Shown: piece after piece, positions 1-52,960 of the stretch | How positions within the stretch are numbered: the stretch's first letter is position 1 | How the letters are laid out: each line of letters begins with the position of its first letter | From: Bacteroides sp. | GTDB lineage: Bacteria > Bacteroidota > Bacteroidia > Bacteroidales > Muribaculaceae | Reading direction: 5' to 3' | Length of the DNA stretch: 52,960 nucleotides | NCBI GenBank assembly: GCA_023666905.1 | Contig: JAMPBC010000007.1 | Coordinates: 1-52,960, forward strand | The notes under the pieces: model-generated | The model's database searches: none | Seen by the model: only the letters and a program-made list of their open reading frames with translations | What the model was told of the DNA's origin: nothing | Made by a program: the position numbers and the translations under genes

Positions 1-31
1 CATTCCTTATCGAATGGACTCTTAATGATTA

Positions 32-64
32 AGGGCCGTTCTCTGTTCGTTAGAGGACGGCCCT
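32..64 (-). terminator. Terminator hairpin after the M3 peptidase gene
   Basis: The arms AGGGCCGT (32-39) and ACGGCCCT (57-64) pair, and the stem extends inward through CTCT/AGAG around a single mismatch. It lies 14 bases beyond the minus-strand stop at 78 and is followed on that strand by a TTAATCATT stretch rather than a clean U run. Bases 1-31 show nothing I can assign. Confidence 0.7.
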
Positions 65-77
65 GTGATAATATCTA

Positions 78-2111
78 TTATTTGATTATTCCGTCGCGGC
101 GAAGTAACGGCTCAATAGAGGGTTCAGAGCCACGGAAACGGCGATAGAGCTCGGCGGGATTCTCTGTACCTCCGCGCTCCAATATGTTGTGTCGGAAGCT
201 ATTGGCAGTGTCGCGATTGAAAATTCCGTCGGCTTTGAATTTGGCAAAGGCATCGGCGTCAAGCACCTCGGCCCACTTATAACTGTAGTAGCCTGCCGCG
301 TATCCTCCGGCAAAAATGTGGCTGAACTGCGGCGACATCAACGAACCGGCAACGGGTGCGAACGTCTGAACTTCACGAGTGGATTCTCTTTCAATTTCCT
401 CAACCGAATCAACCGGTGCCGTTATGGAGTGCCAAGCCATGTCCATGTAGCCGAATCCAAGTTGACGCAGGCATGCGTATGCGGCTCCAAAATGGGATGT
501 TGCAACCAAACGTTCAATCAACTCCGTGGGAATAGTTTCATTGGTGAGATAATGACGCGCAAAGCCATCCAAAAATTCTTTTTGGGTGAGGAAGTTTTCA
601 TTGAACTGTGAAGGTAATTCCACAAAGTCACGACGCACATTTGTGCCTGAAAGCGATGCGTAATGCACATTGGAAAGTAGTCCGTGGAGCGCGTGTCCAA
701 ACTCATGGAGGAAAGTGCTGACTTCGTAGGGGGTGAGCAAAGACGGCTTTGAGGGAGTGGGCTTTGTGAAGTTCATCACAATGGAAATGTGGGGGCGCGA
801 GTTAGTGCCGTCCGGTTCAATCCATTGGGCTTTGAACTCTGTCATCCAAGCTCCGGGACGCTTGGTGGAGCGGGGGAAGAAATCAGTGTAAATCATCCCG
901 AGATATTCACCTTTTTCATTCTTAACTTCAAAAGCCTTCACATCGGGATGATAGACATCAACATCGGTCCGCTCACTGAATTTGAGGCCGTAAAGCTTCT
1001 CCGCAAGGCCAAACACACCGTCAATAACATTTTCCAACTTGAAATAGGGGCGCATCTCCTCCTCATTGTACGCATATTTTTCTTCACGCAGCTTGTTGGA
1101 GTAATAGCTGTAGTCCCATGGTTGTAGCTCCACGGCTTTACCTTCAAATTTTGAGGCATATTCGGTTAGCTCTGCCAGCTCCTTCACCCAATAGGGGGAG
1201 TAGGCATCGCGAAGTGAGTTCAGCAAGTTGAAAACTTTCTCAGGCACACCGGCCATGGTGTGCTCAAGTACGTAGTGTGCAAATGTAGGGTGTCCGAGCA
1301 GTTTGGCCAATTCAAGCCGCAGGTTCGCGATCTCCTTGACAATATCCATGTTGGAGAACTCTCCGTTAATGTTGCGCCCAGTGTAAAGGCGGAACATTTT
1401 TTCACGAAGGTCGCGGCGCGATGAGTATTTCATAAACGCCACGTATGTAGGCTGGGCCAGTGTAAAGAGGTATTCCCCGTCGCGCCCTTTCTGCTTCGCC
1501 GCTTCAGATGCTTGTTCAATCAAGTGCTCTGTCAGCCCATCAAGGTCCTCACGGTGAAGATACACCTCGTACGTGTTGAGCTCTTTCAGCACATTCTGCC
1601 CGAAACGAGTGGTCAGTTCACTCAGCCGTGCGGTTATTTCCTTAAATCCATCGCGGTCAGCCCCCTGAAGCAGAGCTCCGCTGCGGGCAAAGCTGTCATA
1701 AGTTTCTTTAAGCAGCGTCCTTTCCTCGGCCGTGAGCTTGGACCGGTCGGTATGGTCGTGAACATATTTAATCCGTTCCCAAAGTTTTTGGTTGAGGGAT
1801 ATGGATGTGGAGTAATCACTCAGCAGTGGGGTCACATCAAGTGAAATCTGCATCATTTCATCGTCAGCGTTAGCCGACAGGAGAGGGAAGAACACATTGA
1901 GCACCCGGTCAAGTTGTGCGCCGGAGCGTTCAAGGGCCACTATGGTGTTTTGAAAGTCCGGTTGTTCGTTATTGGCTGTGATGTGGTCAATTTCCTCAAG
2001 CCCGCGGGTAATACCTTCCTTTATGGCCGGAAGATAATGGCTGTTTTCAATTGACCGGAATGGAATGGTGTTGTGAGGAGTGCTGAAAGTAGAGAGCAGA
2101 GGATTGTTCAT
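78..2111 (-). CDS. M3 family zinc metallopeptidase (oligopeptidase A / Dcp-like)
   Basis: This 677-residue protein has no signal peptide and is expected to be a cytoplasmic oligopeptidase that trims short peptides left by the ATP-dependent proteases. The zinc site is intact: HEFGH at residues 469-473, with the third ligand Glu498 in VELPSQ, at the usual spacing for family M3. The length matches Dcp and oligopeptidase A (about 680 residues), and the sequence alone does not separate dipeptidyl carboxypeptidase from oligopeptidase activity. Its ATG overlaps the stop of the upstream TPR gene as ATGA (2108-2111), so the two are translationally coupled and share the promoter at 4365-4380. A hairpin at 32-64 closes the operon. 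Confidence 0.93.
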   Translation of the reverse strand: MNNPLLSTFSTPHNTIPFRSIENSHYLPAIKEGITRGLEEIDHITANNEQPDFQNTIVALERSGAQLDRVLNVFFPLLSANADDEMMQISLDVTPLLSDYSTSISLNQKLWERIKYVHDHTDRSKLTAEERTLLKETYDSFARSGALLQGADRDGFKEITARLSELTTRFGQNVLKELNTYEVYLHREDLDGLTEHLIEQASEAAKQKGRDGEYLFTLAQPTYVAFMKYSSRRDLREKMFRLYTGRNINGEFSNMDIVKEIANLRLELAKLLGHPTFAHYVLEHTMAGVPEKVFNLLNSLRDAYSPYWVKELAELTEYASKFEGKAVELQPWDYSYYSNKLREEKYAYNEEEMRPYFKLENVIDGVFGLAEKLYGLKFSERTDVDVYHPDVKAFEVKNEKGEYLGMIYTDFFPRSTKRPGAWMTEFKAQWIEPDGTNSRPHISIVMNFTKPTPSKPSLLTPYEVSTFLHEFGHALHGLLSNVHYASLSGTNVRRDFVELPSQFNENFLTQKEFLDGFARHYLTNETIPTELIERLVATSHFGAAYACLRQLGFGYMDMAWHSITAPVDSVEEIERESTREVQTFAPVAGSLMSPQFSHIFAGGYAAGYYSYKWAEVLDADAFAKFKADGIFNRDTANSFRHNILERGGTENPAELYRRFRGSEPSIEPLLRRDGIIK

Positions 2112-4324
2112 TGTTGTTCGGGATATATGGCAGCATCGGCAACCAATGAAATCATTGTGGGGTCAACGCCTGCTGCGGTTAGATATTTGAGGTCATTGTC
2201 AAGCGCCGTGTATAGTTTGCCGGAGTCACCATTGTTGAGCTTGGCAAACTCACGGTATTGCCGTGCGGCCTCACGGAAATTTTTCAGGGCCATTTGCAAG
2301 TGTCCGGCATTGAGGTGGTCGGTGGGTGTAGGGGAGTCGTTGAGTATTTTTGTGTAGTATTTCGTGGCTCTGTCATAGTCGCCCTCCACAAATGAGCACC
2401 ACGCAATGGGGCGGAGTGCCCGCTGTCCTTCGGGGTCCATATATTCCACCTTAAAGTAGCATTTCAATGCTTGCTGATAATTGTCTGTTGCCAGATAGCA
2501 GTGCCCCAGATTGAGTGCCACATTCAGATCATCGGGTTTGGCGGCGGCCAGGCGTTCATAGTAGGGGATGGCCTCGGCGTGCCGCCCCATTTGTTTCAGC
2601 ACTTGGGCTTTGCGGCGGGCTGTCCACAATCCGTCGGGCGCCATCAATTCACTTTTGTTGTAATAGTCGAGCGCTTGCTCCAGTTTGCCAAGTCGCTGCG
2701 CGCTGTAGCCGGCTTTCTGTATTGCCGGCAGATTGTCGGCCCCCGCGGAGTCAAGCAACATTGTGAATATGTCGAATGCCTCGGCATAGTAGCCGCGCTT
2801 GAAGTAAAACTCGCCCACAGCCTCCACGGCCATGGTGTCCTTGAGGTCAGGAGCCAACATGGGCACGGCAGCCAGGTTTACCGGTGTGGCAAATGGATTG
2901 GTAAATTCACCTTTGCGTCTGTAAAGGGTGAAGAACCGGTAAAGGTCGTGTATGAAGTGATTCATTTTTGAAGCACGTGAAGCGTTTTCCGGATTCAGCA
3001 ATGAATTGCGCAACTCGGCAATGTTGATGTTCTGCAACTTGAACTGTTCGAGCATCATGCGTCGGCTGGCCGAGGGCATACGCTCCAGTGAGAAAACAAT
3101 GGAATATTTGTCGTTGTCACACACAAGCGAGTTCAGGTCAATAAGTTCTCCGAGGTCAAGCGCCGAATCGTCAAGAACTTTGGCTACATCCGTTTGGTCA
3201 GTGTGGAAAGGGAGAAACCAGTTGGCCGGCTCGCGGAAAAATTCAAACGATTTCAGTCCTGAAAAGGTGCTTAGCATCACGTCGCTTCCTTCGTTCTGCA
3301 TGTCGTTCAAGGCCTTGAGCTTATCGGCTACGCCTGATTTTTCAAGCAGCTCTTCCCACTCCGGATTTCCCTCCATGGGGTCGGAATCGTAAGCCGAAAT
3401 GTCTTTGTCCGAGAGTTTTTTGAAAATCTCAGGCCTCAGTTTCAGCATTTCGGGGATAACCTCTTCGTTCATGGTCCGGTTAATCCGGTCGGTGTCGCGG
3501 GTTCGGGCCAGGCTCAAAAAAGCTGTTTTAAGGTCTTCGTGCCACCCGGGGTGCTCGCTCACTGTCGCCATCACCGCTCCAAACGTGCGTCCCGAAAGTG
3601 AATCACGCTGCATCCACATTGCCAACACCAGTTCCACCAGTGCATTTATTTCCAGATTCTTTTCTCCGGCAAGGTATGTCTTGGCCAGCAAAATCATCTT
3701 GGCCTCGTCGTAATATTCCAGTGTGCCAAGAAACAGAGCGCCCAATAGCGGGGCCCTGTGCTCCGACCTTATGGTTTCATTTTTAAGAAATGCTTCTATT
3801 GCGGCCGCGTCATCGGCTGCAAGAGGATGGGTGGTCCATATCAGGTTGAAAATACGTTTCCCAAGCTCAGCCACTTTGGCTTTCAATGCACTGACACGTG
3901 CATTGGACGGGCCTTTATCGGTAAGTGACATAAGGCTCAGCTGCTCCTCGGCTTCAATTAGCCTGTTAAGCAACAAAGGGATGGAGGAATCATGCTGCAT
4001 GCGTTCATAGCGTACAATACCGAAATATTGTTTCGGCGAGTCATTCACCAGACTTAAACGGATAATGTTGCCCGACAGTTGCAAAGCTTTTGCCGAGATG
4101 CTTTTAAGCATAGCCTGACGCGATGGGTCGGTCACGCCGTCAAGGGCATAACGCCGCAAATAGCCGAAGCTTTCGCTGAGCCGTCTTATTTCCGAAGTCA
4201 GTTCCCATGGAGCCGAGGCAGCTTGTGCCATGGCCTGCAGCAGGGATAGCGCATAGGATATTTTGCCTGTGTTCAAAGCTTGTGAAATTTGTTCGTGCAA
4301 TGCTTGGAGCTGTGGTTGTTTCAT
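2108..4324 (-). CDS. Cytoplasmic tetratricopeptide repeat protein
   Basis: This 738-residue protein has no signal peptide or membrane segment. The N-terminal two thirds are helical and I do not recognise them. The C-terminal part, roughly residues 515-715, carries about five to six TPR units with the usual small-residue/aromatic pattern, for example around ALDYYNKSELMAPDG and ALKCYFKVEYMDP. TPR arrays are protein-interaction scaffolds, and no enzymatic motif is visible. It is the first gene of a two-gene operon: its stop overlaps the start of the M3 peptidase by four bases. A sigma-54-like promoter lies about 42 bases upstream of the ATG. A role in proteostasis is inferred only from the partner gene and the shared promoter type. 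Confidence 0.88.
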   Translation of the reverse strand: MKQPQLQALHEQISQALNTGKISYALSLLQAMAQAASAPWELTSEIRRLSESFGYLRRYALDGVTDPSRQAMLKSISAKALQLSGNIIRLSLVNDSPKQYFGIVRYERMQHDSSIPLLLNRLIEAEEQLSLMSLTDKGPSNARVSALKAKVAELGKRIFNLIWTTHPLAADDAAAIEAFLKNETIRSEHRAPLLGALFLGTLEYYDEAKMILLAKTYLAGEKNLEINALVELVLAMWMQRDSLSGRTFGAVMATVSEHPGWHEDLKTAFLSLARTRDTDRINRTMNEEVIPEMLKLRPEIFKKLSDKDISAYDSDPMEGNPEWEELLEKSGVADKLKALNDMQNEGSDVMLSTFSGLKSFEFFREPANWFLPFHTDQTDVAKVLDDSALDLGELIDLNSLVCDNDKYSIVFSLERMPSASRRMMLEQFKLQNINIAELRNSLLNPENASRASKMNHFIHDLYRFFTLYRRKGEFTNPFATPVNLAAVPMLAPDLKDTMAVEAVGEFYFKRGYYAEAFDIFTMLLDSAGADNLPAIQKAGYSAQRLGKLEQALDYYNKSELMAPDGLWTARRKAQVLKQMGRHAEAIPYYERLAAAKPDDLNVALNLGHCYLATDNYQQALKCYFKVEYMDPEGQRALRPIAWCSFVEGDYDRATKYYTKILNDSPTPTDHLNAGHLQMALKNFREAARQYREFAKLNNGDSGKLYTALDNDLKYLTAAGVDPTMISLVADAAIYPEQQ

Positions 4325-4364
4325 TGTTTGTCCGTTATGTCAGATGTGATTACATCTTATTATT

Positions 4365-4380
4365 AACAAATATCGTGCCA
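4365..4380 (-). promoter_or_regulatory. Sigma-54-like promoter for the TPR-M3 peptidase operon
   Basis: The minus strand reads TGGCACGATATTTGTT. The -24 half (TGGCACG) matches the sigma-54 consensus TGGCACGNNNNTTGCW exactly, and the GG and -12 dinucleotide are ten bases apart. The -12 dinucleotide is GT, not the preferred GC. The ATG follows about 42 bases downstream. No good TAnnTTTG housekeeping box is present here. Confidence 0.5.
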
Positions 4381-4412
4381 AAGGTGTTTGCGGATATAAG
4401 GCGCCTAAAGAA

Positions 4413-4443
4413 CGGGGGCACGGCCGTCATGGCCATGCCCCCG
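4413..4443 (-). terminator. Strong GC-rich terminator after the GH85-like gene
   Basis: CGGGGGCA (4413-4420) pairs with TGCCCCCG (4436-4443), and an inner GGCC/GGCC stem continues the helix. It is 24 bases past the stop at 4468. On the minus strand it is followed by TTCTTTAGG. Confidence 0.8.
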
Positions 4444-4467
4444 CCTGAAGGATTTTATTTAAGAAGT

Positions 4468-7400
4468 TTATTTCTTAACAACTTTGAATGCTTTGGCTTT
4501 CTGGCCATCGCGGGTAACGTTCACAACGTAAACGCCGGGAGCGCCGTTGATTGTAACCTGCATGAAGTCACCGGCAGCAACTTCGTGAGCCTTGGAGGCC
4601 ACGGTGCGACCGTTAACGTCGAAGATTTCCACTTTGTAGAAGCCATCGGCAGTTACATCGAGGTAGAGCACATCGTCAATGGTGTAGGTGCGGAGATCGC
4701 CGTCAGCGGCAATGTCGCCGATAGCACCGAAGTCACCAACCTTGATGAATTGGAATGTGCGTGAATCAGAACCGAGGTCGTTGGCAAGAGTGAGGACTGC
4801 GGTGTAGTCTTCGCCTTCACGGGCAAAGCTTACTTTGGCTGAACCCTCTTTGTCAGAACCGGTTGATTCTGAAACGTTGCCAAGACGGGCCTTCCATGAA
4901 GGCTTGGTTGTGATTTTGTAGTTAGTACCTTCAATGAAGGGGCATCCTGTGCCGGGCACGGGGCGAATAAAGCTGTAGTTGTTCTTGCCCTCTTTTGAAG
5001 CATCGGGTGCAAGCTGGAAGTAGCCTGCTTTCACGCCGGCTTTGGAGCCTTTACCAACATACTTCATGTCAGCGCCGGGTTCATCTTCAAAGTCCCAATA
5101 TCCGGCAAGACCGTCGGGGAGGTTGTTGGGATCAAGACCTTCCATGGAAGCTTTAACCTCGTCGGCTGTCATAGCTTTGTCCCAAACCTGGAATTCATCG
5201 AGAGCACCGGTGAAGCCGGAACCACCATGGCCGCGACCTGTGTGGCGGGTACCGCCCACAATGATGTAGTTGGCCAAATTGATGTTCTTTGAAGCGGTGG
5301 CGTATTCATTGGTTGTACCTGACTGAATGACATATTCACCGCTACCGTAGTCAGACATGCCAAGGAATTGCCATGTGCTTTCCACTTGCTTTCCGTTGAT
5401 GTAGAAGAGTGTGCGGAACGTGGTGGCTGTGCGGTCAAAAATCATGGCGAAGTGAGTCCACTGGCCTTTGTTGAACACTTTGGTCTTACCATTGCCGAAG
5501 TCGTAGCGGAGAACTCGGGTTGTAGCACCGGCATCGTATTGAGAAAAGTCTTGATCGTAATTTTGGAGTGTACCGTCGGTGTTGAGTGACGACCAAAGGA
5601 TACCCCAGTTGTTACGGGGCCATTCGCCGTCCTTCTGAACAATGTCAATGAAGTTAACAGGAGCGGGGAACACATCAATCTTCATCCATCCGCAAACTGA
5701 GAATGACTGAGTACCGTTGGCAAGGATGTCGCCAAGACGTACACCGAAGGCTTCCTCTGCAATGGCGATACCGCGTGAGCAAGCACCGTCGGCTTCGCGA
5801 CCGGTGTAAGCAAGTGCAATTTCTTCGCCGGGTTTAACAGTTATGTCAGCTTCTTTGCCGTTGGCGGTGAGAGTGTTGATTTCGGGGATGCGGCCGCGGG
5901 CTGCATCGGTGATTACAATGTAACCGCTGTGGGTGCAAACAGAGTCGCCCTTAAGTTTCTCTGTCTTTTCTGATTCAGCGCGGGGACGGGTAACAACGAG
6001 GTCGTATGTACCGATTTCGTTGATGCCATTCACTGTCCAGGTGTTGGTCATGCCCTGGCTCTGTGCGACGGGCTGAGCGTTTTCAACACCATTGGGAACA
6101 ATAGCCCACTGGAATTCACGCTTGGAGTCAACGGCCTTGAGTGTGAACTCTTCACCGGGAGTAACGGTTGTCTTCGAGGTTTCAATAGCATCGCTGTATG
6201 TGCGGTCACCTGCTGCTGCATAGTCACCCCAAACAATTTCAGAGTCGGTGTCGGTGTCAAGTGAAACGGCTGCAACACCAAAGCGGATGCGGCCTTCACC
6301 CTTGTCATCGCCCTTGAAAGGAGTGGAGTAGCTCATGGCTGCCCATGAGGTGGTGATTCCCATCAGAACGGGTTCCTGACCTTCTTCCTGAGCGTAAACT
6401 TTGTAAAGTGAGTTGTTAACGTCAATGTTGTAGCAAACTTCGTCAACCGGTTTGTTGTTGGGCACACTCCAAATGAGCTTTGCGTCAACACCGGCGTAAG
6501 TGTTGCGAAGAATCTTCACAGTGGGTTTGTCGGGAGCAGTGGGTTTCGGTGACTGGCCGCGCTTGATTGAGAATTCACCAACAAGGAAGTCCATGTTAGC
6601 TGCTTCAGAGAAGTTCATGGCAACCATGGCAAGAGTTTTGCCAGCAAGGCCGTCGCCGTTAGCAACGGTGTAAGTTTTAGTTGTCCAAGCGCCATCGTCA
6701 ATCATTTGGTCGGCGGTGCAAACGTTGAAGCGGTTGGCGATTTTTGATTCGGCACCGTCAACGCTGAACACGAAGTCAACTTTTGCTTTACCCTGAGTGA
6801 GTTTGTAGCGAACGGTGATAACGTCGCCTGCCTGAAGAGCGTAAGCAGTTTTGAGCAGGTGGAGGTATTCGTTGTCGGTGCTACCGTTGATGCGCAGACA
6901 TGAACCGCCAACGTAAGCATCGTCCCAGCTGAACTGAGCTTTTACACCGTTCTGGGCAACCTTGGCCACGTCAGTGCTGAGGAACTCGGTGGTGAGCCAC
7001 CAGCGCCAGGTGGGGAGGTAGTCCTGAACACCTATATTATACCATTCATTGTTATTGGCGCGTTCGCCCTTCCAGTTGAAGTAGCGTCCGTTACCAATAT
7101 TAAAGAAGGTGTAGAAGGGTTCGGTTGAGAGATCCCATCCCATTGCCGAGCGAGCCGACATGAAGTAGGACATACCCTGGAAAGTAACGTCGGAGCTTGA
7201 GCATGAGTTGGTGGTTACGGGAACAAGGTCGTTAACCGGGTTGTGGGCAGCGCCTGTGAACCAGTTTTCAAGACGATACTGATAAGTATCCTGCTTGGCT
7301 TCGAGAGAAGAACCTCTTTCACCGCGATATTGCCAGAACATGTTTTCCGAGTGAGCACCCCACAGACCGATTGAAAGATTGTAGTCGGGGAGCATGGGCC

Positions 7401-8349
7401 ATGAAGCACCTGAGCGGGGTTCGCCACCCTGCATGTTGAAACCGCAATAGAGGTAAAGCGGGTTACGTCCCTTACCGTACGATGCAGATGCGGCATTGTC
7501 AACGCTCTGCTGCATACGTGAGATGTTGTTCCAGTTGTAGTTGAAGAACAATGAGGTGCGTTCCTGTCCCAGAGGACCCCATGTGCGGATGTTGTGCGAA
7601 CCGAGACCGCGGTCAAATGTAATTGAACCGGCATCGTTGGTTCCGTCATACCACATGTTTTCAGCAAGGTTGTAGGCCGGAGTTGATTTGGCATACTGGG
7701 CGGTGAGCTTCTTCATGAGGTTCTCGTGGAATGTCTGGAGTCTGGAACCATTATACCATCCGGAGAATTCCGAGTTGTAGCCAAGACCATCGTGTCCGAA
7801 GTAAGCCATCATTTTGGCGGCATCTTCGGCATCGAGGTTGCACATAGCGTTAAGCGCGGAGCTCCAGGCCGAGGTGATGGTTCCGAAAGGAATGCCGGCT
7901 ACTGATGAAACGGCCACACCGTTCTTGTGTGCGGCATCGGTGAAGCCGCCGGGGATGGCGCCGAGCGAGGTGTTCCAGTTGCCATAGTGGTCAACATAGC
8001 TCCACATTGTGAAACATTCCGAGTCAAATTCACCGGTAGGCAGGGCATTGCGGCTGTTGCCGTCGGTTTTGATGTTGATGGGGAGCCAAGCGCAGAGACG
8101 CTTGTCGTTCACGTTCCAGGTGAGGTTTTTGCGAACCTGAGTGTTCGCGTTCTGGAAACGGATGTGGGGTTTCACACGAGAGATAAAGAAGTTGTCATCA
8201 TCGTTAATCTTGTGGTTGGTTTTCCAACTGTTAACGTTGGTGGCAAATGCCGTACTCTCGGGCCACACGATGTCGCCTTCATGCCATGCCTGAGCGTTGG
8301 CGCTGAGGCAGAACAGGGCGGCTGCGGGTAAAAGATAGTACTTTTTCAT
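4468..8349 (-). CDS. Secreted GH85-like endo-beta-N-acetylglucosaminidase with LamG-type domain and T9SS signal
   Basis: This 1293-residue protein starts with a clear signal peptide (MKKYYLLPAAALFCLSANAQA). Residues about 80-420 resemble the GH85 barrel: a MWSYVDHYG segment, GFTDAAHKNG, a GHDGLGYNSEFSGW motif holding the Asn192-x-Glu194 pair that matches the catalytic Asn-x-Glu of GH85, then WYDG and FFNYNW. GH85 enzymes cut the chitobiose core of N-glycans. Middle regions look like beta-sandwich and fibronectin/Ig-like modules. A LamG/concanavalin-like domain lies around 850-1100 (ALDEFQVWDKAMTADEV). The last about 75 residues form a type A T9SS sorting domain ending in FKVVKK. It is therefore likely exported by the type IX system and anchored at, or released from, the surface. 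It is a single-gene unit with its own promoter and terminator. Confidence 0.82.
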   Translation of the reverse strand: MKKYYLLPAAALFCLSANAQAWHEGDIVWPESTAFATNVNSWKTNHKINDDDNFFISRVKPHIRFQNANTQVRKNLTWNVNDKRLCAWLPINIKTDGNSRNALPTGEFDSECFTMWSYVDHYGNWNTSLGAIPGGFTDAAHKNGVAVSSVAGIPFGTITSAWSSALNAMCNLDAEDAAKMMAYFGHDGLGYNSEFSGWYNGSRLQTFHENLMKKLTAQYAKSTPAYNLAENMWYDGTNDAGSITFDRGLGSHNIRTWGPLGQERTSLFFNYNWNNISRMQQSVDNAASASYGKGRNPLYLYCGFNMQGGEPRSGASWPMLPDYNLSIGLWGAHSENMFWQYRGERGSSLEAKQDTYQYRLENWFTGAAHNPVNDLVPVTTNSCSSSDVTFQGMSYFMSARSAMGWDLSTEPFYTFFNIGNGRYFNWKGERANNNEWYNIGVQDYLPTWRWWLTTEFLSTDVAKVAQNGVKAQFSWDDAYVGGSCLRINGSTDNEYLHLLKTAYALQAGDVITVRYKLTQGKAKVDFVFSVDGAESKIANRFNVCTADQMIDDGAWTTKTYTVANGDGLAGKTLAMVAMNFSEAANMDFLVGEFSIKRGQSPKPTAPDKPTVKILRNTYAGVDAKLIWSVPNNKPVDEVCYNIDVNNSLYKVYAQEEGQEPVLMGITTSWAAMSYSTPFKGDDKGEGRIRFGVAAVSLDTDTDSEIVWGDYAAAGDRTYSDAIETSKTTVTPGEEFTLKAVDSKREFQWAIVPNGVENAQPVAQSQGMTNTWTVNGINEIGTYDLVVTRPRAESEKTEKLKGDSVCTHSGYIVITDAARGRIPEINTLTANGKEADITVKPGEEIALAYTGREADGACSRGIAIAEEAFGVRLGDILANGTQSFSVCGWMKIDVFPAPVNFIDIVQKDGEWPRNNWGILWSSLNTDGTLQNYDQDFSQYDAGATTRVLRYDFGNGKTKVFNKGQWTHFAMIFDRTATTFRTLFYINGKQVESTWQFLGMSDYGSGEYVIQSGTTNEYATASKNINLANYIIVGGTRHTGRGHGGSGFTGALDEFQVWDKAMTADEVKASMEGLDPNNLPDGLAGYWDFEDEPGADMKYVGKGSKAGVKAGYFQLAPDASKEGKNNYSFIRPVPGTGCPFIEGTNYKITTKPSWKARLGNVSESTGSDKEGSAKVSFAREGEDYTAVLTLANDLGSDSRTFQFIKVGDFGAIGDIAADGDLRTYTIDDVLYLDVTADGFYKVEIFDVNGRTVASKAHEVAAGDFMQVTINGAPGVYVVNVTRDGQKAKAFKVVKK

Positions 8350-8440
8350 TTAAGGTTAATAATTGGTTGTAATTAAAGGTGATTTTCGGTTTATTATCGA
8401 GAAAGAGATTGCAACAGGAGAGTTTTCTCATAATTTGCAA

Positions 8441-8470
8441 CAAAGTTAAGCAAACAAACTTGTTTTGCAA
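8441..8470 (-). promoter_or_regulatory. Housekeeping-type promoter for the GH85-like gene
   Basis: The minus-strand -7 box TAACTTTG (plus-strand CAAAGTTA, 8441-8448) has a TTG at 8468-8470, 19 bases upstream. Transcription would start near 8435, giving a leader of about 85 bases. Confidence 0.6.
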
Positions 8471-8576
8471 TGCGTGGGTTGTTAAGAATCCTTAATGTGA
8501 ATCATAACATTACTCCTACGCTCGTCTTATATATGAAAAAAGGGGGTGGGGTGTTAGCGCAATCAACTTTTTTGAG

Positions 8577-8584
8577 TAATTTTG
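8577..8584 (+). promoter_or_regulatory. -7 box immediately upstream of the lepA start codon
   Basis: TAATTTTG ends only five bases before the lepA ATG at 8590. The -33 region is weak (TTAG near 8554). The predicted RNA start falls at or very near the A of the ATG, so the transcript would be leaderless or nearly so. Confidence 0.5.
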
Positions 8585-8589
8585 CAGCC

Positions 8590-10377
8590 ATGAAAAATAT
8601 CCGCAACTTCTGCATAATTGCACATATCGATCACGGCAAGAGCACACTTGCCGACCGCTTGCTTGAGTTTACCAACACCGTTGGCTCAAAAGACATGCAA
8701 GCTCAGGTGCTCGACGATATGGACCTTGAACGTGAACGTGGCATAACCATAAAGAGTCATGCCATTCAAATGGACTATGCATACAAGGGCGAAAACTATG
8801 AGCTAAACCTTATTGACACTCCGGGACATGTTGACTTTTCCTACGAGGTGTCGCGCTCCATTGCCGCTTGTGAAGGCGCGCTGCTCATTGTCGACGCATC
8901 GCAGGGCATTCAGGCTCAAACCATTTCCAACCTTTACATGGCCATTGACAATAATCTGGAGATTGTGCCGGTGATCAATAAGTGCGACCTCGACAGCGCC
9001 AAGCCCGAGGAGGTGGAGGATCAGATTGTTGACCTTCTGGGGTGCGACCGCGATTCCATAATCCGCGCCAGCGGTAAAACCGGCATGGGCGTGGAGGAGA
9101 TTCTCGCAGCCATAATCGAGCGTATTCCCGCGCCGGAGGGTGACCCCGACGCTCCGTTGCAAGCTTTGATTTTCGACTCGGTGTTCAATCCGTTCCGTGG
9201 AATCATTGCTTATTTCAAGATTGTCAACGGCACAATCCGTAAAAACGATTTTGTGAAGTTCGTTGCAACTGCAAAGGAATATCATGCCGACGAGATTGGG
9301 GTGCTGAAACTCAACATGGCGCCGCGCGACGTGCTTCGGGCCGGTACCGTTGGCTATATTATTTCGGGCATTAAAACCTCAAAAGAGGTTAAAGTGGGCG
9401 ACACCATCACTCATGTACAGCAGCCGTGCGACAAAGCCATAGAGGGATTCGAAGAGGTGAAGCCAATGGTGTTTGCCGGTGTTTACCCCATTGAAACGGA
9501 GGATTTTGAAAACTTGCGCGCGTCGTTGGAAAAACTCCAGCTCAATGATGCATCGCTCACGTTCCAGCCGGAATCGTCAATGGCCTTGGGCTTCGGTTTT
9601 CGTTGCGGCTTCCTTGGACTGCTCCACATGGAAATTGTGCAGGAGCGTCTGGGGCGCGAGTTTGACATGGATGTAATCACCACGGTGCCAAACGTTTCCT
9701 ACAGGGTGTTTGACAAACATGGCAACATGACCGAGGTGCACAACCCCTCGGGGCTGCCTGACGCCACGCTCATTGACCATATCGAAGAGCCATATATCCG
9801 CGCCTCGGTAATCACTGCCGCCGATTACATTGGTCCCATTATGACCCTCTGCCTCGGCAAACGAGGCGAATTGGTGAAGCAGGAGTATATTTCCGGCAAC
9901 CGAATGGAAATGACCTTCGACATGCCGCTTGGGGAGATAGTGATTGACTTTTACGATAAGTTGAAGAGCATATCGAAGGGTTATGCTTCGTTTGACTATC
10001 ATTTGCACGATTTCCGCGAGTCGAAACTGGTGAAACTTGACATTCTGCTCAATGGCGAAAGCGTGGACGCGCTTAGCACACTCACGCACGTGGACAATGC
10101 CGTGACTTTTGGCCGGCGCATGTGCGAGAAACTCAAAGAGCTGATTCCGCGTCAGCAATTTGACATTGCCATTCAGGCGGCCATAGGTGCCAAAATCATT
10201 GCCCGCGAAACCATTAAAGCTGTGCGCAAGGATGTTACGGCGAAGTGCTATGGCGGCGACATTTCACGAAAGCGCAAACTGCTCGAGAAGCAGAAAAAGG
10301 GCAAGAAACGCATGAAGCAGATTGGCTCGGTGGAGGTGCCGCAGAAAGCTTTCCTGGCAGTGCTGAAGCTGGATTAA
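8590..10377 (+). CDS. lepA: Elongation factor 4 (LepA), ribosome back-translocating GTPase
   Basis: LepA is a translational GTPase that binds stalled ribosomes and promotes back-translocation. The 595-residue product begins [19 protein letters not shown], with the Walker A/G1 motif at residues 11-19. G2/G3 follow ([17 protein letters not shown]), then G4 NKCD. The C-terminal LepA-specific domain ends in a Lys/Arg-rich stretch ([21 protein letters not shown]). An in-frame ATG at 8470 would add 40 residues unlike any LepA. I chose 8590 because the family N-terminus starts exactly there and a promoter box lies between the two. The gene is followed by a hairpin and nhaA. Confidence 0.97.
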
Positions 10378-10405
10378 TCCCGTAAGTCAGGCTAAAACAT
10401 AACAG

Positions 10406-10442
10406 GCGTGAGTGTTGTTAAATTAAAAACACATACTCACGC
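10406..10442 (+). promoter_or_regulatory. Hairpin abutting the nhaA start codon
   Basis: GCGTGAGT (10406-10413) pairs perfectly with ACTCACGC (10435-10442), and the ATG of nhaA begins three bases later. There is no U tract, so it is a poor terminator for lepA. It could instead limit ribosome access to nhaA. Confidence 0.45.
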
Positions 10443-10444
10443 TT

Positions 10445-11854
10445 ATGTCGCACACAGTTAAACATACTCCGGAACCGGACTCGGGCGAAGTGTTTTATGC
10501 CGCCCGACAGGCTCTGCGCCGCCATGCCAACGGAGGCAACATTCTGATTCTTGCCACGGTGCTCGCACTCGTTGTGGCAAATATCCCCGGACTTAACAGT
10601 GTTTACTTCTCGTTTTGGGACACCGAGATGCGTTTGCAAATCGGATCGTTCAACCTGCTTAGTCACGCCGGGCACCCCATGACTGTGCTCCAGTTCATTA
10701 ACGATGCGTTGATGGCCGTGTTTTTCTTCACCATAGGGCTTGAAATCAAACGCGAGGTTCTTGTGGGTGAGTTGGCATCGTTCCGTCAGGCGCTGTTGCC
10801 CATAATGGGGGCCATAGGGGGCATGGCATTGCCGGTTTGCATTTTTCTTTTCATGGCACGGGGTACCGACTATGCTTCCGGCGCAGCCATACCCATGGCC
10901 ACGGATATTGCGTTCACACTGGGCGTTTTAGCTATGCTTGGGAGTCGTGTGCCGGTGTCGTTGAAAGTTTTTCTCACCACACTTGCTGTGGTCGATGATA
11001 TTGGCGGAATCCTGGTGATTGCATTGTTTTACAGCTCGCACATCGAGGTGTCCATGCTGGTATATGCATTTGTGGTGTTAGGTGTACTTTTGACAGGTTC
11101 GGCCATGCGCATCCAAAGTAAGATTTTTTACTTCGGGCTCGGAGGGGTTGTTTGGTTCCTGTTTTTGAACTCGGGAGTGCATCCTACAATTGCCGGAGTG
11201 CTTGTGGCGTTCTGTATTCCGGCCACACCGGTGTTCGCACCAAAGAAATATGTGCGTATAATCCGTTCGGCCATATCGCATTTCAATCAGGAGGATGATG
11301 AAACGCTCAGCCGCAAATCAATACTTAACAAAGAGCAATTGAACTGGCTTAAGGAAGTTGAGTCGGCCTCCGACAAGGTTATTTCGCCTCTCCAGGATTT
11401 GGAAGACTCTCTGCACGCGGTGGTGAATAATTTCATTGTTCCACTGTTTGCCTTTGCCAATGCCGGTATTTTCCTGCTTGACAAAAGTCCTGACATGGTT
11501 GTGCAGGGTGTGAGTCTGGCCATTATTCTTGGTCTGGTAGCCGGTAAGTTTTTGGGAATCTTCGGATTCTCCTGGCTTACGGTGAAGTTTCGCCTGGCTG
11601 AAATGCCACATGGAACCAACTGGCCGATGCTTGCCGGAGCGGCAGTGTTGGGCGGAATTGGTTTCACGGTGTCATTGTTCATTGCCACACTTACATTCTC
11701 GTCGGGAAGTGCAGCCGATGTCGCTATGCTGAATCAGGCAAAAGCGGGCATTGTGGCCGGTTCGGTGATTGCAGGAGTGGGTGGCTTCCTTCTGCTCAAA
11801 CATAGTTTGGCAAAGATGCCAACCACGCACCGTGACAACCAAGGTGCCGCATAG
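10445..11854 (+). CDS. nhaA: Na+/H+ antiporter NhaA
   Basis: NhaA is an inner-membrane antiporter that expels Na+ in exchange for protons and helps pH and salt homeostasis. The 469-residue product has the expected run of hydrophobic helices. The ion-binding residues are present: Asp154 in MATDIAFTLG and the pair Asp184-Asp185 in AVVDDIGG, matching E. coli Asp133 and Asp163/164. A hydrophilic loop at about residues 270-310 is longer than in E. coli NhaA, which explains the larger size. The gene follows lepA by 67 bases, and I see no clear TAnnTTTG box in the gap, so it may be read from the lepA promoter. The hairpin touching its start codon is a possible control point. Confidence 0.95.
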   Translation: MSHTVKHTPEPDSGEVFYAARQALRRHANGGNILILATVLALVVANIPGLNSVYFSFWDTEMRLQIGSFNLLSHAGHPMTVLQFINDALMAVFFFTIGLEIKREVLVGELASFRQALLPIMGAIGGMALPVCIFLFMARGTDYASGAAIPMATDIAFTLGVLAMLGSRVPVSLKVFLTTLAVVDDIGGILVIALFYSSHIEVSMLVYAFVVLGVLLTGSAMRIQSKIFYFGLGGVVWFLFLNSGVHPTIAGVLVAFCIPATPVFAPKKYVRIIRSAISHFNQEDDETLSRKSILNKEQLNWLKEVESASDKVISPLQDLEDSLHAVVNNFIVPLFAFANAGIFLLDKSPDMVVQGVSLAIILGLVAGKFLGIFGFSWLTVKFRLAEMPHGTNWPMLAGAAVLGGIGFTVSLFIATLTFSSGSAADVAMLNQAKAGIVAGSVIAGVGGFLLLKHSLAKMPTTHRDNQGAA

Positions 11855-11878
11855 GAGTGATTTTTGTTTGGCTCAGGC

Positions 11879-11909
11879 TTGTGTAATCGGTGAAAGTTGG
11901 CTAACTTTG
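11879..11909 (+). promoter_or_regulatory. Promoter of the AGE epimerase-folP-cdaA operon
   Basis: TTG (11879-11881), a 20-base spacer and TAACTTTG (11902-11909) make a good Bacteroidetes housekeeping promoter. The ATG follows 37 bases downstream. Confidence 0.65.
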
Positions 11910-11946
11910 ACCGATTTATTTAAGCACTATGTTTATTTGAGCCATC

Positions 11947-13143
11947 ATGGAAAAGAAAGAACTGAAACAATATCTTGAGAATTGCCGCGAACAATACATC
12001 ACTGACTTAACCACCAACATATTACCCTTTTGGCTGGAAAACGGCTGGGACCATGAACACGGTGGCGTTTACACATGCCTTGACCGCGAGGGGCGATTGA
12101 TGGACTCCACGAAGTCAGTGTGGTTTCAAGGACGCTGTGCGTTTGTTTTTGCTTTCGCATACAACAATATAGAACGACGTCAGGAATATCTGGACTTCGC
12201 TAAAAGTTGCATTGATTTCAGCGACGCGCACTGCTACGACAAGGATGGCCGAATGTATTTCGAGGTGGCTGCCGACGGCACTCCATTGCGTAAGCGTCGC
12301 TATGTGTTTTCGGAATGTTTTGCTTGCATAGCCCTTGCCGAGTACGCAATTGCAACAGGAGATAAGGCTTATGCAGCCCGCGCGCTTGACCTATATGAAC
12401 GGATTCTCTATTTCATAAACACCCCCGGAATACTTCAATCGAAATATGAAGACACGGTAAAAGCCCAAGGTCATTCCATAACCATGATTCTGATCAACAC
12501 GGCCGCCCGCGTGCGCGAGGCTGTTGGCGACAGCCCCGAGCTGAAAGAACAGATTGACCGTTCGCTTCAGGCCATTGAAAAATATTTCATGCATCCGGAA
12601 TTTAAGGCTGTTCTTGAAATGGTGGGGCCTGACGGGGAACTCATAGATTCTCTCAACGGACGTGTCATAAATCCCGGACATTGCATAGAGACATCATGGT
12701 TCATCCTTGAAGAAGCTCGTCACCGTAACTGGGATTCAGCAATTAAACAGCTCGGCTTGACAATTTTCGATTGGAGCTGGGTTTGGGGTTGGGACACCGA
12801 ATTCGGTGGTATCATCAACTTCAAGGATTGCAAGAATTTCCCCGCTCAGGACTATTCTCAGGACATGAAATTCTGGTGGCCCCAGACCGAGGCCGTTATC
12901 GCCACATTATATTGCTATCTCGCCACCGGCAATGAGCACTATATTGAGTTACATCGCGCGGCAAACGACTGGATGTATGCCCATTTGCCTGACCATGAGT
13001 ATCGTGAATGGTTCGGCTATCTGCACCGCGACGGCAGCGTGGCCCAGCCTGCGAAGGGCAACATTTTCAAAGGCCCGTTCCATATTCCCAGAATGCTCAT
13101 CAAATCGGTGATGCTGATTGACGATATTCTAAACACTCTCTGA
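11947..13143 (+). CDS. AGE family sugar epimerase/isomerase (N-acylglucosamine 2-epimerase-like)
   Basis: This 398-residue cytoplasmic protein belongs to the N-acylglucosamine 2-epimerase (AGE, renin-binding protein) family of (alpha/alpha)6 barrels. Members interconvert GlcNAc and ManNAc or related aldoses. Family features are visible: HGGVYTCLDREG near the N-terminus, KSVWFQGRCAFVFA, the histidine in GHCIETSWF, and KFWWPQTEA with GYLHRDG near the C-terminus. The exact substrate cannot be read from the sequence. If it acts on ManNAc it would fit a sialic acid route, but no nan genes are nearby. Its stop overlaps the folP start by one base (TGATG, 13141-13145), so the two are coupled. Confidence 0.88.
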   Translation: MEKKELKQYLENCREQYITDLTTNILPFWLENGWDHEHGGVYTCLDREGRLMDSTKSVWFQGRCAFVFAFAYNNIERRQEYLDFAKSCIDFSDAHCYDKDGRMYFEVAADGTPLRKRRYVFSECFACIALAEYAIATGDKAYAARALDLYERILYFINTPGILQSKYEDTVKAQGHSITMILINTAARVREAVGDSPELKEQIDRSLQAIEKYFMHPEFKAVLEMVGPDGELIDSLNGRVINPGHCIETSWFILEEARHRNWDSAIKQLGLTIFDWSWVWGWDTEFGGIINFKDCKNFPAQDYSQDMKFWWPQTEAVIATLYCYLATGNEHYIELHRAANDWMYAHLPDHEYREWFGYLHRDGSVAQPAKGNIFKGPFHIPRMLIKSVMLIDDILNTL

Positions 13144-13988
13144 TGTCTCTGTTCCGCCCCTTTTCACTGTCCGTCCGCCAAAGGATGGTTTGGTTTGACG
13201 CTCCTTGTATCATGGGGATTGTCAATGCCACTCCCGACTCATTTTATGCTCAGTCGCGCGTTGCTACACGCGAAGCGATAATGCACCGGGTAGCGGAGAT
13301 GTTGGAACAGGGGGTGGACATTATCGATGTAGGCGCCTGTTCAACGCGCCCCGGATCCGATTCGGTTGGTGCCGATGAGGAATTGAGGCGATTGGAAATG
13401 GCTTTGGCAGCCGTTCGAGAGGTGAGTGGAGATGTTCCCGTGTCGGTAGACACGTTCCGCGCCGATGTGGCACGCCGTGTGGTCTGTGAAATGGAAGCGG
13501 ATATTATCAACGACATTGGCGAAGGCGACCTTGATGCGGATATGTTCGGCACTATAGCCGATTTGCAAGTGCCATACGTATTGATGCACACTCGCGGAAC
13601 CCCGGCCGAAATGCAAAACCTTGCCAAGTATGACAACGTGACGGTTGAAGTTACCGCACGCTTGAGTGCGAAGCTCGCACTCCTGGAGGAATTGGGTGTC
13701 AATGATGTGATTGTTGACCCCGGATTCGGATTTGCCAAAACCCTGGCGCAAAACTACGAATTGCTGCGGAACATTCCTCACATTATTAACGTTCTCCGCA
13801 AGCCTCTTTTAGTTGGACTTTCACGCAAATCAATGCTCACCCGGTTGCTTGGAATAGAAGCGGACAACGCATTGAATGCCACTACGGTTGCCAACACCAT
13901 AGCCTTGATGAACGGTGCTTCGGTGCTCCGGGTTCACGATGTTCGGGCTGCCTGCGAGGTACGTAAAATAGTTTCACAAGTTGTTTAA
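13143..13988 (+). CDS. folP: Dihydropteroate synthase
   Basis: FolP condenses p-aminobenzoate with hydroxymethyl-dihydropterin diphosphate to form dihydropteroate in folate synthesis, and is the sulfonamide target. The 281-residue product has the NATPDSF signature at 28-34, DVGACSTRPGS at 62-72, SVDTFRADVA and DPGFGFAKT, in the order of an intact TIM barrel. It lies between an AGE epimerase (one-base overlap) and cdaA (15-base gap). The folP-cdaA pairing recurs, as far as I recall, in Bacteroidetes. Another folate-pathway enzyme of this window, folE, is in a separate operon at 50166. Confidence 0.96.
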   Translation: MSLFRPFSLSVRQRMVWFDAPCIMGIVNATPDSFYAQSRVATREAIMHRVAEMLEQGVDIIDVGACSTRPGSDSVGADEELRRLEMALAAVREVSGDVPVSVDTFRADVARRVVCEMEADIINDIGEGDLDADMFGTIADLQVPYVLMHTRGTPAEMQNLAKYDNVTVEVTARLSAKLALLEELGVNDVIVDPGFGFAKTLAQNYELLRNIPHIINVLRKPLLVGLSRKSMLTRLLGIEADNALNATTVANTIALMNGASVLRVHDVRAACEVRKIVSQVV

Positions 13989-14003
13989 CAAACAGTTATC
14001 GCA

Positions 14004-14783
14004 ATGATTTCATTTTCGCTTCTCGATGCGCTTGACATAACCATAGCTGCCCTGCTGCTCTTCTATATCTACAGGATTATGAAGGAGTCAGGCACGCTGA
14101 ATGTGTTTTTCGGCTTGCTCTCATTCATAATGGTTTGGGTTATCGCATCGCAAATTCTTGAAATGAAGCTTATCGGTACCATATTGGATAAATTCATGTC
14201 CATTGGTCTGATAATCATTGTGATTCTGTTTACTGACCAGATTAAACGTTTCCTTGTGGAATTAGGCGACCATAAGCGTTGGCGGGTGCTCAGAAAGCTT
14301 TTTCATCATTCGCGGACAGGGGAGGGTGCCGATAAATCGCGCAGTTTCATTTTCCCCATAGTTTATGCTTGCATGAACATGTCAAAGTCAAGAACCGGTG
14401 CTCTGATTGTTATAGAGCAGTCGGTGTCGCTTGAATCGTACGAGCGATCGGGCGATGTGATTGATGCGAGTATAAACGCCCGATTGATTGAAAATATATT
14501 CTTTAAGAACTCGCCGCTACACGACGGCGCCATGATTATTGCTCACGACCGTATTCAATCGGCCGGATGCATTTTGCCTGTGAGTCATGACACTAACATT
14601 CCCCGTTCGCTTGGCTTGCGTCACCGTTCAGCTCTCGGAATCTCCCAGGCGTCGGATGCTTTTGCCATTGTTGTGTCGGAGGAAACCGGTTATATTTCCG
14701 TTGCCCACAGAGGCGTTTTAGCCACCCGCATTTCAACAAGCGAGTTGGAGCACCGGCTTTCGCAACTTATTCCTTCGGAATGA
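14004..14783 (+). CDS. cdaA: Diadenylate cyclase CdaA (c-di-AMP synthase)
   Basis: This membrane-anchored enzyme makes cyclic di-AMP from two ATP. The 259-residue product has three hydrophobic helices in the first about 80 residues and then a DisA_N/DAC domain. The catalytic DGA is at residues 174-176 (PLHDGAMII) and the RHRSA motif at 206-210, both as in functional cyclases. It is the last gene of the AGE-folP-cdaA operon. C-di-AMP usually controls potassium and osmotic balance and cell wall integrity. A hairpin at 14793-14819 lies just beyond the stop. Confidence 0.95.
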   Translation: MISFSLLDALDITIAALLLFYIYRIMKESGTLNVFFGLLSFIMVWVIASQILEMKLIGTILDKFMSIGLIIIVILFTDQIKRFLVELGDHKRWRVLRKLFHHSRTGEGADKSRSFIFPIVYACMNMSKSRTGALIVIEQSVSLESYERSGDVIDASINARLIENIFFKNSPLHDGAMIIAHDRIQSAGCILPVSHDTNIPRSLGLRHRSALGISQASDAFAIVVSEETGYISVAHRGVLATRISTSELEHRLSQLIPSE

Positions 14784-14792
14784 TATAGAGAG

Positions 14793-14819
14793 CGTGTTCC
14801 ACAGCATTTATGGGACACG
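14793..14819. terminator. Hairpin between convergent genes
   Basis: CGTGTTCC (14793-14800) pairs with GGGACACG (14812-14819) with one G-U pair. It lies between the cdaA stop and the convergent stop at 14842 and may serve both directions. There is no strong U tract. Confidence 0.5.
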
Positions 14820-14841
14820 TCCTTCAACTGAAGATGAGTTG

Positions 14842-15405
14842 TTATTCGGCGGCTTCAACAAGCTCTTGCTTCATCTGCTTTATGTGAGTGCGGATGTTGG
14901 AATCAACCAATAAGCCAATGGCAAGACCCAAAATCGCACCGATGATACCTCCCACCACTATTTCGTGGCTTATGCTTGAAAACTGAACAAACATCATGGT
15001 TAATATCGGGATGCAAAGTGCTATGCCGATGAGCTTTGTCACGAGGCGGCTCCGCTGCACCCGGCAAACACCCTCAAGTGCTTCAATAACCGTCATGGTG
15101 CTGAAATTGATTCTCTGAAGCAAATGTAAAATCCATATATCGGCAATTGCCATCACCAAAAAATATCCGGCAAGCACCAGACTTTGCCATCGGCTGAGTA
15201 TAACCTCGCCTAAGAGCAATGAAAGCGGAATCCATGCAACGCAAACGGCAATAAGACTAACGGTTATGCGCTTAACCTTTTGCAATGGTGTGGCAAGTCT
15301 GTTTTTGTGCCCGAGGTTGCGGAACACATCTGCTGCATCGCCACTTAGCGGGCAATGTCCCAAATTTTGCCATTGAGTTTTCAGTTCGTTTATATTCTTA
15401 TCCAT
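14842..15405 (-). CDS. Four-helix membrane protein, candidate anti-sigma factor
   Basis: I do not recognise a named family. The 187-residue product has a cytoplasmic N-terminal segment of about 45 residues and then four hydrophobic helices in two pairs (roughly 48-66 and 73-95, then 122-140 and 148-166), ending in a charged tail. It starts 40 bases after the stop of an ECF sigma factor gene on the same strand. A short cytoplasmic domain plus membrane helices, encoded directly behind a sigma factor, is the usual arrangement of an anti-sigma factor. This role is inferred from position; no zinc-binding anti-sigma motif is present. Confidence 0.7.
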   Translation of the reverse strand: MDKNINELKTQWQNLGHCPLSGDAADVFRNLGHKNRLATPLQKVKRITVSLIAVCVAWIPLSLLLGEVILSRWQSLVLAGYFLVMAIADIWILHLLQRINFSTMTVIEALEGVCRVQRSRLVTKLIGIALCIPILTMMFVQFSSISHEIVVGGIIGAILGLAIGLLVDSNIRTHIKQMKQELVEAAE

Positions 15406-15445
15406 TGGTATGTTGCATTTGGAAGATTAGTCTGTAAAAATTAAA

Positions 15446-15940
15446 TTATTCATTGGCCGCAATGGCGAGTTTTTGTTTAGCCCGGTACAGGCGGGATGCC
15501 ACATTTGCTCGGCTAAGTCCCACAACTTGTGCAATTTCATCGTAGCTGTGCTCATCGAGCCATAGCATCACAATCGCTTTATCAATCTTGCCCAATTGGC
15601 CAATCAGTTCGTACATAAATTTTAGTTTTGAAGTCCTGTCGCTATCAGTGTCCTCAACATCGCATGCGGCGGCATCAAGCCTGAGTGTGGCCGAATGTTT
15701 GCCATGTTTCCGGAAATAAGTTATGCAGGTGTTAAGTGAAATACGGTAGACCCATGTCGACACTTTTGATTTGCCTTCAAATCCCTCCAGTCCGTTCCAA
15801 AGATTTGCCGCCACCTCCTGATATAAATCTTTAAGGTGATCGGAATCTTCGGCATACATGTAGCACACCTTATAAATCAAGGCGTCATGTTGTTTCAGAA
15901 TTTGAGTGAACCTCTGTATGGATTGATCGTTGGCTTTCAC
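15446..15940 (-). CDS. ECF-type RNA polymerase sigma factor
   Basis: This 164-residue sigma-70 family protein has region 2 (KVCYMYAEDSDHLKDLYQEVAANLW, then KSKVSTWVYRISLNTCITYFRK) and a region 4 helix-turn-helix near the C-terminus (HSYDEIAQVVGLSRANVASRLYRAKQKL). The absence of regions 1 and 3 and the size fit the ECF group. The start is GTG at 15940, and no better in-frame ATG lies upstream. The membrane protein 40 bases downstream is its likely partner. The upstream region holds only a weak -7-like CACTTTG, so autoregulation through a different box is possible. Confidence 0.92.
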   Translation of the reverse strand: MKANDQSIQRFTQILKQHDALIYKVCYMYAEDSDHLKDLYQEVAANLWNGLEGFEGKSKVSTWVYRISLNTCITYFRKHGKHSATLRLDAAACDVEDTDSDRTSKLKFMYELIGQLGKIDKAIVMLWLDEHSYDEIAQVVGLSRANVASRLYRAKQKLAIAANE

Positions 15941-16072
15941 TTGAAATAATGTTCAGGCAAAGTGTAATAAACATGGTTGCCACTCTGCATATATATTATA
16001 AGACTCAAGTTTTGCCGAAAAATTGCTTACGCTTAACAAAAAAAATTATAGAGCTTGAGGTATATAGAAGCA

Positions 16073-16102
16073 AGGAGGCTTGGCCACACGGCCGAGCCTC
16101 CT
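16073..16102 (-). terminator. Terminator after the OmpA-family gene
   Basis: AGGAGGCT (16073-16080) pairs with AGCCTCCT (16095-16102), and GGCC/GGCC continues the stem around an ACAC loop. On the minus strand it is followed by TTGCTTCTATATA. It lies 32 bases after the stop at 16134. Confidence 0.8.
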
Positions 16103-16133
16103 GTGAGTATGGGGAATTAAAGTTCAGTACGAA

Positions 16134-16841
16134 TCAGTTTGTGGCGAGTGTGCCGTTCTCGGCTGCCTTGATCATGTCGGAGTCAGCGGTGATGTAGATT
16201 TCAACGCGTCGGTTTTGGGCACGTCCTTCAGCAGTGGCATTTGAAGCGACATAGTCCTGCATGGGAAGTCCTTCAGCCGTGATTCTGTTTGCTGCAACGC
16301 CGCTGTTAATCAAGTAGGTTCTTACGGCATCCGCACGGTCGGTCGATACGCGCTGGTTAACGGCCATTGTACCGGTGTCGTCAGTGAATCCAAATACCTG
16401 AACATTTGTTTGAGGATTCTGAATGAGCGAAGTTGCGAAGTGGGTGAGGTCGGTTTTAGCGCTGCTGTTGAGGGTTACGCCGTTGGTGGGGAACAGGATT
16501 CCGCCATTGAATGTAACCTTAATGGCTTGCAAACCATTTTTATCAGTTACAGACGATACTTCGGCAGAGTTGGCGAGTTGCTCCTCAAGTTCTTTTTTCT
16601 GCTTGTCCATTTTTTTACCAATGAGCACACCTGCACCGGTGCCTACAGCTGCACCAATGGCAGCTCCGATTCCGGCGCCTTTTCCGCCGCCAATCAAAGC
16701 ACCGAGGCCTGCGCCAAGGCCAGCACCGCTACCGCCTCCAATGAGAGCGCCTTTTCCGGTGTTGGTCATACTTCCACAGCCCGATGAGGCCAACAATGCG
16801 AGTGCAAGAGCACTAATGCTGAATAATTTTGTTTTCTTCAT
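16134..16841 (-). CDS. OmpA-family lipoprotein with glycine zipper
   Basis: The 235-residue product starts MKKTKLFSISALALALLASSGCGS, a signal peptide with a possible lipobox ending at Cys22, so it is probably an outer-membrane lipoprotein. Residues about 30-75 are a glycine-zipper segment (GGGSGAGLGAGLGALIGGGK and repeats), followed by a short coiled stretch and a C-terminal OmpA domain (TNVQVFGFTDDTG, and NRRVEIYI near the end) that binds peptidoglycan. It resembles the YiaD/Pal-like group. An upstream in-frame ATG at 16919 would put 26 residues before the signal peptide, so I chose 16841. Its promoter overlaps a divergent one, and the leader contains a tandem AACATAACCAAA repeat just before the ATG. 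Confidence 0.9.
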   Translation of the reverse strand: MKKTKLFSISALALALLASSGCGSMTNTGKGALIGGGSGAGLGAGLGALIGGGKGAGIGAAIGAAVGTGAGVLIGKKMDKQKKELEEQLANSAEVSSVTDKNGLQAIKVTFNGGILFPTNGVTLNSSAKTDLTHFATSLIQNPQTNVQVFGFTDDTGTMAVNQRVSTDRADAVRTYLINSGVAANRITAEGLPMQDYVASNATAEGRAQNRRVEIYITADSDMIKAAENGTLATN

Positions 16842-16940
16842 TTTGGTTATGTTTTTGGTTATGTTTGTTATTATCAATAGCTTGGGCTTAAAAAGACCAT
16901 AGTCTTTATAAATATACAAATAAGTCTTTTAAAATGTTTG

Positions 16941-16971
16941 GTTGTCTTATGCAAAAATATTATTAATTTTG
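16941..16971 (+). promoter_or_regulatory. Promoter of the EamA leader / small RNA
   Basis: GTTG (16941-16944), 19 bases, then TAATTTTG (16964-16971). The predicted start is near 16977, more than 220 bases before the next plus-strand gene. Confidence 0.6.
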
Positions 16972-16982
16972 CAAATATCAAA
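16952..16982 (-). promoter_or_regulatory. Promoter of the OmpA-family lipoprotein
   Basis: The minus-strand -7 box TATTTTTG (16952-16959) and TTTG (16979-16982) are 19 bases apart. The transcript would carry a leader of about 105 bases. The box interleaves with a divergent plus-strand promoter. Confidence 0.55.
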
Positions 16983-17117
16983 GCAGGGGTGAATAATATC
17001 GCCGAATTGACCTTCCGTAACGTTATTCCGCCTGTTTTTAACCATGAAAATTCACCATTGGCGAACAGGTCTTTCTGACGGACTGATTGCATGACGTGTT
17101 AAGGTCATGCTTGTTTG
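16977..17117 (+). ncRNA. Candidate structured small RNA or attenuator leader
   Basis: The RNA starting near 16977 would end at the hairpin GCATGAC/GTCATGC (17089-17095 and 17104-17110) followed by TTGTTTG, giving about 140 bases. Nested pairings can form a rod: AAGCA/TGCTT (16981-16985, 17108-17112), TGACCTT/AAGGTCA (17008-17014, 17101-17107), CCGT/ACGG (17015-17018, 17078-17081) and CCTGTT/AACAGG (17031-17036, 17064-17069). The TGACCTT pairing and the terminator stem use the same bases and exclude each other. GGTGAAT/ATTCACC (16988-16994, 17050-17056) is a further alternative. I cannot match it to a named RNA family. Confidence 0.45.
17044..17094 (+). CDS. Possible 16-codon leader peptide
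   Basis: The frame MKIHHWRTGLSDGLIA starts at an ATG inside the leader RNA and stops at a TGA (17092-17094) that lies in the 5' arm of the terminator hairpin. It has adjacent His-His-Trp codons. This is the geometry of a translated attenuator leader, but a frame of this length can arise by chance. Confidence 0.25.
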   Translation: MKIHHWRTGLSDGLIA

Positions 17118-17148
17118 AAAAGACGTTAAAATAGAACTGTTTCAACCA

Positions 17149-17179
17149 TTGAAGTTTTGCTATTGCGAGTATATGTTTA
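17149..17179 (+). promoter_or_regulatory. Possible second promoter for the EamA gene
   Basis: TTG (17149-17151), 20 bases, then TATGTTTA (17172-17179), one mismatch from TAnnTTTG. It would let the transporter be read independently of the leader. Confidence 0.3.
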
Positions 17180-17201
17180 ACCTGATTTGTAGATTTTTAG
17201 C

Positions 17202-18128
17202 ATGATTTCCGATAGAAAACATACATTTACCACGGGCAAGCCCTCGTCGACACTTGTTTACCATCTCGGTGCGTTTGTGGCTGCCACTGCGTGGGGTATT
17301 GCTTTCATCAACACAAAGGTGCTCCTGCAGTGCGGCTTGGGTGCTGTAGAAATCTATATTTATAGGTTTTTACTTGCATATTTATTCGTTTTGCTCATAA
17401 CTCCGAAGCCTTTTTTCAGCCGATCATTGGCCGACGAATTGAAATTCATGCTTTGTGGCATTTGCGGCAATTCCATCTATTTCATTGCTGAAAACACTGC
17501 GGTAAAATACACGCTTGTAACAAATGTGTCTCTCATTGTTACACTCTCGCCCATAATCACGGCGCTTCTAATTGGACTTGTTTACAAGAGTCAACGCCCG
17601 TCAAAAGGCTTCATGACAGGCTCCATTGTAGCATTTTTTGGCGTGGCTTGCGTGATTTTCAACAGCAGCTTTGTGATGAAAGTGAACCCGATTGGCGATT
17701 TGCTTGCTCTGCTTTCGGCTCTGTGCTGGTCAATTTATTCCATTCTGCTGAAGCCACTTAATGCCGAATATAATATTTGGTTTATCACTCGCAAAACGTT
17801 TTTCTACGGTCTTATTACTTCGCTCCCGTTTCTTGCTGTGGAGCCGAATTTGTTGCCTCTGTCGGCTCTGTTGAATCCGGTTATTATTGGCAATCTTTGT
17901 TTTCTGGGTTTGTTCGCTTCGCTCATAGCTTATGTGCTTTGGGCTCAATCAATAAAGCGGCTTGGTGTTATTTCCGCCGGTAATTACTTGTACCTCAGTC
18001 CTATTATGACACTTGTGGCATCGTATCTCTACCTTGGCGAGCATATTTCCGCTGTTGGTTACACCGGATGCGCGCTTATTCTTATTGGCGTAATACTCAG
18101 CGAAAAATTGAACACCCGCAAGCAATAG
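17202..18128 (+). CDS. EamA/DMT family transporter
   Basis: This 308-residue inner-membrane protein has ten hydrophobic helices in two homologous EamA halves (first about residues 22-150, second about 165-300). The early AATAWGIAFINTKVLL and the late YLYLSPIMTLVASYLYLGEHIS are typical of the drug/metabolite transporter family, which mostly exports amino acids and other small metabolites. The substrate cannot be read from the sequence. The long structured leader upstream suggests that its expression responds to a metabolite or to translation of a short frame. It converges on the AlkD-like gene with a 32-base gap and no clear terminator. Confidence 0.9.
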   Translation: MISDRKHTFTTGKPSSTLVYHLGAFVAATAWGIAFINTKVLLQCGLGAVEIYIYRFLLAYLFVLLITPKPFFSRSLADELKFMLCGICGNSIYFIAENTAVKYTLVTNVSLIVTLSPIITALLIGLVYKSQRPSKGFMTGSIVAFFGVACVIFNSSFVMKVNPIGDLLALLSALCWSIYSILLKPLNAEYNIWFITRKTFFYGLITSLPFLAVEPNLLPLSALLNPVIIGNLCFLGLFASLIAYVLWAQSIKRLGVISAGNYLYLSPIMTLVASYLYLGEHISAVGYTGCALILIGVILSEKLNTRKQ

Positions 18129-18160
18129 GCAACGAAGGCGCATTGGGCGGAAAACGGATG

Positions 18161-18709
18161 TTATATGTCTGATTCCAAGAAGTCCAGCTCATCCAAAATC
18201 TGTTGTGCCGGAAATTGGGTTAGTTTTCTGTTGCGTTGCAGTTCCCGCTGCGCAATTTCTTTGGCAGCTAAAGGGTTTATGGAGATGAAATGCCACAAAA
18301 TCCTTAAAGCACAGTAGCATGCCATTTCACTGCCTTCGGCTTCTAGTTCGTTGGCAATGACTTGAGCCTCAGGTGATTTTCGGAGCAAGCGGTGGCAAAG
18401 CACATCGGCTGTCTCGGTTGTTTCGCAGTCAAGGGCCATGCTCAAAGCTTCGGCCAAACTTAGTTGTTGAGGCTCAATGAGCATCGGAGCAAGCAACCGG
18501 CTTTCACGCGTTGTTTTGTTTGCCCATAATTTTGCAGCCAGCTCTCGGTTAAAGCCGGTTTCATTTGCAATCTCTACAATCTGCGGTAAGTTTAGTCCGA
18601 AAATAATTTTAAACGGACTGCCCCCCTTGCGCAGTGCGTCGGCTGTTATGCCATTGCGCATGGCAAAAAAACGGCGTTTAATTTGCTGAATGTCATTAAA
18701 CTGTGTCAT
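18161..18709 (-). CDS. AlkD-like HEAT-repeat protein (DNA alkylation repair family)
   Basis: This 182-residue, all-helical cytoplasmic protein begins with IKRRFFAMRNGITADALRKGGSPFKIIFGLN. It contains LAAKLWANKTTRESRLLAPML, which recalls the W..x..E.RLLA helix of AlkD/AlkC HEAT-like glycosylases. It is shorter than AlkD (about 230 residues), and I cannot confirm the catalytic Asp/Trp set, so it may be a non-catalytic relative. It has its own promoter, diverging from that of the LysM gene. The call to the AlkD fold is moderately sure; the repair function is not established. Confidence 0.68.
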   Translation of the reverse strand: MTQFNDIQQIKRRFFAMRNGITADALRKGGSPFKIIFGLNLPQIVEIANETGFNRELAAKLWANKTTRESRLLAPMLIEPQQLSLAEALSMALDCETTETADVLCHRLLRKSPEAQVIANELEAEGSEMACYCALRILWHFISINPLAAKEIAQRELQRNRKLTQFPAQQILDELDFLESDI

Positions 18710-18731
18710 TGTATCTCATTCTAATGAAAAG

Positions 18732-18762
18732 CAAAATTAGCCATAATTCTCCTCAAATCAAA
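18732..18762 (-). promoter_or_regulatory. Promoter of the AlkD-like gene
   Basis: The minus-strand -7 box TAATTTTG (18732-18739) and TTTG (18759-18762) are 19 bases apart. The start codon lies 23 bases beyond the box. Confidence 0.6.
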
Positions 18763-18775
18763 AACATCGCTTTAT

Positions 18776-18807
18776 TTTGTGCATTTGCCTCAAACTTCTT
18801 AACTTTG
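18776..18807 (+). promoter_or_regulatory. Promoter of the LysM-PorT-like operon
   Basis: TTTG (18776-18779), 20 bases, then TAACTTTG (18800-18807). The ATG is at 18839. Confidence 0.65.
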
Positions 18808-18838
18808 CAAATAATTTAAATCAATTCAGAAAGCTCGT

Positions 18839-20770
18839 ATGTTTTCACAACTCATAAAGCGATTTGTTTGCAGTTTAGCTGTGCTCGCTGTCGCTGCAAC
18901 GGTATGTGCATCAGTCATTGACACCCTTCCGGTTAAAAATGTCAATGGCACTTCCTATCATTATTATACAGTACAACCTCAGGAATCATTATATGCATTG
19001 AGCAAGCGTTTCGGAAAGTCTGAAAAAGAAATTCTTAAGCTTAACCCCGATGCCGCAAACGGTCTTAAGGCCGGACAACAGTTGTTATTGGCTAAAGCTA
19101 AGGACTCAAAAGCTGAAACTTATGTGGTAAAGAAACAAGAAACCGCTTATGGAATCAGCAAGCGATTCGGCATTTCACTTGAACGTTTTTACGAACTCAA
19201 CCCCGATGCCGTTGATGGAGTGCGTGAAGGCCAGACGGTTGTAATCCGTCCAAACAGTCCTGCTAAAAGCAGCCAATCCAAGGCCGCAGACGTAAAAAAG
19301 GAGGCTAATGACAAATCTTCCGCTTCTGTTAAAACCACAATCTCCAATAGCGGCAAGAAACATGTCATTGCAGAGCATGAGACTCTTTATCAAATTGCAA
19401 GAGATAACAACATATCTCTTGCGGAGCTCTTGGCCGCGAACCCGAATCTTGATTCAGCCCGTTATGCAGCCGGCACAACCATAGTTATTCCGCAGTCGGA
19501 TGCTCAGACCTCGCCATCCGGTAATTCCTACTTGGTAAAAGCTGGTGACACTTTCTATGGTATTGCATCGCGTCATGGCGTTGATGTGGCTCAGCTCTAT
19601 GCTGCCAATCCCGGAGTGGAAACTCTTCAAGAGGGCATGACCATTGTTTTGCCGGAATCATGTGCCGAACCTCGCGATGAGCCTCAAGCAATGCCTGCCG
19701 AGACCCCAAAGAGTAAGATGACGGTTGCCGTGGTGCTTCCGTTCATGCTTGAGGAACAGGATAAGCATAATAAGTCAGTGGTGGAATTTTATCGTGGATT
19801 CCTACTGGCAGTTGACTCCTTGCGTAACTCCGGCCATCCCATACATGTTCTGACCTTTGATACAAACAACACTTCCGAAGGCCTGGATGCTGTATTGCAG
19901 AATCCATCCTTGAAGGAGGCTCAAGCCATTATCGCACCCGATAATGCCGAACATCTTGCTGCGCTGAACCAATTCGGCCTTGACAACAAAATTATGGTTC
20001 TTAACCTGTTCAATAACCGCGATACGGCATACTTGTCGAACCCCTATTCAATTCAGGCCGCTCTGCCGCGCGACGATATGTATTCCCGGGCAGCAAAAGC
20101 TTTTATCGATACATTCCAGGGTTATACACCTGTGTTTCTTGTGAGCGATGACGGACGTAAGGACAAACTTGAATTCATTACAGTGGTTAAGGAACAGCTT
20201 GACAAAGCCGGAAAAACTTATAAAGAAGTAGGTTACTCAGGAACTCTTTCTCTTGAGGCCTTGAATACCGCTTTGCAACCCGGTGAAAAATATGCATTTC
20301 TCCCGGCATCATCGCACAAGGATGAATTTGACCATGTTTCCACAGCCATAGCTGCATATAAAGACGCTCGCGACTTTAAAAACGAAGTTGTTGTGTGGGG
20401 TTATCCCGAGTGGCTTGCCAACAGAGCCGCCTATTCCAAAATGCATGAACTGGACAGCTATGTTTATTCACGCAACGATTTGCCTGAAACTTTCACGGCC
20501 GAAGCTGTGAATAGGGGCTATGCCAAATGGTTTGGTCCTAATATGATTCAAAGCTTCCCCCGACGCGCATATATGGGATTTGATGCCGGCATGTTCCTTT
20601 TGAATTCATTAAGTTTCAACGGCGGCGATTTTACAAAGGGAACTCCCTATGTATCATCGCTCACACTGCCGTTAACGCTTAAGCGAGTGCAGAATGGCGG
20701 ATTGTTTAACAACGACCTTTTGTTGATTAATCTTGCCCCTGGTGAAATTATCAGTAAGCGCGCCATATAA
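18839..20770 (+). CDS. Secreted protein with four LysM domains and a PBP1-like domain
   Basis: This 643-residue product has a signal peptide (residues 1-25). Four LysM repeats follow, starting near YYTVQPQESLYALSKRFG, YVVKKQETAYGISKRFG, HVIAEHETLYQIARDN and YLVKAGDTFYGIASRHG, with a charged Ser/Lys linker between the second and third. From about residue 295 to the end there is a type 1 periplasmic binding fold (TVAVVLPFMLEEQDKHNKSVVEFYRGFLLAVD). LysM domains bind peptidoglycan, so the protein probably sits on the cell wall in the periplasm. What the PBP1-like domain binds is unknown; in this family it may act as a structural or partner-binding module. The next gene starts 11 bases after the stop. 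Confidence 0.92.
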   Translation: MFSQLIKRFVCSLAVLAVAATVCASVIDTLPVKNVNGTSYHYYTVQPQESLYALSKRFGKSEKEILKLNPDAANGLKAGQQLLLAKAKDSKAETYVVKKQETAYGISKRFGISLERFYELNPDAVDGVREGQTVVIRPNSPAKSSQSKAADVKKEANDKSSASVKTTISNSGKKHVIAEHETLYQIARDNNISLAELLAANPNLDSARYAAGTTIVIPQSDAQTSPSGNSYLVKAGDTFYGIASRHGVDVAQLYAANPGVETLQEGMTIVLPESCAEPRDEPQAMPAETPKSKMTVAVVLPFMLEEQDKHNKSVVEFYRGFLLAVDSLRNSGHPIHVLTFDTNNTSEGLDAVLQNPSLKEAQAIIAPDNAEHLAALNQFGLDNKIMVLNLFNNRDTAYLSNPYSIQAALPRDDMYSRAAKAFIDTFQGYTPVFLVSDDGRKDKLEFITVVKEQLDKAGKTYKEVGYSGTLSLEALNTALQPGEKYAFLPASSHKDEFDHVSTAIAAYKDARDFKNEVVVWGYPEWLANRAAYSKMHELDSYVYSRNDLPETFTAEAVNRGYAKWFGPNMIQSFPRRAYMGFDAGMFLLNSLSFNGGDFTKGTPYVSSLTLPLTLKRVQNGGLFNNDLLLINLAPGEIISKRAI

Positions 20771-20780
20771 TAATAACATT

Positions 20781-21476
20781 ATGTTGTTACGTAACTTCCT
20801 GTTCGTTATTCTTTTTTCAGTGTTAGCGACTCTGCCGCCGCGTGCTTTTGCGCAGCGGGCATACGACCCGCATTTTTCAATAGGGGGTAAAGCAGGTGTT
20901 ACATTCAGCAACATGTCCTTTGCACCCTCAATTGAACAGTCAATGCTTCAGGGAATATCAGTTGGAGCAGTGGCTCGTTATGTCGAGGAGAAGTATTTTG
21001 GATTAGTTGCCGAGTTGAACATTGAGCAGCGTGGATGGAAGGAAACATTTGATGAAACAGAGTTTGATTACCAGCGGCGTCTGACCTACATTCAGCTCCC
21101 GGTTATGACTCATATTTACTTTGGCAGTGACAAGTTTAAAGGATTCTTCAATTTGGGCCCTTCGGTGGGCTATCTCATATCCGATAGCCGGTCGGCCAAT
21201 TTTGACTACAATAATCCTGCTGCTGTTGAAGGTTTTCCCATAGCAAACCGCCATGTTAATCAAATGAGCATGGAAATTAAAAATCATTTTGACTACGGAA
21301 TTTGTGCGGGAGCCGGCCTGGAGCTCATAATCAAACGCAAACATTCATTCATTCTTGAAGGACGATATTACTACGGACTTGGTAATATTTTTTCGGCCAA
21401 AAAAAAGGATGAATTTTCGGCATCACGAGGCACTTCAATACAAGTTGCTCTTGGTTATATGTTTCACATCAAATAG
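20781..21476 (+). CDS. PorT-like outer-membrane beta-barrel protein
   Basis: The 231-residue product has a signal peptide ending near RAFAQ. It then has a series of amphipathic strands with glycine-rich turns (FSIGGKAGVTFSNMSF, FNLGPSVGYLISDS, IQVALGYMFHIK), typical of eight-stranded outer-membrane barrels of the PorT/OMP_b-brl group. PorT itself takes part in type IX secretion, but many family members do not, and the sequence alone does not place this one. I start it at 20781; an ATG at 20733 lies inside the LysM gene and would put 16 residues before the signal peptide. It is the second gene of an operon with the LysM protein. Confidence 0.82.
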   Translation: MLLRNFLFVILFSVLATLPPRAFAQRAYDPHFSIGGKAGVTFSNMSFAPSIEQSMLQGISVGAVARYVEEKYFGLVAELNIEQRGWKETFDETEFDYQRRLTYIQLPVMTHIYFGSDKFKGFFNLGPSVGYLISDSRSANFDYNNPAAVEGFPIANRHVNQMSMEIKNHFDYGICAGAGLELIIKRKHSFILEGRYYYGLGNIFSAKKKDEFSASRGTSIQVALGYMFHIK

Positions 21477-21556
21477 TCAAAGCGCAAAAAGCTTCTCTAA
21501 TCCTTCCGGTAATAATATTTTTATGGAAAAATGAGTGTAGAAATAGTTGGCTAAAG

Positions 21557-21587
21557 TTGCGTAAATGAATAATAATGCCTAAATTTG
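21557..21587 (+). promoter_or_regulatory. Promoter of rpmH
   Basis: TTG (21557-21559), 20 bases, then TAAATTTG (21580-21587). The rpmH ATG follows 46 bases later. Confidence 0.65.
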
Positions 21588-21633
21588 CACTCCGATTGTG
21601 AATAAACAAAAAATTGAAAAATAAGATACGGCA

Positions 21634-21789
21634 ATGAAAAGAACATTTCAACCCTCTAACAGAAAAAGAGTTAATAAGCATGGTTTCCGTGAACGTATGT
21701 CAACAGCCAATGGCCGCAAGGTGCTTGCACGTCGTCGCGCCAAAGGTCGCCTTCGTCTCACTGTAAGCTGCTCAATAGCCAGCAAGTAA
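21634..21789 (+). CDS. rpmH: 50S ribosomal protein L34
   Basis: This 51-residue basic protein begins [18 protein letters not shown] and contains the L34 signature ([22 protein letters not shown]). It is a component of the large ribosomal subunit. The C-terminal tail [12 protein letters not shown] extends the usual about 45 residues slightly. The usual partner rnpA and any dnaA/oriC features are absent nearby, so this copy is not in the classic origin cluster. It has its own promoter and a downstream hairpin. Confidence 0.97.
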
Positions 21790-21821
21790 TCAGTGCATAT
21801 ATAACTCGGTACAATACATCT

Positions 21822-21854
21822 AAAGCCCTGTGTTCTTTTCGGACATGGGGCTTT
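21822..21854 (+). terminator. Terminator after rpmH
   Basis: AAAGCCC (21822-21828) pairs with GGGCTTT (21848-21854) around a 19-base loop that can pair further. The U tract is only the CTTT of the arm. The stop of rpmH is 32 bases upstream. Confidence 0.5.
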
Positions 21855-21931
21855 GGACGTGTGTTCGTGCATAATTTACTTCAGCAACTGCCTTGTATCT
21901 TAAGTCCCTATAATCCGAACCAAATATAATG

Positions 21932-21964
21932 AAGCCGGATACAGATTCATGCTGCATCCGGCTT
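21932..21964 (-). terminator. Terminator after the PepSY-like gene
   Basis: AAGCCGGAT (21932-21940) pairs perfectly with ATCCGGCTT (21956-21964). On the minus strand the stem is followed by CATTATATTTGG. The gene's stop at 21985 is 20 bases upstream. Confidence 0.7.
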
Positions 21965-21984
21965 AAAACTATTTGTCAATTGTA

Positions 21985-22425
21985 TTATCTGTCAATTCGG
22001 CGGAATGTTCCGTCGCGGTCAAATTCAACGTCAAGGCCATTGCTAAGTTCCAATTCGTACTTGTTGCGACTAACTTCAATGCTTGTCACCTTGCTTCCCT
22101 TAAAATTGGCTTTAATGTAGTCGGCAATGGGTTTGAGTAGAATCCCGTCGGGCACCTTATTCATTCCAAAATCAATTTCTTTCCAATTTCCGTTGGAATC
22201 AAAATCAATTTCTGTTCCGTTGTCAAGCACAACGTCATATTCTGAACCGCCAAACGTTTTATGATCAATTTTTATATGGTTCACTTTTTGTTTGGCAAAA
22301 TATCTGTTCAATGTAGCTTGGGCTGTGGCGGGCAGTTCCTTTACATTAGTTGTAACCCTATCGCGCGCAGCCATTGGAATAATTGCAATAGCAAGCAATA
22401 AAAAGGCAGTGATAAATTTTTTCAT
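21985..22425 (-). CDS. Secreted PepSY-like domain protein
   Basis: The 146-residue product has a signal peptide (MKKFITAFLLLAIAIIPMAA). Two PepSY-like repeats follow, about residues 25-85 (VDNGTEIDFDSNGNWKEIDF pattern) and 88-146 (YELELSNGLDVEFDRDGTFRRID). It belongs to the small periplasmic group annotated as PepSY-like or beta-lactamase-inhibitor-like, common in Bacteroides. The biochemical role is unknown; PepSY domains are thought to modulate peptidases. It has its own terminator, and I see no clear promoter in the 54 bases upstream. Confidence 0.82.
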   Translation of the reverse strand: MKKFITAFLLLAIAIIPMAARDRVTTNVKELPATAQATLNRYFAKQKVNHIKIDHKTFGGSEYDVVLDNGTEIDFDSNGNWKEIDFGMNKVPDGILLKPIADYIKANFKGSKVTSIEVSRNKYELELSNGLDVEFDRDGTFRRIDR

Positions 22426-22479
22426 AATTCTAATTCTTAGTTAAGTTTAGAATATAACAAATAGGGAGGGTTGCTTTGT

Positions 22480-24951
22480 TCACAGTCTGCGCAGTGTATC
22501 AAGCAATTTCTGTCCCAGCCCAATGTTGTATCCGGCTGAAATAAACACCACTCTATTAAATGTATCTGCTATTATAATAATAGGAGTTTCTGTTGATTTG
22601 GCAAGTTCCGATAATGATTTGCTTATCATTCCCGTAGAATCAAATCCCATTGTCACGGTTGAAGGCAACGTCGAAATTATTTCTTTATCAAGCTTTGCCA
22701 ATTGAACCTCATCAGCGGTGAGTATAACCATCGGTGTGCCGTTTGCTTCAAGCGAACTGCGCAATGCTGCAATATCACGCAGAGCGTGGTTGGAAGGTTC
22801 ATTGCCGGGGCGAACCATGGCTACAACGTAATATCCGCGTCCGGTTGTGGCAAGAATTGATTTCTCTGTGTTGGAATTTTCAGGCGTGAATTTGTTTTCG
22901 GAATCAAATGACCCAATAACCTGAACCATGCCGCTGTCAGAGCGCAAAGTCAACGGATGCTCAACATCCTTATCGGCAATATCAATAAAGTCAACATGTG
23001 AAAGCACTCCTCCGTTTGCAAGTCGTTGCCCAGTCACAATCATATATTTTCCCGGTTCAAGGTCTTCTCCCATACCAAACGATTCACCAAGCGGAATAAA
23101 GTCAGGATAATTCAGCAATTGTGGTTCTCCATTCTCTATTTTCGATATGGTGAAGTGAGAGTAGTACAGCGGTTCATCAACCACTCCGGTGGGCTGGTAT
23201 GTCATGGTGAGTTTATGGTGCGGTTGTGCACCTATGTTGCCTTCATCAGACTGGTTTGTGAATGAGGCATCGTGCCACTTGTTGTTGGCGTCGGCCCATT
23301 GTGGTTTACCCGTAACAGGGTCAATCCTTGAGGCTATTCCCATTGAACGTGCTCCTGCTACAAAAAATATGTCGCGTGAGAGGGGAGATGTGCGTCTAAC
23401 TTTCCATACCTCAGTTGGATTCATTGTCACAGAAATTGGATACCAGTATGCCGTTGCGTCCACATTTTCTTTTACCCATTTTGCCCATATGGCAGGGTCC
23501 TGTTGAAATTTCTTTTGCAAGTCCTTGTCAATGGCTTGCGAAAGCACATGGCGGAAAGGTGTAAGTTCCTCGGTGGCAATTCGGGGCGACATAATATAGT
23601 TGGCAAAAAGTTTGCTACCGTTGTCAACAGCGGCATAATGATCATTCAAAACTTCAGCTGTTACATCTGTCAAATCTTTTTCCCGGAGGGAGCTGAGAAG
23701 TTTGAATGCTTTCTCCTTATCAAGGGTATTTTCGTAAAATTGCTTTATAACCCGATGATTACCGCGGGCTTTTGCAAAAATATCATTTATAGAATCACCT
23801 CCTTGTGCAAAAGTGGAAGTGTAGGCGTTGCGTATTGAATCCTCCAGTGCAAAACGATAATCATTAATGCGGCGTTGTTCATCTGTGACATTAACGGTAG
23901 ATGCCGACGGAGCAGGAGGAGTGATGTCAAGGTCAAGGCTTGAGGGCAGCGCCGTTTTCTTGTCAAGTATAACGGTCATCTGCTTGGAATCTCCAACTTT
24001 GCACTTTTTGAAATTGTATAAATTGCCGTCGGTTACCCACACCATCATATCGCCAAGTCCGGCCACAATGGATGCTTTGCCGTTGGCATCGGTGAGCTTG
24101 GTGGCTATAGGATAAAATTCTGCATAATTATAAATTCTGAAGCTAACCTTTGCATTGGCAATGGGGCGACTATTGGCATCGGTTACCAGAACTGAAAGTG
24201 TGTCAACCGGTGCATAATGGTCGGTTACGTTAATGTCGGTAATGCCGTCGGCAGTTGAAAGAATTTCTTCCACACCTTTATATGGACCGAACACACGGGC
24301 GTGCATCAGCATTCCGCGTGAAGCCGGAGAGTTGAACCATCCGAGGTTGAGCACCGGTTCAGGTTCACATGCTCCAAGGAAATACCATTGACCGTCGGCC
24401 CAGGCTTCCACCCACGCATGATTGTCGTCGGTGTGGGCCCAGCGTGGGGTGTAAACCTGCCGTGCGGGAATGCCCAGGGCCCGAAGTGCGGCCACTCCAA
24501 AAGTGGATTCCTCACCGCAACGCCCTATTGCCGAACCAACGGAAGCCAGTGGGGAATGTGTGCGCCCATCAGATGGTTGATACGTAACCTTTTCATGGCA
24601 CCAGTGGTTGATTTCAAGGATTGCATCCTTCATTGACAGACCTTTCACGCGGTCCTTGAGCTCATTATAAAACACTTCCCGGTGGTTGTCAAGAGCTTCG
24701 TTATTAACCCTCACCGGGACAACAAAGTGCAAAAATTCCCTTTCAGGCACCTGCTTGCCCCATGGCATCTCTTCCCGGGCTTTTAGTGACATTTCCACAT
24801 TGTGATTGAAAAAGTCACGGGAATAATTTGCGGAGTCGGCCGCGGGCATGTATCGGTAAAGCATGTCCATGGCTTGCTCCTTGAGGTTTTGTGCATTTAC
24901 CGCTGTGCATGTAACCAGAGCAATGGCTGATAATATGTTCCTTGTTTTCAT
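22480..24951 (-). CDS. Secreted transglutaminase-like protein with C-terminal thioredoxin-fold domain
   Basis: The 823-residue product has a signal peptide (MKTRNILSAIALVTCTAVNA). A transglutaminase-like cysteine protease domain follows at about residues 85-225, with Cys145 in GRCGEEST and His178 in DDNHAWVEAW and acidic residues nearby. A carboxypeptidase-regulatory-like beta domain (LVTDANSRPIANAKVSFR) is at about 250-330, then a helical region. The last about 130 residues resemble a thioredoxin fold (YYVVAMVRPG, TPIIIIADTFNRVVF), but the CxxC pair is missing. It probably acts on peptides or protein glutamines in the periplasm or outside; the target is unknown. Its ATG overlaps the stop of cutC (ATGA, 24948-24951), placing it last in a GH29-cutC operon. 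Confidence 0.85.
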   Translation of the reverse strand: MKTRNILSAIALVTCTAVNAQNLKEQAMDMLYRYMPAADSANYSRDFFNHNVEMSLKAREEMPWGKQVPEREFLHFVVPVRVNNEALDNHREVFYNELKDRVKGLSMKDAILEINHWCHEKVTYQPSDGRTHSPLASVGSAIGRCGEESTFGVAALRALGIPARQVYTPRWAHTDDNHAWVEAWADGQWYFLGACEPEPVLNLGWFNSPASRGMLMHARVFGPYKGVEEILSTADGITDINVTDHYAPVDTLSVLVTDANSRPIANAKVSFRIYNYAEFYPIATKLTDANGKASIVAGLGDMMVWVTDGNLYNFKKCKVGDSKQMTVILDKKTALPSSLDLDITPPAPSASTVNVTDEQRRINDYRFALEDSIRNAYTSTFAQGGDSINDIFAKARGNHRVIKQFYENTLDKEKAFKLLSSLREKDLTDVTAEVLNDHYAAVDNGSKLFANYIMSPRIATEELTPFRHVLSQAIDKDLQKKFQQDPAIWAKWVKENVDATAYWYPISVTMNPTEVWKVRRTSPLSRDIFFVAGARSMGIASRIDPVTGKPQWADANNKWHDASFTNQSDEGNIGAQPHHKLTMTYQPTGVVDEPLYYSHFTISKIENGEPQLLNYPDFIPLGESFGMGEDLEPGKYMIVTGQRLANGGVLSHVDFIDIADKDVEHPLTLRSDSGMVQVIGSFDSENKFTPENSNTEKSILATTGRGYYVVAMVRPGNEPSNHALRDIAALRSSLEANGTPMVILTADEVQLAKLDKEIISTLPSTVTMGFDSTGMISKSLSELAKSTETPIIIIADTFNRVVFISAGYNIGLGQKLLDTLRRL

Positions 24952-25694
24952 AGGTTATGGACAATATTTGAAAGTTGTCGGACTATTTCTGTGTCAGTTA
25001 TCTTACGGGCATACTCATCAAAATCTGTCGACCCCATGCTCACAGCATCGTTTCGGAATTTCATAGTGCTCGTTTTTGTGGTGCGAGCTGACGCATGAAG
25101 TTCGTGCACGCCTGTCTGCTTCAATATTTGGGTTGCATTAGTTGGATTTACTCCGCTTCCGGCAAGTATGTTGATTCTTCCGGCGCTCATTTCTTGAAGA
25201 GTTTTGAGTGTTTCAACACCTTGGAGAGCCGAGGGGGCGCAACCGGAGGTAAGCACGCGGTCGCAACCCATTTCAATCAATGTATCAAGAGCTTTGATTG
25301 GGTCTTTGCACATGTCGAATGCGCGGTGAAATGTTATGCTTAGATTGCCGGCGGCGTCAATAAGTCGCTGACAAGTAGGCGTGTCAATGCCACCCTCGCT
25401 GTCAAGAGCTCCGATGACAACACCGTTTACGCCAAGCTCGCGTGATGTTTGAATATCGTGAATCATCACTTCAACTTCATCCTCGTTGTATAGGAAATCT
25501 CCTTCACGCGGACGAATCAGGACGTTGATTTTCACATCCTTTGCCAGATTTAATGCCATAGTTATCAGTCCCGCACTTGGAGTGAGACCTCCCACCTCCA
25601 GGGCTGAGCATAGTTCAATGCGGTCACTGCCTCCGGCAACGGCGGCTTTCACGCTATCTGTGTCGCCGCAACAAATTTCCAAGAGCCCTCTCAT
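24948..25694 (-). CDS. cutC: CutC family protein
   Basis: The 248-residue TIM-barrel protein matches E. coli CutC in length. It has the family start LLEICCGDTDSVKAAVAGGSDRIELC, the RPREGDFLY segment, TFHRAFDMCKDP and RVLTSGC. CutC was named for copper homeostasis, but its direct role in copper handling has been questioned and no enzymatic activity is settled. It starts two bases after the stop of the fucosidase and overlaps the transglutaminase-like gene by four bases, so the three are co-translated. The link to glycan or protein breakdown is inferred from this arrangement. Confidence 0.95.
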   Translation of the reverse strand: MRGLLEICCGDTDSVKAAVAGGSDRIELCSALEVGGLTPSAGLITMALNLAKDVKINVLIRPREGDFLYNEDEVEVMIHDIQTSRELGVNGVVIGALDSEGGIDTPTCQRLIDAAGNLSITFHRAFDMCKDPIKALDTLIEMGCDRVLTSGCAPSALQGVETLKTLQEMSAGRINILAGSGVNPTNATQILKQTGVHELHASARTTKTSTMKFRNDAVSMGSTDFDEYARKITDTEIVRQLSNIVHNL

Positions 25695-25696
25695 AA

Positions 25697-26998
25697 TCAG
25701 ATGGTTTCAAGTTCAATTACGTGGTCAATTGTATTGACGGGAATCTCACTGAGGTGCAACGTGACTGAACCGTCCTTCTCCTTGGTGAATTTCACCGGTT
25801 TGCGGTCAATGAAGCCTACGGCTTTTTTCACTTTGGCACTTGTTGGAATGTTAATAGATGCCGACTCCGGAGTGAGTAGATGGACAAAGAGTTTCTTACC
25901 CTTGCGTGTTGAAGTTCCCCATTCCTGTGCGGGAAAATCGCCGGCGGTGGTTCCGTAGAATGTTTCTCCGTAAACGTTCATCCATTCGCCAATTTCCTTC
26001 AATCTTGACAATGCCGTTTCCGGAAGTTCCCCATTGGGTTGCGGACCAATGTTCAGCAGAAGGTTAGCGCCCATGCCGGCGGCTTTAACCAAATAGTGGA
26101 TAAGTGTGGTTGCATCTTTGTAGTTTTGGTCGGCGACTTTGTAGCCCCACATCCCGTTCATGGTCTGGCATGTTTCCAACGGTAATCGGGATATGTCCTG
26201 TCCCGATAGGCCTGCCGTGTTTTCGCCCGGGAGGTCGCGTTCAAAAATCTGAATGTCCTCACCTTCGTGTGGTGTGATGTGGTGGTTGTTTCCGACCAGA
26301 CAACGTGGTTGAAGCTTATGAATGAGTGCATATTGCTCGGGGAGTTGCCAGTTGAAAGGAATGGAGTCCTGATCATGATCCCAATGTCCGTCAAACCAGA
26401 TAGCACCAATTTCGCCATATTTTGTGAGCAATTCGGTGAGCTGTCGGTTCATAAAGTCATAGTAACCGGGCCAGTCCTGTTTGCTGTCGTCGCAGCCGGT
26501 TTTAAGGCCGGTACGTCCTTTCGGATAATCATCACGGCCCCAATCAATGTGTGAATAATATAGGTGCAGTTTTATTCCCTGTTTATGACATTCGTCGGCC
26601 AATTCTTTTATTACATCACGTCCAAAAGGTGTGGCGTCGACCACGTTGTAGTCCGATTGGTCAGTGTCCCACATTGAGAAGCCATCGTGATGACGAGAGG
26701 TAAAGCAAATGTATTTTGCTCCGGACTCCTTGATTGCTTTTACCCAGGATGCGGCATTGAATTGCGCGGGATAAAATGCTGATGCTACTTTGCTGTATTC
26801 TTTTGCTGAAATGCCACTGTTAAGATACCATTCTCCCTGAGCGAACATGCTGTAAATTCCCCAGTGAAGAAATATTCCGAATCCATTGTCGGCAAATTCT
26901 TTTCTGGCTTCAAGGTTTTCGGCCGTAGGAACATATTCGGCCTTAGCCGGCGTAAATAGTGAAGCTATAGCTATGGCAGTTAAAAATAGTTTTTTCAT
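25697..26998 (-). CDS. Secreted GH29 alpha-L-fucosidase
   Basis: The 433-residue product has a signal peptide (MKKLFLTAIAIASLFTPAKA) and a GH29 barrel: GIFLHWGIYSMFAQGEWY, YICFTSRHHDGFSMWDT, HLYYSHIDWGRDDYP, then the nucleophile Asp203 in IGAIWFDGHWD. A small C-terminal beta domain follows. It removes fucose from host mucin, milk or dietary glycans; whether it prefers alpha-1,2 or alpha-1,3/1,4 links cannot be told, and I could not fix the acid/base residue with confidence. It is the first gene of the operon with cutC and the transglutaminase-like protein. No promoter box of the usual type is visible between the terminator at 27004-27045 and the start, so some readthrough is possible. Confidence 0.93.
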   Translation of the reverse strand: MKKLFLTAIAIASLFTPAKAEYVPTAENLEARKEFADNGFGIFLHWGIYSMFAQGEWYLNSGISAKEYSKVASAFYPAQFNAASWVKAIKESGAKYICFTSRHHDGFSMWDTDQSDYNVVDATPFGRDVIKELADECHKQGIKLHLYYSHIDWGRDDYPKGRTGLKTGCDDSKQDWPGYYDFMNRQLTELLTKYGEIGAIWFDGHWDHDQDSIPFNWQLPEQYALIHKLQPRCLVGNNHHITPHEGEDIQIFERDLPGENTAGLSGQDISRLPLETCQTMNGMWGYKVADQNYKDATTLIHYLVKAAGMGANLLLNIGPQPNGELPETALSRLKEIGEWMNVYGETFYGTTAGDFPAQEWGTSTRKGKKLFVHLLTPESASINIPTSAKVKKAVGFIDRKPVKFTKEKDGSVTLHLSEIPVNTIDHVIELETI

Positions 26999-27003
26999 TT
27001 TAA

Positions 27004-27045
27004 CAAAAAGGGGTTCTATTTCAGTGTTTCCAGAGAATAGAACCC
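27004..27045 (-). terminator. Terminator after the DUF3127 gene
   Basis: GGGTTCTATT (27011-27020) and AATAGAACCC (27036-27045) form a perfect ten-pair stem. On the minus strand the stem is followed by CTTTTTG. It ends within ten bases of the GH29 start codon. Confidence 0.85.
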
Positions 27046-27095
27046 TAAAATTTAAGAGGTTGTGTTAATTATGGAGAGTTAGAGATTTGTGCATG

Positions 27096-27467
27096 TCAAA
27101 ACGGGAGATCTTCATCGCCGCCACCGGCAGCCATGGGATCAAATGGAGGAACGGGGGGCATGTTGGGGTCTGCTGAAGGTGCAGGAGCCATTTGAGCAGC
27201 GGTGCCTTTTTCAACTTTCCAACCGCGGATGCTTGTGTACCAGCGTCCGTTAAATTCGCGACTTTCAATGTCAAAGCTCAGCGTAATGTCATCGCCCACT
27301 GAAAGAGGATATTGGTCGGCTCGTTCACCAAACAAATCAAAATGCACTTTTTTAGGATATGTTTCCTGAGTCTCAAGAACATACTCGCGTTTTTTCCAAC
27401 TGTTTCCGGCTTTTGATACACCTGATTGTTCAGGAAGCGCAACAATTACTTTTCCTTTTATTTCCAT
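27096..27467 (-). CDS. DUF3127 protein, OB-fold-like with SSB-type C-terminal tail
   Basis: The 123-residue product starts MEIKGKVIVALPEQSGVSKAGNSWKKREYVLETQE and contains VHFDLFGERADQYPLSVGDDITLSFDIESREFNGRWYTSIRGWKVE, the core of the DUF3127 family, whose beta pattern resembles an OB fold. A Pro-rich, low-complexity linker leads to a Gly-rich stretch and ends in DEDLPF, closely matching the acidic tip of single-stranded DNA-binding proteins that recruits repair and replication enzymes. I infer a single-stranded nucleic acid-binding accessory role; it is not the main SSB. It is a single-gene unit with its own promoter and terminator. Confidence 0.85.
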   Translation of the reverse strand: MEIKGKVIVALPEQSGVSKAGNSWKKREYVLETQETYPKKVHFDLFGERADQYPLSVGDDITLSFDIESREFNGRWYTSIRGWKVEKGTAAQMAPAPSADPNMPPVPPFDPMAAGGGDEDLPF

Positions 27468-27503
27468 TGTAGTTAATTATTTTCGTGTGATTGTTTTATC
27501 TTA

Positions 27504-27535
27504 CAAAGATAAGCACGACTAATGATTTTTCCAAA
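27504..27535 (-). promoter_or_regulatory. Promoter of the DUF3127 gene
   Basis: The minus-strand -7 box TATCTTTG (27504-27511) and TTTG (27532-27535) are 20 bases apart. The start codon at 27467 lies 36 bases downstream of the box. Confidence 0.65.
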
Positions 27536-27621
27536 TAATTTGGTTCAAACCGCCTCAAACTGTTGATAACTCTGTTATTTATGATTATCGGTACGGTTGA
27601 GAGATTGACGAATTTTTTCGC

Positions 27622-29463
27622 TCACTTTAGTTTTTTTCCTGTGCGGTCGTAAGTAACCGTTTCGTCGTTCTTGGTGACGGTAATGGTATCTTCAGCAAGA
27701 TTTGTTATGGGGTCATATTTGATGGGTATCACCGTACGCCCTTGAGTATCTATAACCCCCCATTTATCTTTCTTGCGAACGGCGGCAAGGCCTTTGACAA
27801 AAGGCAACGCCTCGTCATATTTAAGTTTTATCACAACATTGCCCGATGGGTTGATATAGCCATATTTGTCTTCAAGGCTCACAGCATACAGTCCGTCGGA
27901 GTAGGGTGCAAGCGTGGCGTAAGTAGATATTACCGACTCTTTGCCGGTTTTGTCAACCAACCCCCATTTGTTGTTTTTGAGAGTGCGTGCCAATCCCGAT
28001 TCCTCAAAGGAGGATATTTTGTCGTACGATGCATGAACGGCTTCCTTGCCGTCGCGCGCCAAATAACCGTAATGGCGCGAACGCTCAATCAGGGCCAGAT
28101 TGTCGGTGAATGGTTCTATGTTCTGATATATCGCCGGCGCAAGATATTCTCCGTTTTTGTCAATCAATCCCCAAAGGTCCTTTAACTTAACACGTGCACA
28201 ATCGCCGTCAAAGTCGTAAGCCTCATCGTACAAAGGTTTCACAATTTCAAATCCATCTGCGTCAATGAAGCCATAGTTACCGGCTCGGCGCACAATGGCA
28301 CGGTCGCTAACAAATGGACGGACCTCATCGTACATCAAGTCGTTAACCGGAACTCCACCGAATGTTATGATGGATAATTTACCGTTACGCTTAACCGTGC
28401 CGAGTCCATGATCGAATTTCACCGGTTGGAAATTGCCGGAATTGTCCACCACTCCTTTATCGCTACCATGGGTAACGAGTGCGTATGGCCCGTTGAAATC
28501 GTATGCATCATCAAATTCTATGTTGGAAATCTCTTTCCCGTCCTTAGTTATGAAATTATAGCGTCCGTTCCGGTTCACTCTTGCCACACCATCCCGGAAC
28601 GAGGCTATGAGCTGATAACGAGGCTCCACCACTTCAAGCATCTCAGTGTTAATGATGCCATATTTACCATTTACCTTAACGCGAGCCAATTCTTTTGGAC
28701 CAAGACTTCCAAACGGTTCAATCTCATCATAGAGCATGGCGTAATCAATATTGAGCGTGCTGTCAATATCGGCTTTATGACCATGAAGTGTAACAGAGAT
28801 GGGAGTACCTAAGGAGTCTGTAGTTATATCCTCAAACACAACCGGAATTATTTCGTTGCCGGCTTTGTCAATTGCACCATAACGTTTGTTTAGTTCAACA
28901 ATACCAAGGTTTGATGCAAAGGGAAGTGCTAAATCATATTTCAATGGAACCAGTTCAAATCCATGACGGTCAATATACCCCCATTTGCCATTTTTGTTTA
29001 CAGAATAGAAACCTTGTGATTCCATATCAATGTGCTGATAAACGGCGGGGATTGTCATCACACCCTGTTTGTTTATTACTCCACATTTCCCGTCCAGTGT
29101 CACAATGGCTTCGCCATTCTCGAAATCAGATGCACCATTATATATTAGAGGCACTATTTCTTCCCCGGCACGGTCAACAAATCCGAACAAGTCATTGGCC
29201 GATACCAGAATCATTCCGTCAAGCAACTCACTGTGCCAGTCGTACTTTTGATCCAGTTTCTGGTAGATGCTCTCTACCGAAGGCTGTTGGGGTGCTGTTG
29301 GCCGAGATGCTTTTTTTACACTTTGGCGGGAATGATACACGGCTTTTGATTTGCTAACCGGACGCACAATGTTTTGCTGAGCAGTTAGTTGAAGCGGGTG
29401 GGCGAAGCTTGACATCAGAAAAGCTCCACATACAATAAGCCTAATTGCATGTTTAATTGACAT
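27622..29463 (-). CDS. Secreted WG-repeat protein
   Basis: The 613-residue product has a signal peptide (MSIKHAIRLIVCGAFLMSSFA). After a basic linker, I count about 14 tandem WG-type repeats of roughly 35-45 residues, each of the pattern YGxIDxxGxEIVPxxYD, for example WGLIDKNGEYLAPAIYQ and WGVIDTQGRTVIPIKYD. WG repeats form beta-propeller-like or extended beta structures; their ligand is unknown. I chose 29463, the first Met before the signal peptide, 16 bases after the predicted RNA start. An ATG at 29472 is possible. Longer starts up to 29586 run into the DcaP-like gene upstream. Confidence 0.88.
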   Translation of the reverse strand: MSIKHAIRLIVCGAFLMSSFAHPLQLTAQQNIVRPVSKSKAVYHSRQSVKKASRPTAPQQPSVESIYQKLDQKYDWHSELLDGMILVSANDLFGFVDRAGEEIVPLIYNGASDFENGEAIVTLDGKCGVINKQGVMTIPAVYQHIDMESQGFYSVNKNGKWGYIDRHGFELVPLKYDLALPFASNLGIVELNKRYGAIDKAGNEIIPVVFEDITTDSLGTPISVTLHGHKADIDSTLNIDYAMLYDEIEPFGSLGPKELARVKVNGKYGIINTEMLEVVEPRYQLIASFRDGVARVNRNGRYNFITKDGKEISNIEFDDAYDFNGPYALVTHGSDKGVVDNSGNFQPVKFDHGLGTVKRNGKLSIITFGGVPVNDLMYDEVRPFVSDRAIVRRAGNYGFIDADGFEIVKPLYDEAYDFDGDCARVKLKDLWGLIDKNGEYLAPAIYQNIEPFTDNLALIERSRHYGYLARDGKEAVHASYDKISSFEESGLARTLKNNKWGLVDKTGKESVISTYATLAPYSDGLYAVSLEDKYGYINPSGNVVIKLKYDEALPFVKGLAAVRKKDKWGVIDTQGRTVIPIKYDPITNLAEDTITVTKNDETVTYDRTGKKLK

Positions 29464-29484
29464 AACTTCCATGGTGTTTATGCA

Positions 29485-29516
29485 CAAAATTAATGCAAAG
29501 CTATCAAGCATACAAA
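29485..29516 (-). promoter_or_regulatory. Promoter of the WG-repeat gene
   Basis: The minus-strand -7 box TAATTTTG (29485-29492) and TTTG (29513-29516) are 20 bases apart. A second box, TAGCTTTG, lies at 29496-29503. They sit between the DcaP-like stop and the WG start. Confidence 0.65.
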
Positions 29517-29554
29517 TTTCATGGAAGTAAAATGTCACGACCGCATGAATTGCA

Positions 29555-30883
29555 TTAGAATGAGAACTGGCACATGGCTCCAACACGTTTGGCCCAACGG
29601 CTATCTCCGCTGAAGTTTTTGCGTTTGCCTATATCGAATTCCGCGGCGACCTGAATGCGGGGAGTAAGATTCCAGAACACGTTGATGTTTCCAAACAGAC
29701 CGTAACGGTACTCTTCGGGTGCTACTTTGCGGGATGGCAAAAATCGAGTCTGGCTAAAGGAGGCACTTGTGAAAAGTGTCGGAGTGAAATTATATTGCAG
29801 GCCAATGTTCCAACCGTAGGATTTCGGCGCGTAAAGTACTCCGGGAGCGTCAGGATTGCCAATGAGATCATAAGCTCCAATGAGCAGGTCACCTCCCAAT
29901 CCGGCATAACCTTTTCCATAGTTTAGAGTTCCGTAGACGGTTACCGGACTGATTGGGTGTCCCACCCCACTTAGTTGAACACCCCAACCGGCAAGATAAT
30001 GATTTTTTGCCTGCAACATGTTTCTATAAGAAAGAGACCGGAGAATACCCGAAAGACGTATGTGGGATGTCCGTCCCCATTCATATTGAACAAAGGCCGC
30101 GCCGTCAGGACACCATTCATCAACTTTTTCTGTGTCGACGTTATCAACAGAAACTGATGTAGAGGGTGTTTCGGCCGAAATAGCAAATACCCATCTTTCC
30201 TTCACCCGTGGCATCCAGCGTACAAGGACCGATGTGTTGGCAAGTTTGTTGTTAGGGCCTTGAGCATCGACGGTTGCAGGCACGGCTGCAGGGTCGCTGA
30301 AGGTGGAGCTTGCGTAACCGATTGTGAAATCATTAATTGTGGCATAAGCTTTTTTCAAGTGAAAATCGCGCGAAGAGTAGCCATTAAAGTTAGCTTCAAT
30401 GTAAAGAGAATAGTTCCCAAGCTTTTTATTACGGCCTATGACTCTGAAAAACAGACATGTTCCAGCCGGTGTGGTTCCGAATTTACGCATTTTCGCCGGG
30501 TCCGGATTCATTGGAATAAGATATGGGGCGAATCCTGAGGCAGGAATTGCTCCGCCCCAGTCAAAATATCCTCTCATGCGCACCGCTCCACCTATTCCCA
30601 TGGCTAAAGACGCATCTCGACTAAGAAATAGAAAATAAGGTGACTCCGGATCTTGAAAATGACGGAACTGATCAACGTAGAATTGTTCTATTATGTAGCG
30701 AACGGAATCGGAGTGTGATTGGGAGGTGGATATATCCGATTTACCGCCGATTACAACAACTTTTTGCGATGCTACAATGGAATCGTGCAACTGGTCAGCA
30801 AGACTTTCCGCCGGTTGGGCAATAAGATTTCCTGACGAACAAAATGCGAGCAATGTCGCAAGCATAAAATGTGAGAACTTCAT
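29555..30883 (-). CDS. DcaP-like outer-membrane porin
   Basis: The 442-residue product has a signal peptide (MKFSHFMLATLLAFCSSGNLIA). A polar N-terminal segment follows, and then a long series of amphipathic strands ending in Phe (AKRVGAMCQFSF), the usual signal for outer-membrane barrel insertion. GGAVRMRGYFDWGGA and FWNLTPRIQVAAEFDIGKRKNFSG are typical of the DcaP-like trimeric porin family, which takes up small anionic solutes. The substrate is unknown. It follows the ftsH terminator on the same strand. I see no TAnnTTTG box upstream; there is a TTGAAC / TATTAT pair 17 bases apart, which is not the usual promoter type for this phylum. Confidence 0.85.
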   Translation of the reverse strand: MKFSHFMLATLLAFCSSGNLIAQPAESLADQLHDSIVASQKVVVIGGKSDISTSQSHSDSVRYIIEQFYVDQFRHFQDPESPYFLFLSRDASLAMGIGGAVRMRGYFDWGGAIPASGFAPYLIPMNPDPAKMRKFGTTPAGTCLFFRVIGRNKKLGNYSLYIEANFNGYSSRDFHLKKAYATINDFTIGYASSTFSDPAAVPATVDAQGPNNKLANTSVLVRWMPRVKERWVFAISAETPSTSVSVDNVDTEKVDEWCPDGAAFVQYEWGRTSHIRLSGILRSLSYRNMLQAKNHYLAGWGVQLSGVGHPISPVTVYGTLNYGKGYAGLGGDLLIGAYDLIGNPDAPGVLYAPKSYGWNIGLQYNFTPTLFTSASFSQTRFLPSRKVAPEEYRYGLFGNINVFWNLTPRIQVAAEFDIGKRKNFSGDSRWAKRVGAMCQFSF

Positions 30884-30942
30884 AATGTGTGATGATATTT
30901 ATGATTATAATACACGCAGCAATTAAAAAGTTCAATTCTACG

Positions 30943-30976
30943 CTAAAAAGCCGATGCTCGCACAGGGCATCGGCTT
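30943..30976 (-). terminator. Terminator after ftsH
   Basis: AAGCCGATGC (30948-30957) pairs perfectly with GCATCGGCTT (30967-30976). On the minus strand it is followed by TTTTTAGCG. It lies 26 bases past the ftsH stop. Confidence 0.85.
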
Positions 30977-31002
30977 CTAATAAGTTGGATTTTCGTTGAA
31001 AT

Positions 31003-33030
31003 TTATTCAGGCAAGGGTGGGGGAGTTTCCGAAGAGTTGTTGGACCCACTTTCGTTTTCGGTGACCGCGGACTCGTCTGTATCTCCGTTTTTTTCAGGAA
31101 GAGCATTTTGAGGCGTCGCCGCAAGAATTTCTTCGGTGCGTGAAGTCCAAGGACGTTTTCCGAAAATATGCTCTACATCTTCAGTGAAAATAACCTCGCG
31201 CTTAATCAAAACATCGGCCAATTCGTTGTGTCCGGCAGCGTGAGCTTTCAGAATTTCCTTTGCGCGTTCATATTGTTCGTTAATAATCCGGCTCACCTCT
31301 TCATCAATAAGTTTGGCACGCTCATCGCTGTAAGGCTTGGAGAATCCATAGTCCTGACCAGTGGAATCGTAGTAGCAAAGGTTCGGAAGTTTGTCGCTCA
31401 TTCCGTAATATACCACCATGGCATAGGCTTGCTTGGTGACACGCTCCAGATCATTGGCGGCACCGGTGGAGATGCGACCCAGGAATAATTCTTCGGCAGC
31501 ACGTCCGCCAAGAGTGGCACACATTTCATCAAGTATGGCCTGGGTGGGCGTGATCTGTCGTTCTTCGGGTAAATACCAAGCTGCACCAAGGGCTTTGCCA
31601 CGTGGCACAATAGTTACCTTGATTAGAGGATTGGCATAGCGAAGATGCCATGAAACAGTGGCATGTCCGGCTTCATGAATGGCAATGGAGCGCTTTTCCT
31701 CGTCCGTTGTAATTTTGGAGCGCTTTTCAAGACCACCTACAATGCGGTCCACGGCATCAACAAAGTCCTGGCGGGTAACGGTTTTATGGTCGTGGCGGGC
31801 AGCTATCAGGGCCGCCTCATTACATACATTGGCAATCTCAGCACCCGAGAACCCCGGGGTTTGGCGTGCAAGCAAGTCAACGTCAACTGAAGAATCTTTT
31901 TTGATTTTGCGCAGATGAACGTTGAAAATGGCCACGCGATCGTTAAGGTCCGGAAGGTCCACGTAAATCTGACGGTCAAAGCGTCCGGCACGGAGCAATG
32001 CTTTATCAAGAATGTCGGCACGGTTGGTAGCTGCAAGTATTATTACGCCACTATTGGTACCGAAACCGTCCATTTCAGTGAGAAGCTGATTGAGCGTGTT
32101 TTCACGTTCATCGTTTGAACCCATGTTCGGGTTGCGTCCGCGTGCGCGGCCCACGGCGTCAATTTCGTCAATAAACACAATGCAGGGAGCTTTTTCTTTA
32201 GCTTGGCGGAAGAGATCGCGAACACGTGATGCTCCCACACCAACAAACATTTCCACAAAATCACTACCTGAAAGGGAGAAAAATGGCACATTGGCTTCTC
32301 CGGCCACTGCTTTGGCGAGCAGAGTCTTACCTGTTCCGGGAGGGCCTACCAGGAGAGCACCTTTTGGAATTTTACCACCCAAATCGGTGTATCGTTGGGG
32401 GTTCTTAAGAAATTCAACAATTTCCTCAATTTCGGTTTTTGCTTCGGACAGGCCGGCCACATCCTTAAACGTTACCTTTTCAGCATTGTCCTTATCAAAC
32501 ATTTTTGCTTTTGATTTGCCAACACTGAAAACACCTCCGGCAGCTCCATCACCGCGGCCTGCCATGCGGCGCATTATCCAGAACCAGAACACAATAAGCA
32601 AGATTATCGGGCCAAAGGACCAGATATACGATGAAAAGTCAGAAGTCTTGTCATAGCTAACATCGCCATTGAAAACACCCGATGCTTTCCACTGCTCGAT
32701 GTCCTTCTCTATTTTTTCTTGCGAACCAATGGTGACGTAAACCGATGCCGGAGTCGTGGAATTTTTGGGATAATTAGGAAATTGTTTTACTGCCTCAGCC
32801 TCAGTGAGAAAACCTTCGGCTTGATGTTTTGTTGGGTTTATTACAATTTTCTTAAGCCCGCGTTGGCTCGCAATCTGTTCAAACTGCGTGTAACTTTCCA
32901 GTTCTTTGGAATAATGGTCCTGATCAAAATAAGCAATACCGAACAGGCCAATCAAAATGATGGCATACATCCAGTACATGCTGAACCGGAAGACTGGCTT
33001 TTTAGGTGTTGGAAGGTTGTTCATTGCCAT
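31003..33030 (-). CDS. ftsH: ATP-dependent zinc metalloprotease FtsH
   Basis: FtsH is a membrane-bound AAA+ protease that degrades misfolded membrane proteins and selected regulators. The 675-residue product has two transmembrane helices (about 17-34 and 137-154) around a periplasmic domain, then the AAA domain with Walker A GPPGTGKT at 229-236 and Walker B around Asp288-Glu289. The zinc site HEAGH is at 452-456. The C-terminal tail is Ser/Pro/Glu-rich. It follows rsfS by 55 bases in a two-gene operon with a sigma-54-like promoter, and a strong terminator closes it. Confidence 0.97.
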
Positions 33031-33085
33031 GAGGATGGTGGTGATGGATGGTTGGGGAAATGTTGATAGCCGTAACTAACTTTAA

Positions 33086-33472
33086 TCAATCAAGATCCGG
33101 GATTTGTGTGATTTTCGCATCGCTCCACAGATCTTCCAGATTATAGCGCTCACGTTCCTGGGGAAGGAAAACGTGAACAAGTGTATCGCCATAGTCAATC
33201 ACAATCCACTGGGAGTTTTCATATCCGTCGTAATTGAAGGGTTTGATGCCGGCATGTTCAAGGAGATAATCTCTGATACTGTCGGCAATGGCACTGACCT
33301 GCATGTTGCTTGTGCCTTGACAAATAACGAAGTGTGAAACTCCTGCGCTTTCTATTTCGCTTAGGTCCACAAGGGTAATGTTGCGTCCTTTACGGTCTTG
33401 AATGCCCTCGGTGATAAGTTGGAGCATTTGTGCGGAGGTGATTGCTTTTGGTTTGGTTGAAGTTTCTATCAT
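33086..33472 (-). CDS. rsfS: Ribosomal silencing factor RsfS
   Basis: RsfS binds ribosomal protein L14 and blocks subunit joining when nutrients are scarce. The 128-residue product matches the family in length and shows GIQDRKGRNITLVDLSEIESAGVSHFVICQGTSNMQVSAIADSI, and GYENSQWIVIDYGDTLVHVFLPQERERYNLEDLWSDA near the C-terminus. It is the first gene of the rsfS-ftsH operon, a pairing I recall as common in Bacteroidetes. The promoter 30 bases upstream looks like sigma-54. Confidence 0.96.
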   Translation of the reverse strand: MIETSTKPKAITSAQMLQLITEGIQDRKGRNITLVDLSEIESAGVSHFVICQGTSNMQVSAIADSIRDYLLEHAGIKPFNYDGYENSQWIVIDYGDTLVHVFLPQERERYNLEDLWSDAKITQIPDLD

Positions 33473-33501
33473 TTATGTGTGTATGGGATTTTACTTAGTT
33501 A

Positions 33502-33517
33502 AACAAATATCATGCCA
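33502..33517 (-). promoter_or_regulatory. Sigma-54-like promoter for rsfS-ftsH
   Basis: The minus strand reads TGGCATGATATTTGTT, 13 of 16 positions identical to the site ahead of the TPR-M3 operon or better, with GG and the -12 dinucleotide ten bases apart. The -12 dinucleotide is GT rather than GC. The ATG lies 30 bases downstream. Confidence 0.5.
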
Positions 33518-33540
33518 AAAAGGTCGTTGAGGGTAGAGAA

Positions 33541-34806
33541 CTATTCATATTTCAAAGTTTTAACAGGCGAAAGCCCGGAAATTAGCAGCGATGGGAGGAT
33601 GAGGATTGCGTAGGCAACCACTATAACGGCAATATTAAGAATAATCAAAGCCGGGAACGACAGTTCCATTGGAACGAAGTTCAAGTAATAAGCATCGGGG
33701 TTAAGAGGAATCAAGTGGGTATATTGTTGCAGCAGAATAATGCTCACTCCAATTATGTTGCCAATTACAAGTCCTTTGATTACCAGCCGTTGTGCTATGA
33801 ACAGGAAGATTTTTCGGATGGTGGTGTCAGTGGCTCCAAGTGCTTTGAACAGACCAATCATGTTCACTTTCTCAAGAATGATAATGAACAGACTTGAAAT
33901 TAGGGTGAAGCCTGAAACGAATGCCATCAATGTAAGAATCACGTAAACGTTGGTATCCAAAAGGTTGAGCCAATTAATGTACATTGAGCATTGTTGGACA
34001 ATGTTGTCCACTTTGTAAAGTGTTGTTTGTTTCGGCTTGTCGAAACGTGATGCGCTTCCATGGAGTGAATTTTCAAGAAGCTTTTCATATAGTCTTTGCG
34101 AAGTCTCGGGTATATCGTTGAAATTGAGACCGCCAATGTCAATTGCGGTTGCTGCCATCGAGTCAATTTGAAACAGCTGTTGGAGCATTGGAAGTGGTGT
34201 GAATGCTAAGGATTTGTCAAAATCGGCGAAATGTGAGTCATAAACACCTGTAACGGTCAAATTTCGGGTACGCAGATTGTTGCCGTCAAAAAAATGAGTG
34301 CGAAGCTTCTGGCCGGTTGAAACATTGAGAGCGTCGGCAGTAGCCTTGGAGAGAACCAAAGCCATTGTATCGGAAGGGTCGGGGATTGTCCCCTCGAGCA
34401 GATTCTCTTTGATAAAATCCCACGGAGTGCCCGATTTTATTCCACGGAGAATAATTCCTTGAAATGTGCTGTCGGTTTTCAGCACGGCAGGCTGATTGAT
34501 TGTTAACGATATGGTTGCGTCGGGGATTATTTCCCTGATTACCGATTGCAATTCGGGAGTGAGTTGCAGAGGAGTGAACGTGTCGGTTTCAGATGACGGG
34601 TTAGGTGGCAGAATGGATATTTGTGAGTTGAATCCTTGAAGCTTCAGCATTATCTGGTTTTTGAATCCGCTGACAATGGCAATGGCAAGGAGCATTATCA
34701 CAAAAGCCACGGCAATGCCTGTGACGGCAATCAGGACACCGGATGATGCCCTGTGACCGTCTCGTTTGAGACTAATCCGCATGCCAACGAACGAGGTCAG
34801 ACTCAT
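33541..34806 (-). CDS. LolC/LolE-like ABC transporter permease
   Basis: The 421-residue inner-membrane protein has one N-terminal helix (about 22-45), a large periplasmic domain (about 46-270) and three C-terminal helices, the layout of the FtsX/MacB permease group. The sequence near the start (SFVGMRISLKRDGHRASSGVLIAVTGIAVAF) and the end (GLSPVKTLKYE) fit the LolC/E branch, which extracts lipoproteins for outer-membrane sorting. No ATPase partner is encoded here. I start it at 34806, where ATGA overlaps the aminotransferase stop; a longer frame to 34884 runs inside that gene. Confidence 0.85.
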   Translation of the reverse strand: MSLTSFVGMRISLKRDGHRASSGVLIAVTGIAVAFVIMLLAIAIVSGFKNQIMLKLQGFNSQISILPPNPSSETDTFTPLQLTPELQSVIREIIPDATISLTINQPAVLKTDSTFQGIILRGIKSGTPWDFIKENLLEGTIPDPSDTMALVLSKATADALNVSTGQKLRTHFFDGNNLRTRNLTVTGVYDSHFADFDKSLAFTPLPMLQQLFQIDSMAATAIDIGGLNFNDIPETSQRLYEKLLENSLHGSASRFDKPKQTTLYKVDNIVQQCSMYINWLNLLDTNVYVILTLMAFVSGFTLISSLFIIILEKVNMIGLFKALGATDTTIRKIFLFIAQRLVIKGLVIGNIIGVSIILLQQYTHLIPLNPDAYYLNFVPMELSFPALIILNIAVIVVAYAILILPSLLISGLSPVKTLKYE

Positions 34807-36008
34807 GCGTTGACTGTTCGGCCGGGGTAAGCTTTCAAGGCTTCGGCAAGTACTTTCAGGGCTTGCGCAAGGTCTTCTCGGCAAAGTACATAGGCCATCC
34901 TGACCTCATTTCGTCCCATGCCGGGCGTGGTATAGAATCCTGAAGCGGGTGCCATAAACACTGTGGCTCCTTCATATTGGAATTCTTTAAGGCACCATTC
35001 GCAAAATTTGTCAGCGTCGTCAACCGGCAGGCTTACAACTGTGTAGAAAGCTCCCATTGGAATTGGCGAATAGCACCCGGGAATGCGGTTAAGCCCGTCA
35101 ATGAGGAATTTACGACGCTCAACATACTCATTGTAGGTCATGAGCATATAATCGGCCGAAGCGTCAATTGAGGCTTCAGCCACAATTTGGCCAAGCAGAG
35201 GTGGGCTCAATCGGGCCTGACAGAACTTCATGACATTTTTCTTGAGTTCTGCATTTTTGGTTATAAGTGCTCCAATGCGTATTCCGCACTCGCTGTAACG
35301 TTTTGAAACAGAATCAATAAGTACAACTTGCTCTTCTATGCCGGGCAGATGAAATGCTGAAATGTAAGGAGCCCCCGTGTATGTAAATTCACGGTACACT
35401 TCATCAGAAAACAGGAACAGATCATATTTTTTCACCAAATCCCTAATTTGGTTCATTTCCTTTTGAGTGTACAGGTAACCGGTGGGATTGTTGGGATTGC
35501 ATATAAGAATTCCCTTGGTTCGGGGGGTAATCAGTTTCTCAAAATCATCAACGGGGGGAAGTGCGAAGCCTTGGTCAATGGACGATGGCACAGTTACAAT
35601 TTTGGCTCCTGCCGAAATGGCAAATGCCATATAGTTGGCATAAGCGGGCTCCGGTACAATTATTTCATCGCCAGGGTCAAGACATGCCATGAATGCAAAA
35701 AGCACAGCCTCACTTCCGCCTGTGGTCACTATAATATCGTCAGGAGTAACGTCAATGTTAAAGCGATGGTAATAGTCAGCAAGTTTTTTCCTAAGGGACA
35801 AAAGGCCTTCCGATGGGCTGTATTCAAGGATTTTACGGTCGATATTCTTAAGTGCGTCAAGGCCTTCCTGCGGTGTGGGGAGGTCCGGCTGACCGATATT
35901 GAGGCGAATCACCTTGACTCCGCGCTTTTCTGCTTCGCGAGCCAAGGGAACGAGTTTTCTAATTGGGGAGGCGGGCATTATCTGGCCACGCCTGGATATG
36001 TCTGGCAT
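34803..36008 (-). CDS. PLP-dependent class I aminotransferase (aspartate aminotransferase-like)
   Basis: The 401-residue cytoplasmic enzyme has the fold-type I signatures: NPNNPTG at 171-177, SDEVYREF, and the PLP lysine Lys236 in DSVSKRYSECGIRIG. It transfers amino groups between amino acids and keto acids; the likely donors are aspartate, tyrosine or similar, but specificity cannot be read. It has its own housekeeping promoter and is coupled to the LolC/E-like permease by a four-base overlap. Confidence 0.93.
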   Translation of the reverse strand: MPDISRRGQIMPASPIRKLVPLAREAEKRGVKVIRLNIGQPDLPTPQEGLDALKNIDRKILEYSPSEGLLSLRKKLADYYHRFNIDVTPDDIIVTTGGSEAVLFAFMACLDPGDEIIVPEPAYANYMAFAISAGAKIVTVPSSIDQGFALPPVDDFEKLITPRTKGILICNPNNPTGYLYTQKEMNQIRDLVKKYDLFLFSDEVYREFTYTGAPYISAFHLPGIEEQVVLIDSVSKRYSECGIRIGALITKNAELKKNVMKFCQARLSPPLLGQIVAEASIDASADYMLMTYNEYVERRKFLIDGLNRIPGCYSPIPMGAFYTVVSLPVDDADKFCEWCLKEFQYEGATVFMAPASGFYTTPGMGRNEVRMAYVLCREDLAQALKVLAEALKAYPGRTVNA

Positions 36009-36036
36009 AATTTGAAATCACTAAAAATAATAATTG

Positions 36037-36067
36037 CAAAGGTAGTTAAAATGCCACCAACGGCAAA
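36037..36067 (-). promoter_or_regulatory. Promoter of the aminotransferase-permease operon
   Basis: The minus-strand -7 box TACCTTTG (36037-36044) and TTTG (36064-36067) are 19 bases apart. The ATG is 28 bases downstream. Confidence 0.65.
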
Positions 36068-36094
36068 ATTTTTTTGTGGGTAATGAAATTCGGT

Positions 36095-36131
36095 AAAAAA
36101 TCAAACGAGCCCACCGGTAAAGGTGGACCCG
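36095..36131 (-). terminator. Terminator after htpG
   Basis: CGAGCCCACC (36106-36115) and GGTGGACCCG (36122-36131) pair over ten positions with two G-U pairs. On the minus strand they are followed by TTTGATTTTTT. It lies 54 bases past the htpG stop. Confidence 0.8.
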
Positions 36132-36185
36132 CTGTTTAAAGAATTAGCTATGATTCAATGATTAGAATTAACGAAGTGGCGATGC

Positions 36186-38234
36186 TTAAAGCAATGACAC
36201 CGAACGGCGGATGAACTCGTTAAGTTGTGCGCCGCGAAGTAATCCGTTGGCCAAAAGGGCAAGGTCAATTGATTGTTTAACCAAAGGCGATTCGTTACCA
36301 AATTCCGCTGCAAACTTCTTTTCTTCAGAGCGCAGATGCGATGTTTTCTCATCAAGCTCTTTGATTTGTTTCTGTTGTTCATCGGTAAGTTTCCCGTTTT
36401 CAGCATTTTTGCGAATTGCTTCGGCTTCGGAATTGTTAGAGGCAATGGAGTCAAACAGAGGCGCGAGTTTTGGAGCAAGACTTGTGTCAGCAGCAGAGAT
36501 TATGCGCTTCACCACAGGGCTTTCAGTGTTTACAATCATGTTGTAGCTGTCAGGCAGCTCTCCGTAGAAACTCATGCCCGGTTGCATTGCCGCCATGTCC
36601 TTCATTCGGCGCATGTATTCGCTTTGAGTGAGAAGTACCGGATTGGCATCGGCGTTCAATGCCTCAAACGAAATGAGGAACTCGGCTTTATCAACTTTGG
36701 GCATTTGTGAAAGGAACAGTTCGGTCAACATGTCACGCTGATTTGCAGAGATACCGGCGTCTTTCTTGTCGGCTTTGGGAATGAGATTGTCAACCACATC
36801 GGCGTCAACACGTACGAAACGGCTCTTTTCAAGTTTGCTCTCAAGTAGGCCAATGAAATGGCTGTCAAGTTGTCCATCAAACAAAAGCACGTTGTAACCC
36901 TTGTCGGTGGCTGCTTTGATGTAGGTGTACTGAGCCACCGGGTCGGTTGTATAGAGATAAACTACGTTGCCATCCTTGTCGGTTTGGGTGCCTTCAATTA
37001 GTGTACGGTATTCTTCAAATGTGTAATATTTATTCTCTGTGTCTTTCAACAGGGCAAATTTCATTGCTGCATCGCAGAATTTCTGGTCGGTGAGCATGCC
37101 GTACTCAATGAAAATCTTAATGTCATCCCATTTCTTTTCGTAGTCGGCGCGGTCAGTCTTGAATATTTCTTCCAAACGGCTTGCCACTTTCTTAGTGATG
37201 TAGCCGGAGATTTTTTTAACGGCAGTGTCGGATTGCAGGTATGAACGGGATACGTTAAGGGGAATGTCTGGGGAGTCAATAACACCTTGAAGCAACATCA
37301 TGAACTCCGGAACAACTCCTTCAACAGAGTCGGTTACATATACCTGATTGCAGTAAAGCTGAATCCTGTTCTTAGTGATTTCAAAATTGTTTTTGATTTT
37401 CGGGAAAAACAGAACACCGGTTAGGTTGAAGGGATAGTCAACGTTGAGGTGAATCCAGAACAACGGGTCGTCCTGACCGGGGTAGAGCTCGTGATAGAAA
37501 TTCCTATAATCTTCATCGGTTAGTTCCGATGGCTTTTTAGTCCAGGTGGGCTCGGTTACGTTGATGATTTTAGGGCGGTCCGTGTCGACGTATTTCCCAT
37601 CTTTCCATTCTTGTTCAAAACCGGAAATTACAGGAACAGGGAGGAAGCGGCAGTATTTCTTTAGCAAGGAATCAATTTCGCTTTGCTGAAGGAAGTTCTT
37701 GTTTTCATCGTCAATGTACAGAACAATGTCGGTGCCGCGGGTTGATTTGTCAGTTTTCTCCATGGTGTATTCAGGAGACCCGTCGCATGACCATTTTACA
37801 GCCTCGGCGCCGTCTTTATATGACAATGAAATGATTTCCACTTTCTTGGCCACCATGAACGCGGAATAGAAACCCAGTCCGAAGTGCCCAATGATTGCAT
37901 TGGCATTATCCTTGTACTTTTCAAGGAATTCTTCAGCCCCTGAAAAGGCAATTTGGTTTATGTACTTGTCAATATCCTCGGCAGTCATTCCAATACCGTG
38001 GTCGGATACAGTGAGTGTTCCTGCTTTTTCATCAACGGTCACGGTGACATTCATGTCGGTTAGTTCGCCTTTGAATTCACCGAACGATGATAAGGTTTTG
38101 AGTTTCTGTGTTGCATCAATGGCGTTTGAAACGAGTTCGCGAAGGAAAATTTCGTGGTCGCTGTAAAGAAATTTCTTGATTACAGGGAAAATGTTTTCGG
38201 TTGTTACACCGATTGAACCTTTTTGTGCTGTCAT
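36186..38234 (-). CDS. htpG: Chaperone HtpG (Hsp90)
   Basis: HtpG is the bacterial Hsp90, an ATP-dependent chaperone in the cytoplasm. The 682-residue product has the GHKL ATP site: Glu33 and Asn37 in LRELVSNAIDA, DHGIGM, and GHFGLGFYSAFMV. The middle domain (LFFPKIKNNFEITKNRIQLYCNQVYVTDS) and the C-terminal dimerisation domain follow. I start it at 38234 (MTAQKGSIG); an upstream frame to 38351 crosses the terminator hairpin and adds 39 residues with no family likeness. Its presumed promoter is the sigma-54-like site at 38281-38296, and a terminator follows at 36095-36131. Confidence 0.97.
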   Translation of the reverse strand: MTAQKGSIGVTTENIFPVIKKFLYSDHEIFLRELVSNAIDATQKLKTLSSFGEFKGELTDMNVTVTVDEKAGTLTVSDHGIGMTAEDIDKYINQIAFSGAEEFLEKYKDNANAIIGHFGLGFYSAFMVAKKVEIISLSYKDGAEAVKWSCDGSPEYTMEKTDKSTRGTDIVLYIDDENKNFLQQSEIDSLLKKYCRFLPVPVISGFEQEWKDGKYVDTDRPKIINVTEPTWTKKPSELTDEDYRNFYHELYPGQDDPLFWIHLNVDYPFNLTGVLFFPKIKNNFEITKNRIQLYCNQVYVTDSVEGVVPEFMMLLQGVIDSPDIPLNVSRSYLQSDTAVKKISGYITKKVASRLEEIFKTDRADYEKKWDDIKIFIEYGMLTDQKFCDAAMKFALLKDTENKYYTFEEYRTLIEGTQTDKDGNVVYLYTTDPVAQYTYIKAATDKGYNVLLFDGQLDSHFIGLLESKLEKSRFVRVDADVVDNLIPKADKKDAGISANQRDMLTELFLSQMPKVDKAEFLISFEALNADANPVLLTQSEYMRRMKDMAAMQPGMSFYGELPDSYNMIVNTESPVVKRIISAADTSLAPKLAPLFDSIASNNSEAEAIRKNAENGKLTDEQQKQIKELDEKTSHLRSEEKKFAAEFGNESPLVKQSIDLALLANGLLRGAQLNEFIRRSVSLL

Positions 38235-38280
38235 TATTATAAGGTGATTTTGGTTATTTTCATATTGTACTAAACAATCA

Positions 38281-38296
38281 AGCAAAAAAAATGCCA
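38281..38296 (-). promoter_or_regulatory. Sigma-54-like promoter for htpG, embedded in the clpC terminator
   Basis: The minus strand reads TGGCATTTTTTTTGCT: GG and GC are exactly ten bases apart and the TTGCT end matches the -12 consensus. It uses the 3' arm and U tract of the clpC terminator. The htpG ATG is 47 bases downstream, and no TAnnTTTG box lies between. Confidence 0.45.
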
Positions 38297-38318
38297 CAAT
38301 CGATATGTGGCATTTTTT
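38284..38318. terminator. Terminator after clpC
   Basis: ATGCCACA (38291-38298) pairs with TGTGGCAT (38306-38313), extended by A/T runs on both sides, with a seven-base loop. It has U tracts in both directions and serves clpC on the minus strand, whose stop is 30 bases upstream. Confidence 0.85.
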
Positions 38319-38347
38319 GCTAAATATTGTCAAATTAACTGTCAGAA

Positions 38348-40894
38348 TCATCTGTCAGCATTGACCGTGGCACTGACAGAAGTGGTAATTTTGTCGGCTT
38401 CCGTGTCATAGTCAACCAAAATTGTAGCACCATCGGGCAATTCTCCGTCGATAAGAATTTCGGCCAGGGGGTCTTCAAGATATTTTTGGATTGCGCGTTT
38501 GAGCGGACGGGCACCATACTGAATGTCATAACCTCGTTCGGCGATGTAATCCTTGGCTTTGTCGGAAAGCGTAAGGGTGTAGCCGAGTGAGTTGATACGT
38601 TTGTGGAAGCCGGCAAGTTCAATATCGATTATCTTGAAAATTGCTTCTTTGTCAAGAGAATCAAACATTATAATGTCGTCGACTCGGTTCAGAAACTCGG
38701 GTGAGAAAGCTTTGTGAAGAGCTTTGTTAATGACCCCTTGGGCAAGTTCTTTCTCGTTTGTGCGCGGTGTTGAGAAACCTACGCCGGTGCCGAATTCTTT
38801 AAGCTGTCGGGTGCCTATGTTCGACGTCATTATAATTATGGTGTTTTTAAAGTCAATTCGACGTCCGAGCCCGTCAGTCAAACGACCTTCATCCATAACT
38901 TGAAGTAGAAGATTAAACACATCGGGGTGGGCTTTCTCAATTTCATCAAGAAGCACAACGGAGTATGGCCTACGGCGAACCTGTTCGGTGAGCTGTCCGC
39001 CTTCATCGTAGCCAACATATCCGGGAGGCGCTCCCACGAGTCGGCTCACAGTGAATTTTTCCATATACTCACTCATGTCAACGCGGATAAGCGTGTCGGC
39101 AGAATCAAACAGCTGCTCTGCAAGCTTTTTGGCAAGATGGGTTTTACCCACGCCGGTAGGACCGAGGAACATAAATGTGCCAATGGGTTTGTTGGGGTCC
39201 TTGAGCCCGACACGATTGCGCTGAATCGCTTTTACAATTTTGTCAATAGCCGTGTCCTGACCAATGATTTGTGATTTGAGTGACGGAGCCATTTGACGCA
39301 AGCGGCGACCTTCTGCTTGAGCAATGCGTTGTGCCGGCACGCCGGTCATCATTGCAACTACCTCGGCAACTTTTTCCTCGTCAACTATCTCACGCTTGGT
39401 GTTGAGATCGCTTTCCCAGCGTTGCTTTGCAGCATCCAAGTCATGGCGAAGCTGTTGCTCCTTGTCCCGGAAGCCGGCGGCTTTTTCAAAATCCTGGTTT
39501 TGAGCTGCCTGGATTTTGGCGGCCGAAGCTTCTTCAATTGATTCTTCAAGAGCTTCTATCTCCTTGGGGACAACAATGTTTGTGATGTGAACACGTGAAC
39601 CGGCTTCATCAAGAGCATCGATAGCTTTGTCGGGGAAGTTGCGGTCTGTCATGTAACGTTCGGTGAGCTTCACGCAAGCCTTGACGGCTTCAGGAGTGTA
39701 GGTTACATTGTGATGTGACTCATACTTTTCCTTAATATTGTTCAGAATGGCAAGGGTCTCCTCCTCCGATGTAGGTTCTACCACAACCTTTTGGAAACGG
39801 CGTTCAAGAGCTCCATCCTTTTCAATGTTTTTACGATATTCATCGTGGGTTGTGGCACCTATGCATTGAATTTCGCCTCGGGCCAAAGCCGGTTTGAGCA
39901 TGTTGGCGGCATCCATTGAACCGGGAGCGCCACCTGCGCCCACAATGGTGTGGATTTCGTCAATGAACAGAATCACATCAGGACTTTTTGCAAGTTCGTT
40001 GAGCACTGCTTTGATGCGCTCTTCAAACTGGCCGCGATATTTAGTCCCGGCCACCATTGCCGCCATGTCAAGAGAAACCACTCGCTTGTCAAAAAGTACA
40101 CGCGACACCTTGCGTTGCACAATGCGAAGTGCAAGTCCTTCAACAATAGCTGATTTGCCAACCCCCGGCTCGCCAATGAGGATGGGGTTGTTTTTCTTGC
40201 GACGGCTTAGAATTTGGGCAAGTCGTTCAATCTCCACTTCTCGACCAACCACCGGATCAAGTCGGTTTTCTTCGGCTGCGCGAGTCATGTCGTGGCCAAA
40301 TTTGTCAAGAGTGGGAGTGTCAGTGTTTCTTGATGACGAGCGTGATTGTCCGGTTGATTTTTCCCGGTTGCTGCCGGATGAAGCGGGCGTTCCGTCCATG
40401 GTTTCATCGTCGTCCTCATCGTCGGTGAAGTCGGAGCCCATGTGGGGGAGTCCGGCCTGCTCGGCAAGAGACTTGTAAAGAGTTTCGTATGATACGTTAG
40501 CGCGCTTGAACGGTTTCATAAAGTTCATTTCGTTGATTTCTTGGTTGTGGAAAATAGCTAAGAGAAGGTGCTCCATGTCAACTTCCTTGCTTCGCAGCAT
40601 TCGGGCTTCGAGCATGCTGAGTTTTATGAGCCTATTGCACATGGGGCTTGCTGCAATTTGCCCGGAGGAAGAGTCAGACGCGAGACCCATCTCAAAAAGT
40701 TCTTTGTCAAGTTGTTGGGTCAGTTCGTAAGCCGAGGTGCCTGTGCAAACATGGTCAATCATTGCCATGATTTTGCGTGAAGGCTCCGCGAGCAAGCTGT
40801 AAAGAAGATGCTCGGGCTTGATTACCGATGAGTTGTGGGTCACGGCAATTCTTGTGCTTTCAGAAATGACTTGGTTGAGTTGGGCTGTGAACAT
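38348..40894 (-). CDS. clpC: ClpC-type AAA+ unfoldase of the Clp protease
   Basis: ClpC unfolds damaged proteins and feeds them to ClpP. The 848-residue product has an N-terminal Clp_N repeat domain (1-145) and an acidic linker (about 153-196). AAA-1 has Walker A GEPGVGKSA at 241-249. A UVR-type middle segment (DFEKAAGFRDKEQQLRHDLD) follows, and then AAA-2 with GPTGVGKTH at 578-586 and the C-terminal D2-small domain. I start it at 40894 (MFTAQLNQVISES), where family N-termini begin; a frame to 40927 adds 11 residues. It diverges from gyrA. A full-match sigma-54-like promoter lies about 86 bases upstream. Confidence 0.96.
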   Translation of the reverse strand: MFTAQLNQVISESTRIAVTHNSSVIKPEHLLYSLLAEPSRKIMAMIDHVCTGTSAYELTQQLDKELFEMGLASDSSSGQIAASPMCNRLIKLSMLEARMLRSKEVDMEHLLLAIFHNQEINEMNFMKPFKRANVSYETLYKSLAEQAGLPHMGSDFTDDEDDDETMDGTPASSGSNREKSTGQSRSSSRNTDTPTLDKFGHDMTRAAEENRLDPVVGREVEIERLAQILSRRKKNNPILIGEPGVGKSAIVEGLALRIVQRKVSRVLFDKRVVSLDMAAMVAGTKYRGQFEERIKAVLNELAKSPDVILFIDEIHTIVGAGGAPGSMDAANMLKPALARGEIQCIGATTHDEYRKNIEKDGALERRFQKVVVEPTSEEETLAILNNIKEKYESHHNVTYTPEAVKACVKLTERYMTDRNFPDKAIDALDEAGSRVHITNIVVPKEIEALEESIEEASAAKIQAAQNQDFEKAAGFRDKEQQLRHDLDAAKQRWESDLNTKREIVDEEKVAEVVAMMTGVPAQRIAQAEGRRLRQMAPSLKSQIIGQDTAIDKIVKAIQRNRVGLKDPNKPIGTFMFLGPTGVGKTHLAKKLAEQLFDSADTLIRVDMSEYMEKFTVSRLVGAPPGYVGYDEGGQLTEQVRRRPYSVVLLDEIEKAHPDVFNLLLQVMDEGRLTDGLGRRIDFKNTIIIMTSNIGTRQLKEFGTGVGFSTPRTNEKELAQGVINKALHKAFSPEFLNRVDDIIMFDSLDKEAIFKIIDIELAGFHKRINSLGYTLTLSDKAKDYIAERGYDIQYGARPLKRAIQKYLEDPLAEILIDGELPDGATILVDYDTEADKITTSVSATVNADR

Positions 40895-40979
40895 TTCAAA
40901 GTAATTGTGTTGAAAATAAAAAATCAATTGAAACCGGGAGCGGTTTAAGAACTGCCGGTTGAATCATAACGTATATTCT

Positions 40980-40995
40980 TGCAATTATTGTGCCA
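40980..40995 (-). promoter_or_regulatory. Sigma-54 promoter for clpC (best match)
   Basis: The minus strand reads TGGCACAATAATTGCA, matching TGGCACRNNNNTTGCW at every fixed position, with GG-N10-GC spacing. Inverted AACGT/ACGTT repeats at 41037-41052, about 45-60 bases upstream, could be an enhancer-binding site, though that is speculative. Confidence 0.65.
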
Positions 40996-41083
40996 AATCA
41001 TTCGGAATCGGCCAAAAAAATGCTAAGAAACTTTAAAACGTAAAATAACGTTGTTTTGATTCGTTGAATTGATAAAAAATAGT

Positions 41084-41153
41084 TATCTTTGCTTGTTAAA
41101 TATGGCCGCGAGCCGATGTGGAGTGAAACAGTTCCACCGGGTGATGTTGCGGC
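41084..41153 (+). promoter_or_regulatory. gyrA -7 box and structured leader
   Basis: TATCTTTG (41084-41091) is a good -7 box; the -33 element is unclear. The leader that follows can fold with GCCGC/GCGGC (41105-41109, 41149-41153) enclosing GTGGA/TCCAC (41118-41122, 41133-41137). The gyrA ATG is 39 bases further on. Confidence 0.5.
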
Positions 41154-41192
41154 AATGTAGAAGTAACCAAGCAAGAATTAGATTTTTACCTC

Positions 41193-43760
41193 ATGTTGGA
41201 AGAAGATCGAATTTTAAAAATCAACATTGAAGATGAAATGAAGTCGGCCTACATTGACTATTCTATGTCAGTGATAGTGTCGCGTGCGTTGCCTGATGTC
41301 CGTGATGGACTGAAGCCGGTTCACAGGCGCGTGCTTTTTGGCATGAACGAGATGGGTAACACCTCCGATAAGCCACATAAAAAATCGGCTAACTGCGTGG
41401 GAGAGGTCATGGGTAAGTATCACCCTCATGGCGACTCCTCTATTTATGGAACGGTTGTTCGCCTTGCTCAGGATTGGGCCATGCGTTACACGCTGGTTGA
41501 CGGTCACGGTAACTTCGGTTCCGTTGACGGTGACGGTGCCGCAGCCATGCGTTACACCGAGGTCCGTCTGCAGAAATTAGGTGAGGACATGCTTTCCGAC
41601 ATTGATTCCGATACGGTTGACTTCCAGCCTAATTATGACAACTCACGCCGGGAACCTGTGGTTCTTCCCACACGATTCCCCAATCTGTTGGTTAATGGAG
41701 CTTCAGGTATAGCAGTGGGTATGGCCACAAACATACCACCACACAACCTAACCGAGGCATTGAACGCATCTATTGCACTTGTTGATAATCCGGAACTGAC
41801 CGTGTCGGAGCTTATGCAGTACATAAAGGCTCCCGATTTCCCCACAGGAGGAACAATTTACGGTTATAACGGCGTGAAGGACGCTTTTGAAACCGGTCGC
41901 GGTCGCATTGTAATCAGAGCAAAGGCTGAAATCGAGACCGAAGCCAATCACGACAATATAATCGTAACGGAGATTCCCTATAACGTCAACAAGGCACTCC
42001 TTATATCATATATAGCCGATTTGGTTAACGAGAAGAAACTTGATGGCATTGCTGATATTAACGATGAGAGCGACTACAAGGGAATGCGCATAGTTATAAA
42101 GCTTAAAGCCGATGCCAACGCTAACGTTGTGCTCAACAAGCTTTATAAAATGACGCAAATGCAGGCTTCGTTCAGTGTTAATAATGTGGCCCTGGTTAAC
42201 GGACGTCCCAAAACGTTGAACCTTAAGGAAATGCTTGAAGCCTTTGTGGCGCATCGTCATGAGGTGGTGATTCGCCGCACCAAATTTGAGCTGAACAAGG
42301 CTCGCGAGCGTGCTCACATTCTTGAGGGCTTGATTATTGCATCGCAGAACATTGACGAAGTTATAAGCATAATCCGTTCTTCAGCCTCCACCGACGATGC
42401 CCGCCAGAAGCTGACCGAGCGATTCGGCTTGTCGGAAGTTCAAACCGCTGCTATTGTAGAGATGCGTCTCAAACAGCTCACCGGATTGGAACAGAGCAAA
42501 CTGCGTGAAAATTACGATGAGGTTATGGCTGAAATAGCCCGTTTGGAGCTTATTTTGAACGATGACCATGTTTGCCGCGAGTTGATAAAGAGCGAACTTG
42601 TTGAAGTTCGCGAGAAATATGGCGATGAGCGTCGAACCGACATAGATTATACCGCCGGCGATTTTAACGCCGAGGATTTCTATGCCGATGACGATATGAT
42701 AATCACCATCTCTCATCTCGGATATATCAAGCGCACCCCTCTAAGCGAATTCCGTACCCAAAACCGCGGTGGAGTTGGTGCCAAAGGCAGTGATACGCGC
42801 GATGAAGATTTCATTGAGTACATCTATCCTGCTTCAATGCACAGCCACATCTTGTTCTTTACTCAAAAAGGCCTGTGCTACGGACTCAAGGTTTACGAAC
42901 TGCCTGAAGGTGCTAAGAACTCAAAGGGTAGAGCCATTCAGAATCTGCTTAACATTGAACCTGACGATTCGGTTAACGGTGTTATAAGAGTTAAAGGCCT
43001 TGATGATAATGAATTTGCCAATTCGCACTATCTTGTGTTCTGCACAAAGAATGGTGTTATTAAAAAAACCTTGCTAAAAGAATACTCGCGTCTGCGCACC
43101 AACGGAAAGAAAGCTATTCTGTTCCGTGAGGACGACCAGCTTATTGCCGTTGACCTTACCGACGGCAACTCTGAAATTCTTATGGCTAACAGAAACGGAC
43201 GTGCCATACGTTTCCACGAAAACACTGTAAGAGTTACAGGACGTGTGGCTTATGGCGTTCGCGGTATGACATTAGACGAGGGTGACGACGAGGTCGTGGG
43301 CATGATTTGCATGCCCACTGACACCACCAATAATGTTTTGGTAGTTTCGGAAAACGGCTATGGCAAACGTTCCGAGCTTGACGACTACCGAATCACCAAT
43401 CGTGGCGGTAAAGGTGTTAAAACCATAAACGTTACAGAAAAAACAGGCCGCCTTGTCAGCCTTAAGAGTGTGAACGATGATAACGACCTGGTTATTATCA
43501 ATAAGTCTGGTATCACGCTTCGCATCAAGGTGTCCGATATGCGAGTTCAAGGTCGCGCCACCCAAGGTGTGAGGGTAATCAATCTTGAGAAGAGAAACGA
43601 TACCATCGCCTCCGTTTGTTGTGTTGATTCCGACCCGGAAGAAGCCGTTGAAACAATCGCTGCGGCTGATGCTGAATCAAATGGTAACGCCATTGAAATC
43701 AGCAGCTCGGAGCAATCCGGCGATGTGATTGACATTTCAGAACCCGATAATGAAAATTAA
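41193..43760 (+). CDS. gyrA: DNA gyrase subunit A
   Basis: GyrA is the DNA breakage-reunion subunit of gyrase, which introduces negative supercoils. The 855-residue product has the catalytic Tyr121 in AAAMRYTEVRL, the winged-helix and tower domains, and a C-terminal beta-pinwheel with a variant GyrA box (QNRGGVG). The tail is acidic. In the quinolone-determining region, Ser82 and Gly86 sit where E. coli has Ser83 and Asp87; Gly there is, as far as I recall, normal in Bacteroidetes. It diverges from clpC and is followed after 33 bases by a TPR gene, which may be co-transcribed. Confidence 0.98.
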   Translation: MLEEDRILKINIEDEMKSAYIDYSMSVIVSRALPDVRDGLKPVHRRVLFGMNEMGNTSDKPHKKSANCVGEVMGKYHPHGDSSIYGTVVRLAQDWAMRYTLVDGHGNFGSVDGDGAAAMRYTEVRLQKLGEDMLSDIDSDTVDFQPNYDNSRREPVVLPTRFPNLLVNGASGIAVGMATNIPPHNLTEALNASIALVDNPELTVSELMQYIKAPDFPTGGTIYGYNGVKDAFETGRGRIVIRAKAEIETEANHDNIIVTEIPYNVNKALLISYIADLVNEKKLDGIADINDESDYKGMRIVIKLKADANANVVLNKLYKMTQMQASFSVNNVALVNGRPKTLNLKEMLEAFVAHRHEVVIRRTKFELNKARERAHILEGLIIASQNIDEVISIIRSSASTDDARQKLTERFGLSEVQTAAIVEMRLKQLTGLEQSKLRENYDEVMAEIARLELILNDDHVCRELIKSELVEVREKYGDERRTDIDYTAGDFNAEDFYADDDMIITISHLGYIKRTPLSEFRTQNRGGVGAKGSDTRDEDFIEYIYPASMHSHILFFTQKGLCYGLKVYELPEGAKNSKGRAIQNLLNIEPDDSVNGVIRVKGLDDNEFANSHYLVFCTKNGVIKKTLLKEYSRLRTNGKKAILFREDDQLIAVDLTDGNSEILMANRNGRAIRFHENTVRVTGRVAYGVRGMTLDEGDDEVVGMICMPTDTTNNVLVVSENGYGKRSELDDYRITNRGGKGVKTINVTEKTGRLVSLKSVNDDNDLVIINKSGITLRIKVSDMRVQGRATQGVRVINLEKRNDTIASVCCVDSDPEEAVETIAAADAESNGNAIEISSSEQSGDVIDISEPDNEN

Positions 43761-43793
43761 TAATTACCTTAAATAACCAAACCACTATCAATT

Positions 43794-45020
43794 ATGAAAA
43801 AGATTAGTTTGATGGCTCTGGGACTTATTGCCGGACTGACAGTGTCGGCACAACCCGAAGTTGTTAAAAATGCTGAAAGTCTGGTCAAGAAAAAAGATTA
43901 TGCTCAGGCACTCCAGCAAGTGCAACCCGCACTTACCGACCCCTCGACAATGAACACAGCACAGCCCTGGTATATTGCAGGTGAAGCTGCCGTAGGACTT
44001 TGGGACGACTATACACTTGCCGGCATGGGTGGTCAGCAGGCAACTCCCGAACAAACCAAGGCTGCCTCCAAAGCTTTGGTTGACGCTTATAACTATTTTG
44101 TGAAAGCTCTTCCACTTGACCAGCTTCCTGATGAAAAGGGGAAGGTTAAGCCCAAATACACCAAGAAGATTCAAAAAATCATCGGTGAGAACTATCACAA
44201 CTACATGCAGGCCGGCTTGAATCTTTACAACACTCAGGACTATCCTGATGCCTACGAGGCTTGGGACATTTACGTGAACATGCCTCAAAACGACAAGGCC
44301 GACCCCAAAGCTTATGTTGCCGACCCCGACTCATTGGTTGGTCAGATAGCTTATTATCAGGGACTCGCCGCATATTTCAGTGACAATATCGAAGGCGCTC
44401 TCCAGCAACTTGACAAGGCTCTTGGCATGGGATTCCATGATAAAACCGCCTATATTCTTGGTGTAGAAGGCTCTAACAAGCTCAAACGCACAGCCGATGC
44501 CAACCGCTACGCCCGTGAAGGTAACAAACTTTATGGTGCCGACGACATCAGCTTCCTTGCACAGCTCATCAACTCTGAACTTGAAAACAACAACTACCCC
44601 GCATGCTACGAAGCTATTGACGAATCGTTCGCAATTGCAGCAAATGATTCAATCAAGAGCCAGCTTTATAACGTAAGGGCTATTATCAACGAACGTGAGA
44701 ATAAAATTGCTGACGCAAAGAGCAACCTTGAAGAATCAATCAAACTCAACCCCTCGAATGCAAAAAGCTACTTTGACATGGGACGCTTGATTCAGAATGA
44801 AGTTGCCGCACAGGAAGAAAATGCCGATGAGCCCACCCGTCAGAATGTGCTTGTTCCTGCTTTGAAGAAAGCTATTGAGTTTTATGAAAAGTCTTACGAT
44901 CTTGACGATACTCAGGACCAGCTTTCAAAATACATCTATCGTTTGTACTATCAGCTCGACCAGAACTATCACCTTGGCGAAGAATATGCTAAAAAAGCTG
45001 AAGAGTGGAGCTTGAAATAA
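43794..45020 (+). CDS. Exported TPR protein (first of two paralogues)
   Basis: The 408-residue product has a signal peptide (MKKISLMALGLIAGLTVSAQ) and a helical body with TPR-like units, the clearest at about residues 290-345 (KSQLYNVRAIINERENKIADAKSNLEESIKLNPSNAKSYF region). No enzyme motif is visible. It is therefore a periplasmic or surface-facing scaffold of unknown partner. It starts 33 bases after gyrA and is followed by a terminator and a close paralogue at 45149, which shares the order of motifs (GKxKPKxxKxI, DAYEAWDIY/DAWEIY, AKSYFDMGRLI/AKAYFDLARVI). Confidence 0.88.
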   Translation: MKKISLMALGLIAGLTVSAQPEVVKNAESLVKKKDYAQALQQVQPALTDPSTMNTAQPWYIAGEAAVGLWDDYTLAGMGGQQATPEQTKAASKALVDAYNYFVKALPLDQLPDEKGKVKPKYTKKIQKIIGENYHNYMQAGLNLYNTQDYPDAYEAWDIYVNMPQNDKADPKAYVADPDSLVGQIAYYQGLAAYFSDNIEGALQQLDKALGMGFHDKTAYILGVEGSNKLKRTADANRYAREGNKLYGADDISFLAQLINSELENNNYPACYEAIDESFAIAANDSIKSQLYNVRAIINERENKIADAKSNLEESIKLNPSNAKSYFDMGRLIQNEVAAQEENADEPTRQNVLVPALKKAIEFYEKSYDLDDTQDQLSKYIYRLYYQLDQNYHLGEEYAKKAEEWSLK

Positions 45021-45043
45021 ACGAATATCGCATAATGACAGCG

Positions 45044-45076
45044 CAGGGGGCATCGAAAGGTGCCCTCTGTTTTTTT
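45044..45076 (+). terminator. Rho-independent terminator after the first TPR gene
   Basis: CAGGGGGCA (45044-45052) pairs with TGCCCTCTG (45061-45069) with one G-U pair, followed by seven T (45070-45076). Confidence 0.92.
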
Positions 45077-45090
45077 GCCGCTATGTAGAC

Positions 45091-45121
45091 TTGGACATGG
45101 TCCAATAAATTCTTAACTTTG
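45091..45121 (+). promoter_or_regulatory. Promoter of the second TPR gene
   Basis: TTG (45091-45093), 20 bases, then TAACTTTG (45114-45121). The ATG lies 27 bases downstream. Confidence 0.65.
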
Positions 45122-45148
45122 CATGAAATTCTATTCTAACCGACATTC

Positions 45149-46363
45149 ATGCCAAAATTCATTGTATCCATATTACTATTGTTTGCTAACCTGCTTGCTG
45201 TAGCGCAGGTGAAAACCGTCAAGGAAGCCGAGCACATGATGGCGGTTGCCAAGCCGGATCATGCCGCTGTTTTGAAAAAGATTTTGCCCGCGCTTGAAAA
45301 CGACGAGACAAAAGAAAATCCGGAGGCATGGATGATTGCCGGTAAATCCGCTCTTGGCGTATGGGATAAAATGATGCTGTCTGTGTCATTGGGTCAGAAT
45401 GTCAGTGCCGATGTTAAAAAAAACGCCTCCCATAAGTTAATCGATGCCTACACATATTTTACCAAAGCGATGAGCCTGGATTCACTCCCCGACGGGAAAG
45501 GTAAAATTAAACCAAAACATTCCAAGGAGATTGTCAAGACGTTGGGGAAGGTGTATAGGTCCTACAGAAATGCCGGAATTTTTCTGTATGATTTGAAAGA
45601 TTATGCAGGAGCTTATGATGCGTGGGAAATATATCTCACCATGCCCGACAAACTTGACGCAAAACACAAAGTCATAAAACCTGACAACAACTCCGATTTA
45701 GGACAAATATATTATTATCAAGCTTTGTGTGCATTAACCACTGATAAAAATCAGCAGGCTTTGGAAAAGCTTGGGAAGTCCCGAAAAACCGGATTTTCAA
45801 GTCGGGAGCTTTATCTTTATGCCGTTGAGGCTTCGCGCAGGTTAGGTAATGATTCTGTTATGCTTGATTATGCCCGGGTTGGTGCGGAGTTATATGGGAA
45901 AGAAGAGGTGAGTTTCATTCTGCTTTTGATAAACGACAGGTTGAAAAACGATGATTTTGTAGCCTGCCGCTCACTTGCGGAAGAGGCACTGAAGTCCAAG
46001 TCTGACGATAAGATTAAGAGTCAACTCTACAACGTGATTGGAGTGGTTGATGACCATGACGGCAATTTTGAAGGGGCGTTGGCCAATTTCCAGAAAGCCG
46101 TGGTTTACGACGAATCCAACGCTAAGGCTTACTTTGACCTTGCCAGAGTGATTTATAATGAGGCACTTAAAATTGCTGAGAATGAATCGCTCGGCGGACT
46201 TGACAAGGCCAAACCTGGATTGATAAAGGCTGCCGAGTATTTTGAGAAAGCCTATGCGCTTGATCCGCAAATGATTCAGATTCCGGCTACACTTTACAGT
46301 ATTTACTATAGATTGGGGGTGGGATATGAACAGCAGGCCTCCCGCTGGCAAAAGTTGCAATAA
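45149..46363 (+). CDS. Exported TPR protein (second paralogue)
   Basis: The 404-residue product has a signal peptide (MPKFIVSILLLFANLLAVAQ) and aligns along its whole length with the gene at 43794, as shared blocks such as YTYFTKAMSLDSLPDGKGKIKPKHSKEI show by eye. It arose by tandem duplication, but has its own promoter and the upstream copy its own terminator, so the two can be regulated separately. The function is unknown; TPR-like repeats suggest protein binding in the periplasm. Confidence 0.88.
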   Translation: MPKFIVSILLLFANLLAVAQVKTVKEAEHMMAVAKPDHAAVLKKILPALENDETKENPEAWMIAGKSALGVWDKMMLSVSLGQNVSADVKKNASHKLIDAYTYFTKAMSLDSLPDGKGKIKPKHSKEIVKTLGKVYRSYRNAGIFLYDLKDYAGAYDAWEIYLTMPDKLDAKHKVIKPDNNSDLGQIYYYQALCALTTDKNQQALEKLGKSRKTGFSSRELYLYAVEASRRLGNDSVMLDYARVGAELYGKEEVSFILLLINDRLKNDDFVACRSLAEEALKSKSDDKIKSQLYNVIGVVDDHDGNFEGALANFQKAVVYDESNAKAYFDLARVIYNEALKIAENESLGGLDKAKPGLIKAAEYFEKAYALDPQMIQIPATLYSIYYRLGVGYEQQASRWQKLQ

Positions 46364-46447
46364 CGCGCAGTGTTAAAAATGATTATTGCAACATCCTTTT
46401 TTGATTAAAGAGTGTTATGGTAATATAACCCTTTAATAATCTTGATT

Positions 46448-46621
46448 ATGAAATTCTTGGTATTTTTAGCTTTTGTGTTTGCATTTGTGGCAGCCGCTTT
46501 TCTTATTGTCACGGTATTCACAACAGGAAGCCCTATGGTTTATGCTTCTATAAGCGCCGGCTTAGCTCTGGCCGCTTTCATTGTTCTCTTTGTAGCTTAT
46601 ACTAATCGCAGTGTGAAATAA
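46448..46621 (+). CDS. 57-residue two-helix membrane protein
   Basis: The frame starts MKFLVFLAFVFAFVAAAFLI, has a first hydrophobic helix (about 3-24), a short polar turn (TTGSPMVYAS) and a second helix (about 33-51), and ends YTNRSVK. The stop at 46619-46621 is followed at once by a hairpin. I know of no family. The composition, the two-helix layout and the hairpin on its end support a real gene; the promoter is not clear. Confidence 0.6.
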   Translation: MKFLVFLAFVFAFVAAAFLIVTVFTTGSPMVYASISAGLALAAFIVLFVAYTNRSVK

Positions 46622-46705
46622 AGCGTGTATAACATGATGCACGCTTAAGCGATAAATCTTACACATCCGGTCCATTGACAATGCCAATGGATTGGATTGT
46701 TTTTT
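46621..46705 (+). terminator. Two hairpins after the small membrane protein
   Basis: AAGCGTG/CACGCTT (46621-46627, 46640-46646) follows the stop directly. A second hairpin, TCCATT/AATGGA (46671-46676, 46686-46691), is followed by TTGGATTGTTTTTT, the better U tract. The T run overlaps the -33 element of the next promoter. Confidence 0.6.
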
Positions 46706-46733
46706 GCCGGAAACGAAAAAATTGTTAATTTTG
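46703..46733 (+). promoter_or_regulatory. Promoter of the DUF1599-tpiA gene group
   Basis: TTTG (46703-46706), 19 bases, then TAATTTTG (46726-46733). The ATG lies 24 bases further on. Confidence 0.65.
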
Positions 46734-46757
46734 CCATAAGTAACTACATTTATTCCA

Positions 46758-47294
46758 ATGGCAAACACAGAGCAACAATTTGATAAAGCCCTTGCCGAAT
46801 GCAGGGACATTTTTGAAAAGAAACTGAAAGACTACGGTGCCTCATGGCGCATCATGCGAAGTGCATCAATCACTGACCAGATTTTTATAAAAGCAAAGCG
46901 GGTGCGCACTCTTGAAACCAAGGGTAATGCCATGGTCGATGAAGGGATTTTGCCTGAGCTTAAAGGTATTGTCAACTATGGAATAATAGGCCTTATTCAG
47001 CTTGAGCTTGGATTTGTTGATGAAGTCGACATTGATGCGGCAAAAGCCCTTGAGTTGTACGACCGTTATGCCCGACAGGCCAGGACGTTGATGATGGCAA
47101 AAAATCATGACTATGATGAAGCGTGGCGATGGATGCGCACACCGAGTTACACCGACTTCATACTCACCAAGATTCAGCGCACCAAGCAAATTGAAAACAA
47201 CGACGGCACCACAATCATATCGGAAGGTATCGATGCTAACTATCTTGATATGATTAACTATGCCATGTTCGGAATAATCAAACTCACGGAATGA
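46758..47294 (+). CDS. DUF1599 protein with two tandem repeats
   Basis: The 178-residue cytoplasmic protein consists of two copies of one domain. Residues about 14-80 (CRDIFEKKLKDYGASWRIMR, then KGIVNYGIIGLIQLE) match residues about 104-177 (ARTLMMAKNHDYDEAWRWMR, then LDMINYAMFGIIKL). This is the DUF1599 family, also linked by others to nucleotide modification. No enzymatic activity is established. It starts the gene group that continues with the MauE/DoxX protein, whose start overlaps its stop (ATGA, 47291-47294). Confidence 0.88.
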   Translation: MANTEQQFDKALAECRDIFEKKLKDYGASWRIMRSASITDQIFIKAKRVRTLETKGNAMVDEGILPELKGIVNYGIIGLIQLELGFVDEVDIDAAKALELYDRYARQARTLMMAKNHDYDEAWRWMRTPSYTDFILTKIQRTKQIENNDGTTIISEGIDANYLDMINYAMFGIIKLTE

Positions 47295-48670
47295 AAACTG
47301 ACAAAACTGACAAAAAGCAGGGAATTGCACCCTCATGGTTTAAAAGCCGGATGTCAGTTGTGATTGTCTGGACGCTTCGCATCATTGTGGGCGGAGTGTT
47401 CATTGTTTCAGGTTTGGCGAAGGCCATCGACCTTTGGGGCGTGGTGTTTAAATTCGAAGAATATTTCACCGTGTGGGGGTGGGATGTCCCGATGCCTCTG
47501 ACTGTGCTCGCTGCCATGGCACTTACCTCTCTGGAATTTTTATTGGGCTGTTTGTTAGCGTTGGGTTGTTTCCGGCGAACCGTCACTTGGGCGCTTACGG
47601 GTGTGATGTGCTTCATGCTTCCTTTAACTCTTTATGTGTGGTTAAAAAGCCCGGTGCCGGATTGCGGATGTTTTGGCGATTTTTTGGTTATTAGTAATGG
47701 CGCCACATTTGCCAAAAATATTTTTCTCACTGCTGCTATTTTGTTCCTGGTTTTTGCTAACAAGCATGTGAAATACATATATCATCCTTACAGCCAGTGG
47801 ATTTGTGGAGTGTCCTGCCTGGTGTTTGTGACAATGGTAGAGCTATACGGATTTAATGTGCAACCCATGGTCGACTTCCGTTCTGTCCCGGAAGGTACCT
47901 TACTGATTGAGAATGATGACACGACAGACTCCGGTGATGAAGAAAGCGATGTGGATTTCTTGTTCATATATTCCAAAAATGGAGTTGAAAAGGAATTTAC
48001 CACAGACTCATTGCCTGATTCAACATGGACATTCGTTGACAGAAAGCTTGCCGATGGAAATGGCGCAGTTTCGGTTAACGAGCATGCAACGCTTGCAATA
48101 TACGATTCCGATAACGAGGACGTGACCGCCGATGTCCTAACCGGGGCGGGGCTTGAGATGATGGTGATTGTTCCTCAGCATAAGCGCGCGGATATGTACT
48201 ACACCTCGTTCACCAACGAGTTGGACGCCTTGATGAATAGCATTGGAGGAGCTCTTGTGGAGCTTACTGACGTGCAGCCTGATTCCATAGAGCATCTTCA
48301 AGATGACACCATGGCTGAATTTCCCATTTATTCCGTTGAGTCTACAACGCTTAAAGAATTATCTCGAGGTTTGGTGTCAGTGATTCTGTTGAAGGACGGT
48401 GTGATTCAGTGGAAACGTAACATGGGCTCAATCGATGTTGAAGCGCTTGTTTCTTCGCCCATTCCCATCACCGCACTCCAAGCGTTAAAGCCGCAGGGCA
48501 CTGCTATTCTTGCAAAATGGAGCGAAGTCCTGATTGCCATATTGGCGGGTTTGCTAATTGTTGATAAATTAACAATTTGGATAATTAAACGCAGAAAAAA
48601 TGGCAAGCCTGAAAATAAATCGCTAAATTTGCAAAAAGAAAGCCCTCAAAAGCTTGACGCTAATAAATAA
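47291..48670 (+). CDS. MauE/DoxX-like membrane protein with C-terminal thioredoxin-fold domain
   Basis: The 459-residue inner-membrane protein has four N-terminal helices of the MauE/DoxX type (residues about 18-165, with the SPVPDCGCFGD motif). A long periplasmic region of thioredoxin-like pattern follows (MMVIVPQHKRADM, LSRGLVSVILLKDGVIQWKRN) without a CxxC pair, and then a last helix near the C-terminus. It belongs to the Bacteroidales group known as the BT_3928 family. The likely role is in redox or electron handling at the membrane, but this is not proven. It is coupled to the DUF1599 gene and lies 38 bases before tpiA. Confidence 0.87.
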   Translation: MKTDKTDKKQGIAPSWFKSRMSVVIVWTLRIIVGGVFIVSGLAKAIDLWGVVFKFEEYFTVWGWDVPMPLTVLAAMALTSLEFLLGCLLALGCFRRTVTWALTGVMCFMLPLTLYVWLKSPVPDCGCFGDFLVISNGATFAKNIFLTAAILFLVFANKHVKYIYHPYSQWICGVSCLVFVTMVELYGFNVQPMVDFRSVPEGTLLIENDDTTDSGDEESDVDFLFIYSKNGVEKEFTTDSLPDSTWTFVDRKLADGNGAVSVNEHATLAIYDSDNEDVTADVLTGAGLEMMVIVPQHKRADMYYTSFTNELDALMNSIGGALVELTDVQPDSIEHLQDDTMAEFPIYSVESTTLKELSRGLVSVILLKDGVIQWKRNMGSIDVEALVSSPIPITALQALKPQGTAILAKWSEVLIAILAGLLIVDKLTIWIIKRRKNGKPENKSLNLQKESPQKLDANK

Positions 48671-48708
48671 TTGGAATTCTCTAACTAACCAAATTTATTA
48701 TATCAAAC

Positions 48709-49467
48709 ATGAGAAAAAACGTTGTTGCAGGTAACTGGAAAATGAACACCACCCTGCCCGAAGGTTTAGCCCTTGCCAAAGCGGTAAATGAAGCTTTGAA
48801 AAATGTAGATGCCAAATGCGATGTAGTTATCGGCGTGCCCTTTACTCATCTTGCTTCGGTTAACGAGGTTATCGACAAATCAAAATTAGGTCTTGGTGCA
48901 GAAAACTGCGCCGATCATCGTTCAGGTGCTTACACCGGCGAAGTTTCGGCTCCCATGGTTGCTTCAACCGGTGCCAACTATGTTATTCTCGGCCACAGCG
49001 AACGCCGTCAGTATTATGGCGAAACTTCAGAGACTTTGAAAGAAAAAGTTAAACTTGCACTTGAAAACAACCTCACTCCTATTTTCTGCATTGGTGAAGT
49101 TCTTGAGCAGCGTGAAGATGGAACTTACTTCGATGTAGTTAAAGCACAGGTTGAAGAAGCTCTCTTTGATCTTTCAGCTGAAGACTTTGGTAAAATCATT
49201 CTTGCTTACGAACCCGTATGGGCCATCGGTACCGGCAAAACCGCAACCGACGATCAGGCTGAAGAAATGCACGCATTCATCCGCGGCGTGATTGCTGACA
49301 AATATGGTAAAGAAGTTGCTGAAAACACCTCCATTCTCTATGGTGGCAGCTGCAAACCCACCAATGCAAAAGCTCTCTTTGCAAAACCCAACGTTGACGG
49401 CGGTTTGATTGGCGGTGCTTCTCTGGATGCTGAATCATTCATGGGCATCGTAACTGCTTTTGAATAA
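48709..49467 (+). CDS. tpiA: Triosephosphate isomerase
   Basis: TpiA interconverts dihydroxyacetone phosphate and glyceraldehyde 3-phosphate in glycolysis. The 252-residue barrel has Lys11 in NWKMN, His96 in GHSERR and the catalytic Glu168 in [14 protein letters not shown], all in place. The start ([13 protein letters not shown]) is the usual family start. It follows the MauE/DoxX gene by 38 bases without a terminator and is likely read from the promoter at 46703, though highly expressed genes of this kind may have their own. Confidence 0.98.
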
Positions 49468-49528
49468 TAGCTGTTCGGCAGGACGGTTCGGAATCTCCGC
49501 GTCGTAACCGCAGCATTTTCATAAAACA

Positions 49529-49568
49529 TTAGGCTACAAAAATTAAATTTATTAATTTTGTAGCCTAA
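49529..49568. terminator. Long hairpin after tpiA
   Basis: TTAGGCTACAAAA and its complement make a stem of about 16-17 pairs with an AT-rich inner half and a short loop; the right end is followed by TTGCTTTT. The stop of tpiA is 62 bases upstream. It is symmetric enough to work in both directions. A TAATTTTG inside it has no -33 partner. Confidence 0.8.
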
Positions 49569-49630
49569 TTGCTTTTGGAACGGCGGCTCTTTAATTCTGC
49601 AATGGCCTAATTCCAAATTCGTAACTTTAA

Positions 49631-50134
49631 ATGCAGCATGATATGCCTCTTCGATTTGTGAAATACATTATACTGTTTGCCGCATTGGTTGCAACGCTTC
49701 AACTGAATGCTCAGAAGAAGTCGGCTGAGCCACCGGTATGTATTGTCGATGAGATTATGGCCGACAGTGTCAACATAGTGGAAATGCCTGAAGGTCTGAG
49801 AGACCTGATTGATTACGACGCCGGAACCCCTGTGGAACGTAAAATAGTTAAACCGGTAAATCCAAAACCATACACGGTGCAAGTCTATGGTGATAAGTCA
49901 AGGAGCGAGGCTAACGCGAGGGCGGCGAAAGTTCAGGCGCGATTCCCGCAATATCATGTGCGCCGGCACTACAGTAGCCCTTATTTCAGGGTTTATCTTG
50001 GCGCATTTGAAACATCGCGCGAGGCTCAGACGTTGGTAAACGAAGTTAAAAAGGCTTTCCCTGCGTTTGCTTCAGAAGTGCATTGGACCAAGACAAGCAT
50101 TGGTAAACCTTCAGCCAAAGGTGGAAGAAGATAA
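49631..50134 (+). CDS. Exported SPOR domain protein
   Basis: The 167-residue product has a signal peptide (about residues 1-28, ending LQLNAQ). A spacer follows, and then a SPOR domain at about 80-155 (YTVQVYGDKSRSEANARAAKVQARF, RVYLGAFETSREAQTLVNEVKKAF), which binds denuded peptidoglycan strands at the division septum. An ATG at 49643 could also be the start. TAACTTTA (49622-49629), one mismatch from the -7 consensus, lies just before the ATG, but no clear -33 is seen. folE follows after 31 bases. Confidence 0.9.
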   Translation: MQHDMPLRFVKYIILFAALVATLQLNAQKKSAEPPVCIVDEIMADSVNIVEMPEGLRDLIDYDAGTPVERKIVKPVNPKPYTVQVYGDKSRSEANARAAKVQARFPQYHVRRHYSSPYFRVYLGAFETSREAQTLVNEVKKAFPAFASEVHWTKTSIGKPSAKGGRR

Positions 50135-50165
50135 TAACGAGGGCTGATAGAAGTTTTAGTCAGGC

Positions 50166-50744
50166 ATGCGCGATAACGGAGAATTAATAGAAATAGAAAA
50201 TAAAATTGCCGAACACTACAAGGCGATAATCGAACTGCTTGGTGAGGACTGTTCACGCGAAGGTCTGTTGAAAACACCTCATAGAGCAGCCCGGGCCATG
50301 CTGTATGTCACAAGAGGATACAGACAGGATGTTAACGCCGTGATTCACGAAGCCTTGTTTGAAAACTGTGGCGGCGAGCGTCTGATTGTCGTTAAGGACA
50401 TTGAATTTTACTCATTGTGTGAGCACCACGTACTCCCGTTTTTCGGACATGTCTCCGTGGGATATGTTCCCGGTGAAAAAATAGTGGGCCTTAGCAAAGT
50501 TGCCCGGATTGTTGACATGTATGCTAGACGCCTGCAAGTTCAGGAGCGTTTGACCTCCGAATTGGCCAATGTTTTCACCGACGTTCTTGGCGCAAAAGGT
50601 GTAATTGTGAGAGTAGAAGCAAAGCATCTGTGTATGGCCATGCGGGGAGTGCAGAAGCAGCAAACATCAACGGTTACAGTTACAGCGACCGGTGTCCTGA
50701 CCGATAACATGGCTTTGCGTCAGGAATTTTTTTCTTCCTTATAA
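50166..50744 (+). CDS. folE: GTP cyclohydrolase I
   Basis: FolE converts GTP to dihydroneopterin triphosphate, the first step of folate synthesis. The 192-residue product has the zinc ligands Cys85 and His88 in [10 protein letters not shown] and Cys156 in [10 protein letters not shown], together with [23 protein letters not shown]. It follows the SPOR gene by 31 bases with no terminator between and converges on the XRE regulator gene. The other folate gene here, folP, is in a different operon. Confidence 0.97.
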
Positions 50745-50795
50745 AATTTATCGTACAGATAAAAGAGTGAGTAAGCCGGGTAGGTGAGATTCGGA

Positions 50796-51338
50796 CTACT
50801 TCCTTGGACCGGGTACGAACGATTCAAAGGAATTGTCATCGTAATAAACAATGATGTTTACAATTCTCTTTTTTGAATAAGGATTGAATGTTATGGTTGA
50901 TTTTTCCTTTTCGGCATCCTCGGAACTTGAGGAAACGCTGATGGGAGCAGAATTTATGCCTGGTAGAACGCCCTGGGGGGGATTAGAATTATCTGCATCA
51001 TTTTCAGTGAAGTTTTTTTCAAAGTCAATGCTCGGTGCAAACTGTTGGGCATCAGCTAAGTTTTCCTCCTGAAATCCAAAAATCGATGCAGTTTGAGGCT
51101 CTGAGGTTTGAATATTTTCCGTTGTAAGCATATTCCCCTCGCCAAACATCAACCACAGAACGGAAAGATTTGGATACGCGTCATGGATCTTAGTTATAAG
51201 TTCATCGCTAACCTTTTTGTTTCTCCCATTGAGGAGCTGCGAAAGGGTAGGGCGCGGTATTTTGCAATTATCGGCAAACTGGGTAACCGGTACTGACTCG
51301 GCGTTGATGAATTTTTTAAGACGGCTAACTATATCCAT
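50796..51338 (-). CDS. XRE-type transcriptional regulator
   Basis: The 180-residue product has an N-terminal helix-turn-helix (residues about 5-65: VTQFADNCKIPRPTLSQLLNGRNKKVSDELITKI), followed by the LSVLWLMFGEGNML motif frequent in phage-like Bacteroidetes repressors. A low-complexity linker (about 75-145) and a short C-terminal beta segment follow. There is no Ser-Lys autoprotease signature, so it is not a LexA/CI-type cleavable repressor. Its promoter is flanked by inverted operator-like repeats (51343-51352 and 51395-51404), consistent with self-control. It borders the AT-rich right edge. Confidence 0.85.
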   Translation of the reverse strand: MDIVSRLKKFINAESVPVTQFADNCKIPRPTLSQLLNGRNKKVSDELITKIHDAYPNLSVLWLMFGEGNMLTTENIQTSEPQTASIFGFQEENLADAQQFAPSIDFEKNFTENDADNSNPPQGVLPGINSAPISVSSSSEDAEKEKSTITFNPYSKKRIVNIIVYYDDNSFESFVPGPRK

Positions 51339-51342
51339 TTGT

Positions 51343-51404
51343 AAATTCGCATTTAAATCATTTACGTTGCAAATGTAATTATAAAAATGTAAATATGCAA
51401 ATTT
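51343..51404 (-). promoter_or_regulatory. Promoter and inverted operator-like repeats of the XRE gene
   Basis: The minus-strand -7 box TACATTTG (51370-51377) and TTTG (51398-51401) are 20 bases apart. AAATTCGCAT (51343-51352) and the inverted copy ATGCAAATTT (51395-51404) flank it. A repressor bound to both would cover the polymerase site. Confidence 0.55.
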
Positions 51405-52246
51405 AAAAATCTATTTTATTAATTTATGGATGTAAATAACTGGGAGATGGTGTTTTTAAATCCAAACACAAGGTGAGTTTGCAAATTATGATGGTTAAAG
51501 TATGCTGTGGGATAGTAGTTGTATTATAGTGGCTATTAGGTGGTTGATTCAGCGCTTTCGGGCGTAAATGGCCAGATGGCGACCTTATCGGACATAATGC
51601 AAGTGGTATGTTGAATAAATGCTTTAGATTTTGGACATAACACACCTGGCGCTCTGTATTTTGGATAGTATTGTAAAGGGTTGTTAAAGATTATTTGTTC
51701 GTTTATGTAAATAATTTCAGAGTTTATAAATGCAACGTTTACAAATCTGATTTCGCTATATGCAAGAGTAAATCGTCGTTAGATTGTTAAACTTTGCAAT
51801 TTGGAAACGGCTGTTTGCTAATGTTAATTTAGAAATTCAAACAACAGGACATTGCGTTTCTAAACATAAGATTTGAAATGTAAACTAAGTTAAATGTGCT
51901 TCTCTCTGATTTATTAACGGCAGTTGTTTACTTGTCGAATCGTATTATTCCGATAAAAAGTAGAACAATAGTGCTTTATGCTATTTAAACACACGTATAT
52001 GCCAAATGTGTTCCAATTGCAATGTTAATTGTACTTCTTTAGCTAAATTTCACAAATAAATGTTTTTAAACTACTTTCTTTCTTAAGGAATGATTTTACC
52101 GGTTATTCGTGTCTTATTGCAGTTCAAACATAGTATATAATAGAAATCATTGTTCTCTTCTGATTTTATTATTGTTAATATGCCTGTGCTTAATTTTTGC
52201 CCTACCCGTGTTTAATTTTGCAATACAAACAAAAATACTTAGAGTC
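51405..52246. other. AT-rich intergenic region with no recognised gene
   Basis: About 840 bases hold no coding frame I can support. TTTATAAATGCAACGTTTACAAAT (51723-51746, 24 bases; ends and centre resemble the XRE operator on the opposite strand) may be a distal site. A GC-richer patch at 51540-51660 carries GCCAGATGGC and two GGACATAA copies (51590-51597, 51633-51640). Confidence 0.5.
52213..52220 (+). promoter_or_regulatory. -7 box for the 87-residue gene
   Basis: TAATTTTG lies 26 bases before the ATG at 52247. No convincing -33 element is visible at the right distance. Confidence 0.4.
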
Positions 52247-52510
52247 ATGTTACAGTCAATTATTATTTCAAGTCGAGTTCAGCAAACAATCAAGTCGCTG
52301 CCGGAGTCGGAACGTGCAGCTATAACCCAGGCGCTTACTGCCGATCTAATCCTCGGACAATCGGTAGAAACTCTGCTCTCACCATTTCAAGCCATGTTAT
52401 ATTCCGTGATCCGTTACTACGTCAAGCGTGATTCTGAACGAAAAGCGGCCGGACTTCCTTTCGATGGATTCAGCCGTGAGCGTTCATTCCGGACGTCAAT
52501 ATCCTTATAG
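52247..52510 (+). CDS. Small cytoplasmic protein of unknown function
   Basis: This 87-residue, mostly helical and soluble protein begins MLQSIIISSRVQQTIKSLP and contains ESERAAITQALTADLILGQ and LSPFQAMLYSVIRYYVKRDSERKAAGLPFDG. I do not recognise a family. I place the start at 52247, behind the -7 box; an upstream ATG at 52109 would add 46 residues that look like translated intergenic DNA with a hydrophobic run. The position beside an XRE regulator and AT-rich DNA suggests an accessory or phage-like context. Confidence 0.65.
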   Translation: MLQSIIISSRVQQTIKSLPESERAAITQALTADLILGQSVETLLSPFQAMLYSVIRYYVKRDSERKAAGLPFDGFSRERSFRTSISL

Positions 52511-52537
52511 AACCTCGCTTTTCGGATGTAGGAATAT

Positions 52538-52565
52538 TTATTTGCAATTGCGGTAATGCAAATAA
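52538..52565. repeat. Perfect inverted repeat with ATTTGCA cores
   Basis: TTATTTGCA (52538-52546) and TGCAAATAA (52557-52565) are perfect inverted copies around a ten-base spacer. It lacks a U tract, and its TGCAAAT core also occurs in the XRE operator region, so it may be an operator as well as a weak terminator. Confidence 0.5.
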
Positions 52566-52629
52566 AAAGCTTCTCTCCGTTTCTAATTTTAATCTATTCC
52601 CTTTATTAACCTATTAAAAGTATCAAATT

Positions 52630-52707
52630 ATGTTCTTCATTATTTTAGTTGGTATGCTCGCTAACTTTGCAGACTTTATTTTGAGAGGCGGCGATTTCAT
52701 GGATTGA
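52630..52707 (+). CDS. Possible 25-residue membrane peptide
   Basis: The frame starts MFFIILVGMLANFADFILRG, with a hydrophobic first half and a charged end (GGDFMD). It is preceded by an AT-rich stretch and followed by no clear terminator. Support is only the open frame and its composition. Confidence 0.3.
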   Translation: MFFIILVGMLANFADFILRGGDFMD

Positions 52708-52960
52708 TTATTCTTGAATCGGCTTGCTATTACACCATGCATAATCTTCCTGTTTCATAAACAACTCCGGTCAACTCATAAAACGGGCGTCTAAATTAGG
52801 CTTCTATATTAAAGTCGGCCGCAATATCCGGCACCGGCGTTAACATATAGTGTAGGGAAGGTCACGGTTTTAATCAATGTGTCCTTCTTCCATGGGGCAC
52901 GGACATAGAGCCTGTCCCATAATATATGTTAACGCTGAGGTCGCATATCTCGGTGGGATT
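52708..52960. other. Right-edge region with 13-base inverted repeat
   Basis: GCGTTAACATATA (52837-52849) and TATATGTTAACGC (52923-52935) are perfect inverted copies. On the minus strand a frame of 39 codons runs from about 52925 to a stop at 52809-52811 (tail TLYVNAGAGYCGRL) without an in-frame ATG, and another frame enters from the edge and stops at 52874-52876. The two could be one frameshifted gene end. No other signal is seen. Confidence 0.35.

Follow-up and report, generated by a model that had tools for sequence, protein, structure and literature searches.

In many bacteria, the heat-shock response is run by sigma-32 or by HrcA. For the Bacteroidota, two papers give the closest described systems. 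In Flavobacterium psychrophilum, sigma-54 (SM4) promoters were mapped by 5' ends (PMC9723704, ISME Commun 2021); they stand at groES-groEL, dnaK, grpE-dnaJ, lon, clpB and htpG, a set characterised there as serving protein quality control. A sigma-54 regulon has also been predicted across Bacteroidota (PMC12316311, PLoS One 2025). A first-pass annotation of the DNA analysed here took a sigma-54 proteostasis regulon to be undescribed; that was wrong, since both papers describe one in this phylum. With the regulon already in print, what is new here is that clpC, ftsH, a gene resembling slyD and the operon of an M3 peptidase are proposed as members, together with a candidate activator and its putative DNA site and a promoter that appears to be folded into a terminator.

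The window, meaning the whole stretch of DNA analysed (52,960 nucleotides of a Bacteroides sp. contig), carries four 16-mers on the minus strand, located before clpC (40980..40995, TGGCACAATAATTGCA), htpG (38281..38296, TGGCATTTTTTTTGCT), rsfS-ftsH (33502..33517, TGGCATGATATTTGTT) and an operon for a TPR-repeat protein and an M3 peptidase (TPR-M3; 4365..4380, TGGCACGATATTTGTT). In each, a constant gap of 10 bases separates the GG at -24 from the G at -12, the arrangement of a sigma-54 promoter. Pfam domains bear out the gene identities first assigned: clpC (38348..40894, a Clp ATPase with Clp_N, AAA, UVR and ClpB_D2-small), htpG (36186..38234, HSP90), rsfS (33086..33472, ribosomal silencing factor), ftsH (31003..33030, AAA and peptidase M41), the TPR-repeat protein gene (2108..4324) and the peptidase family M3 gene (78..2111), all on the minus strand. 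Used as a query against the genome contigs, the TPR protein found no relative, and an Rfam search of the window gave 0 matches. The -12 elements end 41 (TPR), 30 (rsfS), 47 (htpG) and 86 (clpC) bases from the start codons, within the 30-90 bases originally proposed. Our main reading, to which we assign a probability of roughly 0.88, is that these are RpoN-read promoters of one proteostasis regulon, with the activator C11 as their likely opener and the htpG promoter lying within the clpC terminator. RNA polymerase carrying RpoN (sigma-54) would then read all four -24/-12 elements.

Sites of this kind might be chance look-alikes that a reader familiar with the genes picked out of so long a window. 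In the window, TGGCA-N6-TTGY occurs nine times against 1.7 expected, a number that none of 100 shuffles reached, and the five matches other than our four sites (6627+, 6629-, 23601+, 30238+ and 37901+) lie inside long reading frames. The longer form TTGGCA-N6-TTGY has 65 matches in the genome, 63 of them classified (the other two are C44:33493 and C76:3919). It speaks for chance that 51 of the 63 fall inside reading frames of at least 100 codons, the TPR-M3 site included, which is overlain by a long antisense frame and for that reason is missing from the non-coding count. Against chance, 12 of the 63 are non-coding, and six of the seven genes behind these serve proteostasis. Sites are present in this genome at dnaK, htpG, lon and clpB (conservation was checked for dnaK and htpG only) and also at a gene for an FKBP/SlyD-type isomerase; Cpn10 was not found in the assembly, which is 92% complete. 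In this Muribaculaceae-like gut Bacteroidales genome, the putative regulon would comprise the four sites of the window with dnaK, lon, clpB and the isomerase gene, joined in relatives by groES.

Conservation in relatives also speaks against chance. TGGCA-N6-TTGY lies upstream of all 25 clpC and all 29 dnaK orthologues of the same genus, of 26 of 29 TPR-M3 operons (two more have TTGA at -12), of 21 of 24 htpG genes (one of the 21, in G009, has its match 192 bases upstream, away from the usual place) and of 14 of 18 rsfS-ftsH loci under the strict pattern, 15 under a relaxed one. Altered spacings (N4, N5, N7 or N8) gave only 0-3 matches per gene set, and the maxima over 20 shuffles were 0-1 for these five sets. 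The flanks and spacer vary among orthologues while the -24/-12 spacing stays exact. At groES, the site is found in 24 of 25 relatives in relaxed form and in 4 of 25 in strict form, with a -12 that is mostly TATGC instead of TTGC. In a wider set of named htpG records (80 loci, one with fewer than 100 upstream bases), TGGCAY-N5-TTGH precedes the gene in 61 of 79 and other spacings occur 0-1 times; the remaining 18 have no site within 300 bases. The rsfS orthologues of G002, G004 and G014 are without a site, and outside the genus anything like it was seen at 3 of the 11 rsfS loci examined (of 14 from other families, counted separately). Left out of the counts were ClpC L132-L136 (23-28% identity, ClpB-like) and other such rows that lacked a locus, DnaK L224 together with the DnaK rows weaker than it, HtpG L161, L163 and L164, a second TPR copy (L194) and the second RsfS copy of G018; HtpG L162, which carries TGGCATTTTTTTTGC, also stands outside them. 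Upstream sequence was too short for the spacing and shuffle test at RsfS L090 (16 bases) and at groES L238 (68) and L239 (40). Column conservation is partly circular, the rows having been picked by motif, and a hand-weighted score was kept out of the counts. With exact spacing held across five gene sets, we regard chance as a negligible explanation.

A different view takes the motif not for sigma-54 but for a longer version of the housekeeping promoter of Bacteroidota (TTG ... TAnnTTTG), given that ATATTTG resembles its -7 box and TTTGG the TTG at -33. However, the distance from GG to the -12 G is constant at 10 bases, not about 20, and the clpC and groES sites (ATTATTGC and AATATGC) are unlike a -7 box. 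The first-pass annotation had also noted that these genes lack a TAnnTTTG box; this holds within 300 bases upstream of clpC, htpG, rsfS and the TPR gene in this genome, but not for rsfS in relatives, where 11 of the 15 regions bearing the site also have such a box between site and gene, so that the sigma-54 site may share rsfS with a second promoter. A housekeeping origin of the motif is hardly credible.

The genome encodes RpoN with its activator-interacting (AID), core-binding (CBD) and DNA-binding (DBD) domains. One bona fide sigma-54 activator was found, C11 (L002:838-2070:-), with a strong match to PF00158 and with HTH_8: it has an AAA+ domain and a Fis-type HTH, no recognised sensor domain, and the loop GSFTGA, one residue away from the canonical GAFTGA. 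At 92% completeness, the assembly could lack the gene for a second activator. C11 is the likely ATPase that would open these promoters. Together, the conserved spacing, the presence of rpoN and an activator, and the position of most non-coding matches before proteostasis genes lend strong support to the sigma-54 proteostasis promoters that were first proposed.

A palindrome, TGACA-N3-TGTCA, recurs in several of the upstream regions. With at most one mismatch it is present at 16 of 24 htpG, 14 of 29 dnaK and 16 of 25 groES loci, compared with 0-0.5 in shuffles; at one mismatch it is found at 2 of 24 clpC, 1 of 18 rsfS and 0 of 28 TPR-M3 loci, and at two mismatches at 9 of 24 clpC loci against 3 shuffled, so that these three sets show no clear enrichment. 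An N4 form is also common at dnaK (11 of 29 at one mismatch), and htpG of this genome has the palindrome only as degenerate half-sites. CIRCE is often used by heat-shock genes, and a palindrome at three such genes could mean that an HrcA/CIRCE-type repressor controls them and that the conserved blocks are operator DNA. Yet the usual position of the palindrome is not over the -24 element but upstream from there (near -25, -36, -46, -57 or -84). No CIRCE-like element with up to four mismatches to the consensus was found in the six gene sets (dnaK 0/29, groES 0/25), and the best HAIR element had 4 of 14 mismatches, a level met by 7 of 150 regions. Judging by these DNA elements, we consider repressor control very unlikely. 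TGACA-N3-TGTCA is perhaps a site for the activator, which may bind it upstream of htpG, dnaK and groES.

The first-pass annotation had overlooked that the htpG site falls inside a hairpin which resembles a terminator and stands where clpC ends, on its 3' side. This hairpin, AAAAAATGCCACA-loop-TGTGGCATTTTTT (38286..38318, minus strand), is followed by a T-run to 38284; its predicted MFE is -16.1, and it shows compensatory changes across 19 genomes of the genus, including double-sided changes directly outside TGGCA in the stem. A stable predicted hairpin, its covariation and the T-run behind it are the marks of an intrinsic terminator for clpC. The 3' arm of the hairpin is also the htpG -24 element, and the U-tract is the promoter spacer. 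Within the stem, the 3'-arm TGGCA is fixed while its 5' partner drifts, with T-G in place of C-G at one position in 11 of the 19 genomes.

Another reading is that the htpG site is the clpC terminator alone and its TGGCA...TTTTTTTTGC likeness accidental. The strong hairpin and U-tract in the 19 genomes are in keeping with that view, as are TGGCA forming the 3' stem arm in 21 of 61 wider loci and G048, in which one T fewer puts the spacing of the htpG site off. Three relatives, G002, G004 and G014, tell against it: their hairpin is weak or missing (MFE -4.4, -9.0 and -6.2), yet TGGCATTT-N2-TTTGC is kept. Moreover, the final TTGC exceeds what a U-tract requires, many sites of the wider htpG set have mixed spacers (TGGCACAAAAATTGT, TGGCATGATATTTGC), and in F. 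psychrophilum an SM4 (sigma-54) promoter has been mapped at htpG (PMC9723704). A terminator-only origin is very improbable. The htpG site seems to serve as promoter and as predicted clpC terminator alike, the former embedded in the latter, and selection seems to maintain a single short sequence in both roles.

If Bacteroidota use an ATP-requiring, activator-gated sigma-54 here, chaperone genes would be off at these promoters until the activator fires, presumably on a signal such as unfolded protein or heat. For a response that is essential, and in abundant gut bacteria, such a logic would be unusual. A more detailed picture, which we offer tentatively and at slightly less than even odds, has Bacteroidales heat shock run by sigma-54 and one sensor-less Fis-type activator bound to TGACA-N3-TGTCA unusually near the promoter, apparently in steps of about ten bases. 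At the clpC-htpG junction, half-site, hairpin and promoter would be stacked within some 50 bases, with termination and activation sharing bases.

As in the F. psychrophilum SM4 regulon, dnaK, lon, htpG and clpB have sites in this genome, and groES has one in relatives, mostly in relaxed form. Here, clpC, rsfS-ftsH, the TPR-M3 operon and slyD are putative members as well, none of them being among the entries of the selection table (Table 2) as available; conversely, that table holds gliding and envelope genes, absent among the sites found here. The terminator overlap and TGACA-N3-TGTCA were not met in the available text of PMC9723704. The prediction across Bacteroidota likewise agrees in what it covers: GroEL, GroES, GrpE, DnaJ and DnaK are enriched behind predicted sigma-54 promoters, as are HSP90 (COG0326) and ATP-dependent proteases (COG0542, COG0466 and COG1066). 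It differs in giving statistics at class level, and its accessible part is silent on FtsH, RsfS and the M3 peptidase, as it is on terminator overlap and enhancer sites (PMC12316311). A search of mostly open-access literature recognised no report of an enhancer palindrome or of a terminator/sigma-54 overlap for Bacteroidota. Like intrinsic (rho-independent) terminators, the clpC element has a G+C-containing hairpin and a 3' T-run right behind its gene; it differs from them in that the 3' arm and the T-run double as a conserved sigma-54-like -24/-12 promoter with TTGC at its end.

The first-pass annotation placed putative sigma-54 promoters on the minus strand before clpC, htpG, rsfS-ftsH and a TPR-M3 peptidase operon. 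Each of these 16-base sites is present exactly where it had been put (40980-40995, 38281-38296, 33502-33517 and 4365-4380, respectively), and the gene identities were borne out by Pfam. The strict motif TGGCA-N6-TTGY, in which TGG belongs to the -24 element and TTGY is the -12 element, matches the window nine times against a shuffled mean of 1.7; four matches are the noted sites and the others all lie inside long reading frames. As also claimed, none of the four genes has the housekeeping box TAnnTTTG in its 300 upstream bases in this genome. A G+C-rich inverted repeat (4413-4443, minus strand) directly upstream of the TPR-M3 promoter, which it does not overlap, resembles a terminator belonging to the gene before it.

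To compare upstream regions among relatives, we searched 400 bases upstream of orthologues from 34 genomes of the same genus, our own included (for rsfS, 41 genomes from genus and order), counting rsfS and groES loci with at least 150 upstream bases. The strict motif was retained at clpC (25/25), TPR-M3 (26/29), htpG (21/24) and rsfS (14/18), and was found upstream of all 29 dnaK orthologues. At groES it occurred in 4/25 regions, rising to 24/25 if TATGC and similar -12 elements were allowed; TATGC replaces TTGC in most of these sites (loci L225-L251). Per gene set, control spacings of N4, N5, N7 and N8 gave 0-3 matches, and reversed or opposite-strand motifs gave 0-1. There were none in the initial 300 bases of the coding match, and at most one (two for groES) in 20 dinucleotide shuffles. 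The -24 and -12 elements are constant across species while spacer and flanks vary, and the -12 wording is specific to the gene: TTGC in 25/25 for clpC, TTGT in 29/29 for dnaK. Beyond the genus, 3 of 11 rsfS loci looked at have anything similar.

TTGGCA-N6-TTGY matches the whole genome at 65 places; its reverse does so at 14. Among the 63 that we classified, 12 fall outside reading frames of at least 100 codons, and eight, two of them in tandem, are followed within 220 bases by a same-strand gene: dnaK, clpB, rsfS-ftsH, clpC, a slyD-like FKBP-type isomerase, lon (with the tandem pair) and a predicted small lipoprotein. Six of these seven genes are proteostasis genes, in line with the suggested link to stress genes; the remaining four matches (contigs C1, C10, C11 and C36) have no same-strand gene starting within that distance downstream. 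The lipoprotein gene, sole non-proteostasis member of the seven, follows TTGGCAAAATAATTGT (L021; C31:1017-1032, minus strand) by 76 bases. The tandem sigma-54-like sites at lon, TTGGCACCGTTTTTGC and TTGGCAATAATTTTGT, are 20 bases apart (L292:2408-2443, equivalent to C76:35907-35942) and are overlapped by TAnnTTTG words. A good sigma-54-like site on C1, TTGGCATGATTGTTGC (L291:1429-1444), lies in non-coding DNA without an evident target; a short frame comes after it. Another form of the motif, TGGCAY-N5-TTGY, was matched 47 times, compared with 25 times for its reverse; by manual reading, those at gene fronts or outside long frames precede dnaK, slyD, lon and htpG (sites in a frame open upstream of the gene start), clpC, rsfS and TPR-M3, with others on C1 and C10 lacking a clear target.

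The genome, assembled into 76 contigs (2.18 Mb) at 92% completeness, contains one rpoN with AID, CBD and DBD domains and, as the proposal called for, one bona fide enhancer-binding activator, on C11 (L002:838-2070, minus strand; PF00158, E 8.6e-66). The other three of the four PF00158 matches are weak, one being clpC itself (C74:38831). The activator combines an AAA+ domain bearing a GSFTGA loop with a Fis-type HTH; we recognised no sensor domain in it. Upstream lie asparaginase-like and methionyl-tRNA-synthetase-like genes, by reading of translations.

The palindrome TGACA-N3-TGTCA is a candidate activator site, which the C11 protein may bind. With at most one mismatch, it occurs among genus orthologues at htpG (16/24), dnaK (14/29) and groES (16/25), against 0-0.5 in shuffles; clpC (2/24), rsfS (1/18) and TPR-M3 (0/28) show no clear enrichment. 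An N4-spaced form is also common at dnaK (11/29). At groES, the palindrome (at most two mismatches) lies 35-37 bases before TGG in 19/25 genomes, its halves sometimes altered jointly, as in TGCCA-N3-TGGCA; many groES loci (L225-L251) also carry an extra TGACA half-site some 16 bases ahead of TGG. In a wider htpG set it occurs (at most one mismatch) in 29/61 loci against 0.4 shuffled, with 17 of 30 places 25-26 bases before TGG and others near -36, -46 and -56. Our genome has TGACAAAATGGCA 84 bases before the dnaK TGG; at htpG it has only degenerate half-sites.

That wider set derives from 79 HtpG loci in named records, 39 with the strict motif and 61 with TGGCAY-N5-TTGH (other spacings 0-1). 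The closest named HtpG relative is from Paramuribaculum sp. HAN018 (91% identity), and Muribaculaceae titles are common among the best 80, which makes this the most probable family of our organism.

After clpC, a hairpin, AAAAAATGCCACA-N7-TGTGGCATTTTTT, includes the htpG site. Folding predicts a strong hairpin, with MFE between -12.2 and -21.2 kcal/mol, in all 17 genus genomes, ours included, that have both query matches on one contig with htpG 2033-2139 bases beyond clpC, and also in G003 and G006, where the two matches are on separate contigs. For segments of equal length at the other promoters, means range from -5.2 to -6.6 and individual values reach -15.6. The hairpin is weak or gone in G014 (-6.2; matches 3853 bases apart) and in G004 (-9.0) and G002 (-4.4), where clpC is on another contig; TGGCATTT-N2-TTTGC is kept in all three despite this. 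The htpG loci without the strict motif are those of G048 (one of the 17; one T fewer), G008 (TTGA) and G019. Across the 19 hairpins, pairs flanking TGGCA vary on both sides (T-A/C-G, A-T/G-C, C-G/T-A). Within TGGCA the 5' partner alone drifts to wobble (one position in 11/19, another in 1/19) and the 3' base is invariant, an invariance partly set by how the rows were found; with that qualification, the one-sided drift is the trace expected if these bases were constrained twice over, as terminator and as -24 element. TGGCA forms the 3' stem arm in 21/61 of the wider htpG loci. TGTT(A), which lies about six bases past the -12 element at htpG, shows strong conservation (L137-L160), including in G019, where the -24 element is missing.

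At rsfS, 11 of 15 site-bearing regions in relatives (L077-L095) have TAnnTTTG between site and gene, 34-61 bases downstream of the site, so sigma-54 probably provides a second, inducible promoter there. Because our genome lacks this box, its rsfS-ftsH may be more reliant on sigma-54 than in relatives.

The first-pass view that such a regulon was undescribed is contradicted by two sources, each consulted as a partial text. In Flavobacterium psychrophilum, 5'-end RNA-seq mapped sigma-54 promoters (class SM4) at groES-groEL, lon, dnaK, grpE-dnaJ, htpG and clpB, and the study ties SM4 promoters to quality control of proteins (PMC9723704); in Bacteroidota, sigma-54 promoters were predicted at heat-shock genes, HSP90 and ATP-dependent proteases (PMC12316311). 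From these descriptions, a sigma-54 proteostasis regulon is already known. In our literature search we recognised no account of the terminator-promoter overlap or the candidate enhancer for Bacteroidota. By its sequence, our genome is a further predicted member of the known regulon, to which it adds, relative to those published descriptions, the putative targets clpC, rsfS-ftsH, TPR-M3 and the slyD-like gene, together with the predicted terminator-promoter overlap and the candidate enhancer.
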